NCBI GenBank assembly: GCA_026075535.2
Contig: AP026544.2
Coordinates: forward strand, 11,222,001 to 11,286,000
Length of the DNA: 64,000 nt
DNA from: Tricholoma matsutake
Lineage: Eukaryota; Basidiomycota; Agaricomycetes; Agaricales; Tricholomataceae
Direction of reading: 5' to 3'
Made by a program: the position numbers and the translations under genes. Below the pieces are notes generated by a model. It was given only the letters and a program-made list of their open reading frames with translations. It ran no database searches and was not told the DNA's origin. Position 1 is the stretch's first letter. The number at the start of each line of letters is the position of its first letter. Positions 1 to 64,000 of this stretch are shown piece by piece.

Positions 1-1
1 G

Positions 2-1873
2 TTGGTCAATGCTGGACCTCTCACTTTGTTGAAAAGCATGCAGACCAGCTTACAATGTATTGAGCCCATCACTCATGGTTGCACTGTCAATCCAATTACA
101 AACACCCAATGGTTTGATATTCTTGGTACAGTCATGCATGGTGGCGCAGATAGTCCTGATAATGGAGGGTCCGAAACCATGGAAGATGAGGAGGACTTGG
201 AACCAATTTTGAAAGAGAATACCTATGCTGCTGATGAATGTGGTTTTATGTCACTTGGTGGTACAAAACAGCGAGTCATCGGGGCTAGCAGAAAGACGAC
301 ACAACATCAGCAAGGCTATGGTGGGCATGAAAACACCACTGTTATTGTTACCATCTGTGCAGATGGCTCATCCCTCAAACCCTCTGTTATCTTCAAAGGA
401 CAAGCATTCCAGGTGAAATGGGATCAGGAAAATCCAGCTGAGGCATTGTATGAAGTCTTTCACTGATGCCTTGAATAACAGCTAATTCAATGGTCTTCAG
501 AATAGGTCACTCAAAGAAGGGCTGGACAGATGGTGAGATTGGGATTGAGTGGATCAAAGATTTTGATCAGCAAACAAGACAGAAAGCAAAGGGATGAGCA
601 TGGGTACTCCTCATGGATGGTCACAACTCCCACTACACACATGGTTTCCTCAAATTTGCTTGGGCAGTCTGGATTCACATTCTCTGCTATGCTGCACATG
701 GCATGCATGTCTACCAAGGCCTTGATGTTGTTATCTTTGCAACACTGAAGCTGTACTGGACACAGGAGAAGGATAGGTGGGAAAGGGAAAAGTGGGAGAA
801 AATCTCAAAGACAAACTTCTTGGCCACCTATGGAGCAGTGCATAAATGGGCACTAACCCCTGCTAATGTGAAGATGGCTTTCGAGAAAACAGGAGTTTGG
901 CCCTTCAACCGTGATGTTGTAACCCTGGCAATGATGGCTCCCAGTTTGGAAACATTGTGCAGAGGCCACCTTCCTGTTCCCCCAGGAACACCAGTGTGCA
1001 TTGTGACTAACTTGTTCCATCAGGCTCATCACTGAGCAAGAGCAGCTTCATTAGGAAGTGGCTCAGATGACAGAACACAGGATGATGAACCACACACACT
1101 GACATGCTCACAATCCCAGAATCTATTTGTGACACCCATTCAGACTGCAATCCAGAGCCTCCAACATACATCAATGTCATTTCTCATCACATCCTCTCCT
1201 GTTCAATCCACATTGCAGCTCCATCCCATGTCACCCAATTATGTGTCTCCAGAAAAGGCATGCTATGAACTTCTCGATGTTGTGCCAGTTACAGAAATGG
1301 AACAAAAACTTCAAGCCACACTAAATGTGGCCACCATCAAAACTTTGCAACAAAAGAAACAGATCGTAGCAATGCAATCTGCAGCTGTCCTCAATGGTGC
1401 CTATTGTGATCTCATTTGTGGACAACTGGCTGCACAAGAGGAGAGCAAGAAGAGAAAGCAGAAAGGTCATCTTGTGGGCAATGGTCTTCCTCATTTGCTC
1501 TCATCACAAAAGTTTGTGGCACACATTGTTGAATTTCATAACAATGCGGTGGCTACAGCAGAGGCTGTCAAGAAAAGGAAAGCCAGCTGGGAGGAGCACA
1601 CTGGAGCAATGAATGGGTGGAAGTTGTTGGAAAAGGAAGATCAGAGCACAATGGCAGGTTGATGTGAAAGTCTGGGAGAAAGAGCGGGATCTGGCCAAGG
1701 GTGAGAAGTGACAGACCCAATGGAATAAACCTGTTCTTAACGGTTTGTTGTTCTCACCTGTCCCAAAGCCACAGGTTTCAGTCGAGGATGATGTGGATAA
1801 TGTTCAAGAGAAAAGTGGTTCTGATTTGAGCAGTAGTTCCAGCAATGATGACTCTGATGAAGATACTGACTAA
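2..1873 (+). pseudogene. pogo-like DDE transposase, 5'-truncated by the window edge and frameshifted
   Basis: Relic of a cut-and-paste transposase of the pogo/Tigger branch of Tc1/mariner (DDE_1 domain). Seen in sequence: the first catalytic Asp in AADECGF (about base 232), followed by RVIGAS and KGQ motifs typical of the family; the second in MDGHNSHYT (base 613); the third in VYQGLDVVIF, 35 residues after the second. The C-terminal tail (1129-1662) ends in KGHLVGNGLP, basic stretches and an acidic Ser/Asp-rich end that stops near base 1873, as expected for this family. The frame breaks at about 466-612, after base 1035 and near 1660, with in-frame stops, so no functional protein can be made. 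The N-terminal DNA-binding part lies left of the window. Family assignment is firm; element ends were not found. Confidence 0.85.
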
Positions 1874-2847
1874 GTAGACATCATACAACCTATATATCCT
1901 CCCCATTATCCGATCTTGTTGCTTCTGGATGAAGATGTTGGGTGGAAAGCTGCATACACTTGATAGCTGATGCCACATTGTATGCAAGGTGTCTGTTTCA
2001 AGCTTTGATTGATGAAGTAGCTGAAGAACTTCATCGCATTCATTGTGCCCGCGTTCAAGTTCCCAACATTGGAGTTGGAGCAGTGCCACATCACTTATAT
2101 CTCCTACAAACAATTGAGTAATGGGGACAAGTGGATATATGGTACAGGACGCACCAGAACCACCATCCTGATCGTTGTACAGCCCATCAACAAACTGCTG
2201 CAAAGTAATCTGAGAGTCAAGTATTCCACCAGCTGCAAAATTTCTAGTAAAAGGTAAGATATAAGTTACATGCTAGCCAGCTGGACATGGCAGTCATACA
2301 ATTGTGTAGCTTCCCTGGCCTGGACTGCACTAGGTCTTGGAGTTGGGGAAGGACTTCCAAGTCCAGCCTTTGAGTTTGGAGATGAGAAGAGTTCTGGTTT
2401 GATGTTTGGGGTATGGAAAGCAGAACATTTCTTGGCACATTGTTGTTGATGCTCCTCCTCATCCAATTGTGACAGCTCCAATGACCAGTCAGAGTCCGAG
2501 CTTGGATGATAAGAATAATCAGACATATGGGTCACATACCAATCATGTGATAGATACCAATTGGATTGAGATTGATTGATTGAGCCTAATTCAGGTATTG
2601 TGTGACTGTTTCAATGACTCGCCAAACCACATTTTGGAGTTGTTGGCATATTGTCTATGCAATATGGACTCATAAAAAGAAAACCTGTCAATGGATCTTA
2701 CCTTTTAGCTTAAATGCATCTTTCTGTGTGCTCAAAATCTTAAATAGGGTGTTGTGGGAACAAGGGCAATAGTAATGATTATTTTTGTTTCATTGGCCTG
2801 TTGAACACTGTAATGATTTTTGCATGAGAAATTTGAACACAAAAAAG

Positions 2848-3183
2848 ATGGCCTCACCTTTACCAAATGTTGAGGAAATTCTTTGTCATATTGCCAATAG
2901 AGTATATTGGTCATTGATGGACATGAAGGATTGATTTGAACAGATCAGTATCATACCTGAGCATGTACCTCGGACAGCTGTCACTACTCCAGATGGGACT
3001 ATGGTCAGCATGGTCATACAGCAAGGAGATTGTAACACACCTGCCTTCTACTTGGCTAAGCTGAATTCGGCCCAACAGAACTACATGGTCCACGAGATTG
3101 AAATGTTTGCTGGAGTCAAAACAATGCTGAGGCATCAAGATATCTTGCAATCTGTGCCTCAGTCATCTGAACTTAGTATATTA
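2848..3183 (+). pseudogene. Ty3/gypsy pol fragment with RT joined directly to RNase H
   Basis: One reading frame encodes a reverse-transcriptase segment (MASPLPNVEEIL, then WSLMDMKD, then PEHVPRTAVTTPDG and QQGDCNTPA). At about base 3045 it runs straight into an RNase H segment (LAKLNSAQQNYMVHEIEMF, then LRHQDIL). In complete gypsy elements these two are separated by the RT core including YxDD, so several hundred bases are missing here without loss of frame. An in-frame TGA at 2932-2934 falls where gypsy RTs have DAFEQ. This is a different gypsy lineage from the element at 58-64 kb. The upstream sequence (2810-2847) reads open but is not recognisable. Confidence 0.75.
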
Positions 3184-3244
3184 GCCCCCAAAGTTCATGA
3201 AGAACTAATGAGCAGAGAATCACCTAGGTAGTGGGTGGGTGGGC

Positions 3245-3447
3245 AAAAAGAGTGAATTAAATGAAGCATGCAAATGACTTGATTCTGCATTAGGTGAGCA
3301 AACAAAAGAGCAAGGAAACTTGTATCATCATGGCAGATATGGGAGCAGGAGGAAAGGGCACCAGTGTGTCACATGACCTCAACACATCATAATTCTATTG
3401 TGCAAAAGCTTGGTACACTGCACTTGTGCCTCGTTTGTCTACCTCCA
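3245..3447. repeat. Dispersed direct repeat, copy 1 (partner at 12147-12347)
   Basis: About 200 bases starting with AAAAAGAGTGAATTAAAT and ending at CTACCTCCA match 12147-12347 in the same orientation with few differences. A shorter third copy of the tail follows at about 12361-12430. No coding potential was seen. It may be the end of an uncharacterised element. Confidence 0.7.
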
Positions 3448-5170
3448 ATTTTGCTACTTATTGAAATTCTGATTCCTTGCAGCATGCTAGAATGATGCAG
3501 ATCTAGTCTAAGTAGACATACTAATAGTTCTGGGAGCAGCAGTGACTTGGTGGAATCTGGGGATTGGAAACACTGGTCTTATGGCTGAGAACATTTCCTT
3601 GGATTCCATCATGGTTGACCAGGGGTGAGCTGAGAGCATGACTATGGAAACCCAGATGAGAGGCAAGCCTAAGGCACATTGTAGTCATGACAAAGACTCA
3701 CCCATAGACATATGTCAAGCCTTAGGGAGGCTTCTTGCCTGTCCTTGCTGCAGCTGCTAGTGTGTGCAGTGTTAGCCCAGAAAGTTCAAGCAGTACCAAT
3801 ATACCAGGAGTACTCATGAAAACCTCTTTGCTCTTACCAAGTATATCCAGACTGCCAGTAGTACTTTGGAGACAAGCCTAGTAGTAGACTCAGATAATAG
3901 TCATCATGGTTCCTCATATCATATGGAAGCAGTAGCTTGTGATTCAAGAACTTCTTATCCATGTGAGTCATTTAGAGTGTTTTTAAGCAGCAATACTTAG
4001 GGCACCTAGCATCAAGCCTGTCATTTTACAATCAACGCACTGGCCATTGCAATAACATAACAATATGCCAGTGCAGTCATGCCAGTGCCTGCCATTTGAA
4101 TATTTGCCATGGTGGTTGTCCTATCAACTTGAAGTTCATAGACTCATAGTGTCAATATACATGGAGATATTAACTGATCTTGGACTTCAACCTTTACTAC
4201 TACTAGTAATGGTAGCCATTGTACTATAAGCTTCCTGTAAGTTTCAAACCTGCTAGTTTTATGAGTGATCCTACCAGCTATTAGTAAGCTTCAATACAAC
4301 TGTCCAGCATCCATATAGGAGCTAAGCATTTCAGGAGAAACATGAACTTGAAATTATAACATAATACACATCTCAGGCTGTGTCAATCTACTAGTAGGAA
4401 GCCTTGAAGGAACTTTGGCTAACCAATGTGCATAACAAACCTTGAACTTCAAATTTATAGTGTGCTTAAATTTGCAACCTTATCATACAGCCTAGGGCTC
4501 CCTTGCATGAGACTACTTCAGGCTTGCACTCTTGTTATCATCTGTATCAAGTGTGAATGTGTGTTCTTGCTGCCAAGGTAGGACAGATGGCAGTATGATC
4601 AAAACACCACAATTATGATGCTTGTTCAAAGGGCAATTGTAATGTTGTAGAGTTCCTGCAGTATATCAACAATCTGGCATGATTTACTCTTCTGCAAACC
4701 TGCCCTCTGAAATTTTATTATTGTTATTGTTATTTTAATTTAATTCAATTTAATTTAATTTTTTTGAAACAGTCTGCAGAAAGTGAATAATGGAGAGTTC
4801 ATTGGTCTACATAGTCTGTGTGTCCATAAATAGAATGGTATAGAGAGAAAAGCAGATAAGGAAATAGGGTATGCATGTGAGCACAATATTAAAGATGTGG
4901 GATTGGAAGTGGTATACATAAGTGGTTGGATGTCCTGCAAGGATACAGAGCACTTGCAGACTAGAGCCTGATGCGGGAGTTTATATGATGATGATGTGGA
5001 GAGTCTGGAAACTTGTAGAGGGAGAACATGTGGTCATAATGAGGCAGGCATTTTCTGTCAGCCTCACTGGCAAGTACACAGCAAACAACATGCCAGTAAC
5101 TTGTGTATCAACACAACAGCAAGCATGCTCACAGTGCTGGGGAAAATAGGTAGTAGTATTCTATGTTGAA
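3448..5170. other. Non-coding stretch, nothing recognised
   Basis: AT-leaning sequence with short open frames only, rich in TpG/CpA as expected of old methylated repeats. A T/A-rich low-complexity patch (TTTAATTTAATT type) lies at 4715-4765. No domain, RNA or repeat boundary could be supported. Confidence 0.5.
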
Positions 5171-5179
5171 ATTAATCCC

Positions 5180-5285
5180 TGATGCATGCTGTATACATGA
5201 GGCAATACATGCAGCATACACATGTATACATGAGGCGATACATGCAGCATATGCATGTTACTGCGCTTACTGCACATACATGCGG
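5180..5285. repeat. Short tandem repeat of ATACATGAGGC..ATACATGCAGCAT
   Basis: Two to three imperfect copies of a unit of about 38 bases containing TATACATGAGGC and ATACATGCAGCAT, followed by related TGCATGTTACTGC sequence. It immediately precedes a TATA-like region. Confidence 0.5.
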
Positions 5286-5317
5286 TAAACACATTCCCGA
5301 GTCATGTGACATCCTTA

Positions 5318-5480
5318 ATATTATGTATATAAGGAGAACCTGTACCATAGTAGGAATACAGTGTTCTTACCTCTGCTAACCCTAGCTGTAAGTCTAACTA
5401 AACCCCAGGTAGGTTGTAAGGAACGTGTTGTCTCTTCCCCTGTGCAGCGTATATAGTCTGCTCCAACATTCTATCCCAGG
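5318..5480 (+). promoter_or_regulatory. Possible LTR-type promoter (TATATAAGG)
   Basis: A TATATAAGG box near 5325 is followed within about 35 bases by an initiator-like region and then by GT-rich sequence ending near GTATATAGTC. This resembles the U3/R layout of a fungal LTR, and the tandem repeat just upstream could be U3 enhancer sequence. No second LTR or target duplication was found, so this is only suggestive. Confidence 0.25.
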
Positions 5481-5489
5481 CCAGAGCTA

Positions 5490-7230
5490 ACATGGCACAG
5501 CCATATAATAGTAGGAGGTGGACACACTGAACAAAGTTGGAAAGAGATGTTGAGTAAATCCAAGCAAGAGCCTTCCTATTAGAAAGAGACTAGAACTTGA
5601 ATGCAGCATGTAACTCAATGCCTGCAGAGCCATAAATGATAATGGTGAGGGCATGTTGGGGCATTGAGATAGTGGTATAGAACCAGTATAGCAAGAATTC
5701 AAGTTCATGAGAGCAATTAAATATAGCATATTAGCAATACATGTTTAAATCAGCATTGTCAAAGCTATCAGAAAGAGCTTTTATTTCAATGACAAGGAGT
5801 CACCAGGGGGACAACAAAATGGGTACTGGAGTAATGAAATCAGATTGCCAGCTTATGCAAGGTTTTGCTGGTAACAGGTGTGCAAAAGAAGAAAAGTGGT
5901 GGTCACAAAGGTTTCATGATACAAGTACCAGTAGATCATTTTACAGCTGGAAGTGGAAATAAGCCATGTTGCTCCTGGGGTACAGGTCAAAAGATTGATA
6001 GCATTCAGGAAAGCCATCATGTATGCCATCTTCAACATGAAAATACCACCAAGGTGTAATTCTCAACAAGTGTGGAAGGACTAGCTTCAAGGGGAACAGG
6101 AACAAATTACGTAGTCAAACAGCAGCTACCAGAAAGAAAAAGTCTTGGAAGATCAATGGCCCAGTGGTCATGCAGTCAAGATTTTGACGCATTGAAGTGA
6201 GACTATACTGGGTAGCTATGCCATGGAGATCAGTCAAGGGAGCTGACTGATGTAAAGAGTTATGGGTACAATGAATGGGCATTTGAAATGAGTGTGAATA
6301 CTAGTGAGTGAAGGATGTGGAATGGAAGTGAGTCATTTGTTGAGAAGTTGTCACAGATCTCAGCTTCTGCTCAACAGGTGGTGTGGACTCTGTCTGTAAG
6401 AAACACAGCATACAGTCACCAGTGCTGAGGTTGGGAAAAAACACCATGGTGAGAGTGGCCATAGGCAGAGGTACCAGTGGAGCAGAGAGAGACAGGACTG
6501 ACTCAAATGCACAGATATGCCACTGAATGTGGTGGGCAACTTGAACATGCAAATTTATGATGCCCAGCATTGGCATGACGATGTGGTCATTTAATAACTC
6601 ATTGAGGCTGTGCAGAATAGATTTATTTTGTCTTGGTAAGATGTACTCTCTGGCAATACTGTCATTTGTCCATTGCTGCCATGGATAGATGATTATAAAT
6701 ATATTGGTGGGTGGACTCCACTGCCATGCACTTTAAGTTATAGTAAGAGCCTAGAAAGAGTTTGATGCCAAAGAGGTCCACCTCAGAGTCAGTGACTGAC
6801 TGTGCACAATAATTACCTGTTACATAGCCAATTGTGTGGCCTTATGCAAAGCAATGCCATAGTATAGTACACAGACAACGTGGTTCTTCATGTGTAATGA
6901 TCCAATAATACAACCTATAGACAATTGTGGCATGGTATATGAGCTCATCATGGGAGCTCATCTGTGCATGGTGATGCAAACATTACCTAGAAGATGGAGT
7001 TCTGACTATAAGTGCATGCAGCACCTCATAATGCAAAACAGTGGAGTGAATTATGTGGTGATCTGTCTATACATGAGGCCATGAAAATGTAGCATGGACA
7101 GCACAGTCCTGGCTGTAAGCATACATGATAATCCCATATACAAGTGTATCTGCAATATGGTAATAATGTAGTAGCATAATGCAGCAGTATGCAAACTCAT
7201 CAGTCTGAGACAATGCAGAAGGTGGTGTGA
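5490..7230. other. Non-coding or fully degraded stretch
   Basis: Several short open frames on both strands (the longest is 91 codons, minus strand, 6301-6576), none with a recognisable domain. Probably remnants of an old element. Confidence 0.4.
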
Positions 7231-7239
7231 CATCCTCAG

Positions 7240-7835
7240 CATATGTGTGCTGCAAAGGGCAACACAAACAATGCTGTCCTGATGGGTATGTGGAACTTGA
7301 TGCAGATGATGCAGTCCTCAGCATATGCATGCTGCAAAGGGTGATGCAGACAATGCAGTCCTCAGCATATGTGTGCTGTAGCAGGTGATGCAGACTGCAG
7401 ACCTCAATGCATGCTGCAGAGGGTGATGCAAACTGCCAACCTCAATGCATGCTGCAAAGGGTGAAGTGAACTGCAAACTGCTGATCTCAATGCACACTGC
7501 AAAGGGTAGAGTGAACTGCAGACTGCAGACCTCAATGCATGCTGCAAAGGTGATGTGAACTGCAAACTATGGACCTCAATGCATGCTGCAAAGGGTGATG
7601 TGGACTGCAGACCTCAATGCACACTGCAAAGGGTGATGCGAACCAACCTCAATGCATGCTGCAAAGGGTGGCGTGAACTGCAAACTGCCAACCTCAATGC
7701 ATGCTGCAAAGGGTGATGTGAACTGCGAACTGCTGACCTCAATGCACACTGCAAAGGGTGATGCAAACTGCAGGCCTCAATCCACGCTGCAAAGGGTGAT
7801 GCTGACAATGTAGTCCTGACTATATGTAGAACAAA
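7240..7835. repeat. Minisatellite, ACCTCAATGCATGCTGCAAA units
   Basis: At least twelve imperfect units of roughly 35-60 bases share ACCTCAATGCATGCTGCAAA followed by GGGTGATG and (A/G)ACTGCAAACTGC. Units vary in length because the GAACTGCAAACTGC part is present once, twice or not at all. The array starts in more divergent units containing CCTCAGCATATG(T/C). The open frame on the minus strand here is a product of the repeat and not a gene. Confidence 0.85.
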
Positions 7836-8074
7836 GCTGATGCAGTCCTCAGCGTATGCAATAATGTGTGGACAATCAAATAATGATATGGATAATATGA
7901 TTGCAATCAAATGCATATGTGATAGTGCGATAGGGCAGTGATGCGCAGTGCATTCAGTCTGGTGAGGTTAGATCGTGGTCTTAGTCCTGTGCAGAATGTG
8001 ACAGCTGTCACAAGGTTCAATGACTGTTGGACAAAGTAAGTTAAAAGGGAAGTGGTTGCTGCTGTGCAATCTTG

Positions 8075-8118
8075 CCCTGCTTGACAGCATCCAGACCAAA
8101 CCGAGGTGTAGCAGTGTC
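8075..8118. repeat. Left half of the tandem repeat split by copy A
   Basis: The sequence ending CGAGGTGTAGCAGTGTCCC continues on the far side of copy A (11679 onward, GCCACCAGTGTGCTCAGATT). A second complete unit at 11791-11860 reads GAGGTGTAGCAGTGTCCTGA, then AAGCCACCAGCATGCTCAG. The host locus was therefore a tandem repeat, and the second unit shows the empty site of copy A. Confidence 0.75.
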
Positions 8119-8126
8119 CCAAAAGT
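8119..8126. repeat. Target duplication of copy A, left
   Basis: CCAAAAGT here pairs with CCAAAAGC at 11679-11686 (7 of 8 identical). Confidence 0.75.
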
Positions 8127-8390
8127 GAGTACTTTACACTCCCCCACCTATTCCAGTTGGATTCTGGTTCATCTGGCTGGAATTTCTCAAATTTCTGGAG
8201 TCCAGTGGAATTTTTTTTGTATGTAGTTTTCCCTATGCAGCACAATTTCAGTCAGAATAAGGATCCAATTTACACCCAGAATCCCTGGAATCTGACCAGA
8301 CTCATCACAACCAGAATAACAGGAATAACCAGACTAACTGGACTAACTGGACTGCACATGCTTCCCCAAATAAAAGTTCAACATACAACA

Positions 8391-8455
8391 AGAATTGAAC
8401 CCTCAACCTTGGGTCTGCACACATAACAGCATGCTTAACCACTGAGCTACCAAGC
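8391..8455 (-). ncRNA. tRNA-like Pol III module M1 (copy A 5' end)
   Basis: On the minus strand an A-box-like TAGCTCAGTGG (8439-8449) lies about 36 bases before a B-box-like GGTTCAATTCT (ending near 8391). Spacing and sequence match the internal promoter of a tRNA gene. The stems do not pair well enough for a functional tRNA and there is no proper acceptor stem. Transcription would run outward to the element terminus. Near-identical modules occur in copies B and C and alone at 45593-45916. Confidence 0.75.
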
Positions 8456-8706
8456 AATTATTCTTCTACATACATTTAATACTTTTATTACCCAACCAAG
8501 GCACATAGTTAATCACAGCCATTAATGGAATAAATAATAAGTACGCATACATGCATGACACATGACACATGACTGCCAGCTCACAACCATCACCACCACC
8601 ATTGTCAATGCTGCCTCCTCCTCCTCTCCACTCTACCACCACCACTGTGTGCACACCCACCACCACCATTCCCATGCCCACTGCCACCATCACCACCACC
8701 TTCAAA

Positions 8707-9012
8707 TGAGCTGACTGGACAGAACATAGGCTGAAATGATGGCAACATCATTTGGGCCATAGATAAGTTTTTTTTCTTTTTTCTTTTTCTTTTTATCAAT
8801 CAACTAATTGTAATTTATTGCTTTTTAGGTTGTATACTACTGGGGATGACCTGCCACAATGAAAAATGTGAGCCGACTGGATGGAACATGGGCCCAAACA
8901 ATGGCAACATTGTTTGGGCCATAGATAAGTTTTTTTCTTTTTTCTTTTTCTTTTTATCAATCAACTAATTGTAATTTATTGCTTTTTGGGTTGTATACTA
9001 CTGGGGATGACC
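8707..9012 (+). repeat. Two tandem hairpin/intron-like cassettes in copy A
   Basis: Two copies of a unit of about 160 bases, each with a (GG)CCCAAACAATG...CATTGTTTGGG-type hairpin (8890-8920 is perfect) followed by TAAGTTTTTTT, a pyrimidine-rich stretch, CAACTAATTG and TTTTTAGG or TTTTTGGG. This is the decayed form of the intron cassettes still canonical in copies B, D and E. Confidence 0.7.
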
Positions 9013-9122
9013 TGCCATGATGAAAAATGTGCAACCCATGCCCATGCCCACCTGATCCACTCCTCCCCATTCAAATGGGATGTGAGGCTGTCGACACAGG
9101 CTAGGAGGGTGCAGAGGGATGC

Positions 9123-9487
9123 TATAAGGGCAACCTAAGCCTCTAGCAAAGGGAAATCCGAAGAGAAAACTCTAAGGATCCCTTTGCCGATGCCCAGTAT
9201 ATGTGAAGACGACAAAAATCAAATAATAACCTAAAAATAGAAAAGGCGGAGATAGGCAGATCAAGGCCACCAAATGACATCATACCAAGGGGTAGGTGTT
9301 GGAAGGGGTGCTCCACCTCTAAATATAAAAGTGTCAACATGTACAAACATGATAGCAAGGGAAAATTAGTAATAAAATCCAGAAAAATCATAGAAAATGA
9401 AGAATAGAAGGAAATGAAGTGAGGAAAAATATAGAACAAATGTAAAAAATAGGAGAAACACACAGGGCACCCCCTAGTCCCCTTACA
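9123..9487 (-). mobile_element. Solo LTR of the chromodomain gypsy family, in copy A
   Basis: Runs from TATAAGGGCAACC to CCCCTTACA and matches the 3' LTR at 58457-58882. It is flanked by the perfect 5-bp duplication GATGC (9118-9122 and 9488-9492). Copy B shows the same site without the insertion (AGAGGGATGCCAGGAGACCC). It is 365 bp because it lacks a 60-bp segment present in the other two LTRs. Open frames inside it are not genes. Confidence 0.92.
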
Positions 9488-9649
9488 GATGCCAGGAGAC
9501 CCCAGAAGGGGGGTACCTGCCTAGTAAGCACCCACCAACCTCTGTACTCGTGCCACATCACACTGATGTGCCCAACCCCCCCCCCCCAAAAAAAAAAGAA
9601 AAAAACCGAAATCCAAACAGGGGACGACAGCAACAAATGACAACAAGCA

Positions 9650-10130
9650 ACCCACCCCCAGCCTCATGAGCAACTGCTTGTGGGGTGGATCATGGGAGGA
9701 ATGATGCCCAGGTGCAGGGACAGGAGATGACAACAACACACCACCTGCCCCCAGCCTCATGAGCAACTGCTTGTGGGGTGGAACGTGGGTGGAATGACAC
9801 CCAGGTGCAGGGAGAGGAGACAACAACATGCCACCCACCCCTAGCCTCACAAGCAACTGCTCATGGGGTGGATCGCAGGTGGAATGACAACAATGACAAG
9901 CCACCCACCCCCAGCCTCACAAGCAACTGCTCATGGGGTGGAACATGGGTGGAACAATGCCCAGGTGCAGGGATAGGAGATGACAACACACCACCCACCC
10001 CCAGCCTCACAAGCAACTGCTAATGGGGTGGATCATGGGTGGAACAACAACAATGACAAGCCACCTACCCAGCCTCATGAGCAACTGCTCATGGGGTGGA
10101 TCGTGGGTGGAAGGACAGACAACAGCAGGG
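9650..10130. repeat. C-rich hairpin minisatellite of copy A
   Basis: About six monomers of 75-86 bases built around CCACCCACCCCCAGCCTCA, then (T/C)GAGCAACTGCTC or AAGCAACTGCTT, then GGGGTGGAT(C/T), then GGGTGGAA. Each monomer can fold on itself: an inner stem around loop AACT and an outer CCACCC/GGGTGG stem. Monomers alternate between two spacers, CAATGACAAG and CCAGGTGCAGGGA, giving a higher-order unit of about 160 bases. Long open frames on both strands arise from the repeat. Confidence 0.85.
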
Positions 10131-10132
10131 TC

Positions 10133-10405
10133 GCATCCCCTCCCCCTCCCCCACACTTTGTGTGGGGAGGGATTTCTTTTGTACTTTTCATTATTTATTA
10201 GTATTGTGCCCCCCCTCCCCCATTTTGCATGGGGGAGGGATTTTTTTCTTCATGTTTTTACCTCCCCCCTCATGTTCAGTGTGAGGGGTTAGCTTTTTAT
10301 GTATATAAATAAAACTCCCTCTCACATCTTGTGAGAGGGAGGATTTTTTGTTTATGTATATAATCACGATCATCCCCACTCCCTTGCATTCAATGTGAGG
10401 GATAA
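10133..10405 (+). other. Ladder of five stem-loops followed by T-runs (copy A)
   Basis: Five successive inverted repeats: CCTCCCCCACACTTTGTGTGGGG, CCCTCCCCCATTTTGCATGGG, CCCCTCATGTTCAGTGTGAGGGG, CTCCCTCTCACATCTTGTGAG and CCCTTGCATTCAATGTGAGGG, each about 55-65 bases apart and most followed by T-runs. The layout resembles a series of transcription terminators or a structured RNA 3' region. The same ladder occurs in copies B and C. Confidence 0.7.
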
Positions 10406-10473
10406 TTAAAAAAATTTGATCTTAACTACTTCAAAAAAAATTAGAGTGTCATGAAACTACTGACTAATAATTC

Positions 10474-10556
10474 TCCTGTGGCTCAACTGGTTAAGCACAC
10501 ATGTTTGGTTTGTCATGTGATCACTTTAATCAAGATGTCTTGAGTTCAATCCTTAC
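10474..10556 (+). ncRNA. tRNA-like Pol III module M2 (copy A 3' end)
   Basis: A-box-like TGGCTCAACTGG (10479-10490) and B-box-like GAGTTCAATCC (10542-10552) on the plus strand, pointing to the right terminus. The module is followed by about 200 bases of conserved tail and then the subterminal repeats. The same module is at 33961-34046, 35044-35130 (minus) and 53108-53190 (minus). Confidence 0.75.
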
Positions 10557-10755
10557 TCTGCACAAATATATTTTGTAGGCACTTTGACAACTTAAGACTT
10601 GAAATTTGACTATCCATTAGGGTATATACTCTAAGTTGAGCATCTGGAGTAACAAGAATCTGGTCAGAATAACCAGAATAACTGGACTCCGACTGGAATA
10701 ACTGGACTCCAATCGGAATAACTGGACTCTGACTGGAATAACTGGACTCCGACCA

Positions 10756-11583
10756 TAGTGTTTAAAGGTCCAGTCTGTAGGACTGAAAAAAAGACTGAAA
10801 CTGAACTGAACTGAACTGATTAGGACAGGACCAGTGGTCTATTTATGGACCGGTCTTTTTCAGTCCAGTTGCTGCTCTTTCGTTTTGAAAAATATAGTAA
10901 GACCGATGAAAAACTGGTTGCAACTGGTCTCTCGTTCCAACGTGTATTAGACCTTACTCCCACACATATTTCCTTTATTTTCGGTCCCTGGATCATCAAA
11001 AACGGTCAAGAGTTGGTTGAGATATGACCAAAAACATTTTTGTACAAGTATTTTGTTGTATCAGAACAACTTTGATTGCATTGCTTATTACCTGAGCTAT
11101 AATTTTTTTTGTACAGCTATATAGCATCATAAAAGTAGCAACAACACACCTAATCATCTGTACCATGGGATTTTATTTATACAACAGCCTAAATGAGTGC
11201 AACTACAAACTACAAATTACAAACTACAAACTGCAACTTGAATGCATGTCCTTTTGGTTTTGGCCATATCTCAGTCAAATCTTGACAGAATTGCTTAAAT
11301 GTTGGATTGGTCTACATAGCATTACAATCTCTATCCATTAATATAATATATATGAGGTGATGGTCATATTTGTTGAGATACATATGGGTTATTTGGCACA
11401 ATAAACTTTATGACAAAAACCCAGTCCAAACCAGTCTTTTTTCGGTCCATGGACTGATTAGGACCGGTCTTAAAGGGTCCGGTTGTGGTCCTCCAATATC
11501 TAGGTCGGTCCTAGACTGGTTGCGGTTGCTGGTTGCCCCATTTGGAAGTCAAAAACCGGACTGGACTGTACCTTTAAACACTA
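10756..11583. mobile_element. Nested non-autonomous hAT-like element (828 bp)
   Basis: Starts TAGTGTTTAAAGGTCCAGTC and ends GACTGTACCTTTAAACACTA: inverted termini of about 20 bases with the TAGNG start common in hAT elements. It is flanked by the perfect 8-bp duplication TCCGACCA (10748-10755 and 11584-11591) inside the subterminal repeats of copy A. The interior is non-coding, with several GACCGGTC-type inverted motifs near both ends. A truncated inverted relative is at 37722-38175. Confidence 0.88.
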
Positions 11584-11678
11584 TCCGACCAGAATAACTG
11601 GACTCCAACCAGAATAACTGGACTCCAACCGGAATAACTAAACTCTGAACAGAATAGGTGGGGGAGGGTAAATTACAG

Positions 11679-11865
11679 CCAAAAGCCACCAGTGTGCTCA
11701 GATTCCGCCTGTTGACCTGCCAAGCTGACCGGATTCAGATAAAGGCTCCCAGCCTGCTAAGACTAATGTGATGGCTTCAAGACCTATCTGAGGTGTAGCA
11801 GTGTCCTGAAAGCCACCAGCATGCTCAGATTGGCCCTTTGACCTGCCAGGCTGACCAGGTGAAAC
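11679..11865. repeat. Right half and second unit of the split tandem repeat
   Basis: Begins with the right target duplication CCAAAAGC and contains the second full unit of the flanking repeat. No gene recognised. Confidence 0.7.
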
Positions 11866-12146
11866 TGAAACTTCCAGTCTTGGGTTGCAAACATCCCCAG
11901 GGAAAACACCTTATACCAGCAGGTGCCTCGATGAGATCTGCACTTGACACAGTTGGGTCCATCTGTGATGATCTCATTCTGAATGATGCAGCATGTATTC
12001 ATTAACATACCTCCACTTGAGATACACCTGCCAGGGCCTTGAAACCGCCAGCTTGTCCCTTTTCTGACCCATCTCTGCCTGAGCTATTGACTGTCATCCC
12101 TGAACATGTGAGTCAGGTGACTCCCCACTTGCTGTTCTTCCATGTT

Positions 12147-12347
12147 AAAAAAGAGTGAATTAAATTAAGCATGCAAATGACTTGATTCTGCATTAGGCAA
12201 GTGAACAAAAGGGCAAGGAAACTTGTATCATCATGGTGGATATGGGAGCAGGAGGAAAGGGCACAAGTGTGTCACATGACCTCAATGCATCATAATTCTA
12301 TCATGCAAAACCTCAGTACACTGCACTCATGCCTCTCATCTACCTCC
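12147..12347. repeat. Dispersed direct repeat, copy 2
   Basis: Partner of 3245-3447. It lies directly upstream of the decayed coding region starting near 12355. Confidence 0.7.
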
Positions 12348-12354
12348 AAAAAGC

Positions 12355-15300
12355 TTGAAGCACCAATCACATGACTCAACTTCTACTCTGCAAAATGTCT
12401 GTACACTATGCTCGCACCTCGCTCATCTACCTCCACCAATCAAAGGGGTCGGGGATGGCTTCATGCATTCTGGATGGGAAATGTTGCCAGATGGCAGCAT
12501 ACATAGCATGCAGATGGCACATGCCAACAGTTCTATTCCTGATGAGCAGCAGAATGCCCCCATCTTCTCAGCTATCACAGCCACAGTCACCACTGAAACA
12601 CTGTTTGATGGACCATTCACAGCAATGCTAAATTCAGATTTTGCACCATATGGCAGTGATCTTCCTGGATATGAGTTTGGTGATTTTACTTTTTACTTTG
12701 GTTGTACCAATGGTCACACTGTTGATCCATTTGGAGCCCTAGTTTGTGCTTCACCTGTTCCATTCCAGAATTTGTCCAGAATCTCGATATTGATATGGAG
12801 TCATCTGCATCATGCCCCATGTATCCATTCACTCTCCAACTGTTGCCAGCCCCCCCTACCCTGAGTACTGATGAGTCCCCATCCCTTAGATCTCCTGGCC
12901 CAATTATACCGAGGAAGAGACAACAAGATGAGGTGGATGCAAGAGACATTCTTCTGGAAGGTCTGAAGTGAGTCAAAGTTCCATCCACCTGTGCTTGTCA
13001 GAGGGAGTTGTAGCTCTGTTATCACGATCCCCCTAGAAATTTGGGTCAGTGTAGCATGATTATACAGTAGATACATTTACTTAGATGTAATAATGCAGGC
13101 TGTCTATGCTGATTGCATCGAGGACTCAGACTTACCAGATATGCACTGCCTGGATGCATATGAAAATGTGTTGCACTTCTTCTTTGGGGTGTCATTGTTT
13201 CCTCTCAAGGGATGGAAGTGCGACACGATGCCACCTCAAAAACTGTGTGTGGTGCATCAGAGCACATGTGTTGAACATTGGCCCATCCAAATGCAGTATG
13301 TGTGTTGCATTTGATTGGTCCTGGTATTTGACTGTGGGAATGCGTCTATCCTAATTTGGTTCAGACTTGCTTACTTGTACTATTGAATATGAGCTCCATG
13401 ATACTTCATATATCAAGGTGACCTGATCAAAGGTCACCATATGTGGCAGTGCTTGAAATAAAATGCCAGGCTCTGTGGTGCCAGTTCACTGCCTTTGGAG
13501 TTGGAGAAAATTATCTATGACATTACTTTTCATTGTAAAAAGGTAGTGATGAGAACCCTGTTGTCATGTGCAGGGCGCAGCATCCTGGTCTCAGGTCAAG
13601 TGATTATGTGATTAAGTAATAAGATGGAACTCCATTCAAAAATCAGCTAAATGTTCAAGTTTGTGGTCTGGTTCTGTGCACCCCAGTTTAAATGTTGTAC
13701 CACTGGTTTGTCACTGGTTTTAGTGACCACTTCACTTCTACTTCACTTCAACACTCATGGTGCATGGTCTCATCAAAAACCAATGGTGGACTGGTGGTAT
13801 TGCTTGGCATATATATTCCTCTTCTGTTTGTGGGTTTGCCACTATCTGTTTCTTTTTCTTGTCTCACCCTCAGTCACTCCTTTAGTTGCTTTTACCACTG
13901 TTCTTTAATTCTCATTTCTCTTACTTCCTGCAAATCACTGTTGCTGTTAAAATGGAACCATCAGATGTTCCATTGATGTCACAAGAAACAGACATATTTC
14001 ACTCTTTTCTTGACTGACTTGGAACCTTGCAACCACAGGTAGGCCCCTCTATGCCTGTCCCTTTGCCTGTCCCACCTGTCCCTTTGCCTGTCCCACCAGT
14101 CCAATCTACATCTCCCGCAACTGTGCAAACACCTCCATTGTACCCACCCCTGCCTACTTCCCTTCCTCCACTATTGGTCTTGCACCATGGCATGCTTCAA
14201 GCTCATTCCAGTCCACATTCCATGTTGCCACCACATCAGGGCCATCCATCCCTTTCTCCTGCAATCACCCCCTACCATTCAGCCCTCCTGGGCTCTCAGG
14301 GCCACCCATCACCTTCATCAAGAATCTCTGGCAGGATTGAGAATCTTGGCAGTCTCAATACAAGTTTTTACAATCGACAATGGCTGGTTGCAGCAGCCAC
14401 CAATCTATCCAGGCATGTTTCCCTTCCACAATGCACAGCCCATTGCCCACAGTGTGGACCAGCCATGGCGCCACCCACTCTCACCCCAGCATTCTCAATC
14501 AACTCTGTCCTCTCCAGTGAAGGCATGATGAGAATCAAAGTCAAGGTTTATCCCCCACAGGTGACTGACTGCATTGTTAACATCATCTGAATTTGATCTA
14601 ACTGATATGGACAGCCAATTGTGACAGAAAACCTCACATATTATCAGTTCCATAAAGATTCATTCAATGCCATGCTAGAGCATTTTTCTCTTCTTTATTC
14701 CCATGACATTCCTTCTACTACACCTGCAATGGATCTAGTCCAACAGGTCATAGAAGACATGAAACGTTCCAGGATGTGCTATAGCTTTTTTGAGCATTAC
14801 ACTCCCAATATCCTTGACCACAAAGCATTACCACTGCTCCTGATGATCTTCAGAGACTGAGGCTGAGCAGCTAGTGACAGTGAAATCAAACTTCAATGCA
14901 TACCCATGGATCCTACCCTCACCCTCCAGAAGATGTTTGAGGCCCATAATAGATATGCCCCAGCGGCAGCAGGAAATGGCATTGAAGATGCTCATTTTGT
15001 TATTCATCTCAGTATGTGTTCCTTTTCCCTATCCATTTGTTGGCTAACTGAACCTGTCTTAGTTGTACATGAACACCCACTGACTGCAATAACCTCATGC
15101 AATACCAACCTTCCATGCATCCATAATTGTATTTCAAAGAGAGTATATCATCAATTCCCTGGGGATCTGTACCCATCCAATCAAGCTGCTGAAACTGATA
15201 CATCCTGCACAGAATCACAATCAGAACTGGAGGATAGTGATATGGAAGATATTTTACCAACCACAAGTCTATGGGACATTGTTAATGTAGGTGCCCATCA

Positions 15301-17210
15301 CCCAATGTTATGGTCAAGTGCCACCCTGATGCAGGATACACAGACTCCTGGCAGTCCTAGAAGAGGATTCCTTCGAGCTCGTACCCATGCAGCTTCCTAC
15401 CCCCACTGTTGGCCAACCATGCATGACCATACCCCTCCACCATCACAAAGTGATCATTCTGTCCCACAACCATTGGCTCCACCAATTTCTGGGCCATCTC
15501 AACAACAACTGCAACAACCACTGCAAGCAGTCATTCAAACAGCCTCTATTCCAGAGGTTCTATGGGTGCACCAATGGGCAGTGCCTGTCTTCTTGGAAAG
15601 TGAAACCATCCCTTTGGTGGATGTGAGATTGATGGGATTCAGGGAAGCTACTGTAGGGTCCAATGTTGAGAAGCTTGAGATTCATGAGTCAGATGTCCAT
15701 GTGCTGGCACAGGCATTTTTAAATATGCTGGGTGAAGCTGTAAAAAGAGGGGATTTTACTTCAGTCCTTTTGCCACAGAGGGAGTTTGATATGTGGGTCG
15801 ATGAACACATTAGCATGCATTGCCTCCATCTAATGATCATAATCTCCTAGTGTACAGCAGAGTATTATTGGTAGAGATAGGATCCAGTCATTTGGAGAAG
15901 GTCTTGAGTGTGAAGCCCTTCAAATCACATTGCAAGAATACCAGGACAATTCAATGATGTGGTTCCTGCAGCACCAAGACCATCACTCCTCACTTGTCAT
16001 GCTTGGCTTGCAGTGCTGACAGCCATCCTCCTCACAGTGTTCCATCAAGCTCAGCATCCTTGGTGCATTAACAGCTTTATTACTCCTCTATGGCATCCCT
16101 TTGAACCCTCTATCGCCTGTCCTCTTGCACTATTTTATTTATGACTTGGATCTAAACTCAATCTCCCATAATCTTCTGGGAAACTGGTACCCAACCTAGG
16201 GAGGTTGATACAGGAGTGGATAGATGCTGGACCTGATGGCAATATTGAATCATTTGCAGGCCATTTTTTGACCTACCATGACACCCAGGTATCACAATGC
16301 TTTGCAACATTTTTACTTATGCTAATTTGTGTCTAGATTTCTTCACTTACCTTCCAAGACAAGGCTATACACCACTCTCTAGCATGCAAGATGCTTTACT
16401 GAGCTATTGTTGGTCCTGCACCACCAGACCATCCTGACATCCAGTCCTTCCTACATGGTTTTTACTTGCCTTGTCATAATGGGTTTCATTTTCCCAATGT
16501 AGGTGTCTGAACATCATTTTGCATTTTGTTCTTTATTTATACAATCCACTAGTTCATCAAATGCACTGAAGGAGGTACCGAGATTCTCATTAGCATGCTT
16601 TGGGCTTCAAATATAACCTCCCCCAACAACCTCCTTCCCTATCTTCACATAAGGACATTGTCTAGTGATGTAGTGTGCCAACTTGCAGCTGTAGTGCCCA
16701 ATCCCTCGATGACGTTCTCCTCCATTGTGCAGCAATTCCTTCACAAAACTGGCATGCCCTGCCCCACTCTCTTTGAGGATGCTAAGCCTCATTTCACAGC
16801 AAATCTTGTAAATCTATTTGATATCGGTGCAGTATCTTTCCACTCGAAAATATTGGCATGGGCTGCTACTGGAAGCATCTCAATCAATACAAATGATGCT
16901 GGGATAAGTGTAAGTCACCCATCAGGTACTCCATCATAACAGGAACTGAGATTGTGTCAGATCATGCTTGTTTCTGATAATGATTATCTCTATTGCCCGG
17001 GGGAGTGCGACCAACCTACTATGTTGGCAAACAGAAAGATCTGCTTTAGGACCTGCCTCAAAGAAGCAAGGCTCCCATTGTCATGGCTAGTGAAGCTGGC
17101 ACATCACCAATATTCAGGTGATGTGGAGCCCTCCTCTTTTCATGCTGCAGTTCACCATTGGCTACTCTGTGAATGCATCAATGCAATTGGCTCCCATTCA
17201 ATTCTTTGAA
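12355..17210 (+). pseudogene. Decayed multi-exon gene, possibly HECT-like C-terminus
   Basis: Coding-like segments in shifting frames: a conserved-looking patch with RKRQQDEVDARDILLEGLK (about 12910-12968); an acidic segment DCIEDSDLPDMHCLDAYENV (13110-13170); a Pro-rich linker (14027-14400); TENLTYYQFHKDSF (14624); a 314-codon open frame (14906-15850); and a C-terminal part with ILAWAATGSI (about 16850) and KICFRTCLKEARLPLSWL (about 17035) ending CINAIGSHSIL (17205). The last motif, with Cys in a TC-x-LP setting, recalls divergent HECT ligase C-lobes, but that is only a resemblance. Stops and frame changes throughout show a relic, probably of a dispersed family. Exon boundaries cannot be fixed. 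Confidence 0.45.
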
Positions 17211-17825
17211 GACCCACTATTCTGTCCCTCCTTGTTTTGACAGTTTGCTCCTTTCTCTCCTGATTCTGGATGATATCCTTATTCCATGCTCTATCCTGTT
17301 TTGGGATGATACCCAATATTTCATAGTTGGAGATACTTTAATCTGCTAGATATGTTTCACCTCGCTAAAGTACTTTCCTTGTCATTTTCCAGTACTTCAT
17401 AATCAATGGTGTTTTCCAAATCACCCTGTGAGTCTACCAGAATATCCATGCATACAATTCAAGCAGATAGAATACACAGCATGAAAAAAGGAAATTGAAA
17501 GACATCTTCAAAACTAGGTATTTTCATTACAAGGCCTTTTCAAGTGTTCAATCTCACCAGCAATATCTTCTTTATTCTCTCCGTCATGTGAGCCCTCTCC
17601 ATCAAACCCACACTTCTTGACATCATGGCCAATTTCCAAGTAATGCTGTTGTTTCTGGTGGACATTGATTACCTGTAGAAGTGTTGAAAATGGAATGGTT
17701 ATCGTGGGCTGGTCTTGATCCTTGGGCTTAGAAGTATGGTAGAGGTGTCAATTCAGAATGTCCATTGATGTGGGCCCATTAGGTTCCTCAGGAAAAATCT
17801 ATGCCACAATCATAGATATCAGTGG
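17211..17825. other. Stretch without recognisable gene
   Basis: Only short open frames and pyrimidine-rich sequence; nothing could be supported. Confidence 0.4.
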
Positions 17826-18788
17826 TCAGAGGAGTTCTTGAGGAAAGGCACTTGCCATGTAAAGAGCATGTTGGGAAACTACAAATTTTATATATTTCCC
17901 ATCAAATTCAGATACACATGAAAATCTAGTAGCAGGAGGTGTGGCATGGTTACTGGCATAACCATCACATCTTGTAAGATGATTCAATGGTTGTGAGCCT
18001 GACTCTTCCAATGTCGCAAAGGTTTCAACATAGTCTACTTCCCAGAAAGTGCATGTCACCTTTTTCACATTCTGTGATTGTCCCGCTACAGTATGATTAT
18101 GCTTGATCTTCACACCAATTGCAAGTTGCACCCTGCCAAGGGAGCAGGCAACAAACCTCCTGAGATTTGCAAGTTTTGCCTCAGTCTCACTATAGGCAAC
18201 TTCCCATACCACTGTTGGCCATCCTTGTGTGATGGGCTGCTTCATGGGATTATCCTCATACAGGCTGAAATCAGGACTCTTGATACCATCCTCCAAATCA
18301 ACATCTGCAGAGCCTCCCAGGCAAACAGCACCTGTGTCAACAGCAAACAAAGAGAAACCTTTGGAGTCTTTGGCATCGATGCTGAAGAAGAGGGTTGACA
18401 TGATTTCATGTCCAAAAGATGAGTAATGCATGATCAGCTTTTCTTGTGAGAACTCAATCTTTTATGTTGTTATTGGATTTGCCACAAACCAGAGAAACCT
18501 GACATATTTAAGGCTGTCCCAACCCAGCACTCTAGACTTTGCCTGTAACTCATCTACAATTTTTGACGAGACACCTTCAATAGGTATCTTGAGCTTTCCA
18601 GCAATCCCAGTCACCCCATCCAGGAGTGGCTTCAGCTTAGATAAGACTTCATCCAAGGAGTGGGGATGGACTGCATTGACAGCTTCTAATGAGGGCTGAG
18701 GTGTAGGAAGGGCATCTATGGCAGGATCAGGAGGATCAGAGGCCACACAAGATGATGGTAGGGGTTGCAAGTCATCAGAACTGTCCAA
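17826..18788 (-). pseudogene. PD-(D/E)XK-like multicopy protein with one in-frame stop
   Basis: Two open stretches on the minus strand (18788-18462 and 18431-17826) are in the same frame, separated by one TAA at 18464-18462. Read through, they give about 320 codons. The first part is Ser/Pro-rich and then holds a helical segment (LDEVLSKLKPLLDGVTGIAG). The second part has KSPDFSLYED and, about 20 residues later, PTVVWEVAYSETEAKLA, a spacing consistent with the Asp...Glu-x-x motif of PD-(D/E)XK nucleases, followed by VACSLGRVQLAIGVKI. No Met start is convincing; the open frame runs on upstream of 18788. I read it as a lightly damaged member of a fungal multicopy family. The nuclease assignment is inference from motif shape. 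Confidence 0.5.
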
Positions 18789-19683
18789 TGAGGGGAGAGG
18801 TGTTGGAAGGCCAGTAGTCGCATGATGGGCAAGATGCTCTGAAGAAACCTGTTTGTTTCAGCCCACTACAGGGCAAGGGGGTGTGTATTTCTGGCCAGGC
18901 ATGTTAGAAGGGGCCCTGGCACTGTTTGAAAAAGATGGTGGTGCAGAATGAGTAAATGGGTGTTCAAAGGTCAAAGATGTATTGATTCTAGTAGAGTTAT
19001 AACCTGAAAGTCAGTAGGGTAGCATATCTGTGCAATGTGCATATATCAATGCTATTGATGCTGGAAATCTGCCACGTAACAGCCTGATATCATTGAATTT
19101 GTGTTTGTTGTTTATGAAACTCAAAATCTGAACTGGACAAAGACATTTGTGTATATGCCTGAAATTGCAATATATTCTGTGTATGAACAATCACTAGTCG
19201 ATAAGGTAGTTACTTAAAGCCTTTTTAGCACCTTGAACATCTTGCTGGCAGATTGTGGTTGCTTGCCACTCCCCTTCATCCAAAGAATGTGGGTTGGGTG
19301 CAGTACCTGTCAGAATAGAACCAGACAGCCCCCACAAAAAATGTATTCCCTGCCAGAGCATGTAATGTGCATGTATGGGAGTGCCTGGCACTATGGTAGA
19401 CTTGAGCAATGTGGAATTTTATACAAAGAAGCATGGAAAGTACTCGCCAGGGAAAAAAATTTCAAAATTTCACCCAAGCTCCAACATCGCTTTGGCCCCT
19501 GCATACCACATAGCCTTATGCTCAAATGAGTGGGGCACCCCTTGAAAGTATTTTAGAACTTCAGAGGCAGTTACTGTAGTGGTTACTGAAGTGCTTGAAA
19601 ATTTGACTGAGGAATCAGCAGCCACTCAAAATGGGAGGAGAAACCCCCTGTGTTCAAGGGTAAGGTGCATAGCATTGAAATTC

Positions 19684-20109
19684 TATAAGGGCAACCTAAG
19701 CCTCTAGCAAAGGGAAATCTGAAGTTAAAATTATACTACATAATACAGGCATTGGGGACACACCTAGCAAAGGGAAATCCAAAGAGAAAACTCTAAGGAT
19801 CCCCTTGCTGATGCCCAGTATATGTGAAGATGACAAAAATCAAATATAACCTAAAAATAGAAAAAGGCAGAGATTGGCGGATCAAGGCCGCTGAATGACA
19901 TCATACCAAGGGGTATGTGTCGGAAGGGGTACTCCGCCTCTAAATATAAAAGTGTCAACATGTACAAACATGATAGCAAGGGAAAATTAGTAATAAAATC
20001 CAGAAAAATCATAGAAAATGAAGAATAGAAGGAAATGAGGTGGGGAAAAATATAGGACAAACATAAAAAATAGGAAAAACACACAGGGCACCCCCCTAGT
20101 CCCCTTACA
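19684..20109 (-). mobile_element. Solo LTR of the chromodomain gypsy family (426 bp)
   Basis: Same ends (TATAAGGGC...CCCCTTACA) and same length as the 3' LTR at 58457-58882. A perfect 5-bp duplication AATTC lies at 19679-19683 and 20110-20114. It carries fewer CpG-to-TpG changes than the solo LTR at 9123, so it is probably younger. Confidence 0.93.
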
Positions 20110-20234
20110 AATTCCGGACTTCGAGGTACAGCCCTTTAAAGTGCTGGTTGAATATTGTGGCTTCACTCTGCTCTGGTGGGATGGTATGAAGGCCCAGCAA
20201 AAGCTGGACAATTGAAGGTTGATGACCCCAGAGA

Positions 20235-21146
20235 TTAAATGAGAACAGCTTGGCTCCACCTTTCCAAACCATCTGTTGAACTACTAAGAGACATGCAGGT
20301 TGTCACAGGTGGAGATGGAGCTGGTGGTAGTGGTTCTGGGGAGGGGCTGGGTGAAAGGATGTGTGGGGCCACAGCATGGGAGGATCCAGATACAGGGTTG
20401 TGCATCAGCTGGAGAAGGGGTGCCATAGGAATGCCCATGGGACCATGGGATGAGGAAGGGTTGTGAGCATGCTGCAGTTGATCGATGAGTAGTGAGGAAC
20501 TCTGGAGTGGAGAGGGTTCATGGGACAATGGTTGAAGCAGTCCAACCACTTGTGGGGAAATGCCTTGGGATTGGATGGCACTTGCTGAATCTGAAGGACT
20601 GAGGCTGGATTCAGATGGCGTTGACAAGGCTGAGTGCAACATGGGAAGAGGGCTTGGCTCTTCCATCAGGTAAAAGATGAGGTTGAAATGGGAGGGGAGG
20701 TCCATGCCCATGGGTTGGAAAGACTCAGCAAAATGGATCGCAATGTGGTTGTCTGCCTGTGGATTGCATGCTAGCAGTTCTTGGGTTGGGTGAAGTGCTT
20801 CTGGGATATCTTGAAGCATCATGTTTACAGTGCCAAGAGAGCATAAGTATTGAAACTCATGGGCTGGGAATTGAACATGCTCATCAAAATCTGGTACACA
20901 TGTTGTTGCAATCCATACAATGGCAGGGACTTCATGATCTAGGTTAATGATTTGCATCAACAATGTGTCAGCCATGAAGTTGCCAAGTGCCAGTGCACGT
21001 TGGAGGAGAACAAAAAGAGACCCAATCATAACTGACTTTACTGAACCTCTTGCTCTTGCAAAGTTCCTTGGAATGCACAAACTATAGAATGTTTGAGATG
21101 TAACCAATGTTGGACCATAGTTCGAGGTTTTCAGAACAACTGTCAT
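20235..21146 (-). CDS. Hypothetical protein, Ser/Pro-rich C-terminal half
   Basis: A 303-codon open frame, one of the longest uninterrupted ones in the window outside tandem arrays and the gypsy element. The N-terminal half (about 1-150) has ordinary globular composition with GNFMADTLLMQIINLDHEVP. The C-terminal half is dominated by Ser, Pro and Leu (SPSPSPEPLPPAPSPP) and looks disordered. I do not recognise a family. It may be an exon of a larger gene, because the open sequence continues in other frames upstream. Not clearly a pseudogene, but it sits among relics, so expression is doubtful. Confidence 0.4.
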   Translation of the reverse strand: MTVVLKTSNYGPTLVTSQTFYSLCIPRNFARARGSVKSVMIGSLFVLLQRALALGNFMADTLLMQIINLDHEVPAIVWIATTCVPDFDEHVQFPAHEFQYLCSLGTVNMMLQDIPEALHPTQELLACNPQADNHIAIHFAESFQPMGMDLPSHFNLIFYLMEEPSPLPMLHSALSTPSESSLSPSDSASAIQSQGISPQVVGLLQPLSHEPSPLQSSSLLIDQLQHAHNPSSSHGPMGIPMAPLLQLMHNPVSGSSHAVAPHILSPSPSPEPLPPAPSPPVTTCMSLSSSTDGLERWSQAVLI

Positions 21147-21548
21147 ACAGCTGACAACTTCATCTGCAACAGAGACCAGTCAGTCAAAGAACAGATAAAA
21201 AAAGGGATGCTTACCATCTTGCTTGAGCAATGGTCCCATCGAATTTGTTTGAATCTGCAGCAAAGTTGTTGACAAGTGCCTCAAGTCACATGTTCACAGC
21301 TCATGTTACTCCATCACTCATGGCCAGATAATTATATCAGATAAGCAACATCATAACTCTCTTTCTTCTTCTTCCAACAAGTCCTGTTGTGATGGAAGAC
21401 CACAGTGGTATGCACAGAAGTGACTTAGGTGATGATCTTGATGTACAACTTGGCTCAGGAGGTGAGATATAAGTCATTTCAATCATATTCAATCACTGAA
21501 TAAACTCAGCATCAGGCTATCTTTCCTGAAACTGAGCATCAAATATTA

Positions 21549-23316
21549 ATGCAAAACCTGGCTGTCATGAGAGGTGATGTCAGAACTCAGTATGAGATCA
21601 GCCTTGGTCAATCTCATCATGGCAGTCCCTCTATGGTTGGTGTCTTGAGGACAGGCAGAAGAGGCAGACCCAGATTGGTCTTTGACCCTACATTTCTTCA
21701 ATGGGCTATGATCCAGTGCACCACCTCTGGAATTGCCAATTTTTTGAAGGTAGGCAGGACTACACTATGACAGGCAATGCTAAATCATGGTCTGGCTGAG
21801 CCTGGCAGTGACCAATTTTTACCAGAGGGCTCTGCATCTCTGGAATCATCTGACTCTGTACTGGTGTCAGAGGAGGATGATATACTTGAGCCTGAACTTC
21901 CACTCCCTCTTGACCGGCCTATGGAAGTAACAGACTCTCTGCCAGCTGCAGGGTATCCTACATCTTCCACAGCCACAATCTCAACCATGACAGATGAGCA
22001 GTTGGATAATTTGCTCTTGCAGCTGAAGATGCACTTCAGAAGAGCAGGCATAACCATGTTAGATGGTATGTTATGACGGTTGGGTCATTGGATGCCCAGA
22101 GAAAGAATAAGGGCATCACTTCTTTGCATTGACCCAGTGCACCATGCCTTTGATCACATATGCATATGCCGCCAAGTTTATGGTGTTCCAGGGTCCAACT
22201 CACTGTGGCATCATGATGGGCAACATGGTAAGCTCAAATAATAGATCAATGAACCAGTTTAATTCAGTGACATATTCTAGGTCTTATCTGCTGGGGCATT
22301 GTGATCCATGGTTTTATTGATGGTTACTCAAGACTGGTCACTGGGTTGCAAGGTAGCAACAATAACTCTTGGTCTACTGTCTTGCAGCTTTTTCTGGATG
22401 CATGTGGAGTTTATGGTATACCATCACATCTCCATGGAGATCATGATTTAGAGAATTTGTTGGTTGCTGCATGGATGGAAGAATTCAGAGGCATATTGAG
22501 AGGTTCCTATATCTGGGGAAGGTTAGTGATCTTTTCAGATGGAATTCTTGTTCTGAAATCAAATGAGCAGGAGTGTTCATAATGTGAGGATTGAAAGGCT
22601 GTGGGTAGATATGACTGCCCAGGTTGGAACAACATGGGCCAATCATTTTGTGAGGCTGGAGATGAGCTTTGGCCTTGATATTAACAATCTCCACCACATG
22701 TGGCTTCTCCAACATCTTTTCTTGCCCACAATCAACTTTTTTTGCTCAATCATGGAATGATCACAAGATCGCAATCAGGGATGGACCAAACAGATCCCCT
22801 TCAGACATGTTTGGATTTGACATGCTGGTGCATGGTGTTAGAGGAGATGCACTGCCAGGAGATGATGATATGAATCAAGAAGAATTAGAGGTCTTTGGAG
22901 TTGATTGGGAGGCTCTCAGAGATGAGAATATACTGCAGTCCCAAAGACATAACAATGATATCCAAGAGCAGCCAGACACCTGGCTAGGGAGATTGGGTCC
23001 ACCACCCAACTTGAATGAGGTGGAGGTAAGTGCTCCTGAGGCTCCACTGACATCTGTAGAAATTCAAAGCATTGACAATGCAGTGTCCTTGTGGGCAGGA
23101 TTAGGAGATGATAACAGTGTTACACAGATATGGATTAATAGGTTAGCTACTGCATGCACCTTAGGCCTAGTCTATTCTAGCAATTTTGTTACAATAGGAG
23201 TTTGTCTTTTGTTAGGTCAAGGAGTACTTATTCTGCAATGTACATCAAGACACCCTAAGCCTCGAGATAGCATAGTGCCATCTGCAATACATGTCCAAAT
23301 CTGCATGAATGCCTGA
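21549..23316 (+). pseudogene. Integrase-core (DDE) multicopy gene with retained introns
   Basis: A lightly damaged gene with rve-type integrase core. Exon 1 (21549-22227) carries SPSMVGVLRTGRRGRPRL and an acidic linker. Intron 1 is 22228-22280 (GTAAG...CTAG). Exon 2 (22281-22521) contains the first catalytic Asp in VIHGFIDGYSRLVTGL and the second in SHLHGDHDLENLLVA. Intron 2 is 22522-22570 (GTTAG...GCAG). Exon 3 starts SVHNVRIERLWVD, holding the Glu. Removing both introns keeps the frame exactly. Damage is limited: TGA at 21768-21770, TGA at 22074-22076 (both plausible CGA decays) and a one-base shift in a 7-T run (22737-22743), after which the frame goes on through NRSPSDMFGFDMLVHGVRGD to the stop near 23316. 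More exons may precede 21549. Family: integrase-core proteins found in repeat-rich fungal regions; biological role unknown. Confidence 0.7.
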
Positions 23317-23853
23317 GAACCTCATGAATGAAACCCTTAATCAGCAGTAAGCTGTCTCAGAAACCTGAGAGGTCTTGAACAGGCAGGATATATAGCAGCA
23401 CTGGGACGATGGAAAGGGTGGGGTACAGGTATGGGGATGGTCTGGTGGAGACAGAAAGCAGAGACAGAAAGTTTCAGTGCGATTTGGATTTCGGTGAGTT
23501 TTCTGTTTGGCAATGACAACTGTTTCATTAGGCCCACCCAAATGAAGCATTGCATGTGAAGGGAGCAAGAATGCCAAGGGAATATCTTGCCAGTGAGGGC
23601 ATCATATGTCACAAAGAGGCTCGACACCTTAATCTGGAAAAAAGTGCAGATTCCAGGTATTGGGTTGCCAGCGAAGACAAGTCTGGATAGCTGAAGGAGC
23701 CTTAATTTGGATGATCCAGAAGATGGAAGTGAGATGGCAGGGCTGGGCAATGAGAGGGAGAGGGGTAGGAGAATCTACCTACTTACATACCTGGGCTGTT
23801 GGCGGTGAGGACTGAGATGGATGTTGGCTGAGTGCTGAGTGCTGAGTGCTGAG

Positions 23854-23977
23854 CCCCAGTGAGAAACCCATATATTATCTAACATTATCTCACATTATCT
23901 CACATTTGCTGTCTCCTAATGTGTGATAATGGGAAAACATCGAAATTCCTGCTACTTTAGTAGTGGGTTCCTGGGGT
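23854..23977. mobile_element. Possible small MITE with CCCCAG ends
   Basis: About 124 bases starting CCCCAGTGAGAAACCCAT and ending GTGGGTTCCTGGGG, imperfect inverted ends, preceded by GTGCTGAG repeats. A related end in opposite orientation is at 27300-27391 (ending TTTCTTACTGGGG and followed by CTGAGCGCTGAG). The two ends could instead delimit one larger element of 3.5 kb with CTGAG at both sides. Unresolved. Confidence 0.35.
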
Positions 23978-24549
23978 GCACTCCACACTGAAACACAATG
24001 ACATGGTGTGATCATGGGTGAAACCATCTGAGACTTGGAATTGCTACTACATTATTCCATCATTCCTCAAAAAAATGACTACAGCTCTGCACAGAAATGA
24101 ACCTGCACATACATGTTGAGAAACACGTACAGACCCTTATCGACGGCCCTCATACCTGCTTTCCACACTTTTTCTTTGTCCTGGTATAGTACTTGAGATA
24201 AAAGAAGACAGATATGAAGCAGGATGCAGTGGTGTGCTGAGGAGCAGAGGTAATAAGTGTGGGGCAGCACAAGAGGAGCCTGGCAAGGGTGGAGAACATA
24301 GCAGGACCCCTGCATCATCAAGCTTGGCAGTGAAGAGCACATGTGGCAATTCAGCAGGGGCCATGCCTAGTGTGGTTGTTGATTATTACTTGGTATCTAT
24401 ACATTTGTATACATGTATGATTGCAATGTCTACATGTGGTTGCAATGTCTACATGTGATGGGTCACAGCAAACTTAAGGCACACCAACAAAGGATGAAAT
24501 TGAAAAATTGAAAAAAAGGCATAGTGGGTCATGTGGCACCAGCATGCTT

Positions 24550-25280
24550 TGGTTGTTATAATAGATACAGGGACATTACCTCACATTGTCTCACATTGTC
24601 TCACAGCTAATGTTTCTTAATGTATGAGAATGTGTAGATACTCATTTCACTTCATTGATAGATACTATTTCACATTAAATTACAAAATTGATATCTTATC
24701 CATAACCCTGCTGCTCCCCATCCTTCTATCCTATCCTGATGTCATTGCTACCCCAAACCACCCCCTACCATGCTGCCAATCACTAGCCTAGATGGTTGTT
24801 AGTTGCCCTAAAATGATCTAGTATGTGAATGTAAGTAGCTCAGACAGCTCAAATACTCACTAAGTATCTACCCCATATAGCACTTTTGTTTTGCTTGTCC
24901 AATTTGATAATTGACAAAGTGAATCAGAAATGGCTAAGGGAAGTCTGATGCAAAGGGATAGATACCTGGGCATTATGCAAATGGGAGGCCCTGATAGTAA
25001 GGAAAATGATAGTGCTGGCAGCGCAAGAACCTAAGGTAGTTGTTAAAATACATGAACAATGCATGATTGTGTGACATACCATAAGCGTGACAGCAATAGT
25101 GTCATGTTCCACCTGGAGTGCTGGAATGCCATGTTAGATCAATGTCATGGATCGATAGTGTGACATACGCATTCACTTTACTGCTGGCTATAGGCACTAC
25201 CCTCACTCAGAGAAGTGGCCCATGACTGAGAAACCACCAGTTACTTGCTGGAAGGCCAGGAAAGGTTAGACTGACTCTAC
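24550..25280. other. Stretch without recognisable gene
   Basis: Contains a CTCACATTGTCTCACATTGT patch at 24580-24605 resembling the interior of the CCCCAG element. Otherwise nothing identified. Confidence 0.35.
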
Positions 25281-25289
25281 AGATAGATA

Positions 25290-26881
25290 CAGTAGCTTAC
25301 AAAACTGTTACAATGTTTTGCATATTTGTATAGATCAGTCTATAAAATAGGAAATAAAATTTCAGAATTCTTAAAAATATTATGGAGCATACCTCAATAT
25401 CACAAGGGGTTGCCTGAAAAGTCTCAGGGTCATGTGACATTATTTTACAAGTTAAATAAACCATTTAATTCACTCACTCATTGTAACAGTTTTGTTGCAC
25501 TGATTTTTGGATATAAATTAGTACTTGGTATAGCCTCCTTTTGCTCTAACTACTGCTGCAAGTCTTCTAGGTAGGCTTTCAATCAATTTCTGACATCCCT
25601 CCTTTGGAATCTCCTCCCATTCCTTCTGAACCCTCTCCCAAAGCTCTCCAACACTGTTAGCAGGCTCCTCATATTCTCCAAGCCTTATTTTGAGGTGATT
25701 CCATAGATGTTCTATAGGATTTAGGTCTGGAGACTGTGCAGGCCACTTTAGGACAGTAATATCATTGTCCTCAAACCATTTCTTGGCCTTCTTACTGGTA
25801 TGCTTGGGGTCATTATCCTGTTGAAAGATAACATTATCAGTAGTTTTACCCCAATACCCCAGTGTTTTCTGAAGTTCATCCTCCATTATGCTGACATCAA
25901 GGTCAGCATCCATCCTTCCTTCAATCCTGGTAGCATATCCAATACCATCCCATCCCATGCACCCCCACATCATCAAATTTCCACCTCCAAACTTGACTGT
26001 TCCCTCAACCAATCTATCACTCAGACCTTCATCACTATCTTTACACACATATTTCCTTCCATCTGACCCCAACTGGTTAATTTTAGTTTCATCTGACCAT
26101 ATTATCCTTTTCCAATCCTCCAGTGTCCACTCAGCATGCCTCTCAGCAAACTCCAATTGTGCATGGCAGTGGTGAGGCTTGAGTAGGGGGCGTTTTTGCT
26201 TGATTACAGGGTTCATGCCTCATTTCTTGAGGTGGCAACGAAGTGTTTGGGAAGAGAAGGGGGTATTGGTGATATCCTGGAGTGTATGTGCTGCTTCAGT
26301 GGCATTCTCCACCTTTCCCATACAAATAATCTGCCTGGCATAGTCAACATTGGCAGTAGAAAGCTTAGTAGGTCAACCACCAGATGACTTTGGTTGGTAA
26401 GAACAGTGCTCAGAGTGAATGTGACTAATAGTAGTGGTGCTGAGACCAGTTTTATGAGCAATTGGGTGTACTGAAAGGCCAGCATCAAGAAGTTCAAGAA
26501 TATGAAGTGTTTGAGCAGAAGAGAGCTTGTGCATGATTGGTGGGGAGTTGGAATGAGATGCCAACTGGTGGAGAGCTCTTATATATACCTAGTCACATGA
26601 TATTGTTTGTAACTGTTTATAATAATCAACAAAATCATGTGATTTGCCCATATTTCTGACTAAAAAATCAGTGCAACAAAACTGTTACAATGAGTGACTG
26701 AATTAAGTGGTTTATTTAACTTATGAAATGATGTCACATGACCCTGAGACTTTTTAAGCAACCTCTTGTGATATTGAGGTATGCTCCATAGTATTTTTAA
26801 GAATTCTGAAATTTTATTTCCTATTTTATAGACTGATCTATACAAATATGCAAAACATTGTAACAGTTTTGTAAGCTACTG
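25290..26881 (-). mobile_element. Tc1-like element with long terminal inverted repeats
   Basis: A 1592-bp element starting CAGTAGCTTACAAAACTGTT and ending with its complement, flanked by TA on both sides (25288-25289, 26882-26883). The inverted repeats extend for roughly 225 bases (25290 to about 25512 against about 26655-26881) with few differences. It encodes one Tc1-type transposase on the minus strand. Confidence 0.93.
25518..26564 (-). pseudogene. Tc1 transposase (DD34E) with two in-frame TGA stops
   Basis: A 348-codon frame from MASHSNSPP at 26564 to 25518, close to the usual Tc1 length of 340-350. The N-terminal helix-turn-helix includes QTLHILELLDAGLSVHPIA. The catalytic residues are intact: Asp in IIWSDETKINQLGSDG, Asp in VIFQQDNDPKHTSKKA, and Glu in SPDLNPIEHLWNHLK exactly 34 residues after the second Asp. 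Two TGA stops interrupt the frame, at 26375-26373 (after PKSSGG) and 26222-26220 (before GMNPVIKQ). Both are single transitions from CGA, as expected from CpG decay. There is no frameshift, so the element died recently or from methylation damage alone. Confidence 0.9.
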
Positions 26882-27299
26882 TAACAATGTGCTTCATTCC
26901 CAGTCATATGCACTACACTTTCTGCCTAAAACTGCACCCTTGGAGAACTTGAATTGGAGAAGCACAGCTGTGCTTGTGTGTCATTTTATCAAGTTGACTC
27001 CATCCAAGAACGACATGCACTGGTGAAAATGGGACTTGGGTTGACATGTCATTTGGTTCATGCCATTTGATAGGGTGAAGACAGCCCATGAGGGTATGAG
27101 AAGAGGGTGGGGAGACTCAGAATAGTGACAAGCTGGACAAGGGAGAGATGCAATGACTTTCTCAAGGTTCAGATAAACATGACCAAATAGGAAGAAGTTG
27201 ACTTTCAGTTGACTTTCAGTGGGATTGATATCGATGATCAAGAAACCCAAAGTCACAAAGTCGGAAGAGTAAGTCGAAATTGATGTATATATCTCAATA

Positions 27300-27391
27300 A
27301 TAGTTGGTTAATAGCTATTAATATGAGATAATGATTTTAATGTGAGAGAATATATAATAATGTTAGATAATACATGGGTTTCTTACTGGGG
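27300..27391. repeat. Inverted partner of the CCCCAG terminus
   Basis: Read on the minus strand it begins CCCCAGTAAGAAACCCATG and continues TATTATCTAACATTAT, matching 23854-23900. See the entry at 23854. Confidence 0.45.
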
Positions 27392-29300
27392 CTGAGCGCT
27401 GAGCCTTTGTGTGCACATAACAAGACCAAATGAAAGGTCACTTTGACCCACAGCGCTCAAATCCTGCACTTGCATGACTCTTGAGATCTTGAGACTTTGT
27501 TTGTAAGTCAAAGGGAAACCGCACAGTGTTCACCATCAAACCAGAACAGAATCTGGGCCCTGGAATATTCAATGAAAAATAAAGTCATAATTATCTTTGA
27601 CAGATGGTAAGCTACGGTGGGAGCCTCAGTGTAGGTTTTGCATACCTTGTTGATAGCCCACTACAGTGGTACCATCCCGCGGGGTCTTGGCTGTGGTGGT
27701 CGCTTGAGCCTTTATGACAACCCAAGTTGCATTCTCAAGAATCTACAGATTATATACACGTGAGATAAATGGATATACTTCTCACATTTTTGTAACTGAT
27801 GATGGTCCCCTATACTTCTGCATGGCCAATTTACAATGGTGATTGTGGTGTAGATGCTCATTGTCTTTTTGCCAAGCATCTGGGATCAAACGATCCAGTC
27901 CAAAGTTTGCAATGTTAGTGATTAGCACCCATGTTTTGTGGTGCATATGGTATAGCCTGAGTGATTACTATTTTCCTAGACCAAATTCTCATCTAGATTC
28001 AACCAACAGAAGCACCGATGATCGCAATCAAGACATCAGAACATTGAGATGTGGATTTCTTGGCAATCTGTCAGTTGTTTGGCATTTGTTGATGTACTCT
28101 GGTATTACCACAATCCTGATCAACTCTAGGAGTTTATTATCAGAAGATGATTTCTGCAGCCTCTATTTATGGAACATATGAGAGTATAAGTACATTTAAC
28201 TTCAACATCATTGATCAACATACCACAGTCCTTCATTCAAGTTCCTACCTTCCTGAGCTCTCTCTGCCCATGGGCCACTGGTTAGCTCCATCATATCATT
28301 CTTCATCTGCTCTCAACTTCATGTACCCACCATCTAAGCTCCTCGTTCTTCTCCTTCTTGTTGTCATAGGCACTGCCATACCCCACAAACTCCCCACACA
28401 TCGTCTTCTAAATAAAATACTTAGTCTGCCTTTCATGTCAGCTGCAGTCTCATACTATTGCTGAGGACCAGTATGTCCAGACTGGTCCCAATGGGCCCTC
28501 TTACAAACCCTGAATCCATCTCAAGGACAGAAAAGATGTCTAGTATATACTAGGATGTTAGGGGTAAAAGTTACTGACAGTAGTTATAGTTTGGTTATAG
28601 TGATGGTAGTGGAGATGTTAGCATATGGAACTGAACCAGAAACTTAATTGCAGTATGGAAGGACACCATTCAGTGTTGTAACACCATGGGCAAAACCTAG
28701 GGGCAGTGTGAGGCAGCATCAGGAAATCCCTGCATGGTAAAATTTGCATCAATGAACCAAATAATACAGATGAAAACAAATGAAGTAAGAAAGTGCATTA
28801 TTTTGCTCACAATTGGTTTCCTTGTAACATTGCAGGTACTTGTTGTAGTATTTTAGTGTTTTTCCATGGTTTATTGTAAAATCTGCATTAACCTAGTATT
28901 TGGTACCAATGTATCAGCAAAGCTGTTCATGTAAAATGAACTACACAAATCAAGAACATTGCTTACTTGATATTGATGTGATGGATTCTAAGCACCCATG
29001 GATGTGAACTGACCTTTTTTTCTCTCCCAATATACTGTTTCTACTATGCTCGTTTCATTAGATTCTTTCTGATAGCCTACTTCACCCTCTGTATTCTGTT
29101 TAATATCAAATATATAATGCTGGTCATCAACCATTGTGAATCATCCAGATCTTTCAGTGGTATAGATGAAAAATAGTGTATTTCACATCATCAAACAACC
29201 TGAATACAACTAAATAGTTGTCAAATGGTACCAAAATTGCAAAGTAGATCAGGTTGTCAGGCAGTGCACATTCAGTTATGGATATTTTGGTTCAGACAGT
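27392..29300. other. Long stretch without recognisable gene
   Basis: Open frames of up to 112 codons (27843-28181, plus; 28147-28464, plus) have no recognisable motif. Probably eroded repeat sequence. Confidence 0.35.
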
Positions 29301-29308
29301 TCAATGCA

Positions 29309-30926
29309 TCAAATATGGATATCTGGTTGAAAAGAGTACTTTTGAGTGTTTTTGGTAACATATATGCAAATTTTACCATGTAGGGATTTCCTGATGAGGG
29401 TACCATCTACTGGGCTTGTACACCATATATAGCTATAAGGTGTATGTAAATGGTTCTGGTAATGCATGTAGTGATGTTCCAGCCTGGCTTGGCCCAAAAG
29501 CCCCAGCTTTGGCTTGGCCTGAGGCGGCTTTGGCTTTCTCAAAACCTGGACCAGACCCAGATAGGTAAGGTACAACTGGTTTGTGTGGGCCGTTGCTTTC
29601 AGCACAGCAGATCCAAGTTCTCTACAGAGTGTATTACATAAATTGCACATGTTGCGCTGCACTGATGTTGCCTTCGAAGTTTGTGCTCCATCCCATGTCC
29701 CATCATGGTACCACATGGAACCTGTTTCTGTGATGAAGCATGAGGTGAAGTGATGATACATCACCCCTCTTAGCTTGCAGGTTGTATTTTGCCCATTGAC
29801 TGTTGCAATAACTATACTCTCCAGCAACAAGGTCTGGTGCTGTGACATGTCAAAAGCAATCATTGTGGGCAACTCTTCAAAAACATATTGTCTCGTGAGA
29901 TGTTCACTGCAAACATGGCAGCGTGATGCACACACAATGTAATGATCATCAATGAATGCCTGTATAGTGGAGCATTCAGGCAAGAGTATAATTTGACAAG
30001 AAGAGGTGAGTACATTAGGGTTGTTCATGGTAGCCATTCTTGGGCCATTTTTGGCTCATTTTCATGTATTTGGCAGAGGAACAAACAAAAGGGAACAAAA
30101 AATGGAATGGAAAATGACATGAAAAATGGTTACTGTGAACACCCTGGAAGGAAATTTTAGAAAAATGGAGCAAAAATGCATTTTTCTCGCCAGGCACAGT
30201 GCTAAAAAGATAAAAAATGATCATTTTTCAGTTCCCTTTTTACAAAAGCAAGGGTAGGGTTCCATTTTACATTCATTCTCAGTTCCATTGTTGAGAAAAA
30301 TGGAATAAAAATGAAATAGAAAATGATTGAAAAATGAGTGAAAAATGAACCAAAAATGCCAACTGTGAACAACCCTATTGGCTCTATCCACTGGATGATT
30401 ATTCAGACAGTGGCTTGATGATGACATGATAGGACAATTCATAGAAACCAGCACTGTATGTAATCACAGACTTCTTCAAGACTGTATGCAGTACCATGAG
30501 GTCCCATTTGTGAGAAGCTGATTGCTATCTGACCCAGATACTGATTGTTAAGGTCCTTGAATTGGAGAGTTCGCAAAGCCATGTCATCTAGCCATATGTT
30601 GTACAGGACAGATACAATGGCATCATATGCACAACTATTATTGCTCCACTGTGACCCTCTTTGACAGTCAGAAGGAGGGAGATCAACAGAAGGAACATGC
30701 ATCCCTGTCCTTTTTTCTTTTTTGTCAAAGTCTCAGATTCATTCAGATCTAATTCTGCACAGAACTTTCTTTTCTTTTCAAGTTCAGGTGGGTCAGGCAG
30801 TGAACCATTTGCAGGTACAAAACAAGATACTATAGTTTTATTAAGATGTAAAGTGGGAACCAGCTTGGAGGAGTCCATGATTTTCAAGTCAACCTCTGTT
30901 CCATTTTGCACCAGGGGTGAGTTCAA
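29309..30926 (-). pseudogene. USP-like (ubiquitin-hydrolase fold) relic split by a MITE
   Basis: The N-terminal part (about 30926-30439) contains QWSNNSCAYDAIVSVLYNIW, the Cys box of a C19-type deubiquitinase fold. The C-terminal part (30015-29309) contains CxxC pairs (CASRCHVC), FEELPTMIAFDM and LRGVMYHHFTSCFI followed by GSMWYHDG, the His box. A 358-bp MITE (30018-30375) lies between the two halves. Frames change at about 30600 and stops follow 30439, so it is not functional. Ahead of the Cys box is a basic segment (TKKKKGQG). Its upstream end abuts a gypsy fragment at about 30903. Role unknown; I infer a member of a dispersed basidiomycete family. Confidence 0.55.
30018..30375. mobile_element. 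MITE, TA target, GGGTTGTTCA ends (copy 1)
   Basis: 358 bp from GGGTTGTTCATGGTAGCC to AACTGTGAACAACCC, flanked by TA (30016-30017 and 30376-30377). The interior is A-rich with many AAAAATG(A/G)A runs and no coding potential. The second copy is at 57788-58179. Confidence 0.85.
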
Positions 30927-30977
30927 TCATGTGATCCCATGGCTTGTGTGCAGGGAGAGAGTTGAACAATTCCTTGG
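30903..30977 (-). pseudogene. Gypsy pol relic, piece 1 (left of the foldback)
   Basis: Aligns to 61790-61856 of the intact element, coding for the region around ELTPGATP upstream of RT. It is separated from piece 2 (34478-34885) only by the foldback element and copy B. The 3-bp TGG is duplicated at the junctions. Substitutions against the intact element are largely CpG to TpG/CpA. Confidence 0.85.
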
Positions 30978-31435
30978 CACAACAGGCAGGGCAAAACTTT
31001 CCCAGAGAGAAAATGTGGAGAAAATGTGGAGAAAATTACACCTTTTCATGTAGCAAACAAGTGAAGAAAAACTGGTGAAAATAGGTTATTTCTCTTTATT
31101 TTCTCTGCAATCTGCCTATGGGAAAATATATCATTTGTGTGAAGAGAAAAAAAGGGGAATCTGAAGTGAAAAGAACTTATTTCCTCTTGTTTTCCCCCTG
31201 ATTTTTTCCTAGGAAAAAAAAGTTATATTTCCTGCAAGAGCAAATCAGAAATCTCTGGAGAATACAAGTTATTTCTTACAAATTTTGGCCTAGAAAATTG
31301 CATGTGGAAAAGTGTAATTTTCTCCAGGTGAAAATCTGGCAAACATGAGGAGAAAATTACACTTTCCCACATGCAATTTTCTAGGCCAAAATTTGTAAGA
31401 AATAACTTGTTTTCTCCAGAGATTTCTGATTTGCT

Positions 31436-31443
31436 CTTGCAGG
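31436..31443. repeat. Target duplication of copy B, left
   Basis: CTTGCAGG, identical to 34213-34220. The complementary arm of the foldback (about 31230-31245) shows the uninterrupted sequence. Confidence 0.92.
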
Positions 31444-31708
31444 GAGTACTTTACACTCCCCCACCTATTCCAGTTGGATTCCAGTTTGTCTGGCCAGAAT
31501 TTCTGGAATTTCTGGAATCCAGTGGAATGTTTTTTGTATGTAGTTTTCCCTATGCAGCACAATTCTGATTGGAATAAGGATCCAATTTACACCCAGAATC
31601 CCCGGAATCTGACTGGACTCATCACAACCAGAATAACAGGAATAACAGGACTAACCAGAATAACCAGAATGCATGTGCTTTCCCAAGTAAATGTTCAACA
31701 CACATCAA

Positions 31709-31770
31709 GAATTGAACCCTCGACCTTGGGTCTGCACACAACCCAGCACACTTAACCACTGAGCTACCAA
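31709..31770 (-). ncRNA. tRNA-like module M1 (copy B)
   Basis: A box TAGCTCAGTGG (31756-31766) and B box GGGTTCAATTCT (about 31709-31721) on the minus strand, outward-pointing. Confidence 0.75.
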
Positions 31771-32059
31771 GTAATTATTCTTCTGTGTACATTTAATATT
31801 TTTATTACCCAACCAAGGTATGTAGTTAATCACAGCCATTAACACTTAATAACGGAATAATTAATAAGTATGCATACACATGACATGTGACATGTGACTG
31901 CCAGCTCACAACCACCACCACCACCACCACTGTCACCAATGCCGCCTCCTCCTCCTCTCCACTCCACCACCACCACTGCATGCGCACCCACCACCACTGT
32001 TCCCATGCCCACTGCCACCATCACCACCACCTTTAAATGAGCTGACTGGATGGAATGTG

Positions 32060-32600
32060 GACCCAAACGATGCAGATCGTGTTGTTTAGGGCCTAAGTAT
32101 GTTTTTTTTCACTTGCTTTTTGTTTTTTTATACTAACTAACTTGTTTCATCTGTTTTATAGGTTCTACTCTACTGCCAGACAGAACATGGGCCCAAATGA
32201 CGTGATTGGACAGAACACAGGCCCAAATGATGCAGATCATGTCATTTGGGCCCTAAGTAAGTTTTTTTTGTTTGCTTTTTGTTTTTATATACTAACTAAC
32301 TTGTTTCTTTTGTTTTATAGGTTCCCAGATGGAACAGGGGCACAAACAATGTGATTGGACAGAACACAGGCCCAAACAATGTAGATTGCATTGTTCGGGC
32401 CCTAAGGAAGTTTTTTTGTTTTGCTTTTTGTTTTTATAAACTAACTAACTTGTTTCTTTTGATTTATAGGTTCTACTCTACTGCCAGATGGAACACGGGC
32501 CCAAATGACGGCAATGTCGTTTGGGCCATAGATAAGTTTTTTTTCTTTTTTTCTTTTTCTTTTATCAATTAACTAATTGTAATTTATTGGTTTTTAGGTT
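32060..32600 (+). repeat. Tandem hairpin + intron-like cassettes (copy B)
   Basis: Intron-like units at 32097-32161 (GTATG...TATAG), 32257-32320 (GTAAGT...TATAG), about 32406-32469 (5' site mutated to GAAG) and a decayed fourth to about 32598. Each carries ACTAACTAAC, the fungal branch-point sequence doubled, about 25 bases before the TAG. Between them lie exon-like pieces with GAACA(C/T)(A/G)GGCCCAAA hairpins (32220-32252, 32369-32401, 32498-32526). Lengths of 64-65 bases are normal for basidiomycete introns. Confidence 0.75.
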
Positions 32601-32884
32601 GTATACTACTGGGGATGACCTGCCACAATGAAAAACGCGCAACCCATGCCCACGCCCACCCAATCCCCTCCTCCCCATTCAAATGGGATGTGAGGCTGTC
32701 GACATGGGCTAGGAGGGTGCAGAGGGATGCCAGGAGACCCTGGAAGGGGGGTACCTGCCTAGTAAGCACCCACCAACCTCTGTACTTGCGCCACATCGCA
32801 CTGACGCACCCAAACCCTCCCCCCCCCAAAATAAAAAATAAAAAAACAGAAATCCAGACAGGGGACAACAGTGACAAATGATGA

Positions 32885-33600
32885 CAAGCCACCCACCCCC
32901 AGCCTCACGAGCAACTGCTTGTGGGGTGGACCATGGGTGGAATGATGCCCAGGCACAGGGACAGGAGATGACAACAACACACCACCTGCCCCCAGCCTCA
33001 CGAGCAACTGCTTGTGGGCTGGCTTGCGGGTGGAATAACAATGACAACAAGCCACCCACCCCCAGCCTCACAAGCCACTGCTCGTGGGGTGGAACGTGGG
33101 TGGAACGACACCCAGGTGCAGGGATAGGAGACAACAATGCACCACCCGCCCCCAGCCTCACAAGCAACTGCTTGTGGGGTGGATTGTGGGTGGAATGACA
33201 ATGACAACAAGCCACCCACCCCCAGCCTCACAAGCAACTGCTCATGGGGTGGATTGTGGGTGGAACAATGCCTAGGTGCAGGGATAGGAGACAACAATGC
33301 ACCACCCGCCCCCAGCCTCACAAGCAACTGCTCATGGGGTGGATCACGGGTGGAATGACAATGACAACAAGCCACCCACCCCCAGCCTCACAAGCAACTG
33401 CTCATGGGGTGGATTGTGGGTGGAACAATGCCTAGGTGCAGGGATAGGAGACGACAATGCACCACCCACCCCCAGCCTCACAAGCAACTGCTCATGGGGT
33501 GGATCGTGGGTGGAATGACAATGACAACAAGCCACCTACCCACAGCCTCACGAGCAACTGCTCGTGGGGTGGATTGTGGGTGGAATGACTGACAACAGCG
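32885..33600. repeat. C-rich hairpin minisatellite (copy B)
   Basis: About nine monomers alternating in a 160-base higher-order unit. Stem variants include CACGAGC-AACT-GCTCGTG and CACAAGC-AACT-GCTTGTG, both perfectly paired. Confidence 0.88.
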
Positions 33601-33604
33601 GGGT

Positions 33605-33880
33605 TGCATCCCCTCCCCCTCCCCCGCACTTCATGTGGGGAGGGATTTTTTTTAGTACTTTTAATTATTTATCCATATTGTGCCCCCCCTCCACCATTTT
33701 GCATGGGGGAGGGATTTTTTCTTCATGTTTTTACCTCCCCCCTTGTGTTTGGCGTGAGGGGTTAGCTTTTTATGTACATAAATAAAACTCCCTCTTGCAT
33801 CTTGTGAGAGGGAGGATTTTTTGTTTATGTATATAATCACAATCATCCCCACTCCCTCGCATTCAATGTGAGGGATGTGG
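33605..33880 (+). other. Stem-loop ladder (copy B)
   Basis: Same five stem-loops as copy A. The first stem differs in its paired bases (GCACTTCATGT in place of ACACTTTGTGT). Confidence 0.7.
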
Positions 33881-33960
33881 TTAATTAAAAACATTTGATC
33901 TTTAACTACTTCGAAAAAAATTAGAGTGTCATGAATAAACATTATATTACTATCTAATAA

Positions 33961-34046
33961 TTCTCCTGTGGCTCAACTGGTTAAGCACACATGTTTGGTT
34001 TGTCATGTGATCACTCTAATCAAGATGTCTTGATTTCAATCCTTAC
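33961..34046 (+). ncRNA. tRNA-like module M2 (copy B)
   Basis: TGGCTCAACTGG and GATTTCAATCC boxes. The tail continues to the right terminus. Confidence 0.72.
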
Positions 34047-34477
34047 TCTGCACAAATATATTTTGTAGGCACTTTGACAACTTAAGACTTGAAATTTAAC
34101 TATCCATTAGGGTATATACTCTAAGTTGAGCATCTGGAGTAACCAGAATCTGGTTGGAATAACCGGAATAACTGGACTCCAACCAGAATAGGTGGGGGAG
34201 GGTAAATTACAGCTTGCAGGAAATATAACTTTTTTTTCCTAGGAAAAAATCAGGGGGAAATCAAGAGGAAATAGATTCTTTTCACTTCAGATTCCCCTTT
34301 TTTTCTCTTCACAAAAATGATATATTTTCCCTTAGGCAGATTGCAGAGAAAATAAAGAGAAAAGAATCTATTTTCACCAGTTTTTCTTTACTTGTTTGCT
34401 ACATGAAAAAGGGTAATTTTCTCCACATTTTCTCCACATTTTCTCTCTGGGAAAGTTTTGCCCTGCCTGTTGTGTGG

Positions 34478-34885
34478 AGAACATGTCCCCAAACTCATGG
34501 AGAAGAGGAAGCAAGGAATCAGTAGAGGATTTAGCAGCATTGTTTTTGTGGAAGGCCTCAGTGAGGCATTGGGATATGTTCAATGTAGCACACACCTTGT
34601 GCAATGGACGAATCACAGTGTAGAAGATCCGATCACCTTCCTCCACTTCCTCTGGCTCCTCATCATCATCATCATCAGATCAGGAACCCCCTCTCACTCC
34701 ACCTCAGGCACAGGCAGGGGTCTGGCACAACACTTCTGAGTGCATTGTACTGAGGCCCTTTGTCCACAGTGTTCTTGTCTGGCTTCCATGAAACAAGTGT
34801 GACAGCAGGATGGACACTGGCTCATTGTAACCTCCCCAGTATGCCAGTTGACCTCTGGATTATGGTCTCAAAGCTATAGATAGCC
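34478..34885 (-). pseudogene. Gypsy pol relic, piece 2
   Basis: Aligns to about 61857-62275 of the intact element: EEGDRIFYT, the AEAFHKNNAAKSS region and the linker between protease and RT. It continues piece 1 across the foldback insertion and ends at the left terminus of copy C. Stops and lost CpGs throughout. Confidence 0.88.
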
Positions 34886-35043
34886 CTGTAATTTACCCTC
34901 CCCCACCTATTCCAATCAGATTCCAGTTATTCCAGTTATTTCAACCAGATTCCAGTTACTCCAGATGCTCAACTTAGAGTATATACCCTAATGGATAGTC
35001 AAATTTCAAGTCTCAAAGTGCCTACAAAATATATTTGTGCAGA

Positions 35044-35130
35044 GTAAGGATTGAACTCAAGACATCTTGATGAGAGTGATCACATGACAAACCAAACATG
35101 TGTGCTTAATAAGTTGAGCCACAGGAGAAT
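35044..35130 (-). ncRNA. tRNA-like module M2 (copy C)
   Basis: Minus-strand GAGTTCAATCC and a partly mutated A box (GGCTCAACTTATTAAGCAC). Confidence 0.65.
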
Positions 35131-36571
35131 TATTAGTTAGTAATATAAGGTTTATTCATGACACTCAAACTCACAACTCTATTTTTTTTTCAAAGTAGTT
35201 AAGATTAAATGTTTTTAATTAACCACATCCCTCACATTGAATGCAAGGGAGTGGGGATGATTGTGATTAGTAATATACTACTACTACATACATAAACAAA
35301 AAATCCTCCTGCTCACAAGATGCAAGAGGGAGTTTTATTTATATACATAAAAAGCTAACCCCTCACACCAAATGTGAGGGCAGAGGTAAAAACACAAAAA
35401 AAAAATCCCTCCCCCACACAAAATGGGGGAGGGGGGGCACAATACTAATAAATAAAAGTACAAAAAAATCTGTCCCCATGCAAAGTGTGGGGGAGGGGGA
35501 GGGTCCACAACCCTGCTGTGCTAGGTGTGTTGTCTGTCATTCCACCCACAATCCACCCCATGAGCAGTTGCTTGTAAGGCTGGGGGTGGGTGGCTTGTCG
35601 TTGTTGTTGTTCCACCCATGATCCACCCCATGAGCAGTTGCTCGTGAGGCTGGGGGTGGGTGGTGCATTGTTGTCTCCTATCCCTGCACCTGGGTGTTGT
35701 TCCACCCATGTTCCACCCCATGAGCAGTTGCTTGTAAGGCTGGGGTGGGTGGCTTGTCATTGTTGTTGTTCCACCCATGATCCACCCCACAAGCAGTTGC
35801 TCATGAGGCTGGGGGTGGGTGGTGTGTCATCCTCATCTCCTATCCCTGCACCTGGGCATTGTTCCACCCACATTCTGCCCCACAAGCAGTTGCTCATGAG
35901 GCTGGGAATGGGTGGTGTGTTGTCATTCATTGCCATCATCCCCCATTTGGATTTCTTTTTTTTTTTTTTTGGGGGGGGGGGGTTGGGGCACATCAGTGCA
36001 ATGTGGCATGGTTGGTGGGTGCTTACTAGGCAGGTACCCCCTTCTGGGGTCTCCTGGCATCCCTCTGCACCCTGCTAGCCCATGTTGACAGCCTCACATC
36101 CCATTTGAATGAGGAGGAGGGGATTGGGTGGGCATGGGCATGGGTTGCACATTTTTCATTGTGGTAGGTCATCCCCAGTAGTATACAACCTAAAAAGCAA
36201 TAAAATACAATTAGTTGATTGATAAAACAAAAAGGCAAAAAAAGAAAAAAAAGAAAAACTTATCTATGGCCCAAACAACAGTTGCCATTGTTTGGACTTG
36301 TGTTCCATCCAGTCAGCTTGTTTGAAGGTGGTGGTGATGGTGGGAGTGGGCATGGGAGTGCTGGCAGTGGGTGCACATCCAGTGGTGGTGGTAGAGTGGA
36401 GAGGAGGAGGAGGCAGCATTGACAACAGTGGTGGTGGTTGTGAGCTGGCAGTCACATGTCATGTGTCATGCAATGCATGCAGCTATGCATATGGCTGGTT
36501 ACTACACCCTTAATTGGGTAATAAAGGTATTAAAGGGTAATAAAGGTATTGAATGTAGGTAGGAATAAATC

Positions 36572-36646
36572 CTTGGTAGATCAGTGGTTAAGCATGTTGT
36601 TCTGTGTGTAGACCCATGTAGACCCAAGGTCGAGTGTTCAATTCTT
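36572..36646 (+). ncRNA. tRNA-like module M1 (copy C)
   Basis: TGGTAGATCAGTGGTTAAGC followed by GTGTTCAATTCTT. The region between the boxes has a short duplication (GACCCATGTAGACCCA). Confidence 0.68.
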
Positions 36647-37326
36647 GCTGTATGTGAAACTTTTATTTGGGAAAGCACATGCATTCCGGTTGTAAATTGG
36701 ATCCTTATTCCAACTGGAATTGTCCTGCATAGGGAAAACTACATACAAAAAAAATTCCACTGGACTCCAGAAATTCCAGAAATTCCAGCTGGAATAACTG
36801 GAATCCAACCAGAATAGGTGGGGGAGTGTAATGTACTCCTCATCTGTACCCCATTTCTGAGCAACAACAGATTGCCAATAGGGCTAAAAGCCACAGACAC
36901 TATCAAAGGTAAGTATCATACTTCTAACTGGCTGCAAATTTATGCCATAGTAACATGGGTAGCAACAAACCTGAACTTCAAGATAGATGGCAATCAAAAT
37001 ACCATGGGAGGGCATTGCAAAACAAGTAAATTTCTTACTAAAGTCTAAACTAGATCTATCTTGATCTCATTCTAGTATGTCTATTGTAGTGTAGTGATTG
37101 GCATGGCGGTCTCTGCATCAGCATCTGTGAATGGCAAACCTTCATCTGAGCAAAGGTACATCTCCTTCAGTTCTTTCCAGCAACCCCTATATTCAAACTA
37201 CCATAGTAAAAATCTTCCCTACTGCTGCAAGAGATTTGCACAACTGTCCCTGAGTTTAATACACTCATCAATACACACCCACAAAATATGTTGACACTCT
37301 GTGGTCCACTTACTATGCATTTTCAG

Positions 37327-37574
37327 GCAACAAGGACCTTCTTGGCAATGCAGTTCAAACTTTCTCAAGGTACCAAAAGTCCATTCAACAGTACAAGGAT
37401 GAGATATTGCAGTTGGGAGGGGTAGATTCAGAATGGCATGAGGTGAACAAGCTGTCTAAATGGGTGTGCGAGGTTGTACATTGGATCAAGGAGATATTTT
37501 GCTTGGCCTTGGTTGATCCCAATGGGTTGATTGCATCACATGCAACAAAACAGCTAATGTATCAGGTAGTTTGA
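37327..37574 (+). CDS. Hypothetical coding exon, 3' end of an unknown gene
   Basis: After a TTTTCAG splice-acceptor-like site, a frame of about 82 codons stays open to a TGA at 37572-37574. It has a charged helical composition (KSIQQYKDEILQLGG, WVCEVVHWIKEIFCLALVDP). No family recognised. It may be the last exon of a decayed gene whose upstream exons lie in 36840-37300. Confidence 0.3.
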
Positions 37575-37721
37575 GATGAATTCATAGTGCACATGCATTC
37601 AGAGCATCAAGGCAAAGCAAGAAATATTGACAGCAATATGTGATACATGGCTGGCTAGCAAAACAAGGAGCAAACACTGTACATACAATGCCAACACCAA
37701 TGCAACCCTATCAACCCCAAC

Positions 37722-38175
37722 TAGTGTTTTAAGGTTAGGTTAGGTTCGGTTTTTTGACCCTATGATGGGTAGACCATAACTGCAACCGGTCTAGGACCAA
37801 CCCAGACATTGGGGGGACCTAACCAGACTGACTAAGACTGGTCTTTCTCAGTTAATAGACCGAAAAAAGACTGGTTAGGACCAGTTTTTTGTTGTGAAAT
37901 TTGTTGTACTATAAAACCGATATGTATCTCACCAAATATTACCCCAAACATTTAACCGTCATACCGAAGGATAGATATTGTAATTCCCCAGAATTTGATT
38001 CAATTTTTAAGAGATTCCATCAAGGTTTGACTGAGATATGGCCAAAACTGAAGTGCAGTGTATTAGTTTGTGGCTTGTAGTTTGCAGTTGTAGTATGTAG
38101 TTACAACTTGTCAGGGCTGTTAAATGAATCAAATTGTCATGGTACAGATGTTTATATGTGTTATATTTATGCCTT
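37722..38175. mobile_element. Truncated relative of the nested hAT-like element
   Basis: Starts TAGTGTTTTAAGG and then matches the complement of 11583 back to about 11120 (for example AATAGACCGAAAAAAGACTGG and ATATGTATCTCA). Homology fades near 38175 and the opposite terminus is missing. Confidence 0.7.
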
Positions 38176-38220
38176 GGATAATGTCTAAATGCACCTAATA
38201 CTTCACTGCTGGGGCTGGGT

Positions 38221-38592
38221 GCTGTTTCCTCTGGAAACATGGATCAGGATATGTGTTTTGAGATTTCTGATCCATGTTTCCATGAGAAATATTCACAGGT
38301 GAAATCTTAAAAACATGAATCATGTTTGTCAGCTGTTTTAATTTAAAAAATCAAACATTTATCTAAGAATTTTTCTCTAAGAAACAGGTAGAAAAAATGG
38401 AAAGTGTTTCCACATTGTTTACTTTAAAAATTTGTTACATTTTCTTACCATGTTTCTAAGAAATAAATGTATCAAGGATCCATGCATGTGTCTGTTGAAA
38501 AACCTTATAGTTTATGTATCAGAAATACACTTCAGAAACATTACATGTGTTTCCAATTGAGAAAACACATGACATTTTTCCATGGGAAACAC
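38221..38592. mobile_element. Possible MITE with TGTTTCC ends
   Basis: Imperfect inverted ends (TGTTTCCTCTGGAAACATG against the complement of CATTTTTCCATGGGAAACA), with repeated GGAAACA/TGTTTCC motifs in an AT-rich interior. No target duplication found. Confidence 0.35.
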
Positions 38593-39370
38593 AAAAAGAT
38601 ACATCAATCACCCCGCTCATCACGTTGATGATCATGCAATGAGCAACTCCCACTGGGACTCACTCAATGGGTATGGGCATGATGGACACTCAGAGGGTCA
38701 CTCATGCAATAAGATCCAGCAGCTTGGTCTTATCAGTAAAATTTGCAGTTGTATTTTGTATGTAACTGGTCGGCTACTACTTGGAAGAACTTGAAAACAA
38801 AGAATTGCCTGGCGCCAAAGGGAATGGATAACAGCTTGTAGATGAAGGTCCCAAACTCAACACATATCAGTGTGAGGCTTGAAATGGCAGAACTACTGTG
38901 ACATTGTACATGTGGTGCTCAATGCTCAATGGCATGAGGGTTGCAGTGGGTTTGAACATACTGTAACCACCAAGGGTAAGAATACCACACAATTATCACA
39001 AGAAAAACAAGACCTGCCTGTCGCCAAAGGGTCTCAATAACCTTGTAGATGCAGGTCCCAAGCTCAATGCATGTCCACATGAGATTTGTAAACTGTTACA
39101 GCATCATGACAAGCAGGACCTCATCATGCTTGCAAGAACTTGAGATGGATGTTAAGATTGATAACACCATCAGTGACCTCAAGGCCATCAACAATTTGGT
39201 GAGTGTAGACATGGGTGACACCAGTGTACGAGTCATGCGACTCGGCATTTTATTTGTCGACTTTCTGGAAGCTTGAGGGAGACAGATTAATATTCTCTGT
39301 TGAGTGTTAGTTAGTGCTATCATAGACAGTGGTGTTGAGCCTTTTGGGAAGTCCCAACATTGGGCCTGGT

Positions 39371-39744
39371 TAGTGTTGCCACTGGCTCAGCCGAGGTTTT
39401 TCAATAAAATGGCTATAGCATACCAGATAAATTTCCTAAATTCACTAGGATATTTGAGCATATGGACGAGCCCATAAGCTGAGGGGTCTTCTGCCAACAT
39501 TATCTGACCAGATCCCCCATTCCTGACTTATTCACTCGGCTTTGATTTCAAGCTGAGCCATCAAGCCAAATTTTGTTTATTAAATAACTCAGGGAGAATT
39601 GATCAGTTCAACTAATTTTGGCAGACAACCCCTTGGCTTATGAGCCCATCCACATGCTCAAATATCTTGGTGAATTTAGGAAATCTACCTGGCATGCTAT
39701 AGCCATTTTATTGAAAAACATTGGCTGAGCCAGTGGCAACACTA
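39371..39744. mobile_element. hAT-type foldback MITE (374 bp)
   Basis: Begins TAGTGTTGCCACTGGCTCAG, ends with the complement, and is flanked by a perfect 8-bp duplication GGCCTGGT (39363-39370 and 39745-39752). The inverted arms extend about 120 bases each. The TAGNG start and 8-bp duplication fit hAT. Confidence 0.92.
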
Positions 39745-40069
39745 GGCCTGGTGATGGTACAAAATACAGTGGTGGTGAAGACCATAGTGGTGGTATGGCC
39801 CTTGAATACGATAGTGCAGTTAGTTCAGAGGGACAGAATGTACCTGTTGGTAATGATGAAGTAGCAGAGCGTTCTGATGTGCATTCTGCTGTTGAATGTG
39901 ATATAGATAGTGCTGGTGCTCATGTTTGAGGCACTGCTTGTTACTCCCTCCCACTTTCTCTGCTCACAGTCACACTTATCCCACTCTTTAAGAACCACCA
40001 CATCGTTCTCTATGAACCTCAAGACTAGAAACTGACTCTCCTGTGAGCAGCTGCCTGTCCACATCCCTG

Positions 40070-41000
40070 ATGGTGAAAGTCAGGAATGACATCCGCCACC
40101 TCCACATAGGGAATATTCTTATAGCAGATGTTAGAGTGGCAGTGGCAGGTGCAGATGAAATTGGATTGCTCTGTTATCCTCCTACCAAAGAAGTATGATT
40201 AGCATCTAGGATCTGGTTAATAGCTATGGTAGGCAGCCTATGCATGTCATACATCCTCCCTCTCTCCCATGGATGGAAGACAAGGTCAAGAGTCACTGTG
40301 ACCTGGTATCTCTGCCATAGACAACATAGAGAGGGAGGAGTACATAGGGTGTCAATTTCATTTGCCATCATGAGTGAAGTAGTGAAAGAATGCCTGTGTC
40401 GGAACCCACTTCCTTGTTATCTTACTCCATGTTGACCTTCTCATGGTAAATGATATCATTGTCTCCAACAACATCTATGTCTTGATAACAATTTGCAGCC
40501 ACCTTAGTAGCTGGAGTGGAACATAGTGCCTCGGGCTCCTCCTCAACCCTAGCAGCACTGCATTCAGGTTCAGACTGGGATGGAAGTGGAAGTCAATAGG
40601 TATGTATGCAGTAGGGCTCTATGCAGAGGCATGCACCAGCATACTCTATGCTGAGGATATATCACACACACTCAGCTTCTGCCACCTGAGCATCACCAGG
40701 AGCACTAACATGCCATGTGCAGTGGACTCCACCAATTCAGCCACAACAAACCTCGTCCAACACCAACATCACATGTCTTATGGCACCCAATGCCAAGTGA
40801 GATGAGGAGTGAGATATAAGATGTAAACAGCAAGTTGAAAACATTGTGGATCAATGCATTAAACTCAACACATCGGCATAAGGTTTTGATCCCACAATTG
40901 TGTGAATCTGTTGGTAGGAATTCAGATATCTTCAGTTGAAAACCTGACATAAACACAGACAGCATGAGGGGTTTGAGAATGCTGTGATGGCCAGAGCTGG
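40070..41000. other. Stretch between array units, nothing recognised
   Basis: Short open frames only. The 40590-40780 segment looks unrelated to the array. Confidence 0.3.
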
Positions 41001-44000
41001 GGAGTAGCAATGCAACACAATTGTCCCAAGAAAAACATGAGTTGCCTGCCACTGAAGGGGATCGATAGCAGTCATTGCACATGGAGGAGATAATGAGAAA
41101 CAGCTTGCTGAGCGAATATGAACTGACTTACCACATAGTCAGACATAACCCGTAACTAATAATTGCCCCCAGCAGATAACCAGATGGTCATCTGCTAGCA
41201 ACCAAGAGGCAAAAAAGACAAATTGTTGCAGCTAAGCAGGACTTTGTACATTGCATACTCAGAAGTACCACTGTGATGTTCAACTTGTGGTGCTCAATGC
41301 TCAATGGCATGAGGGATTTGCATGTGCTATGACCACTGGGACTTTGGAGTAAGAATATGACAGTCTTCACAAGAAAAACAAGAGCAGATCCATAGTAGTC
41401 ATTGAAACTGGAGGAGATAATGAGAAACAGCTTGCTGAGTGAAGATAAACTGACTTACCACATAGTCAGACATAACCAAAGCTGATAATCTCCCCCAGCA
41501 GATATCATCCACTAACAACCAGAGGCAAATTTGACAAAGTAAACTAGCATCATCGCAGAGTAGAAAAGAGCGAGGGGAAAGGATAGCCTCTGGAAAGCTA
41601 GCCACGAGTTGCCTGGTGCTGAAGGGGATGGATAACATCTTGTAGATGTAGTCCCAAACTCAATGCATATCAGCATGAGGCTTGCATATACTGGAAATGG
41701 CAGAACTACCATGATGTTCTACTTGTGGTGCTCAACGCTCAATGGCATGAGGGGTTTGAGTGTACTGCAATTGCCAAGGGTAAGAATACCACACAATTAT
41801 CACAAGAAACACAAAACCTGCCTGTCACCAAAGGCACCTTGTAGACACAGGTCCCAAGCTCAGCACATGTCCACATGAGATTTGCAAACTGTTACATCAT
41901 CATGACAAGCAGGACTTCATCATGCTTGCACAAACTTGAGGTGGAAGAATTGTGTTCTGGTGCTCAACACTCAATGGTGTGAGGGGTTTGAATGTACTGT
42001 AACCGCTGAGGGCAAGAATACCACACAATTATCACAAGAATGAAGAGTTGCCTGGTGCCAAAGGGGATGGATAACATCTTGTAGATGTAGTCCCAAACTC
42101 AACACATATCAGCATGAGGCTTGCATACACTGGAAATGGCAGAACTACTGTGACATTCTCCTTGCGGTGCTCTATGCTCAATGGTGTGAGGGGTTTGAGT
42201 GTACTGTAACTGCTGAGGGTAAGAATACCACACAATCATCACAAGAAAAACAGAAGCTGCCTGTCACCAAAGGGTCTCAATAACATCCTGTAGTAGAGGC
42301 AGGTCCCAAGCTCAATGCATGTCCATGTGAGAATTCCAAACTGCTACATCGTCACAACAAGCAGGACTTCATCATGCTTGCACAAACTTGAGGTGGAAGT
42401 ATTGTGTTCTGGTGCTCAACACTCAACAGCATGAGGAGTTTGAACTTTGAAGGAGTTGTGGACAAAACTATACAAATTTGCCCAAGTCTTTAGGGCCAGT
42501 TAGACATTGGATATGCTCATCGACATTGCTCATCAGCGATCATTGATCATTGATCATCCCTCGGTGTTCAACAATCTGGCAATGGCTGTCACAACTCCTT
42601 CAAACTCCTCATGCTGTTGAGTGTTGAGCACTGCAAGGAGAACATCACAGTAGTTCTGCCATTTCCAGTATATACAAGCCTCACACTGATATGGGTTGAG
42701 TTTGGGACCTACATCTACAACATGTTATCCATCCCCTTCGGCACCAAGCAACTCTTCATTCTTGTGATAATTGTGTGGTATTCTTGCCCTCAGCAGTTAC
42801 AGTACATTCAAACCCCTCACGCCATTGAGCATTGAGCACCAGAACATAATTCTTCCACCTCAAGTTCTTGCAACCATGATGAAGTCCTGCTTGTCATGAC
42901 ACTGTAACAGTTTGCAAATCTCATGCAGACATGCAGTGAGCTTGGGACCTGCATCTACTACAAGGTGTTATTGAGACCCTTTGGTGACAGGCAGGTCTTG
43001 TTTTTCTTGTGATCTTTGTGTGATGTCATTTTAGGTTCTTCCAAGTTTGTGCCCAAAGAAGTCATCCTCATGCTGATATACATTCAGTTTGGGACCTTCA
43101 TCTACAAGCTGTTATCCATCCCCTTTGGTGCCAGGCAACCCTAAGTCCAGGTGGTTACAACACACTGCAACCCTCACACCATTGAGTGTTGAGCATGGCA
43201 AGTCACATGTCATGGAAGTTCTGCCATTTCCAGTTCTTACAAATATACAACCAATGAAGTCCTGGTTACTGTGAGGCTGCAACAGTTGTTAATTATCATG
43301 CCGATATGCATTGAGTTTGGGACCAACATCTACAAGCTGTTATCCATTCCCTTCAGTGCCAGGCAACTCTTGTTTTTCTCACAATGATGGTGTCATATTC
43401 TTGTCCCAACTTCCTGCCCTTACAGCATGCTGAAACCCCACATGCCATTGAGTGTTGAGCACTCCAAGTCGAATGTCATGGTAGTTCTGCCATTTCAAGT
43501 TCTTACAAGTATGCAACTGATGAAGTCCAGGTTACTGTGATGGTGCAATGGTTGTTAATTATCACACTGATATGTGTTGAGTTTGGGAACTTCATCTACA
43601 CACTGTTATCCATCCCCTTTGGCACCAGGCAACTTGTGACTAGCTTTCCAGAGGCTATCCTTGACACTTGTTCTTTTCTACTCTGTGACAATGCTAATTT
43701 AATTTGTTGAATTTACCTCTGGTTGTTAGTGGATGTTATCTGCTGTGGGAGATTATCAGCTTTGGTTATGTCTGACTACATGGTAGGTCAGTTTTTCTTC
43801 ACTCAGCAAGCTGTTTCTCATTATCTCCTCCAGTTACAATGACTACTATGGATCTGCTCTTGTTTTTCTTGTGAAGACTGTTGTATTCTTACTCCAAAGT
43901 CCTGGCAGTTGCAGCATGCTCCAACCCCTCATGCCATTGAGCATTGAGCATTGCAAGGAGAATGTCTTGGTAGCTCTGCCATTTCCAGTATATGGAAGCC

Positions 44001-45271
44001 TCACGCTGATTTGCATTGAGTTTGGGACCTTAATCTATAAGCTGTTATCCATCCCCTTCTGCACCAGGCAACTCATGACTAGCTTTCCAGAGGCTATCCT
44101 TGCCACTTGTTCTTTTCTACTCTGCGACAATGTTAGTTTACTCTGCCGAATTTACCTCTGGTTGTTAGTGGATGTTATCTGCTGATGTTGATTATCCGTG
44201 TTGATTATGTCTGATTATGTGGTAAGTCAAGTCTTTCTGCACTTAGCCAGATGTTTCTCATTATCTCCTCCAGTTACCACACCTGCCTTGGTATTGAACC
44301 CTGAGTCTCAAGGAGGCTCTCTGAGAGATGGCCCTGCTGTACATCTCAATCACATTATCATACATATGGATAGCTTGATTGTTTATTTATGGTCCAACCA
44401 AAGATACACGAGTTCTTGCTGATGGAGCTTGGAATTGAATTTGTGACCTACATCTGCATGCTGTGATCCATCCCCTTGGCAGTCCAATATCTAACCAGCC
44501 CTAAAGACTTTGGAACTTTTGTCATTTCAACTTTCAACTTTCCTGTTTGCCAACATCCAGCTGTCGCAACTCATTCAACCTCCTCATGCTGTTGAGTGTT
44601 GAGCACCAGAACACAGTTCTTCCACCTTACGTTCTTGCAAGTGTGATGAAGTCCTGCTTGCCGTGACACTATAACAGTTTGCAATTCTCAAGCAGACATG
44701 CATTGAGCTTGGGACCTGCATCTACTGCAAGATGTTATCAAGACCCTTTGGTGACAGGCAGGTCTTGTTTTTCTTGTGATAATTGTGTGGTATTCTTACC
44801 TTCGGCGATTACAGTACATTCAAACCCCTCACACCATTGAGCATTGAGCACCGCAAGGAGCATGTCATGGTAGTTCTTCCACCTCAAGTTCTTCCATGCA
44901 TGATGAAGTCCTGGTTGCCATAAACCTTATGTCAGTGTACATCATGTTTGGGACCAACATTTACATGCTATTATTGATCCCCTTGGGCAGCAGGCAACTT
45001 GGGTTTCTCATGTCTCTTATGTTGCTCACCCAGAATTTTGGGGAAATGCTCGGGGAGCATGAATGTATCAATACAGTAGATGCATCAATAGTCACATCAT
45101 CCCAATAATCATGCACTTGGACTGGCTTAGTGTGCATGGACAGGACAGATGCTAGAGGCAACTTGGTTGGATTCCACATCAACTATGAGTACATAAGGAT
45201 TAGCCCTCCATATCAGATATGTAGAAACTATGTGACATAAAAGTTAGCTAGAATATCATTCCAGTGACAGT

Positions 45272-45590
45272 TCAACATACCTGGGATAGGGATGTAATAA
45301 CAGCAACCATCTTGCCTTCCCAGGGAATGACACATTTGGCAAAGTGGGAGTGAACCTGTTCAACAGGCATTGCCTCCAAGTTGGACTCTAGCTCATAGTC
45401 CCACATATGCATTCCTAGGTGAGGATACTCCAGGTATGGGTCATGGGATATCTGTGCATGTTGGTGGTAGTGGCCAATAACCCAGGTTCCCTGTAAGACT
45501 TGTTGGTTGATGTCAGTTGGGAATTGGAGAATCCTGTCAATAGAAAATGGAGTGTCATTTCCATGAAATTGTACACTGCTGTTTCCTTCA
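45272..45590 (-). pseudogene. Unidentified protein-coding relic
   Basis: A minus-strand frame with good coding character (DRILQFPTDINQQVLQGTWV, then HLGMHMWDYELESNLEAMPV) ends where the free-standing M1 module begins at 45593. I do not recognise it. It could belong to the same dispersed gene as the Plavaka relic, or be independent. Confidence 0.35.
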
Positions 45591-45592
45591 TG

Positions 45593-45916
45593 TGGTAGCT
45601 CAGTGGTAAGCATGCTGGTTTGTGTGCAGACCCAAGGTCAAGGGTTCAATTCTTGATGTGTGTTGAACTTTTACTTGGGAAAGCACGTGCATTCCCATTA
45701 TTCTGGTTAGTCCAGTTATTCCTGTTATTCTGGTTGTGATGAGTCTGGTCAGATTCCAGGGATTCTGGGTGTAAATTTCCAACTGGAATTGTGCTGCATA
45801 GGGAAAACTACATACAAAAAACATTCCACCAGATTCCAGAAATTCCAGAAATTCCAGAAATTCCAGCCAGACAAACCGGAATCCAACCAGAATAGGTGGG
45901 GGAGTGTAAAGTACTC
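45593..45916 (+). mobile_element. Free-standing M1 module: tRNA-like head plus TIR tail
   Basis: A 324-bp copy of just the 5' end module: TGGTAGCTCAGTGG at its start, GGTTCAATTCTTG, the conserved tail, and GTGGGGGAGTGTAAAGTACTC at its end. It begins exactly at the tRNA-like head. No target duplication and no poly-A were seen. Either a truncated element, a solo end left by deletion, or a SINE that shares its tail with the larger elements. Confidence 0.7.
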
Positions 45917-46723
45917 CCTAAAGTATACATACAGGTGCATGTGAAATTCACCCCATTCCAGAATTCAAGCAAAGTGTCAAAAATAGATGTCAGGTATGAG
46001 TTGATCTGATCAACATTAGGCTCATTTGGGCCAGGGATGATGTCTGCGACAAACATATTTTCAGGATTATAGTGTTCTTCGATTGGGAGATGGATGCAGA
46101 CTAGTGCTAGGACCCCAGTGGAGATCTTCTTCCCTGCTTGCTTATTGCCCAGTGGGTTGAAAAAATTGAAGCCAAGGGAAAAGAGGTATCATCCAGTGTC
46201 TTCTCCATTAGTGTGGCTAAAATGTGTTGCCCCACCTGGACCTTTGAAACTTCAAATGACTGAGCCTTGAAAGATATCCCTCAACATCCCATCTGGTGAC
46301 TGAGCCATTCTGTCCCATGCCTTATCCATCTTTTCCTCATACCCAGTGCAAGCCAGTAATCCTGACATCCAATCATCGAAGTCAAATGTGATGTAAGTCT
46401 TGATTGGGACATTGATACGGATATCCTGGACAGTTTTGGGGCAAATGAGCAGTTCACCACAATGTGAGCTATACCAACGAAAATTGCACCTCTCCTGATA
46501 GACCGGGATGAGTGTTTCACCGTCATATGTAGGTTTATATGTGGCATGACATTCAGGGCAGACTGCATGTACTGTAGCTTTTGCTTCGAGGTTGAACTTC
46601 TCTGTGACTGCATGAAGATCTTGAGGGAACCCACTGAGGATGGCTTGGAAGTATGCTGAGAATGGATTGTCCCCAAAAGCTGCAAAAAGAGTGGTCTGTA
46701 CAATGTAATAGCACATGGAGAAT

Positions 46724-46731
46724 AACCAGTA
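46724..46731. repeat. Target duplication of copy D, left
   Basis: AACCAGTA, identical to 48789-48796. Confidence 0.93.
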
Positions 46732-47922
46732 CAGTAATTTACACTCCCCCATATGTTCTGCGTGGACTGTGCAGACTCCATGCAGATCCATGCGGAGTCT
46801 GACCATGTGGTGACCAAAATGAAAAACTATACAACATTCGACATGGAATATGTGTTCATCCATGCAGAGTCCATGTTAGTCCATGTGGAGTCCGTGTTAG
46901 TCCGTGCGGAGTCCACATTAGTCCATGCAGAGTCTGCATTAGTCTGTGTCAGTCAGGGCAGAATCTGACCATGTGGTGACCAAAATGAAAATCAACAGTG
47001 TTGTATTTTACATGGACTTTACTGACTAGCTTACAGGTATGAGGGGAGGGCAACAATTATAAATAAAAAACAAAATTATAAATAGAAAACAAAAAAAAAC
47101 CCTCCCCACACAAAATGCAGGGGAGAGGGTTGTGATGTGGGTGTGTAATGCAGGTGTCATTGAGGGGCAGGGGTGGGTGCTGACACTGTTCATCATTGAC
47201 CACCTGTGATCCACCCTGCAAGCAGTGGCTCGCAGCAGTGGGGTGGGGTGCTCAGGTTGTCCTGGGCGGGTGGTGTGTTGTCCATCGCCATGGTTCCTGG
47301 TCACTCTCCTGTTCGTTGTCCCTGTGCTCTTGTACCCCATATCCACCCCATGAGCAGTTGCTCATGGCAGTAGTTGGGGGTGCTGTTCATCATGGGCCCC
47401 ATCAGCATTGTGCTGCTGCTCCTCATCGCCCTCGCCTCTCACACCCCATCTCCACCCCACGAGCAGTTGCTCACAGTGGTGGGAGGGGGTGCTGGTTGTC
47501 CTGGGTGTTGTTTCCTGGCCTCACCATTGTCGTCATCCTTGTCATCATCGTCCATCATGGTTGGCAGCCATGCTTTGCATTCTGGGGCTTCTGGGGCTGG
47601 TTGGCGGCATTGTTGTTGTTGTCGACTGCACACACTCATGATCCACCCTACAAGCAGAGGCTCACAGGCACAGAGTGGGTGTGTTGTCCATTTCAGAGGT
47701 CTCCTAATTTGGAGGGGTCAGTGACATGGCAGTGACATAGCATGTGAGGGGAGGTAGGTGGGTGCTTACCAGGTGGGTATCCTGCTTTGCAGGTCTCCCA
47801 GTGCCATCCTACCCCTTATTGAAAGCCTCACATCCCATTTGGATGGGGAGGAGGGTGTTGGCACAGGTGTTGTCAGGTCTGGGTTGTCTTGCATCAGTCC
47901 ATTGTTACCAGTAGATTAGAAC

Positions 47923-47990
47923 CTAGAAAACAAAAGAAACAAATCACTTAGTTTATAAAAACAAAAAGCAAATGGAAAAAAAATACTTAC
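47923..47990 (-). other. Intron-like cassette (copy D)
   Basis: On the minus strand, GTAAGTATTTTTTTT at 47990, a branch-like AACTAAG, and TTTTCTAG at 47923: 68 bases. The upstream exon ends with the hairpin GGGTCCAAACAATG...CATTGTTTGGGCCC. Confidence 0.68.
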
Positions 47991-48430
47991 CTAGGGCCCA
48001 AACAATGCAGATTGCATTGTTTGGACCCATGTTCCAGGTGGCATGCTTGTTTCCAGGGTTTGAGGCTGGTGCTAACAAAGAAAACAAAGAAAACAAAGAA
48101 AACAAAGAAATTAGTTAAATTGAATATGAGAGAATGAAAGAAAAAACTTACTGCACATGGTGGCTCATTTATGGCCACACATGGTGTTGCCAGCCCTGTG
48201 TTTGTCATCATGGGAGTTGGTGGATAGGGCATTGGAGTGGGGTTGGTGGGTGATGAAGTGGTGGTGGTGGGTGATGAAGTGGTGGTGGTGGTAAGAGAGG
48301 GAGGGAGCTGCCAGCATCAATGGTGGTGATGGTGAGTGATGAGCTGGCAATGTTGATGATGCAGCTGTGTGCTTTGTCATACTAAGCCAAACAGTCATAT
48401 GTAGTTGCATCAATAGCAACAACATACCAC

Positions 48431-48500
48431 TGGCTGTGTAGTGTAACAGTAATGTGCATCTGTATTTATTAGTTAATCATGAGGCTACAAGTTCAAACAC
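48431..48500 (+). ncRNA. tRNA-like module M4 (copy D)
   Basis: A-box-like TGTGTAGTGTAACAGTAATG and B-box-like AAGTTCAAACAC about 45 bases later. Points outward to the 48788 terminus. The sequence is unrelated to M1 and M2 beyond the boxes. Confidence 0.55.
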
Positions 48501-48977
48501 CATTTGTGACATTATTTTGCTAAGCTCAAATGGTCTGCTCAGATGCATGCGGACTGTCCTTGCTGGTCCAACCTGGTTGATCATGGACGCAGATGGACGA
48601 AATCCATGGAATCTGAGTAAAATATGCAGAATCTGTGTTGGTCTGCACAGATCCATGCAGACTGGCACACCCTGCTGCACAGCTAAAATGGTTTATTGTA
48701 TGGATTGCAAATCTGCACGGAGTCTGTGCAGAGTCCATGTAATTCCATGCAGATCCACACAGAATATATGGGGCAGTGTAAAGACCTCAACCAGTAACAT
48801 CCACATCGCAGGACTCCAAATATTATGTGGCATACAATGACCATGAGAGCAGCTAACTGTACAATGGGTTTCCCTGAACTGAACACACCTTGGAAATGGT
48901 GACCTAAAAGCATGGACAAGTTATGAGTTGCTCAAACTGACCAAAATCCCTTGATAATATACCTGAGTCATACTCCT

Positions 48978-49676
48978 TTACACCACAATTGAAATAATCT
49001 TCCACTTGAGAAACCACTCTTTGGGAGGGATGCTATAATTGAATAGAATAATTGGCCATGCAGTCTTGGTATGGCATTTGAAGGGACCAAAGCCATCTGC
49101 AGATAACCCAAGTGCAATGTCATGAGGATCAGAAAAGAACAACATTGGGAGCTCTTCATCACCAATCATGATGAATGTCTCTCTGAGTGAATGGTAATGA
49201 GTGCCATCAAAAATATTGGTTATCTTCATTGGGTCAGCTTCATGTTTGGACCAGCACTGCATTTTCATTGCATAGGAAGTACTCACAAGCATTGTGCAGA
49301 GATGGGGAATAATGGGAAGATACTCATAAATTGCCTGTGGTGTCATTCCATCGGCTTTATCGTGGTCAGTGTTGCATTTTGGGCATTTCTTGAGGGTTTC
49401 GTATGGGCCAGTGTAGCAGATGCATGAGGAGGGGCAACAATGACAGTGCATGGGCTGAAAACCAGAGAGAAACTGAACACATTTCTCTGTATTCTTCAGG
49501 GAGTCTATTGGAGCCTGAGGGAAAGTGAAGCAAAGTTTGTTGAATGCATTGTCAGTGAGATGTTCCTCAAGTTTGAGGGCATAGGCACACAGGAGGGTCA
49601 GGTCACATCCAGGATATTGCCATCTGTAAGGATGTTGGTCAGACATCGGTAAAGGTATGGATTGATGTGAACACAC
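48978..49676 (-). pseudogene. Second Tnp2-type transposase relic
   Basis: A 232-codon open frame with HCCPSSCICYTGPYETLKKC and CPKCN cysteine clusters, then YEYLPIIPHL, IFDGTHYHSLRE, FFSDPHDIALGLSADGFGPF and TAWPIILFNYSIPP. These are the characteristic blocks of fungal Tnp2-like (CACTA/Plavaka-group) transposases, including the DPxDIALGLSxDGF catalytic block. It is interrupted after KWKIISIVV near 48980, where the downstream catalytic domain should continue. Upstream (49680-50260) the frame is broken, but LPGNVHDQDCPLQAILEGDL (minus, about 50200) may be its N-terminal part. It differs from the relic at 45917-48900 and lies just upstream of it on the same strand. Confidence 0.7.
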
Positions 49677-50398
49677 CTAATCATGAGGCTTTCTTCAAGA
49701 AGCCATCACCAAGGAGGTCCCATACTGAGACCCCTTCCTGTCCTGGCAATGTGTAAATAGCTGTTATAACCACAATTATGCCTTCATTCTATGCTTCATT
49801 TTCCTGTTCTGACTTCTTTCCAACTTGAAATCTTGTTCCACTTCTACTTCCTTATTCTGTTCTGTGCTATCTTTAGCATACTACCTATGTTCTGTTTCTG
49901 CATATTTAAGTCTACAGTATTGTTTGTAATACCTTAGTCTGATAATCACACTTGATTAACACCAACTTGCAACTTGTAATCCCATGCATTAGTTCTTTTA
50001 ACACAATGGGCAATGCAATGGGAATGGTGTAAGTTAGACAAACTGTAACTCATCAGCTTCACAACTGAGGGATGGCACAAATGGTGGCAAGGACAGTTCA
50101 AGGGTGTCATTGTTGACTCCAGATGGTCCTGCCTTGCCTATCTGCAAGTCCAAATCTCCTTCCAGAATGGCCTGCAATGGACAATCTTGATCATGGACAT
50201 TTCCTGGGAGATCATTACACATAAAGTTTTTGAATTCCTTGCCCACAGTACAGTTATGCATAGGGTCCTTTGCTAAAACAATGGCTTGTCAAACAGAAGG
50301 AGGGCATCCAATGACCTGTTGCTTTGGGGAAGGGCAAGAGGGTTTCCTTTGTCTGGTCTTCTGTACCAAGGACTGGTTCTGTGCAAGGATACTCGACA

Positions 50399-50611
50399 TC
50401 AATAAGGAAGAACCTTGTGCAGCCTCATGCTGCTTTTCAGTCTTTTGACTAACTTGCAACAGTTACATGCACAGATACATTTAGTAGCCATGACTGAGGA
50501 ATGGATGTTAGCAGGGTCATAGGGACACAGGGATAGGCTCACCATCCACACCTTGTTACCATCCTCCTCGTTGTAAACTTGAGTCTCAATATCAACAAAA
50601 TGGTGGAACAC
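50399..50611 (-). pseudogene. 5' end of an inverted duplicate of the KOW gene
   Basis: Encodes FHHFVDIETQVYNEEDGN, the mirror of the plus-strand HHFLDIEAQMCSEEDDN at 51195-51250. The frame then runs into unrelated sequence. I infer a partial inverted duplication, truncated after the first exon. Confidence 0.5.
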
Positions 50612-51185
50612 TGTTCATTGTGCCTTTGGCAACATTCCTCAGTTTTCCTATGAGTGGATATCAGCATTTTGCATTGATTTTATTGAGGGCTTAGGTTTTT
50701 TTTTTGTATTACCATTCAATTGGCATATGTACTATGTATCTACTTTACTGACTAACAAAATGAACTTAGTGACTAAGTGAGAAGTGTGCAAAAGCCAGTG
50801 AACAAATGCTGATATTGTTTGGAATGTTCAATCCTTGGGTATCCAGTTTTATTAGGAACTGGATACCTGAGGATTGAACATTCTGAGCAATATCAATATT
50901 TGTTTGCCAGCTTTCACACACTTTCTCACTTTCATCCTGACAACCACTTAGTCACTAAGTTCAACTTTTGTTGGTGCTCCCGCCATCCTCCTTGTTGCCC
51001 TCCTCAAGTAAGTTCATTTTGATTCATTTTGTTAGTCAGTAAAGTGGATACATAGTACATATGCCAATTGAATGGTAATACAAAAAATAACCCTAAACCC
51101 TCAATAAAATCAATACAAAATGCTAATATCCCCTCATAGGAAAACTGGGGAATGTTGCCAAAGCCATGATGAACAACATCCCAGA
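50609..51185. repeat. Palindromic intergenic region between divergent KOW-gene 5' ends
   Basis: Left arm from about 50609 (GTTCATTGTGCCTTTGGCAA) and right arm to about 51185 are inverted copies, including TTGCATTGATTTTATTGAGG and CAATTGGCATATGTACTATG. The centre is near 50857 (GGTATCCAGT/ACTGGATACC), with about 60 extra bases in the right arm at 50965-51020. The homology runs on into coding sequence on both sides: HHFVDIETQ (minus, 50600) and HHFLDIEAQ (plus, 51195). Confidence 0.8.
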
Positions 51186-51189
51186 TATG

Positions 51190-51754
51190 GTTCACCATTT
51201 CCTTGACATCGAGGCTCAAATGTGTAGTGAGGAGGATGATAATGGGTATGGAGATGAGCCTAATGGTGAGTTGACTCTAGTATTCTCTATGAGCACCATT
51301 ACCATCCATTCCAAATTCGCATTTTAGACAACTTCATTGATGATCAGGATTGTAGACATTCATGACCAGAAGACGTGCCAAGGCTCCTGGAGAACAAGCT
51401 GCCTGACCGAGACAAGGAGGGTCTGAGACCTTTTGGCAGGAATCTTGGAATGGTCGCATAATCTTGGTGCATGCCAGGCAAGATATGATGGTGATGACAA
51501 TTCAGACACCCCAACTGCTGTTGCTACATGCCTGCCAACTAACACAGACTATCCATTACTGAGGGTTTGCTATGTCATGAGCCTTGATCATTACAATTTC
51601 CTGATATTCTACTGACATGTAGCATATTATTATATCTAGCCAGGGAAGGAGAGAGATGTGGTAACTTACCTGTTCAAGACCATGCAACCAGAACACATGT
51701 TGAGGTCTGTGTTCTCATGGGATTCAATTCACAGCTGGTTTTATATTGAGGCCT
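51190..51754 (+). pseudogene. NGN/KOW (Spt5-like) multicopy gene, 5' part
   Basis: Exon with HHFLDIEAQMCSEEDDNGY (51190-51265); an intron at 51266-51327 (GTGAG...TTTTAG, 62 bases) whose removal gives DEPNDNFIDDQD in frame; then LLENKLPDRDKEGLRPFGRN (51388-51450); then an NGN-like segment VVTYLFKTMQPEHMLRSVFS with SWFYIEA (51658-51752). Frames shift at about 51350 and 51450-51640, so this is a relic. The gene is cut exactly at IEA by copy E and resumes at 54855. The acidic N-terminus followed by an NGN domain resembles the transcription elongation factor Spt5, but this belongs to a dispersed fungal family and its role is unknown. Confidence 0.68.
51747..51754. repeat. Target duplication of copy E, left
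   Basis: TGAGGCCT, identical to 54855-54862. It falls in codons of the interrupted gene (I-E-A-F). Confidence 0.95.
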
Positions 51755-51830
51755 CAGTACTTTACAGTCCCCCACCTGTCCTAGTGGACTCCAACCAGAC
51801 TGACCAGAGTCCACTGGAGTCCAAGTGGAG

Positions 51831-53010
51831 TCTGAGTGGAGTCCAACTGGAGTCCGAGTGGAGTCCAACTGGAGTCCGAGTGGAGTCCAACTGGAGTCCG
51901 AGTGGAGTCCAACTGGAGTCCGAGTGGAGTCCAACTGGAGTCCGAGTGGAGTCCAACTGGAGTCCGAGTGGAGTCCAACTGGAGTCCGAGTGGAGTCCAA
52001 CTGGAGTCCGAGTGGAGTCCAACTGGAGTCCGAGTGGAGTCCAACTGGAGTCCGAGTGGAGTCCAACTGGAGTCCGAGTGGAGTCCAACTGGAGTCCGAG
52101 TGGAGTCCAACTGGAGTCCGAGTGGAGTCCAACTGGAGTCCGAGTGGAGTCCAACTGGAGTCCGAGTGGAGTCCAACTGGAGTCCGAGTGGAGTCCAACT
52201 GGAGTCCGAGTGGAGTCCAACTGGAGTCCGAGTGGAGTCCAACTGGAGTCCGAGTGGAGTCCAACTGGAGTCCGAGTGGAGTCCAACTGGAGTCCGAGTG
52301 GAGTCCAACTGGAGTCCGAGTGGAGTCCAACTGGAGTCCGAGTGGAGTCCAACTGGAGTCCGAGTGGAGTCCAACTGGAGTCCGAGTGGAGTCCAACTGG
52401 AGTCCGAGTGGAGTCCAACTGGAGTCCGAGTGGAGTCCAACTGGAGTCCGAGTGGAGTCCAACTGGAGTCCGAGTGGAGTCCAACTGGAGTCCGAGTGGA
52501 GTCCAACTGGAGTCCGAGTGGAGTCCAACTGGAGTCCGAGTGGAGTCCAACTGGAGTCCGAGTGGAGTCCAACTGGAGTCCGAGTGGAGTCCAACTGGAG
52601 TCCGAGTGGAGTCCAACTGGAGTCCGAGTGGAGTCCAACTGGAGTCCGAGTGGAGTCCAACTGGAGTCCGAGTGGAGTCCAACTGGAGTCCGAGTGGAGT
52701 CCAACTGGAGTCCGAGTGGAGTCCAACTGGAGTCCGAGTGGAGTCCAACTGGAGTCCGAGTGGAGTCCAACTGGAGTCCGAGTGGAGTCCAACTGGAGTC
52801 CGAGTGGAGTCCAACTGGAGTCCGAGTGGAGTCCAACTGGAGTCCGAGTGGAGTCCAACTGGAGTCCGAGTGGAGTCCAACTGGAGTCCGAGTGGAGTCC
52901 AACTGGAGTCCGAGTGGAGTCCAACTGGAGTCCGAGTGGAGTCCAACTGGAGTCCGAGTGGAGTCCAACTGGAGTCCGAGTGGAGTCCAACTGGAGTCCG
53001 AGTGGAGTCC
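51831..53010. repeat. Homogeneous 22-bp tandem array, about 53 copies
   Basis: Unit GGAGTCCAACTGGAGTCCGA plus GT, itself two 11-mers (GGAGTCCAACT and GGAGTCCGAGT). By eye all internal units are identical; only the first ones vary (GGAGTCCAAGT, GGAGTCTGAGT). The unit is the TGGACTCC subterminal motif of the family, amplified. It is open in most frames because 22 is not a multiple of three and the unit lacks stops, so the open frames of 396-509 codons here are artefacts. Confidence 0.97.
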
Positions 53011-53107
53011 AAGTGCAACCAAATGATAAGTCAATTAGATATGAGCTCAAAGGACTTTGGACTTGGTGAATTTCAAAAAGTACCTGCAAAATAAATTTGT
53101 GTACTGC

Positions 53108-53190
53108 ACAAATTGAACTCAAGACCTCACCATAAGGAATCACATGACAAACCAAACAAGTGTGCTCAACCACTTGAGCCACAGGAGATT
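53108..53190 (-). ncRNA. tRNA-like module M2 (copy E)
   Basis: Minus strand: CTCCTGTGGCTCAAGTGGTT then GAGTTCAATTTG. Points outward to the 51755 terminus, through the 22-bp array. Confidence 0.7.
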
Positions 53191-54261
53191 TATTGGGGAT
53201 CAATATAAGGTTTATTTATGACTCAACTTTTCATATTCTTCGAGGAGGTATTTTTCAAACAATTAAGATCAAAAAAATTTAATTAACCACATCCCTCACG
53301 TTCAGCGTGAGGGGGGGATTCGTAAGTACTACAATATATATACCCCTCGCATTCAGTGTGAGGGGGGGGCAGAGATAAATTAAAAATAATAAAGACCCCT
53401 CCCCATGCAAAATGCAGGGGAGGGGGGGTTGGGGGATGTGGTCTGGGGTGGGTGTTGTCGCCCACCCCTCCTCACATGCATCTGTCGCCATAGCAAGCCA
53501 CACCCATCATCCACCCTACAAGCAGAGGCTCGTAGGCATGGGGATGGGTGCCATGGTTGTCGTAGCCCTGGTCTACCCGCCATCCACCCAATGAGCAGAT
53601 GCTCATTGGCATGGGGTGGGTGTGTTGTCAGTTTTGCAGGTCTCCTAGTTTGGAGGGGTTGGGGGGAGGGGTCAGTGATGTGGCATGCGAGGGAGGGGGT
53701 AGGTGGGTGCTTATCAGGTGGGTATCCTGCTCCACAGGTCTCCTGTTACCCCTCTGCCATCTCCTACCCTTTATTGACACCCTCACATCCTGTTTGGATG
53801 GGGAGGAGGGGGCTGGCACAGGTGTCATCAGGTCTGGGTTGATCCCCATCGTTCCATGTTGGCATTGGTGTTGCCCTGTTGTCATTCGCCATTGTCACCT
53901 CCATTCCACCCGTCATCCACCCCCCGAGCAGTTGCTCAAGGGGCTGGAGGCGGGTGGTGTGTTGTTGGCCCCATTGCTTCGCATTCTGGGGGTCCTGGTG
54001 ACACTCACGATCCACCCTATGAGCAGGGGCTCGCAGGCATGGGGTGGGTGTGTGGGGTTGTCTCGCGTCCGGCCGTCGGTCATTACCAGTAGAGTAGAAC
54101 CTACAAAACAAAAGAAACAAGTTAGTTAGTTTATAAAAACAAAAAGCAAATGAAAAAAAACTTATGTAGGACCCAAACAATGTGATCTGCGTCGTTTGGG
54201 TCCGCATTCCATCCAGTCGGCTTGTTTGTGGGTGGTGGTGTCGTTACCAGTAGATTATAAC

Positions 54262-54326
54262 CTAGAAAACTAAAGAAACTGGTTAGTTAGTTTATAAAAA
54301 CAAAAAGCAAACAAAAAAAAACTTAC
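54262..54326 (-). other. Canonical intron cassette (copy E)
   Basis: Minus strand: GCTAG then GTAAGTTTTTTTTTG, AACTAACTAACC branch region, TTTTCTAG, then GTTATAATCTACTGG: 65 bases. The sister cassette at 54164-54101 has lost the donor GT (ATAAG). Confidence 0.72.
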
Positions 54327-54580
54327 CTAGCGTCATTTGGGCCCGCGTTCCATCCATTCGGCTCGTTTGCAGGTGGTGGTGATGGCGGATTGGGCATGGG
54401 AGCGGTGGCAGTGGGTGTCCATGCAGTGGTGGTGGTGGTAGAGAAAGGAGGGAGGGAGGTGGCATCGACGGTGGTGGTGGTGGTGAGTGATGAGCTGGCA
54501 CATTTGATGATGCAGCAATATGCTTTGTCATACACAGCTGCACCATGGTACCTAATGCAAGTAGATGATGCCTTACACAA

Positions 54581-54658
54581 GGTACTGTGGCGTAATGGTT
54601 ATATTGTGCATCATGATTGATTACATAAGCAACCTACGGAGATCTGGGTTCAATTCCT
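54581..54658 (+). ncRNA. tRNA-like module M3 (copy E 5' end)
   Basis: A-box-like TGTGGCGTAATGGTTATATT and B-box-like GGGTTCAATTCC, followed immediately by a T-run (TTTTTTT). The best tRNA-like promoter of the set; outward to the 54854 terminus. Confidence 0.75.
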
Positions 54659-54854
54659 TTTTTTACACACTTTTTCAGCGGAATCCAACTGGACTCCACT
54701 GGACCAGTCCGGTCGGACTGGACTGGGACTGGACTGGCAACTTTGCAGGCAGTTGGCTGGTGACCAGTCCCAGTGGACTCCAGTCGGACTCTGGTCAGTC
54801 CGGTCGGACTCCAGTTGGAGTCCACTAGGAAAGGTGGGGGAGTGTAAAGACCTC

Positions 54855-56763
54855 TGAGGCCTTCATGAACCCCATGCTGTCTAAGCTATTACATTCTAAC
54901 CACCAACTTATTTGCCCACAAGAGGGTTTTGGGGCAATTGACATTGAAGAGTGGACAATGTTATTGGATATGGATGATGAAAGGTACCCCTCTGTTGGAG
55001 ACTGGGTTACAGTCTGCTGTGGGTTGTACAAAGGGGATGTAGGCTATGTTCAGTCCATCAAGAACTGGGGTCAAGTCAGCCTTCTTTTGGTTTCTCACCT
55101 CCCCCCCCCCTCCCAGGGTTGGTTCTTCTTCATCTGGGAAAAGGAAATGGTCTGGCACCCGCACTGAGCCCCACCTGTCTACCAAGAAGATGCTGATGAA
55201 TTTCAGAATGAACCATGGCATCACACAATTCCAGCAAGGGATTGACAAGGAGTGGTGGACTATCTTGGGTCACAAGTTTGTGCATACTCTCAAAGTCAGA
55301 AAATTACATTGTCATTCAGTACCATCTACCTCTGTCTCCATGCTTAGTACTACATATTATGAGTTTCAAAAGGCCCCTCACATGGACATTATGAATGCGA
55401 CATTCCCTTGCCCTTCAGAATGGAAAATTTCTGAAGGTGAACATGTAGTAGCCATTAAACCCTCAGAAAACAAGTTATTGTTAAAGCCACACATCCTCAT
55501 TCAGTGGAAGTGGAGCTTGAGGCAGGTGAAGGCATAGTGAATGTCCCTTGGTCCAATTTGAGGAAGTACATTGTCATTGGTGACTTTCCCAAAGTGATAA
55601 GTGGAGCTCTCTGTGGAGAAAAAGGATGGGTGATAGAAATTAGTGGTGATGAAAGTGTTCGGATCACTGAATTGTTGGAATTGCAAGACATAAGGGGTGG
55701 CATAACAGCTGTTGGAAGGGGCAGTGTACATGGTGGTGTACATAACAACATCCTAATGGTAGGTATATGGCTGAACTTCTGCAACCAACCACTAATCAGC
55801 CTTTACCAGGAACACCAGGTCCATATAAATTCAAAGTTATCAACCCACCACTCACATTTACAAGGCAACAGTCTACATCAAGTGGTACACCAGCAGATCC
55901 ACTCAAAATAGCCCACTCAACCTGTCCATTTGCATCAGATCCATCACATGTTGAGTGCATGCCATGGATCAACATGGAAGTCATGGTCTGCAAGGTCAAG
56001 CATCCAATGAAGGGCTATCATGCAATTGTCAAGGAGGTTCTGCCTCTGCAGGACAGTTTAAGTGGCCTCAGAATAGCTGCTCAGTTCACCCACATTGACC
56101 CAGCCCATCCATTCAAAACTGAGATTTTGGACTATGATGATGTTGTGGAAGCATTGTATGTTACTCTATTTCTGTTGGTGGGTTTTCCTTTGGGTTCTGG
56201 TCTCTATTTATATGATTTTGCCCAGCCATTGAGTAAACTCTTCAAACCTTTTCTGAGTTGTCCCACCCCAGCAAACCCCACCTGGTGGTAGTAGCACCCC
56301 CATGCCAGATTATGTTTTCTTGTTGCCCACTTGGAATCCATCATCATGGACTCCTGTTCCTCATCTCCCAGAGACTGAGGAGGCTTCCTGTTCTCATCAT
56401 CCACCTATTCCTCTGCAGCAGCATAGTCCAGCTCACCCTCTATTAGACTCATGACTTGTTGGCACCAAAATGAAGGTATTGGTTACTAGTGGAGAGCATA
56501 AAGATAAGGAAATGGTCATTGTGGTAGTACATATTACATCTTTCTTATTTGTAGTAACTTATGTTCCCACTTCTGTGCAACGAAGATACCTTGATCCTGT
56601 CTTTTCTGTCCACCTTAGTGTAGGCTGCCAAACTCAGCATCCTTCCGAAGTAGGTGTAAAGGATAAAACCTTTACAATCATTGACCCATCAGAATGGAAG
56701 ATTGGCAGAGATTGTAGTATGAAGAAACTGCTGGTGGACTATGGCTCAGTGAAAGGTACTTGA
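54855..56763 (+). pseudogene. NGN/KOW (Spt5-like) multicopy gene, 3' part
   Basis: Continues the gene from the duplicated target: AFMNPMLSKLLHSNHQLICP, then a first KOW motif (VGDWVTVCCGLYKGDVGYV, about 55010). A frameshift in a C-run (55099-55111) is followed by RVGSSSSGKRK and a second globular block to about 55490; another frame change; a second KOW (YIVIGDFPKVISGALCGEKG, about 55570-55630); the block GLRIAAQFTHIDPAHPFKT and ILDYDDVVEAL (56060-56155); FAQPLSKLFKP (56220); a decayed Pro/Ser linker; and a last KOW-like segment KVLVTSGEHKDKEMVIVVV (56470-56525) ending KGT at 56763. Several frames are needed, so it is a relic. Repeated KOW modules separated by conserved linkers fit the Spt5-like family. 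Confidence 0.68.
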
Positions 56764-57785
56764 AACCTTGACCTGAGGCTGCCTCTGAGTTCCCTTGACA
56801 TTGGTGAGTAGTTTTCTCTTCATTCGTTTGTTTTCTCTGCCATTCTCACTGCCACTGTTTTCTCCCTCTCCCACTTTTTCTTTCCTTTTTCTCACTCCTT
56901 GCTGTCTTTTGTGCATCCTAAGATGCATTTGGGCATGGATTAATGCTGTTTTCCCCCAGAATATGTGCAATCATTGAATCTTTGACCCCAAGTGCACTGC
57001 CAACATCCACTTTATATGTTATTACATAAATAAGCATTCAGATGCTTAGTACAAGATGAGTCATACTCACCTGTGACTACCCATGATTCTGACAATAACT
57101 TAGGATTCCCTTCCTCAACAAGCTCTATGGTTTCTCCTGGGGGATGTTCTTTTTCAATGCAGCAATGACAATGTGCATGAATGTGTGATCCATTATGTTT
57201 TCACCAGCTAAGAAGTATTTCCAGAGAATTCCTTTAGTGGGCATTACCATTGGTGAATGACATAGTCAGTAGACATTGAAAATTTCTTTTCCACATTCTT
57301 TTGTCATGCTTCATTATTCATACATTTGTAAGGCTTAATTAAGGCTTAGTATCGTTGTTGGCTGATACTAAAGGTTAGTCTTAGAATGTATTTAGGCCTT
57401 AATATCTATTAACCCTTAGATCTTAGCTACAACATGAGTCATTTTTTCCCCTTCAGACTTCTTGTCTTAACAGGGCATGCTCTGAAGATTCTGACTGCGA
57501 CCTTTTCCTTTGTGAAAGATTCATGTTTGCTGTATTTCCAAAGATGCATTCTGTCACATGATCTTCTTGTGTCACTCTTGACAGGGTTTTTCAGAATCTT
57601 GGCTCGATACTGATAGGTGTGGCCGATACTGACACTGATACTGAGTGGAGTTTGTAGGCATTTCACATGCCAAATATGGACATTCTTACCATCATCATCC
57701 TCACTCTTGTGTTTCCTATGCTCATTGCTTCCTATTGGAGGCCCAATTAACCTTGTGCTCCTAAAAATTGATGTATCTTCACTAT
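56764..57785. other. Stretch without recognisable gene
   Basis: Includes a T/C-rich patch at 56810-56920. The 122-codon minus-strand frame (57439-57807) runs into the MITE and has no recognisable motif. Confidence 0.35.
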
Positions 57786-57787
57786 TA

Positions 57788-58179
57788 GGGTTGTTCACAG
57801 TAGCCATTCTTGGGCCATTTTCAGCTCATTTTCAAACTCATTTTTGGCTCATTTTTGTGTATTTGGCAGAGGAACAAACAAAAGGGAATGAAAAATGGAA
57901 TGGAAAATGACATGAAAAATGGTTACCGTGAACACCCTGGGAAGGAAATTTTAGAAAAATGGAGCAAAAATGCATTTTTCTCACCAGGCACAGTGCTAAA
58001 AGATGAAGAATGATCATTTTTCGTTTCTCTTTTTACAAAAGCAAGGGTAGGGTTCCATTTTACATTCATTTTACATTCATTCTCAGTTCCATTGTTGAGA
58101 AAAATGGAATAAAAATGAAATAGAAAATGATTGAAAAATGAGTGAAAAATGAACCAAAAATGCCAACCATGAACAACCC
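57788..58179. mobile_element. MITE, TA target, GGGTTGTTCA ends (copy 2)
   Basis: 392 bp from GGGTTGTTCACAGTAGCC to ACCATGAACAACCC, flanked by TA (57786-57787, 58180-58181). Same orientation and very similar interior to 30018-30375, with about 30 extra bases, mostly repeats of short motifs (CTCATTTTCAAA; ACATTCATTTT). Confidence 0.87.
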
Positions 58180-58456
58180 TATTCTTATCTCCTCTGCTGT
58201 TCATGAAACAGCCATCTAATACAGTAGTCCCAGTGCCCAACCTGTGTTTAATGCAAGATAGGCTTTGGTGTTTTGTTGTAAAATACTGATTGAAATTTCA
58301 TTTGTGACCACTCACTCAGCCCATTCTTTGAGAATTGACATATAACTTCAGGCTTCCAAGTCATTGTAATACATAACTAGGAGGCCACAGAGGCAGCCAT
58401 AAAAATGATCTTGACATGGTGTAGATGAGAGTGCGCGTAGCACACAGAAAGCTGAA

Positions 58457-58882
58457 TATAAGGGCAACCTAAGCCTCTAGCAAAGGGAAATCCGAAGTTA
58501 AAATTATACTACATAATACAGGCATTGGGGGCGCACCTAGCAAAGGGAAATCCGAAGAGAAAACTCTAAGGATCCCCTTGCTGATGCCCAGTATATGTGA
58601 AGACGACAAAAATCAAATATAACCTAAAAATAGAAAAAGGCGGAGATAGGCGGATCAAGGCCGCCGAATGACATCATACCAAGGGGTATGTGTCGGAAGG
58701 GGTACTCCGCCTCTAAATATAAAAGTGTCAACATATACAAACATGATAGCAAGGGAAAATTAGTAATAAAATCCGGAAAAATCATAGAAAATGAAGAATA
58801 GAAGGAAATGAGGTGGGGAAAAATATGGGACGAACATAAAAAATAGGAAAAACACACAGGGCACCCCCTTAGTCCCCTTACA
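58457..58882 (-). mobile_element. 3' LTR of the chromodomain gypsy element
   Basis: 426 bp; on the minus strand it starts TGTAAGGGGACTAAGGGG and ends GGTTGCCCTTATA. It directly follows the polypurine tract on the coding strand. Two solo copies (9123, 19684) confirm both ends. The 5' LTR and the second target duplication are outside the window. An internal duplication of CTAGCAAAGGGAAATCCGAAG flanks a 60-base segment. Confidence 0.93.
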
Positions 58883-58895
58883 TCACCCCCTCTCT
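58883..58895 (-). promoter_or_regulatory. Polypurine tract for plus-strand priming
   Basis: Minus-strand AGAGAGGGGGTGA lies between the pol stop (58896-58894) and the LTR start, the expected position for the gypsy PPT. Confidence 0.8.
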
Positions 58896-61800
58896 AAGAT
58901 GCATCGCCCCGATGCATTCGAAATCGTATACGACCAAAGTCCGTGACTTGAATGCGACGCGGTGCAGCAGTGTGCCGTCGGTGGAATTCCTTGATTAACC
59001 GAGGGGCATTTACGTCAGACTCTTCGACCCATGAGTTCTCCTCATACCCATAACCCTTCCAATGTACCAAATACTGGAGTTTTCCTCGACGCAAACGGCT
59101 GTCCAAGATTGACTCGACTTCATATTGGGGTTCTCCCTCGATCACTGTAGGTGGTGGTGGTGGGTGTGAATGGCGTCCCGGGAACGGATCTGGGGGAGCT
59201 GGAAGCAATTTGACGACATGGAAGACGGGATGGAGTCTGGACATGGAGGCTGGGAGGCGTAGACGATAGGCATGTGTTCCAACGCACTTGACAATGGGGA
59301 AAGGTCCCAAGAAGCGATGAGCGAGTTTCTTGGATGGACGTGTAGTGGAGATGTCACTGGAGTCAAGATAAACTCGATCACCAACCTTGTACTGAGGGGT
59401 TGGGGAGTGGCGCTGGTTGTAAAATCGCGCCATGTCGTCCTTCGCCTTTGCTAAGGCTGCCCTTGCCTCCTCCAAGCTATCCCTCATGCGTTCTGTGAAC
59501 TCATTCACTGTCTCGATGTGTGAGGGAGTTTGGCGAGGTTCAAATCCCATGCGTGGATGTCGTCCAGTGTCTAAGAGGAAAGGGGTCTGTTGAGTGGAAG
59601 CATGGACATGGTTGTTGTATCCGAACTCGGCCAAAGGAAGGAGATCATCCCAATCGTCCTGGCGTTCATTGACAAAGAGGCGGATGTACTGCTCCAGTTC
59701 CTGGTTGACTCGCTCCGTCTGGCCATCAGTTTGTGGGTGATAAGCAGTTGAAGCGAGGAGTTTGATCCCCAGGAGTCGGTACAGCTCACGAGTGAACTCT
59801 GCCATGAACTGAGGGCCACGATCCGAGAGGAAGGCACCAGGAAGTCCATGTAACTTCCACACGTGGTGGAGGTAGAGTCGAGCGGCACCTAGGGCACTGA
59901 CAGTGGTGTGAGTGGGAATGAAGTGAGCGCGTTTTCCCACTGAGTCAACTGTGCACATCACCGCATCAAACCCGTTTGACTCTGGCAATTCCACCACAAA
60001 GTCGACGCTGACGACATCCCAACGACTCTCTGGAACAGGAAGAGGGTGTAGCTCACCAATAGGCTTGCGACGAGGGACCTTGGTGCGTAAGCAAAGGTCA
60101 CAAGTGCGACAATACTGACCAATGAGCCGTGACATTTGTGGCCACCAATAGTTCCGTGAGGTGAGCTCCAAGGTCTTCCAGCGTCCGGGGTGGCCAGCAA
60201 TCTGTGAGTCATGGTGTTGGGATATGATGCGCCGGCGAAGGTCTGGGTCATTGGGAACATAGATGCGATCCCTGAAATACAACAAGTCCTCCTTTTCAGC
60301 CCACTCTGCCGCACGTAAGGAAAGGGTCGATCCCTTCCTCAGTTCTTTAACAGCTCGGGCGACAACATCCTCATGTAAACCGCTACGGTTTGCGCGACGA
60401 ATGTCACGTAGAATGTCCCGCTCCTCGCCCTGGGGTACGATGCCTTCCAGTGCCCGAATGGTGAACAGGTTTGGCTGCAACAGCACAATGTTTTGGTTGT
60501 CACCGCTGCCATCCCCATGGTCTGCACGTCGGGATAGGGCATCGGTCTTCCCCATGCTGCGACCCGGACGGTGGTGCAAGGAGAAGTCGAATCTAGATAG
60601 ATACAGGGACCAACGAGCTTGACGACGGTTCAATTTCTTGGCCGTCATGAAGTACTCGAGGTTCTTGTGATCCGTCCAAATTTCCACCTTGTGTTGGGCA
60701 CCCTCGAGGAAGTGTCGCCACTCCTCAAGCGCACGCATTATCGCCAACATCTCCTTGTCATGGATCTCGTAGTTTCTCTCTACAGCACTAAGGCTTTTGG
60801 AGTAGAACGCAACAGGATGCCACTTCTGGTCCTCCGGAGACTGCTGAGACAACACAGCGCCCGTCGCAAAGTCAGAACTGTCGGCTTCTACACGAAAAGG
60901 ACGCGAATCGTCAGCAAAGGTAAGGATCGGAGCGGAAGTGACCATCTCCTTAAGCTTTTCGAACGCCTCCTGTTGTGCATTATCCCACCTCCATGCCTCC
61001 TTTCCTGTCAAGTCGAACAGCGGTCGTGCATGATGTGAGAAATCCTTGATAAAACGCCGATAAAAATTGATGAAGCCCAGGAAAGACTGCACCTCCTTCT
61101 TGTTCGTGGGCGTAGGCCAAGCTGTGACCCCATTTACCTTGATAGGATCCATCTCCACTTGACCCTCCGAGATAATCAGGCCGAGGTACTCGATCTTGGT
61201 CCTTTCGAACTCGCATTTGTCCTGACGAAGGTAGAGTTTGTACCGTCGAAGTCGCTCTAGGACGAGGCGCGTGATGCGACGGTGCTCTTCAACTGTGCGA
61301 GTGAAGATGAGGATGTCGTCGAGATAGATGCAGACAACGCCTTCGAGGATGAGGTCATGGAAGATGTCGTTCATCATGGTCTGAAAGGTGGCAGGGCTAT
61401 TAGTAAGGCCAAAGAACATGACAAGCGGTTCAAAAAGACCACGGTTGGTACGAAAGGCTGCCTTCCACTCATCTCCCTCCTTTATCCTCACATTATTATA
61501 GCCCCAACGGACATCGAGCTTGGTGAAGTATCGGGCTCCACGGAGCTGGTTTACGAGTTCGGAGATGAGGGGTAGTGGGTAGCGATTTTTGACCGTGATG
61601 TTGTTGAGTCTTCTGTAGTCTTGAACTGGTCGAAGTGAGCCATCCTTCTTCTTGACAAAGAAAAAGGGAGAGGCCATGGGTGACTTCGATGGTCGAATAC
61701 GTCCAGAGGCCAGGTGCTCGTCGATGAACTGGTCAAGCTGCCGTTGTTCCTCCGGAGAGAGAGGATAGACCTTGCAGGATGAAGGGGTTGCGCCGGGGGT

Positions 61801-62838
61801 GAGTTCGATCGCGTGATCCCATGGCTTACGCGCAGGAAGAGAGTCGAATGACTCCTTGGAGAACACGTCTTCAAACTCATGGAGATGAGGGAGTAAGGAG
61901 TTAGTAGAGGATTTAGCAGCGTTGTTTTTGTGGAAGGCCTCGGCGAGGCGTTGGGATATGTTCGATGTGGCACACACCTCATGCGACGAGCGAATCGCAG
62001 TGTAGAAGATCCGATCACCCTCCTCCACTTCCTCTGGGTCCTCATCATCATCATCCGAGTCCGGTATTAGATCAGGAACCCCTTCCAATTCCACTTCAGG
62101 TATAGGCAGGGGTCCAGCACGACACTTCTGAGTTCGTCGTATTGCCGCCTTCTGTCCACGACGTTCTTGCCTGGCTTCTGTGAAACACGTCCGACAGCGG
62201 GATGGACATCGGCTCATGGTAACCTCCCCGGTGCGCCAGTCGACCTCTGGGTTATGGTCTCGAAGCCATGGATATCCCAAAATCGCCTTTTGCTTTCCTA
62301 ATTGAGTGACAGCAAAAAGGGCACGCTCACTATGATCTTTGTAACGGAGAACCAGGTCTGCAACCTCTCGGATGGCACCAGCTTCATTTGGGGATCCATC
62401 CACGTTATATACAGGTATCGGACGTGAGAGTGAGCGAGTATTTAGACGATGTTGTTGTACCAGATGGGAATCGATGAAGAGACCAGTCGCACCAGAGTCC
62501 AGGAGCGCAGAAACACCGAGTATCTGTCCAGTGTCGGTCGTCTGCAGTTCGATGGCTAGGTTTAAGGAATGTGCAGAGGGAGTGGATGCCACAATATACT
62601 TGCGTGGTAGTTTACGCTCCCATGATTTAATTTTGGGACGTGGAGTAGAAGGAGAGATGGGGAGAGCAGGTACGTCTTTAGCCAACTTCGAAGGGTCAGA
62701 GAGGGGAGCAGTCACAGAAATGGATTCATTCTCCAGGGATTCAACTGACAAGACTTCAAAGCGGTTATGGACAGGCAGTGAGGGCGTACGATTCACTCGC
62801 TGCGAATAGGAAAATCCTGCTCCTCTACAACTTCCAGC
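58894..62838 (-). CDS. pol: Gypsy chromovirus Pol polyprotein (PR-RT-RH-IN-chromodomain)
   Basis: About 1300 codons without interruption. Protease: DSGATGLFID, Asp near residue 100. Reverse transcriptase: SPFFFVKKKDGSLRPVQDYR and YLDDILIF (residues 491-498). RNase H: about 630-755, from VEADSSDFATGAVLS to KTDALSRR. Integrase: zinc finger His862, His869, Cys896, Cys899; catalytic Asp932 (VDFVV), Asp992 (LSDRGPQF), Glu1028 (DGQTERVNQ) with the expected 35-residue spacing. A C-terminal chromodomain (about 1225-1280) has YLVHWKGYGYEENSWVEESD. There is no ATG: the frame opens at 62838 and the first start-like codon is a GTG at 62796, overlapping gag by 46 bases in the -1 frame. A gag-pol fusion by -1 frameshifting is likely. 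All catalytic residues are present, so the element may be active. Confidence 0.95.
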   Translation of the reverse strand, partial: AGSCRGAGFSYSQRVNRTPSLPVHNRFEVLSVESLENESISVTAPLSDPSKLAKDVPALPISPSTPRPKIKSWERKLPRKYIVASTPSAHSLNLAIELQTTDTGQILGVSALLDSGATGLFIDSHLVQQHRLNTRSLSRPIPVYNVDGSPNEAGAIREVADLVLRYKDHSERALFAVTQLGKQKAILGYPWLRDHNPEVDWRTGEVTMSRCPSRCRTCFTEARQERRGQKAAIRRTQKCRAGPLPIPEVELEGVPDLIPDSDDDDEDPEEVEEGDRIFYTAIRSSHEVCATSNISQRLAEAFHKNNAAKSSTNSLLPHLHEFEDVFSKESFDSLPARKPWDHAIELTPGATPSSCKVYPLSPEEQRQLDQFIDEHLASGRIRPSKSPMASPFFFVKKKDGSLRPVQDYRRLNNITVKNRYPLPLISELVNQLRGARYFTKLDVRWGYNNVRIKEGDEWKAAFRTNRGLFEPLVMFFGLTNSPATFQTMMNDIFHDLILEGVVCIYLDDILIFTRTVEEHRRITRLVLERLRRYKLYLRQDKCEFERTKIEYLGLIISEGQVEMDPIKVNGVTAWPTPTNKKEVQSFLGFINFYRRFIKDFSHHARPLFDLTGKEAWRWDNAQQEAFEKLKEMVTSAPILTFADDSRPFRVEADSSDFATGAVLSQQSPEDQKWHPVAFYSKSLSAVERNYEIHDKEMLAIMRALEEWRHFLEGAQHKVEIWTDHKNLEYFMTAKKLNRRQARWSLYLSRFDFSLHHRPGRSMGKTDALSRRADHGDGSGDNQNIVLLQPNLFTIRALEGIVPQGEERDILRDIRRANRSGLHEDVVARAVKELRKGSTLSLRAAEWAEKEDLLYFRDRIYVPNDPDLRRRIISQHHDSQIAGHPGRWKTLELTSRNYWWPQMSRLIGQYCRTCDLCLRTKVPRRKPIGELHPLPVPESRWDVVSVDFVVELPESNGFDAVMCTVDSVGKRAHFIPTHTTVSALGAARLYLHHVWKLHGLPGAFLSDRGPQFMAEFTRELYRLLGIKLLASTAYHPQTDGQTERVNQELEQYIRLFVNERQDDWDDLLPLAEFGYNNHVHASTQQTPFLLDTGRHPRMGFEPRQTPSHIETVNEFTERMRDSLEEARAALAKAKDDMARFYNQRHSPTPQYKVGDRVYLDSSDISTTRPSKKLAHRFLGPFPIVKCVGTHAYRLRLPASMSRLHPVFHVVKLLPAPPDPFPGRHSHPPPPPTVIEGEPQYEVESILDSRLRRGKLQYLVHWKGYGYEENSWVEESDVNAPRLIKEFHRRHTAAPRRIQVTDFGRIRFRMHRGDAS

Positions 62839-63911
62839 TTAACCTCCTCTGCAACTTGATCCTTCGCTTCCTCAACATCTACAAGTGCCAACAGATCTTG
62901 CAGGAGTTCGTCTCGTCCCTCGGGGGTGAGCATGCGGATATCCTGACGATGGGGACACGCTCCAGCCCTGTGTCCAGGTTCCCCACAACGGTAGCAGAGA
63001 TCCAACTTACGTGCACGGCTGCGGGCTGCATCAACATCCATTGGTACTGGGATATTGACGGCTGGTGTGGGAGTTTGACGAGCAGGAATGGGGTTAGGGC
63101 GGGGGAGGCTTCGATTGAAGGTGTAGGGTGTATGAGTGGTAGTTGGAGCACGGAATGCAGCATTAAACGCCGCATTTGTGAGTCGGTTCTCATCACAGAG
63201 TGAAGCAGCTTCATACCAAGCAAGGATATCATCGTCCGCTGGGCGCCCTTCCAACATCTGTGCAATCTGGTCCTGAATTTCTCGGTTGAGCCCCCGTCGG
63301 AACTTCACCACCACTGGTAACCCACTCCCATACCCTGCCATGTCCACCAAATCCTTGAACTCATCGATATAGTCGTCCACGGATCGACGTCCCTGGTGGT
63401 AAGTGGATGACTCAAGTCGTGTCACTGCTCGGTGGCGTTCATTGAGGGGGCAGAAGTGGCGTACGAACTCAGCTCGAAAGTCACCCCAAGTGGAGAAAGG
63501 TAGAGAACCGAGTTCTTTAGTTTGACGTAGGATACGGTCCACATAGAGATAGGCGCGTTCAGATTTCATGTATGTGAAGGCCCAATAAATTTTTGCAGCC
63601 TCATCGACGAATTGATGCGACTGGAGACTAATGTATAACTCACAGGAATTAAGGAATGCACGTCCCTGCGCACGTGCACCATTAAATTCGGCGGGGGGGG
63701 ACGGTTTGATCTGGGCACGTTCCTTAGTGGACGCGTTTGGCAAAACATCGTTGTTGGGTGCGCTTGGAGTCGTGAAGGGGGAACTATTAGTCGTAGGGTT
63801 AGCCTGGAGGGTCCTAACGAAGTTTTCAATCGTAGATTTAAGCGAGTCGATTTGCGCGCGCATTCCGGAAACGTCGCTTTCAAGCGCGTCGAAGCGTTCT
63901 GATGCGTCCAT
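62793..63911 (-). CDS. gag: Gypsy chromovirus Gag (capsid-nucleocapsid)
   Basis: 372 codons from ATG at 63911. A coiled-coil N-terminus (ESDVSGMRAQIDSLKSTIE) is followed by a retrotransposon capsid domain (about 70-240; WGDFRAEFVRHFCPLNERHR, RRSVDDYIDEFKDLVDMAGY) and one CCHC zinc knuckle, CYRCGEPGHRAGAC (residues 306-319). The acidic tail is EEVKLEVVEEQDFP. The stop TGA at 62795-62793 overlaps the pol frame. Gag forms the particle in which reverse transcription takes place; the zinc knuckle binds the element RNA. CpG content is high and no damage is seen. Confidence 0.95.
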   Translation of the reverse strand: MDASERFDALESDVSGMRAQIDSLKSTIENFVRTLQANPTTNSSPFTTPSAPNNDVLPNASTKERAQIKPSPPAEFNGARAQGRAFLNSCELYISLQSHQFVDEAAKIYWAFTYMKSERAYLYVDRILRQTKELGSLPFSTWGDFRAEFVRHFCPLNERHRAVTRLESSTYHQGRRSVDDYIDEFKDLVDMAGYGSGLPVVVKFRRGLNREIQDQIAQMLEGRPADDDILAWYEAASLCDENRLTNAAFNAAFRAPTTTHTPYTFNRSLPRPNPIPARQTPTPAVNIPVPMDVDAARSRARKLDLCYRCGEPGHRAGACPHRQDIRMLTPEGRDELLQDLLALVDVEEAKDQVAEEVKLEVVEEQDFPIRSE

Positions 63912-64000
63912 GTCGCTAGGGAGCGCGTTTGGCGAAAATGGCGGCGCAATAAAGGCGAGAGTATCTGGAACGGTGTGTAGGGACTCTGTGGAGCTTTGGG
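63912..64000 (-). other. 5' untranslated leader of the gypsy element
   Basis: The sequence upstream of the gag ATG on the coding strand. The primer-binding site and 5' LTR would follow beyond 64000. Confidence 0.6.

Follow-up and report, generated by a model that had tools for sequence, protein, structure and literature searches.

Five non-coding elements, A to E, form a real family in the window (the whole stretch of 64,000 nucleotides analysed here, from chromosome 7 of Tricholoma matsutake), which confirms an earlier observation. We consider it likely, with a probability of roughly 0.8, that they are non-autonomous, move by cut-and-paste and are mobilised in trans by the protein of coding relatives, most likely CxC5/CxC6. 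The family would move by a cut-and-paste route leaving 8-bp target duplications; A to E would be recognised in trans through the ends they share, i.e. a common terminal block and the subterminal repeats GGAGTCC/GGAATCC; and the recognising protein would be made by longer relatives with the same ends.

The boundaries, the target duplications and the empty sites were directly observed. The end pattern given in the initial annotation has 10 matches in the window (at most 3 mismatches) against 0.07 expected: A, B, C and E account for two each, one at either end, D for one at its left end, and the tenth is an end that had not been listed; the right end of D, outside these 10 matches, was read directly from the sequence. 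A (8127..11678, minus strand), with its GAG-type end on the left and its CAG-type end on the right, B (31444..34212, minus strand) and C (34886..36838, plus strand, in the orientation opposite to A and B) are of type 1; D (46732..48788) and E (51755..54854), both on the plus strand, have the CAG-type end on the left and the GAG-type end on the right. The internal order is common to the five, D and E being in opposite orientation to A and B, which supports the earlier claim that this order is conserved while the subfamilies diverge. The boundaries stated earlier hold for A, B, D and E, and the 8-bp duplications announced for four of the five copies are there: 7/8 for A (CCAAAAGT at 8119-8126 and CCAAAAGC at 11679-11686), 8/8 on both sides for B (CTTGCAGG), D (AACCAGTA) and E (TGAGGCCT), and 0/8 for C. 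The unlisted end, a match on the minus strand at 45897-45916, is the single GAG-type end of a sixth, truncated copy on the plus strand (45596..45916, left limit approximate). E contains a 22-bp x 54.9 array (51807..53012, without assigned strand) that is an expansion of the GGAGTCC subterminal repeat, and D adjoins a reading frame (48978-49676) with a sub-threshold match to Transposase_21.

For B, D and E, uninterrupted empty sites match the 8-bp duplications; A has a partial one only. That of B is at 31290-31171 in the window itself, minus strand (120/120 bases at 96.7%). D has nine matches, of which five run through 200/200 bp without interruption at 94-97%, a sixth crosses the junction (1-171), and the remainder are its own two halves and one partial match. 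Of the 36 matches for E, 31 cross the junction, two are its own halves and three stop short of it; for A the only site is a diverged one, 82% over 84 bases. As previously stated, no transposase was found in any copy: the Pfam scan of 11 of the 12 overlapping reading frames of at least 150 aa gave only repeat-driven DUF5340/DUF6470 scores on the 22-bp array of E, and tblastn of seven partner-type proteins against A to E gave no match better than E 0.42.

The first description gave the family a single form of terminus. This stands for a block common to both sides, TTTACACTCCCCC with small changes, and not for one 20-mer, each element having two kinds of end: one CAG-type (CAGTAC, CAGTAA, CTGTAA or GTAAAC) and one GAG-type (GAGGTC or GAGTAC). 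Genome-wide the end pattern has 2,609 matches (at most 2 mismatches) versus 25 for the reversed pattern, and the four exact end strings occur 941, 700, 354 and 168 times, their reversed controls 0. The pairing of the ends is equally a direct observation: a facing CAG end lies within 4 kb for 59 of the 100 GAG ends listed (C1:0-12.3 Mb), the shuffled mean being 1.6 and the maximum 6, and among these listed ends the median spacing of CAG-GAG pairs is 2,089 bp. Copies elsewhere in the genome have the same end points and are flanked by 8-bp duplications, at least 7/8 in 11 of 15 non-coding elements (12 of 15 if one L075 end is moved by one base), a level reached by chance in 0.064% of random window 8-mers; none is seen at C, at L082 and at L069_2, the second element of L069/L070. 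B-type right ends have copies at up to 98% identity and D-type ones at up to 91%, hence fairly recent. The constant 8-bp duplications, the empty sites, the absence of transposase and the existence of a coding relative make A to E non-autonomous TIR DNA transposons. Two long end-pair candidates were discarded: C1:17345318-17356385 holds two separate elements, and C1:5229393-5237612 nested gypsy-like sequence. No family could be assigned convincingly to the reading frames of L071 and L076.

CxC5 genes were observed in fixed position and orientation inside these same ends. The 6,272-bp element C1:10674842-10681113 has both exact ends and a 7/8 target duplication (TTTAAAGT/TTTAAAGC, of the form TTTAAAG(T/C)); it matches the non-coding element L073 at 91% identity over its left 128 bp, and L077 at 97% over its right 59 bp. 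Its gene matches CxC5 at E 1.8e-30 and CxC6 at E 5.9e-6 (26.9 bits, just under the cut-off of 27.5), both domains being above cut-off in three relatives. An autonomous relative with the same ends had been envisaged: a coding relative exists, but the gene of this copy, the one read in detail, is broken by in-frame stops. A to E have only the ends in common with it and keep no remnant of its protein. When 118 CxC5 places from C1-C10 were compared with 335 exact CAG-type ends among the matches listed (the first 100 for each pattern, mostly on C1), six of the 118 genes were found 1,568-2,182 bp inside such an end, all pointing to it, against 0 in the other three geometries at 1.4-2.4 kb and a permuted mean of 0.143 (maximum 2 in 2,000), with a distance range fixed after five of the six cases had been seen. 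Besides the 6,272-bp element, the coding loci are C1:10385663, 10684365, 13873487 and 17498685 and C5:12599480. Further CxC5-end pairs occur within 8 kb of a CAGTA end, among the ends listed: in three the CxC5 gene is outside, in one it is inside at 2,528 bp and directed away from the end, and in one, at 4,469 bp, it is directed towards the end. The C-terminal part of the CxC5/CxC6 protein has conserved acidic residues and, in a low-confidence model, an RNase H-like strand order, so that this cysteine-cluster protein is our predicted transposase. Fold searches with two low-confidence models (Foldseek, VIA) gave no significant match, and the APOBEC and LacI rows were not accepted as a relationship.

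The CxC5/CxC6 protein could instead be an accessory DNA-binding protein, a true KDZ enzyme (PF18758) encoded elsewhere acting in trans; we hold this for rather unlikely, even though Pfam describes CxC5/CxC6 as associated with KDZ transposases, KDZ genes are abundant in the matsutake genome (165 matches) and both Zisupton and Cryptococcus KDZ1 reportedly leave 8-bp duplications (PMC12730594, PMC12810828). Indeed 3 of 150 KDZ places lie within 12 kb of the 100 zero-mismatch ends listed, no excess over the 2.2 expected; eight pairs of related KDZ loci have shared-sequence borders, which are perhaps not element ends, without such an end; a near-exact adjacent end occurs at one of 30 KDZ loci (L023) and faces away; and in the oyster mushroom intact KDZ genes are reported to accompany CxC2 and never CxC5/CxC6 (PMC7641404). 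The KDZ catalytic domain PF18758 was found in 0 of 3 proteins scanned and 0 of 120 listed relatives, Pfam KDZ has no match in the C-terminal part of the broken coding copy, and profile comparison of the CxC5/CxC6 protein with KDZ proteins showed no similarity (probability 0.5%). Since this catalytic domain is undetectable in them, the CxC5/CxC6 elements, although their protein family is named after KDZ, may be a separate transposon lineage. A weak match in L023, with 3 mismatches to a degenerate pattern, does face the KDZ domain of that locus and could be due to chance.

A hAT transposase mobilising the elements, with the CxC5 genes as passengers, would fit the 8-bp duplications, the short ends and the abundance of hAT genes (151 matches); it is nevertheless very unlikely, as the readable hAT ends, those of the L044 group excepted, have other sequences (TAGTG..., TAGTATCC..., TAAGG...) and none of 108 hAT places lies within 12 kb of the 100 ends listed, versus 1.6 expected. 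A terminus near that of the family occurs at two of 30 loci (L060, 3 mismatches; L061, 2 mismatches), facing away from the hAT gene in both, and that of L061 looks like an insertion in a hAT copy, L044 having this site empty. No hAT transposase lies inside these ends in the 30 loci fetched with 1.5-kb flanks, the ends of the L044 group being unread. More broadly, hAT and KDZ (PF18758) were rejected as the source after a scan of 60 loci with 1.5 kb on each side, in which, the weak L023 match apart, no transposase lies within exact or near-exact ends; these flanks are short, so that the scan is weak evidence. It is also very unlikely that nested insertions or segmental duplications, and not one element, produced the CxC5-end association. 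Nesting is common, with gypsy-like reading frames recognised by eye in L078, L080 and L083, and three CxC5 places of C2, about 6 kb outside CTGTAA ends, resemble copies of one segment; yet the six cases agree in distance and orientation with 0 in the other three classes, and the full 6,272-bp copy carries a 7/8 duplication. The interpretation of the initial annotation, a non-autonomous DNA transposon family of the hAT, KDZ/Zisupton, P or Merlin classes, is partly supported: the non-autonomous family, its boundaries and its 8-bp duplications hold, but the class list does so only in part, the coding relative carrying a CxC5/CxC6 protein without detectable KDZ catalytic domain and the readable hAT ends being different.

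Besides the sixth end and the existence of two kinds of end, the initial annotation had overlooked outward Pol III-like units, which lie near 23 of 29 ends and consist of an A box, a B box and mostly a T-run. Nineteen of the 23 score above nearly all shuffles; the other four (scores 13-15) also arise in shuffles. At GAG ends they are found in A (8391..8449, minus strand; A box 8/8, B box 9, a T4 run 15 nt downstream), in B (31708..31766, minus strand; A box 8, B box 9, no T4 run within 40 nt), in C (36585..36645, plus strand; score 15) and in the sixth copy (45596-45653, outward from the end at 45897-45916). E has one at 54588..54657 (plus strand; A box 8, B box 10, T7 directly after), and B a weaker one at its CAG end (33969..34043, plus strand; score 15), whose B box is without GTTC and fails the strict filter. 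This stricter B-box filter was adopted because the first A/B-box scan caught GGAGTCC repeats at two CAG ends (L072, L077); as it accepts B boxes only at 150-420 bp from the end, a range set after earlier results, the positions of the units are partly imposed. They were rejected as tRNA genes: ARAGORN called none in the window or in 21 loci, Rfam gave no tRNA match but only weak ones, many to microRNA families and all under gathering scores, and the T-stem, judged by eye, is poorly paired, which points to promoter-like units. We would tentatively suggest, while thinking it somewhat doubtful, that CxC5/CxC6 proteins are predicted transposases of a superfamily distinct from KDZ, in whose elements, coding or not, a Pol III-type unit composed of an A box, a B box and a T-run terminator would lie near the ends and be read outward; as subfamilies would differ in the tRNA-like sequence that has taken its place, this unit would probably be under selection, e.g. 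for a small end-specific RNA or for open ends that the transposase could bind.

Unclassified repeats make up 25.4% of the matsutake genome (PMC10211490), and the present elements may put a name on part of this fraction, to which they would belong. The widespread fungal CxC5/CxC6 gene family, previously "associated with KDZ" in Pfam and tied to a Copia retrotransposon in the oyster mushroom, gains a candidate transposon with ends and target duplications; this puzzling family thereby gets a likely job, that of a protein which probably moves abundant non-coding elements. If the Pol III-like units are functional, they would tie the ends of DNA transposons to Pol III in an unusual way that is open to direct testing.

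Ac/Ds of maize is a hAT family of plants. As in our elements, the ends of the heterogeneous non-autonomous Ds, and a part of their subterminal repeats, are also those of the autonomous element (PMC3260210). In a basidiomycete, Marasmius oreades, the non-autonomous families MarorhAT-4/10/11/12 likewise share TIRs with one autonomous element, but this has a hAT transposase and the non-autonomous members are 597-631 bp long; the passages describing them mention no Pol III-like parts (PMC9674265). The megB1 element of matsutake was considered and dropped, being described as Alu-like (PMC10627285). Fungal KDZ elements (Kyakuja-Dileera-Zisupton) resemble ours by their CxC cysteine clusters and, in some members, by 8-bp duplications, and differ in that PF18758 and any profile similarity to KDZ are absent from the CxC5/CxC6 proteins examined; two Kyakuja families of Laccaria are described with 7-bp duplications and without TIRs (PMC12730594). 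The nearest parallel comes from Pleurotus ostreatus, where a 6,792-bp insertion containing a 739-aa CxC5/CxC6 gene broke MSH4 in a sporeless strain (Lavrijssen et al. 2020, PMC7641404), indicating that such DNA moves in another species. Its authors tied it to Copia retrotransposons, with no KDZ nearby in their account of the locus. It is similar to the coding copy in size, in its one CxC5/CxC6 gene, in its insertion into a gene, in the multicopy nature of CxC5/CxC6 regions in the genome and in its internal short direct repeats (PMC7641404). The main text of that paper is, however, without the terms "inverted repeat", "target site" and "TIR", whereas in matsutake the relatives are bounded by defined ends and 8-bp duplications and come with many non-coding derivatives.

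The non-coding elements A (8127-11678), B (31444-34212), C (34886-36838), D (46732-48788) and E (51755-54854) lie on Tricholoma matsutake chromosome 7 (C7, 12,297,795 bases; window C7:11222001-11286000) and form a real, abundant family of non-autonomous DNA transposons. Allowing no more than 3 mismatches, their end pattern CAGTANTTTACNCTCCCCCA occurs at 10 places in the window, against 0.07 expected; a sixth end, at 45897-45916 (minus), is part of a truncated copy. The initial annotation gave 8-bp target duplications to four copies, and we find 7/8 identical bases for A and 8/8 for B, D and E; no flanking 8-bp duplication was found for C. For B the empty site is inside the window, in the opposite arm of a fold-back repeat (31089-31238 and 34213-34362) that B has split. 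For D, five of nine matches are uninterrupted 200-bp paralogous empty sites (94-97% identity), for E the junction is spanned by 31 of 36 matches, and for A there is only a diverged, partial one. The duplications of A, B, D and E and the empty sites of B, D and E thus bear out the boundaries and the 8-bp size. At B's fold-back repeat, Rfam matches to microRNA families fell below the gathering scores and were taken as spurious. In line with the initial annotation, no transposase was found in the copies: of 12 reading frames of at least 150 aa overlapping A-E, the 11 scanned (all but 51836-53026, in E's array) match no transposase family, and tblastn with seven proteins against A-E detected no remnant.

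Every element has two kinds of end, a CAG-type (starting CAGTAC, CAGTAA, CTGTAA or GTAAAC) and a GAG-type (GAGGTC or GAGTAC), both continuing into TTTACACTCCCCC or a near variant. A, B and C make up one subfamily, D and E separate ones; D and E are oriented opposite to A and B. Short GGAGTCC/GGAATCC repeats internal to the ends have grown in E into a 22-bp array of 54.9 copies. By eye, all five elements also contain intron-like repeated stretches (GTAAGT ... CTAAC ... TAG or variants; repeat family D17 and others) at 32010-32620, 54080-54330, 47900-48000, 36160-36260 and 8770-9030, with no obvious protein, close to a palindrome of the form GGGCCCAAACAATG..CATTGTTTGGGCCC or a decayed version. 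Within the elements, hairpin-like units rich in G+C (CCACCC..CATGAGCAGTTGCTCATGGGG..GGGTGG; repeat families D2 and D4) form arrays at 9640-10120, 32880-33600, 35530-35930, 47190-47500 and 53490-54060. Nested in A is an 827-bp element (10757-11583) with, by eye, inverted ends TAGTGTTTAAAGG and an 8-bp duplication TCCGACCA at 10749-10756 and 11584-11591, which we take from its ends to be hAT-like.

In the 161,040,721 bases of the genome (13 contigs), exact end strings are numerous: 941 matches for GAGGTCTTTACACTCCCCC, 700 for CAGTACTTTACA(C/G)TCCCCC, 354 for CTGTAATTTACCCTCCCCC and 168 for GTAAACTTT(G/T)CACTCCCCC, each reversed control giving 0. The last three strings total 1,222 CAG-type ends, so that the genome probably contains more than a thousand copies, counting truncated and coding ones. 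A facing CAG end lies less than 4 kb from 59 of the 100 listed GAG ends (C1, 0-12.3 Mb), at a median of 2,089 bp, versus a mean of 1.6 and a maximum of 6 with shuffled CAG ends. Twelve right ends from elsewhere led to eight complete elements; adding A-E and two in loci L069/L070 gives 15. Duplications of at least 7/8 flank 11 of these, or 12 when L075 is allowed a one-base shift at its end; L071, L076, L078 and L080 are left out, as no far end could be located for them. The best matches reach 98% identity for the right end of B (40 of 1,581 candidates scored) and 91% for that of D (40 of 1,180). The initial annotation held the family to be old but still spreading; by these identities, some subfamilies spread fairly recently.

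Other mobile DNA is present too. The window contains a Gypsy-type retrotransposon with chromodomain and gag (58894-63911, minus), and a DDE_3 transposase-like frame (25518-26216, minus) between inverted repeats 25280-25508 and 26663-26891 is another DNA transposon. By eye, L078 and L080 have gypsy-like reading frames inside. At C8:6510031-6513228 (L061) a family copy is apparently inserted in a hAT element, locus L044 being empty there (one side compared).

A coding relative with the same ends, as envisaged initially, was found among GAG and CAG ends facing each other more than 4 kb apart. This 6,272-bp element (C1:10674842-10681113), flanked by duplications TTTAAAGT/TTTAAAGC, carries a gene with in-frame stops whose product has a CxC5 domain (E 1.8e-30), then CxC6 (E 5.9e-6, slightly below cut-off) and a C-terminal part in which the motifs CIDKAC, VDxYHY and ACEQLN occur. 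The element shares its left 128 bp with non-coding copy L073 at 91% identity and its right 59 bp with non-coding copy L077 at 97%. Upstream of the gene, a 176-aa frame (ORF C1:10677520-10678047, in L084, C1:10676800-10679800), followed by a lysine-rich stretch, is possibly a second gene of the element; none of its 18 relatives has a Pfam domain. One of the 18 may lie on the same contig as the top CxC5/CxC6 relative, since the longest contig given for each has 3,303 bases.

We compared 118 CxC5 places (C1-C10) with 335 exact CAG ends (among those listed, 195 CAGTA, 100 CTGTAA and, on C1, 40 GTAAAC). Six of the 118 genes lie 1,568-2,182 bp inside a CAG end and are directed at it, in a distance range chosen once five of the six were known; the other three combinations of side and orientation at 1.4-2.4 kb have none, and random placement gave a mean of 0.143 and a maximum of 2 (2,000 trials). 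Five of these ends are CAGTA and one CTGTAA, the kind of end seen in A, B and C. Further pairs of a CxC5 gene and a CAGTA end within 8 kb have the gene outside (three), inside at 2,528 bp, beside a D-type copy and directed away (one), or at 4,469 bp and directed at the end (one). Near 100 zero-mismatch ends, there is no excess of KDZ places (3 of 150 entered, 2.2 expected) or hAT places (0 of 108, 1.6 expected). The coding partner of the family is very probably a CxC5/CxC6 element.

A search with the CxC5/CxC6 protein yielded 650 relatives. Each of the 120 listed combines CxC5 with CxC6 and lacks the KDZ catalytic domain PF18758, and direct scans of three confirmed both points. Profile comparison with 30 KDZ proteins revealed no relation. 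Across 60 aligned proteins D599 (60/60), D627 (60/60) and E554 (59/60) are conserved, and E680 occurs in 28 of the 33 having a residue there, several relatives ending just short of it. The models have an RNase H-like order of strands and helices at low confidence (mean pLDDT 67.7 and 60.4) and fold searches gave no significant match, so that we infer a putative transposase from gene position and residue conservation.

The most unusual part of the family is a putative outward Pol III-like unit. Only four sites in the 64-kb window have both an A box scoring 8/8 and a B box scoring 8 or more, all in element ends and directed outward. When the terminal 600 bp of each end were mononucleotide-shuffled (1,800 shuffles), 0.44% scored 16 and none 17; read inward, complete elements scored at most 15, the 700-bp truncated copy being excluded because its two test stretches overlap. 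A stricter scan (B box with GTTC core, 150-420 bp from the end) of 29 ends, from 14 non-coding elements plus one end of the coding copy, found an outward unit in 23, of which 19 score at least 16 and four 13-15; the A box lies 236-419 bp from the end. None was found in the CAG ends of A, B, D and E or the GAG ends of L073 and L074. In 22 of these units four or more consecutive T start no further than 30 nt from the B box, versus 13.5% of random same-end stretches. As the copies are related, the 23 units are not independent; they stem from some five subfamilies and from the coding copy. Sequence differences of the GAG-end units among subfamilies suggest replacement with function retained; by ARAGORN, the units do not fold as tRNAs.

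MSH4 of the oyster mushroom is disrupted by a 6,792-bp insert whose CxC5/CxC6 gene encodes 739 aa; its authors (PMC7641404) found no KDZ at the expected distance from such genes and proposed a Copia link. Among the papers listed for CxC5 or CxC6, only PMC7641404 and PMC12568894 concern fungi, going by title; among those listed on megB1, matsutake TIRs, KDZ MITEs and Pol III parts in DNA transposons, none matches this family by title and start of abstract. Three matsutake genome papers do not mention KDZ, and two of the three also lack 'terminal inverted' and 'MITE'. As first supposed, the family is undescribed in the literature searched; it is akin to known kinds of transposon.
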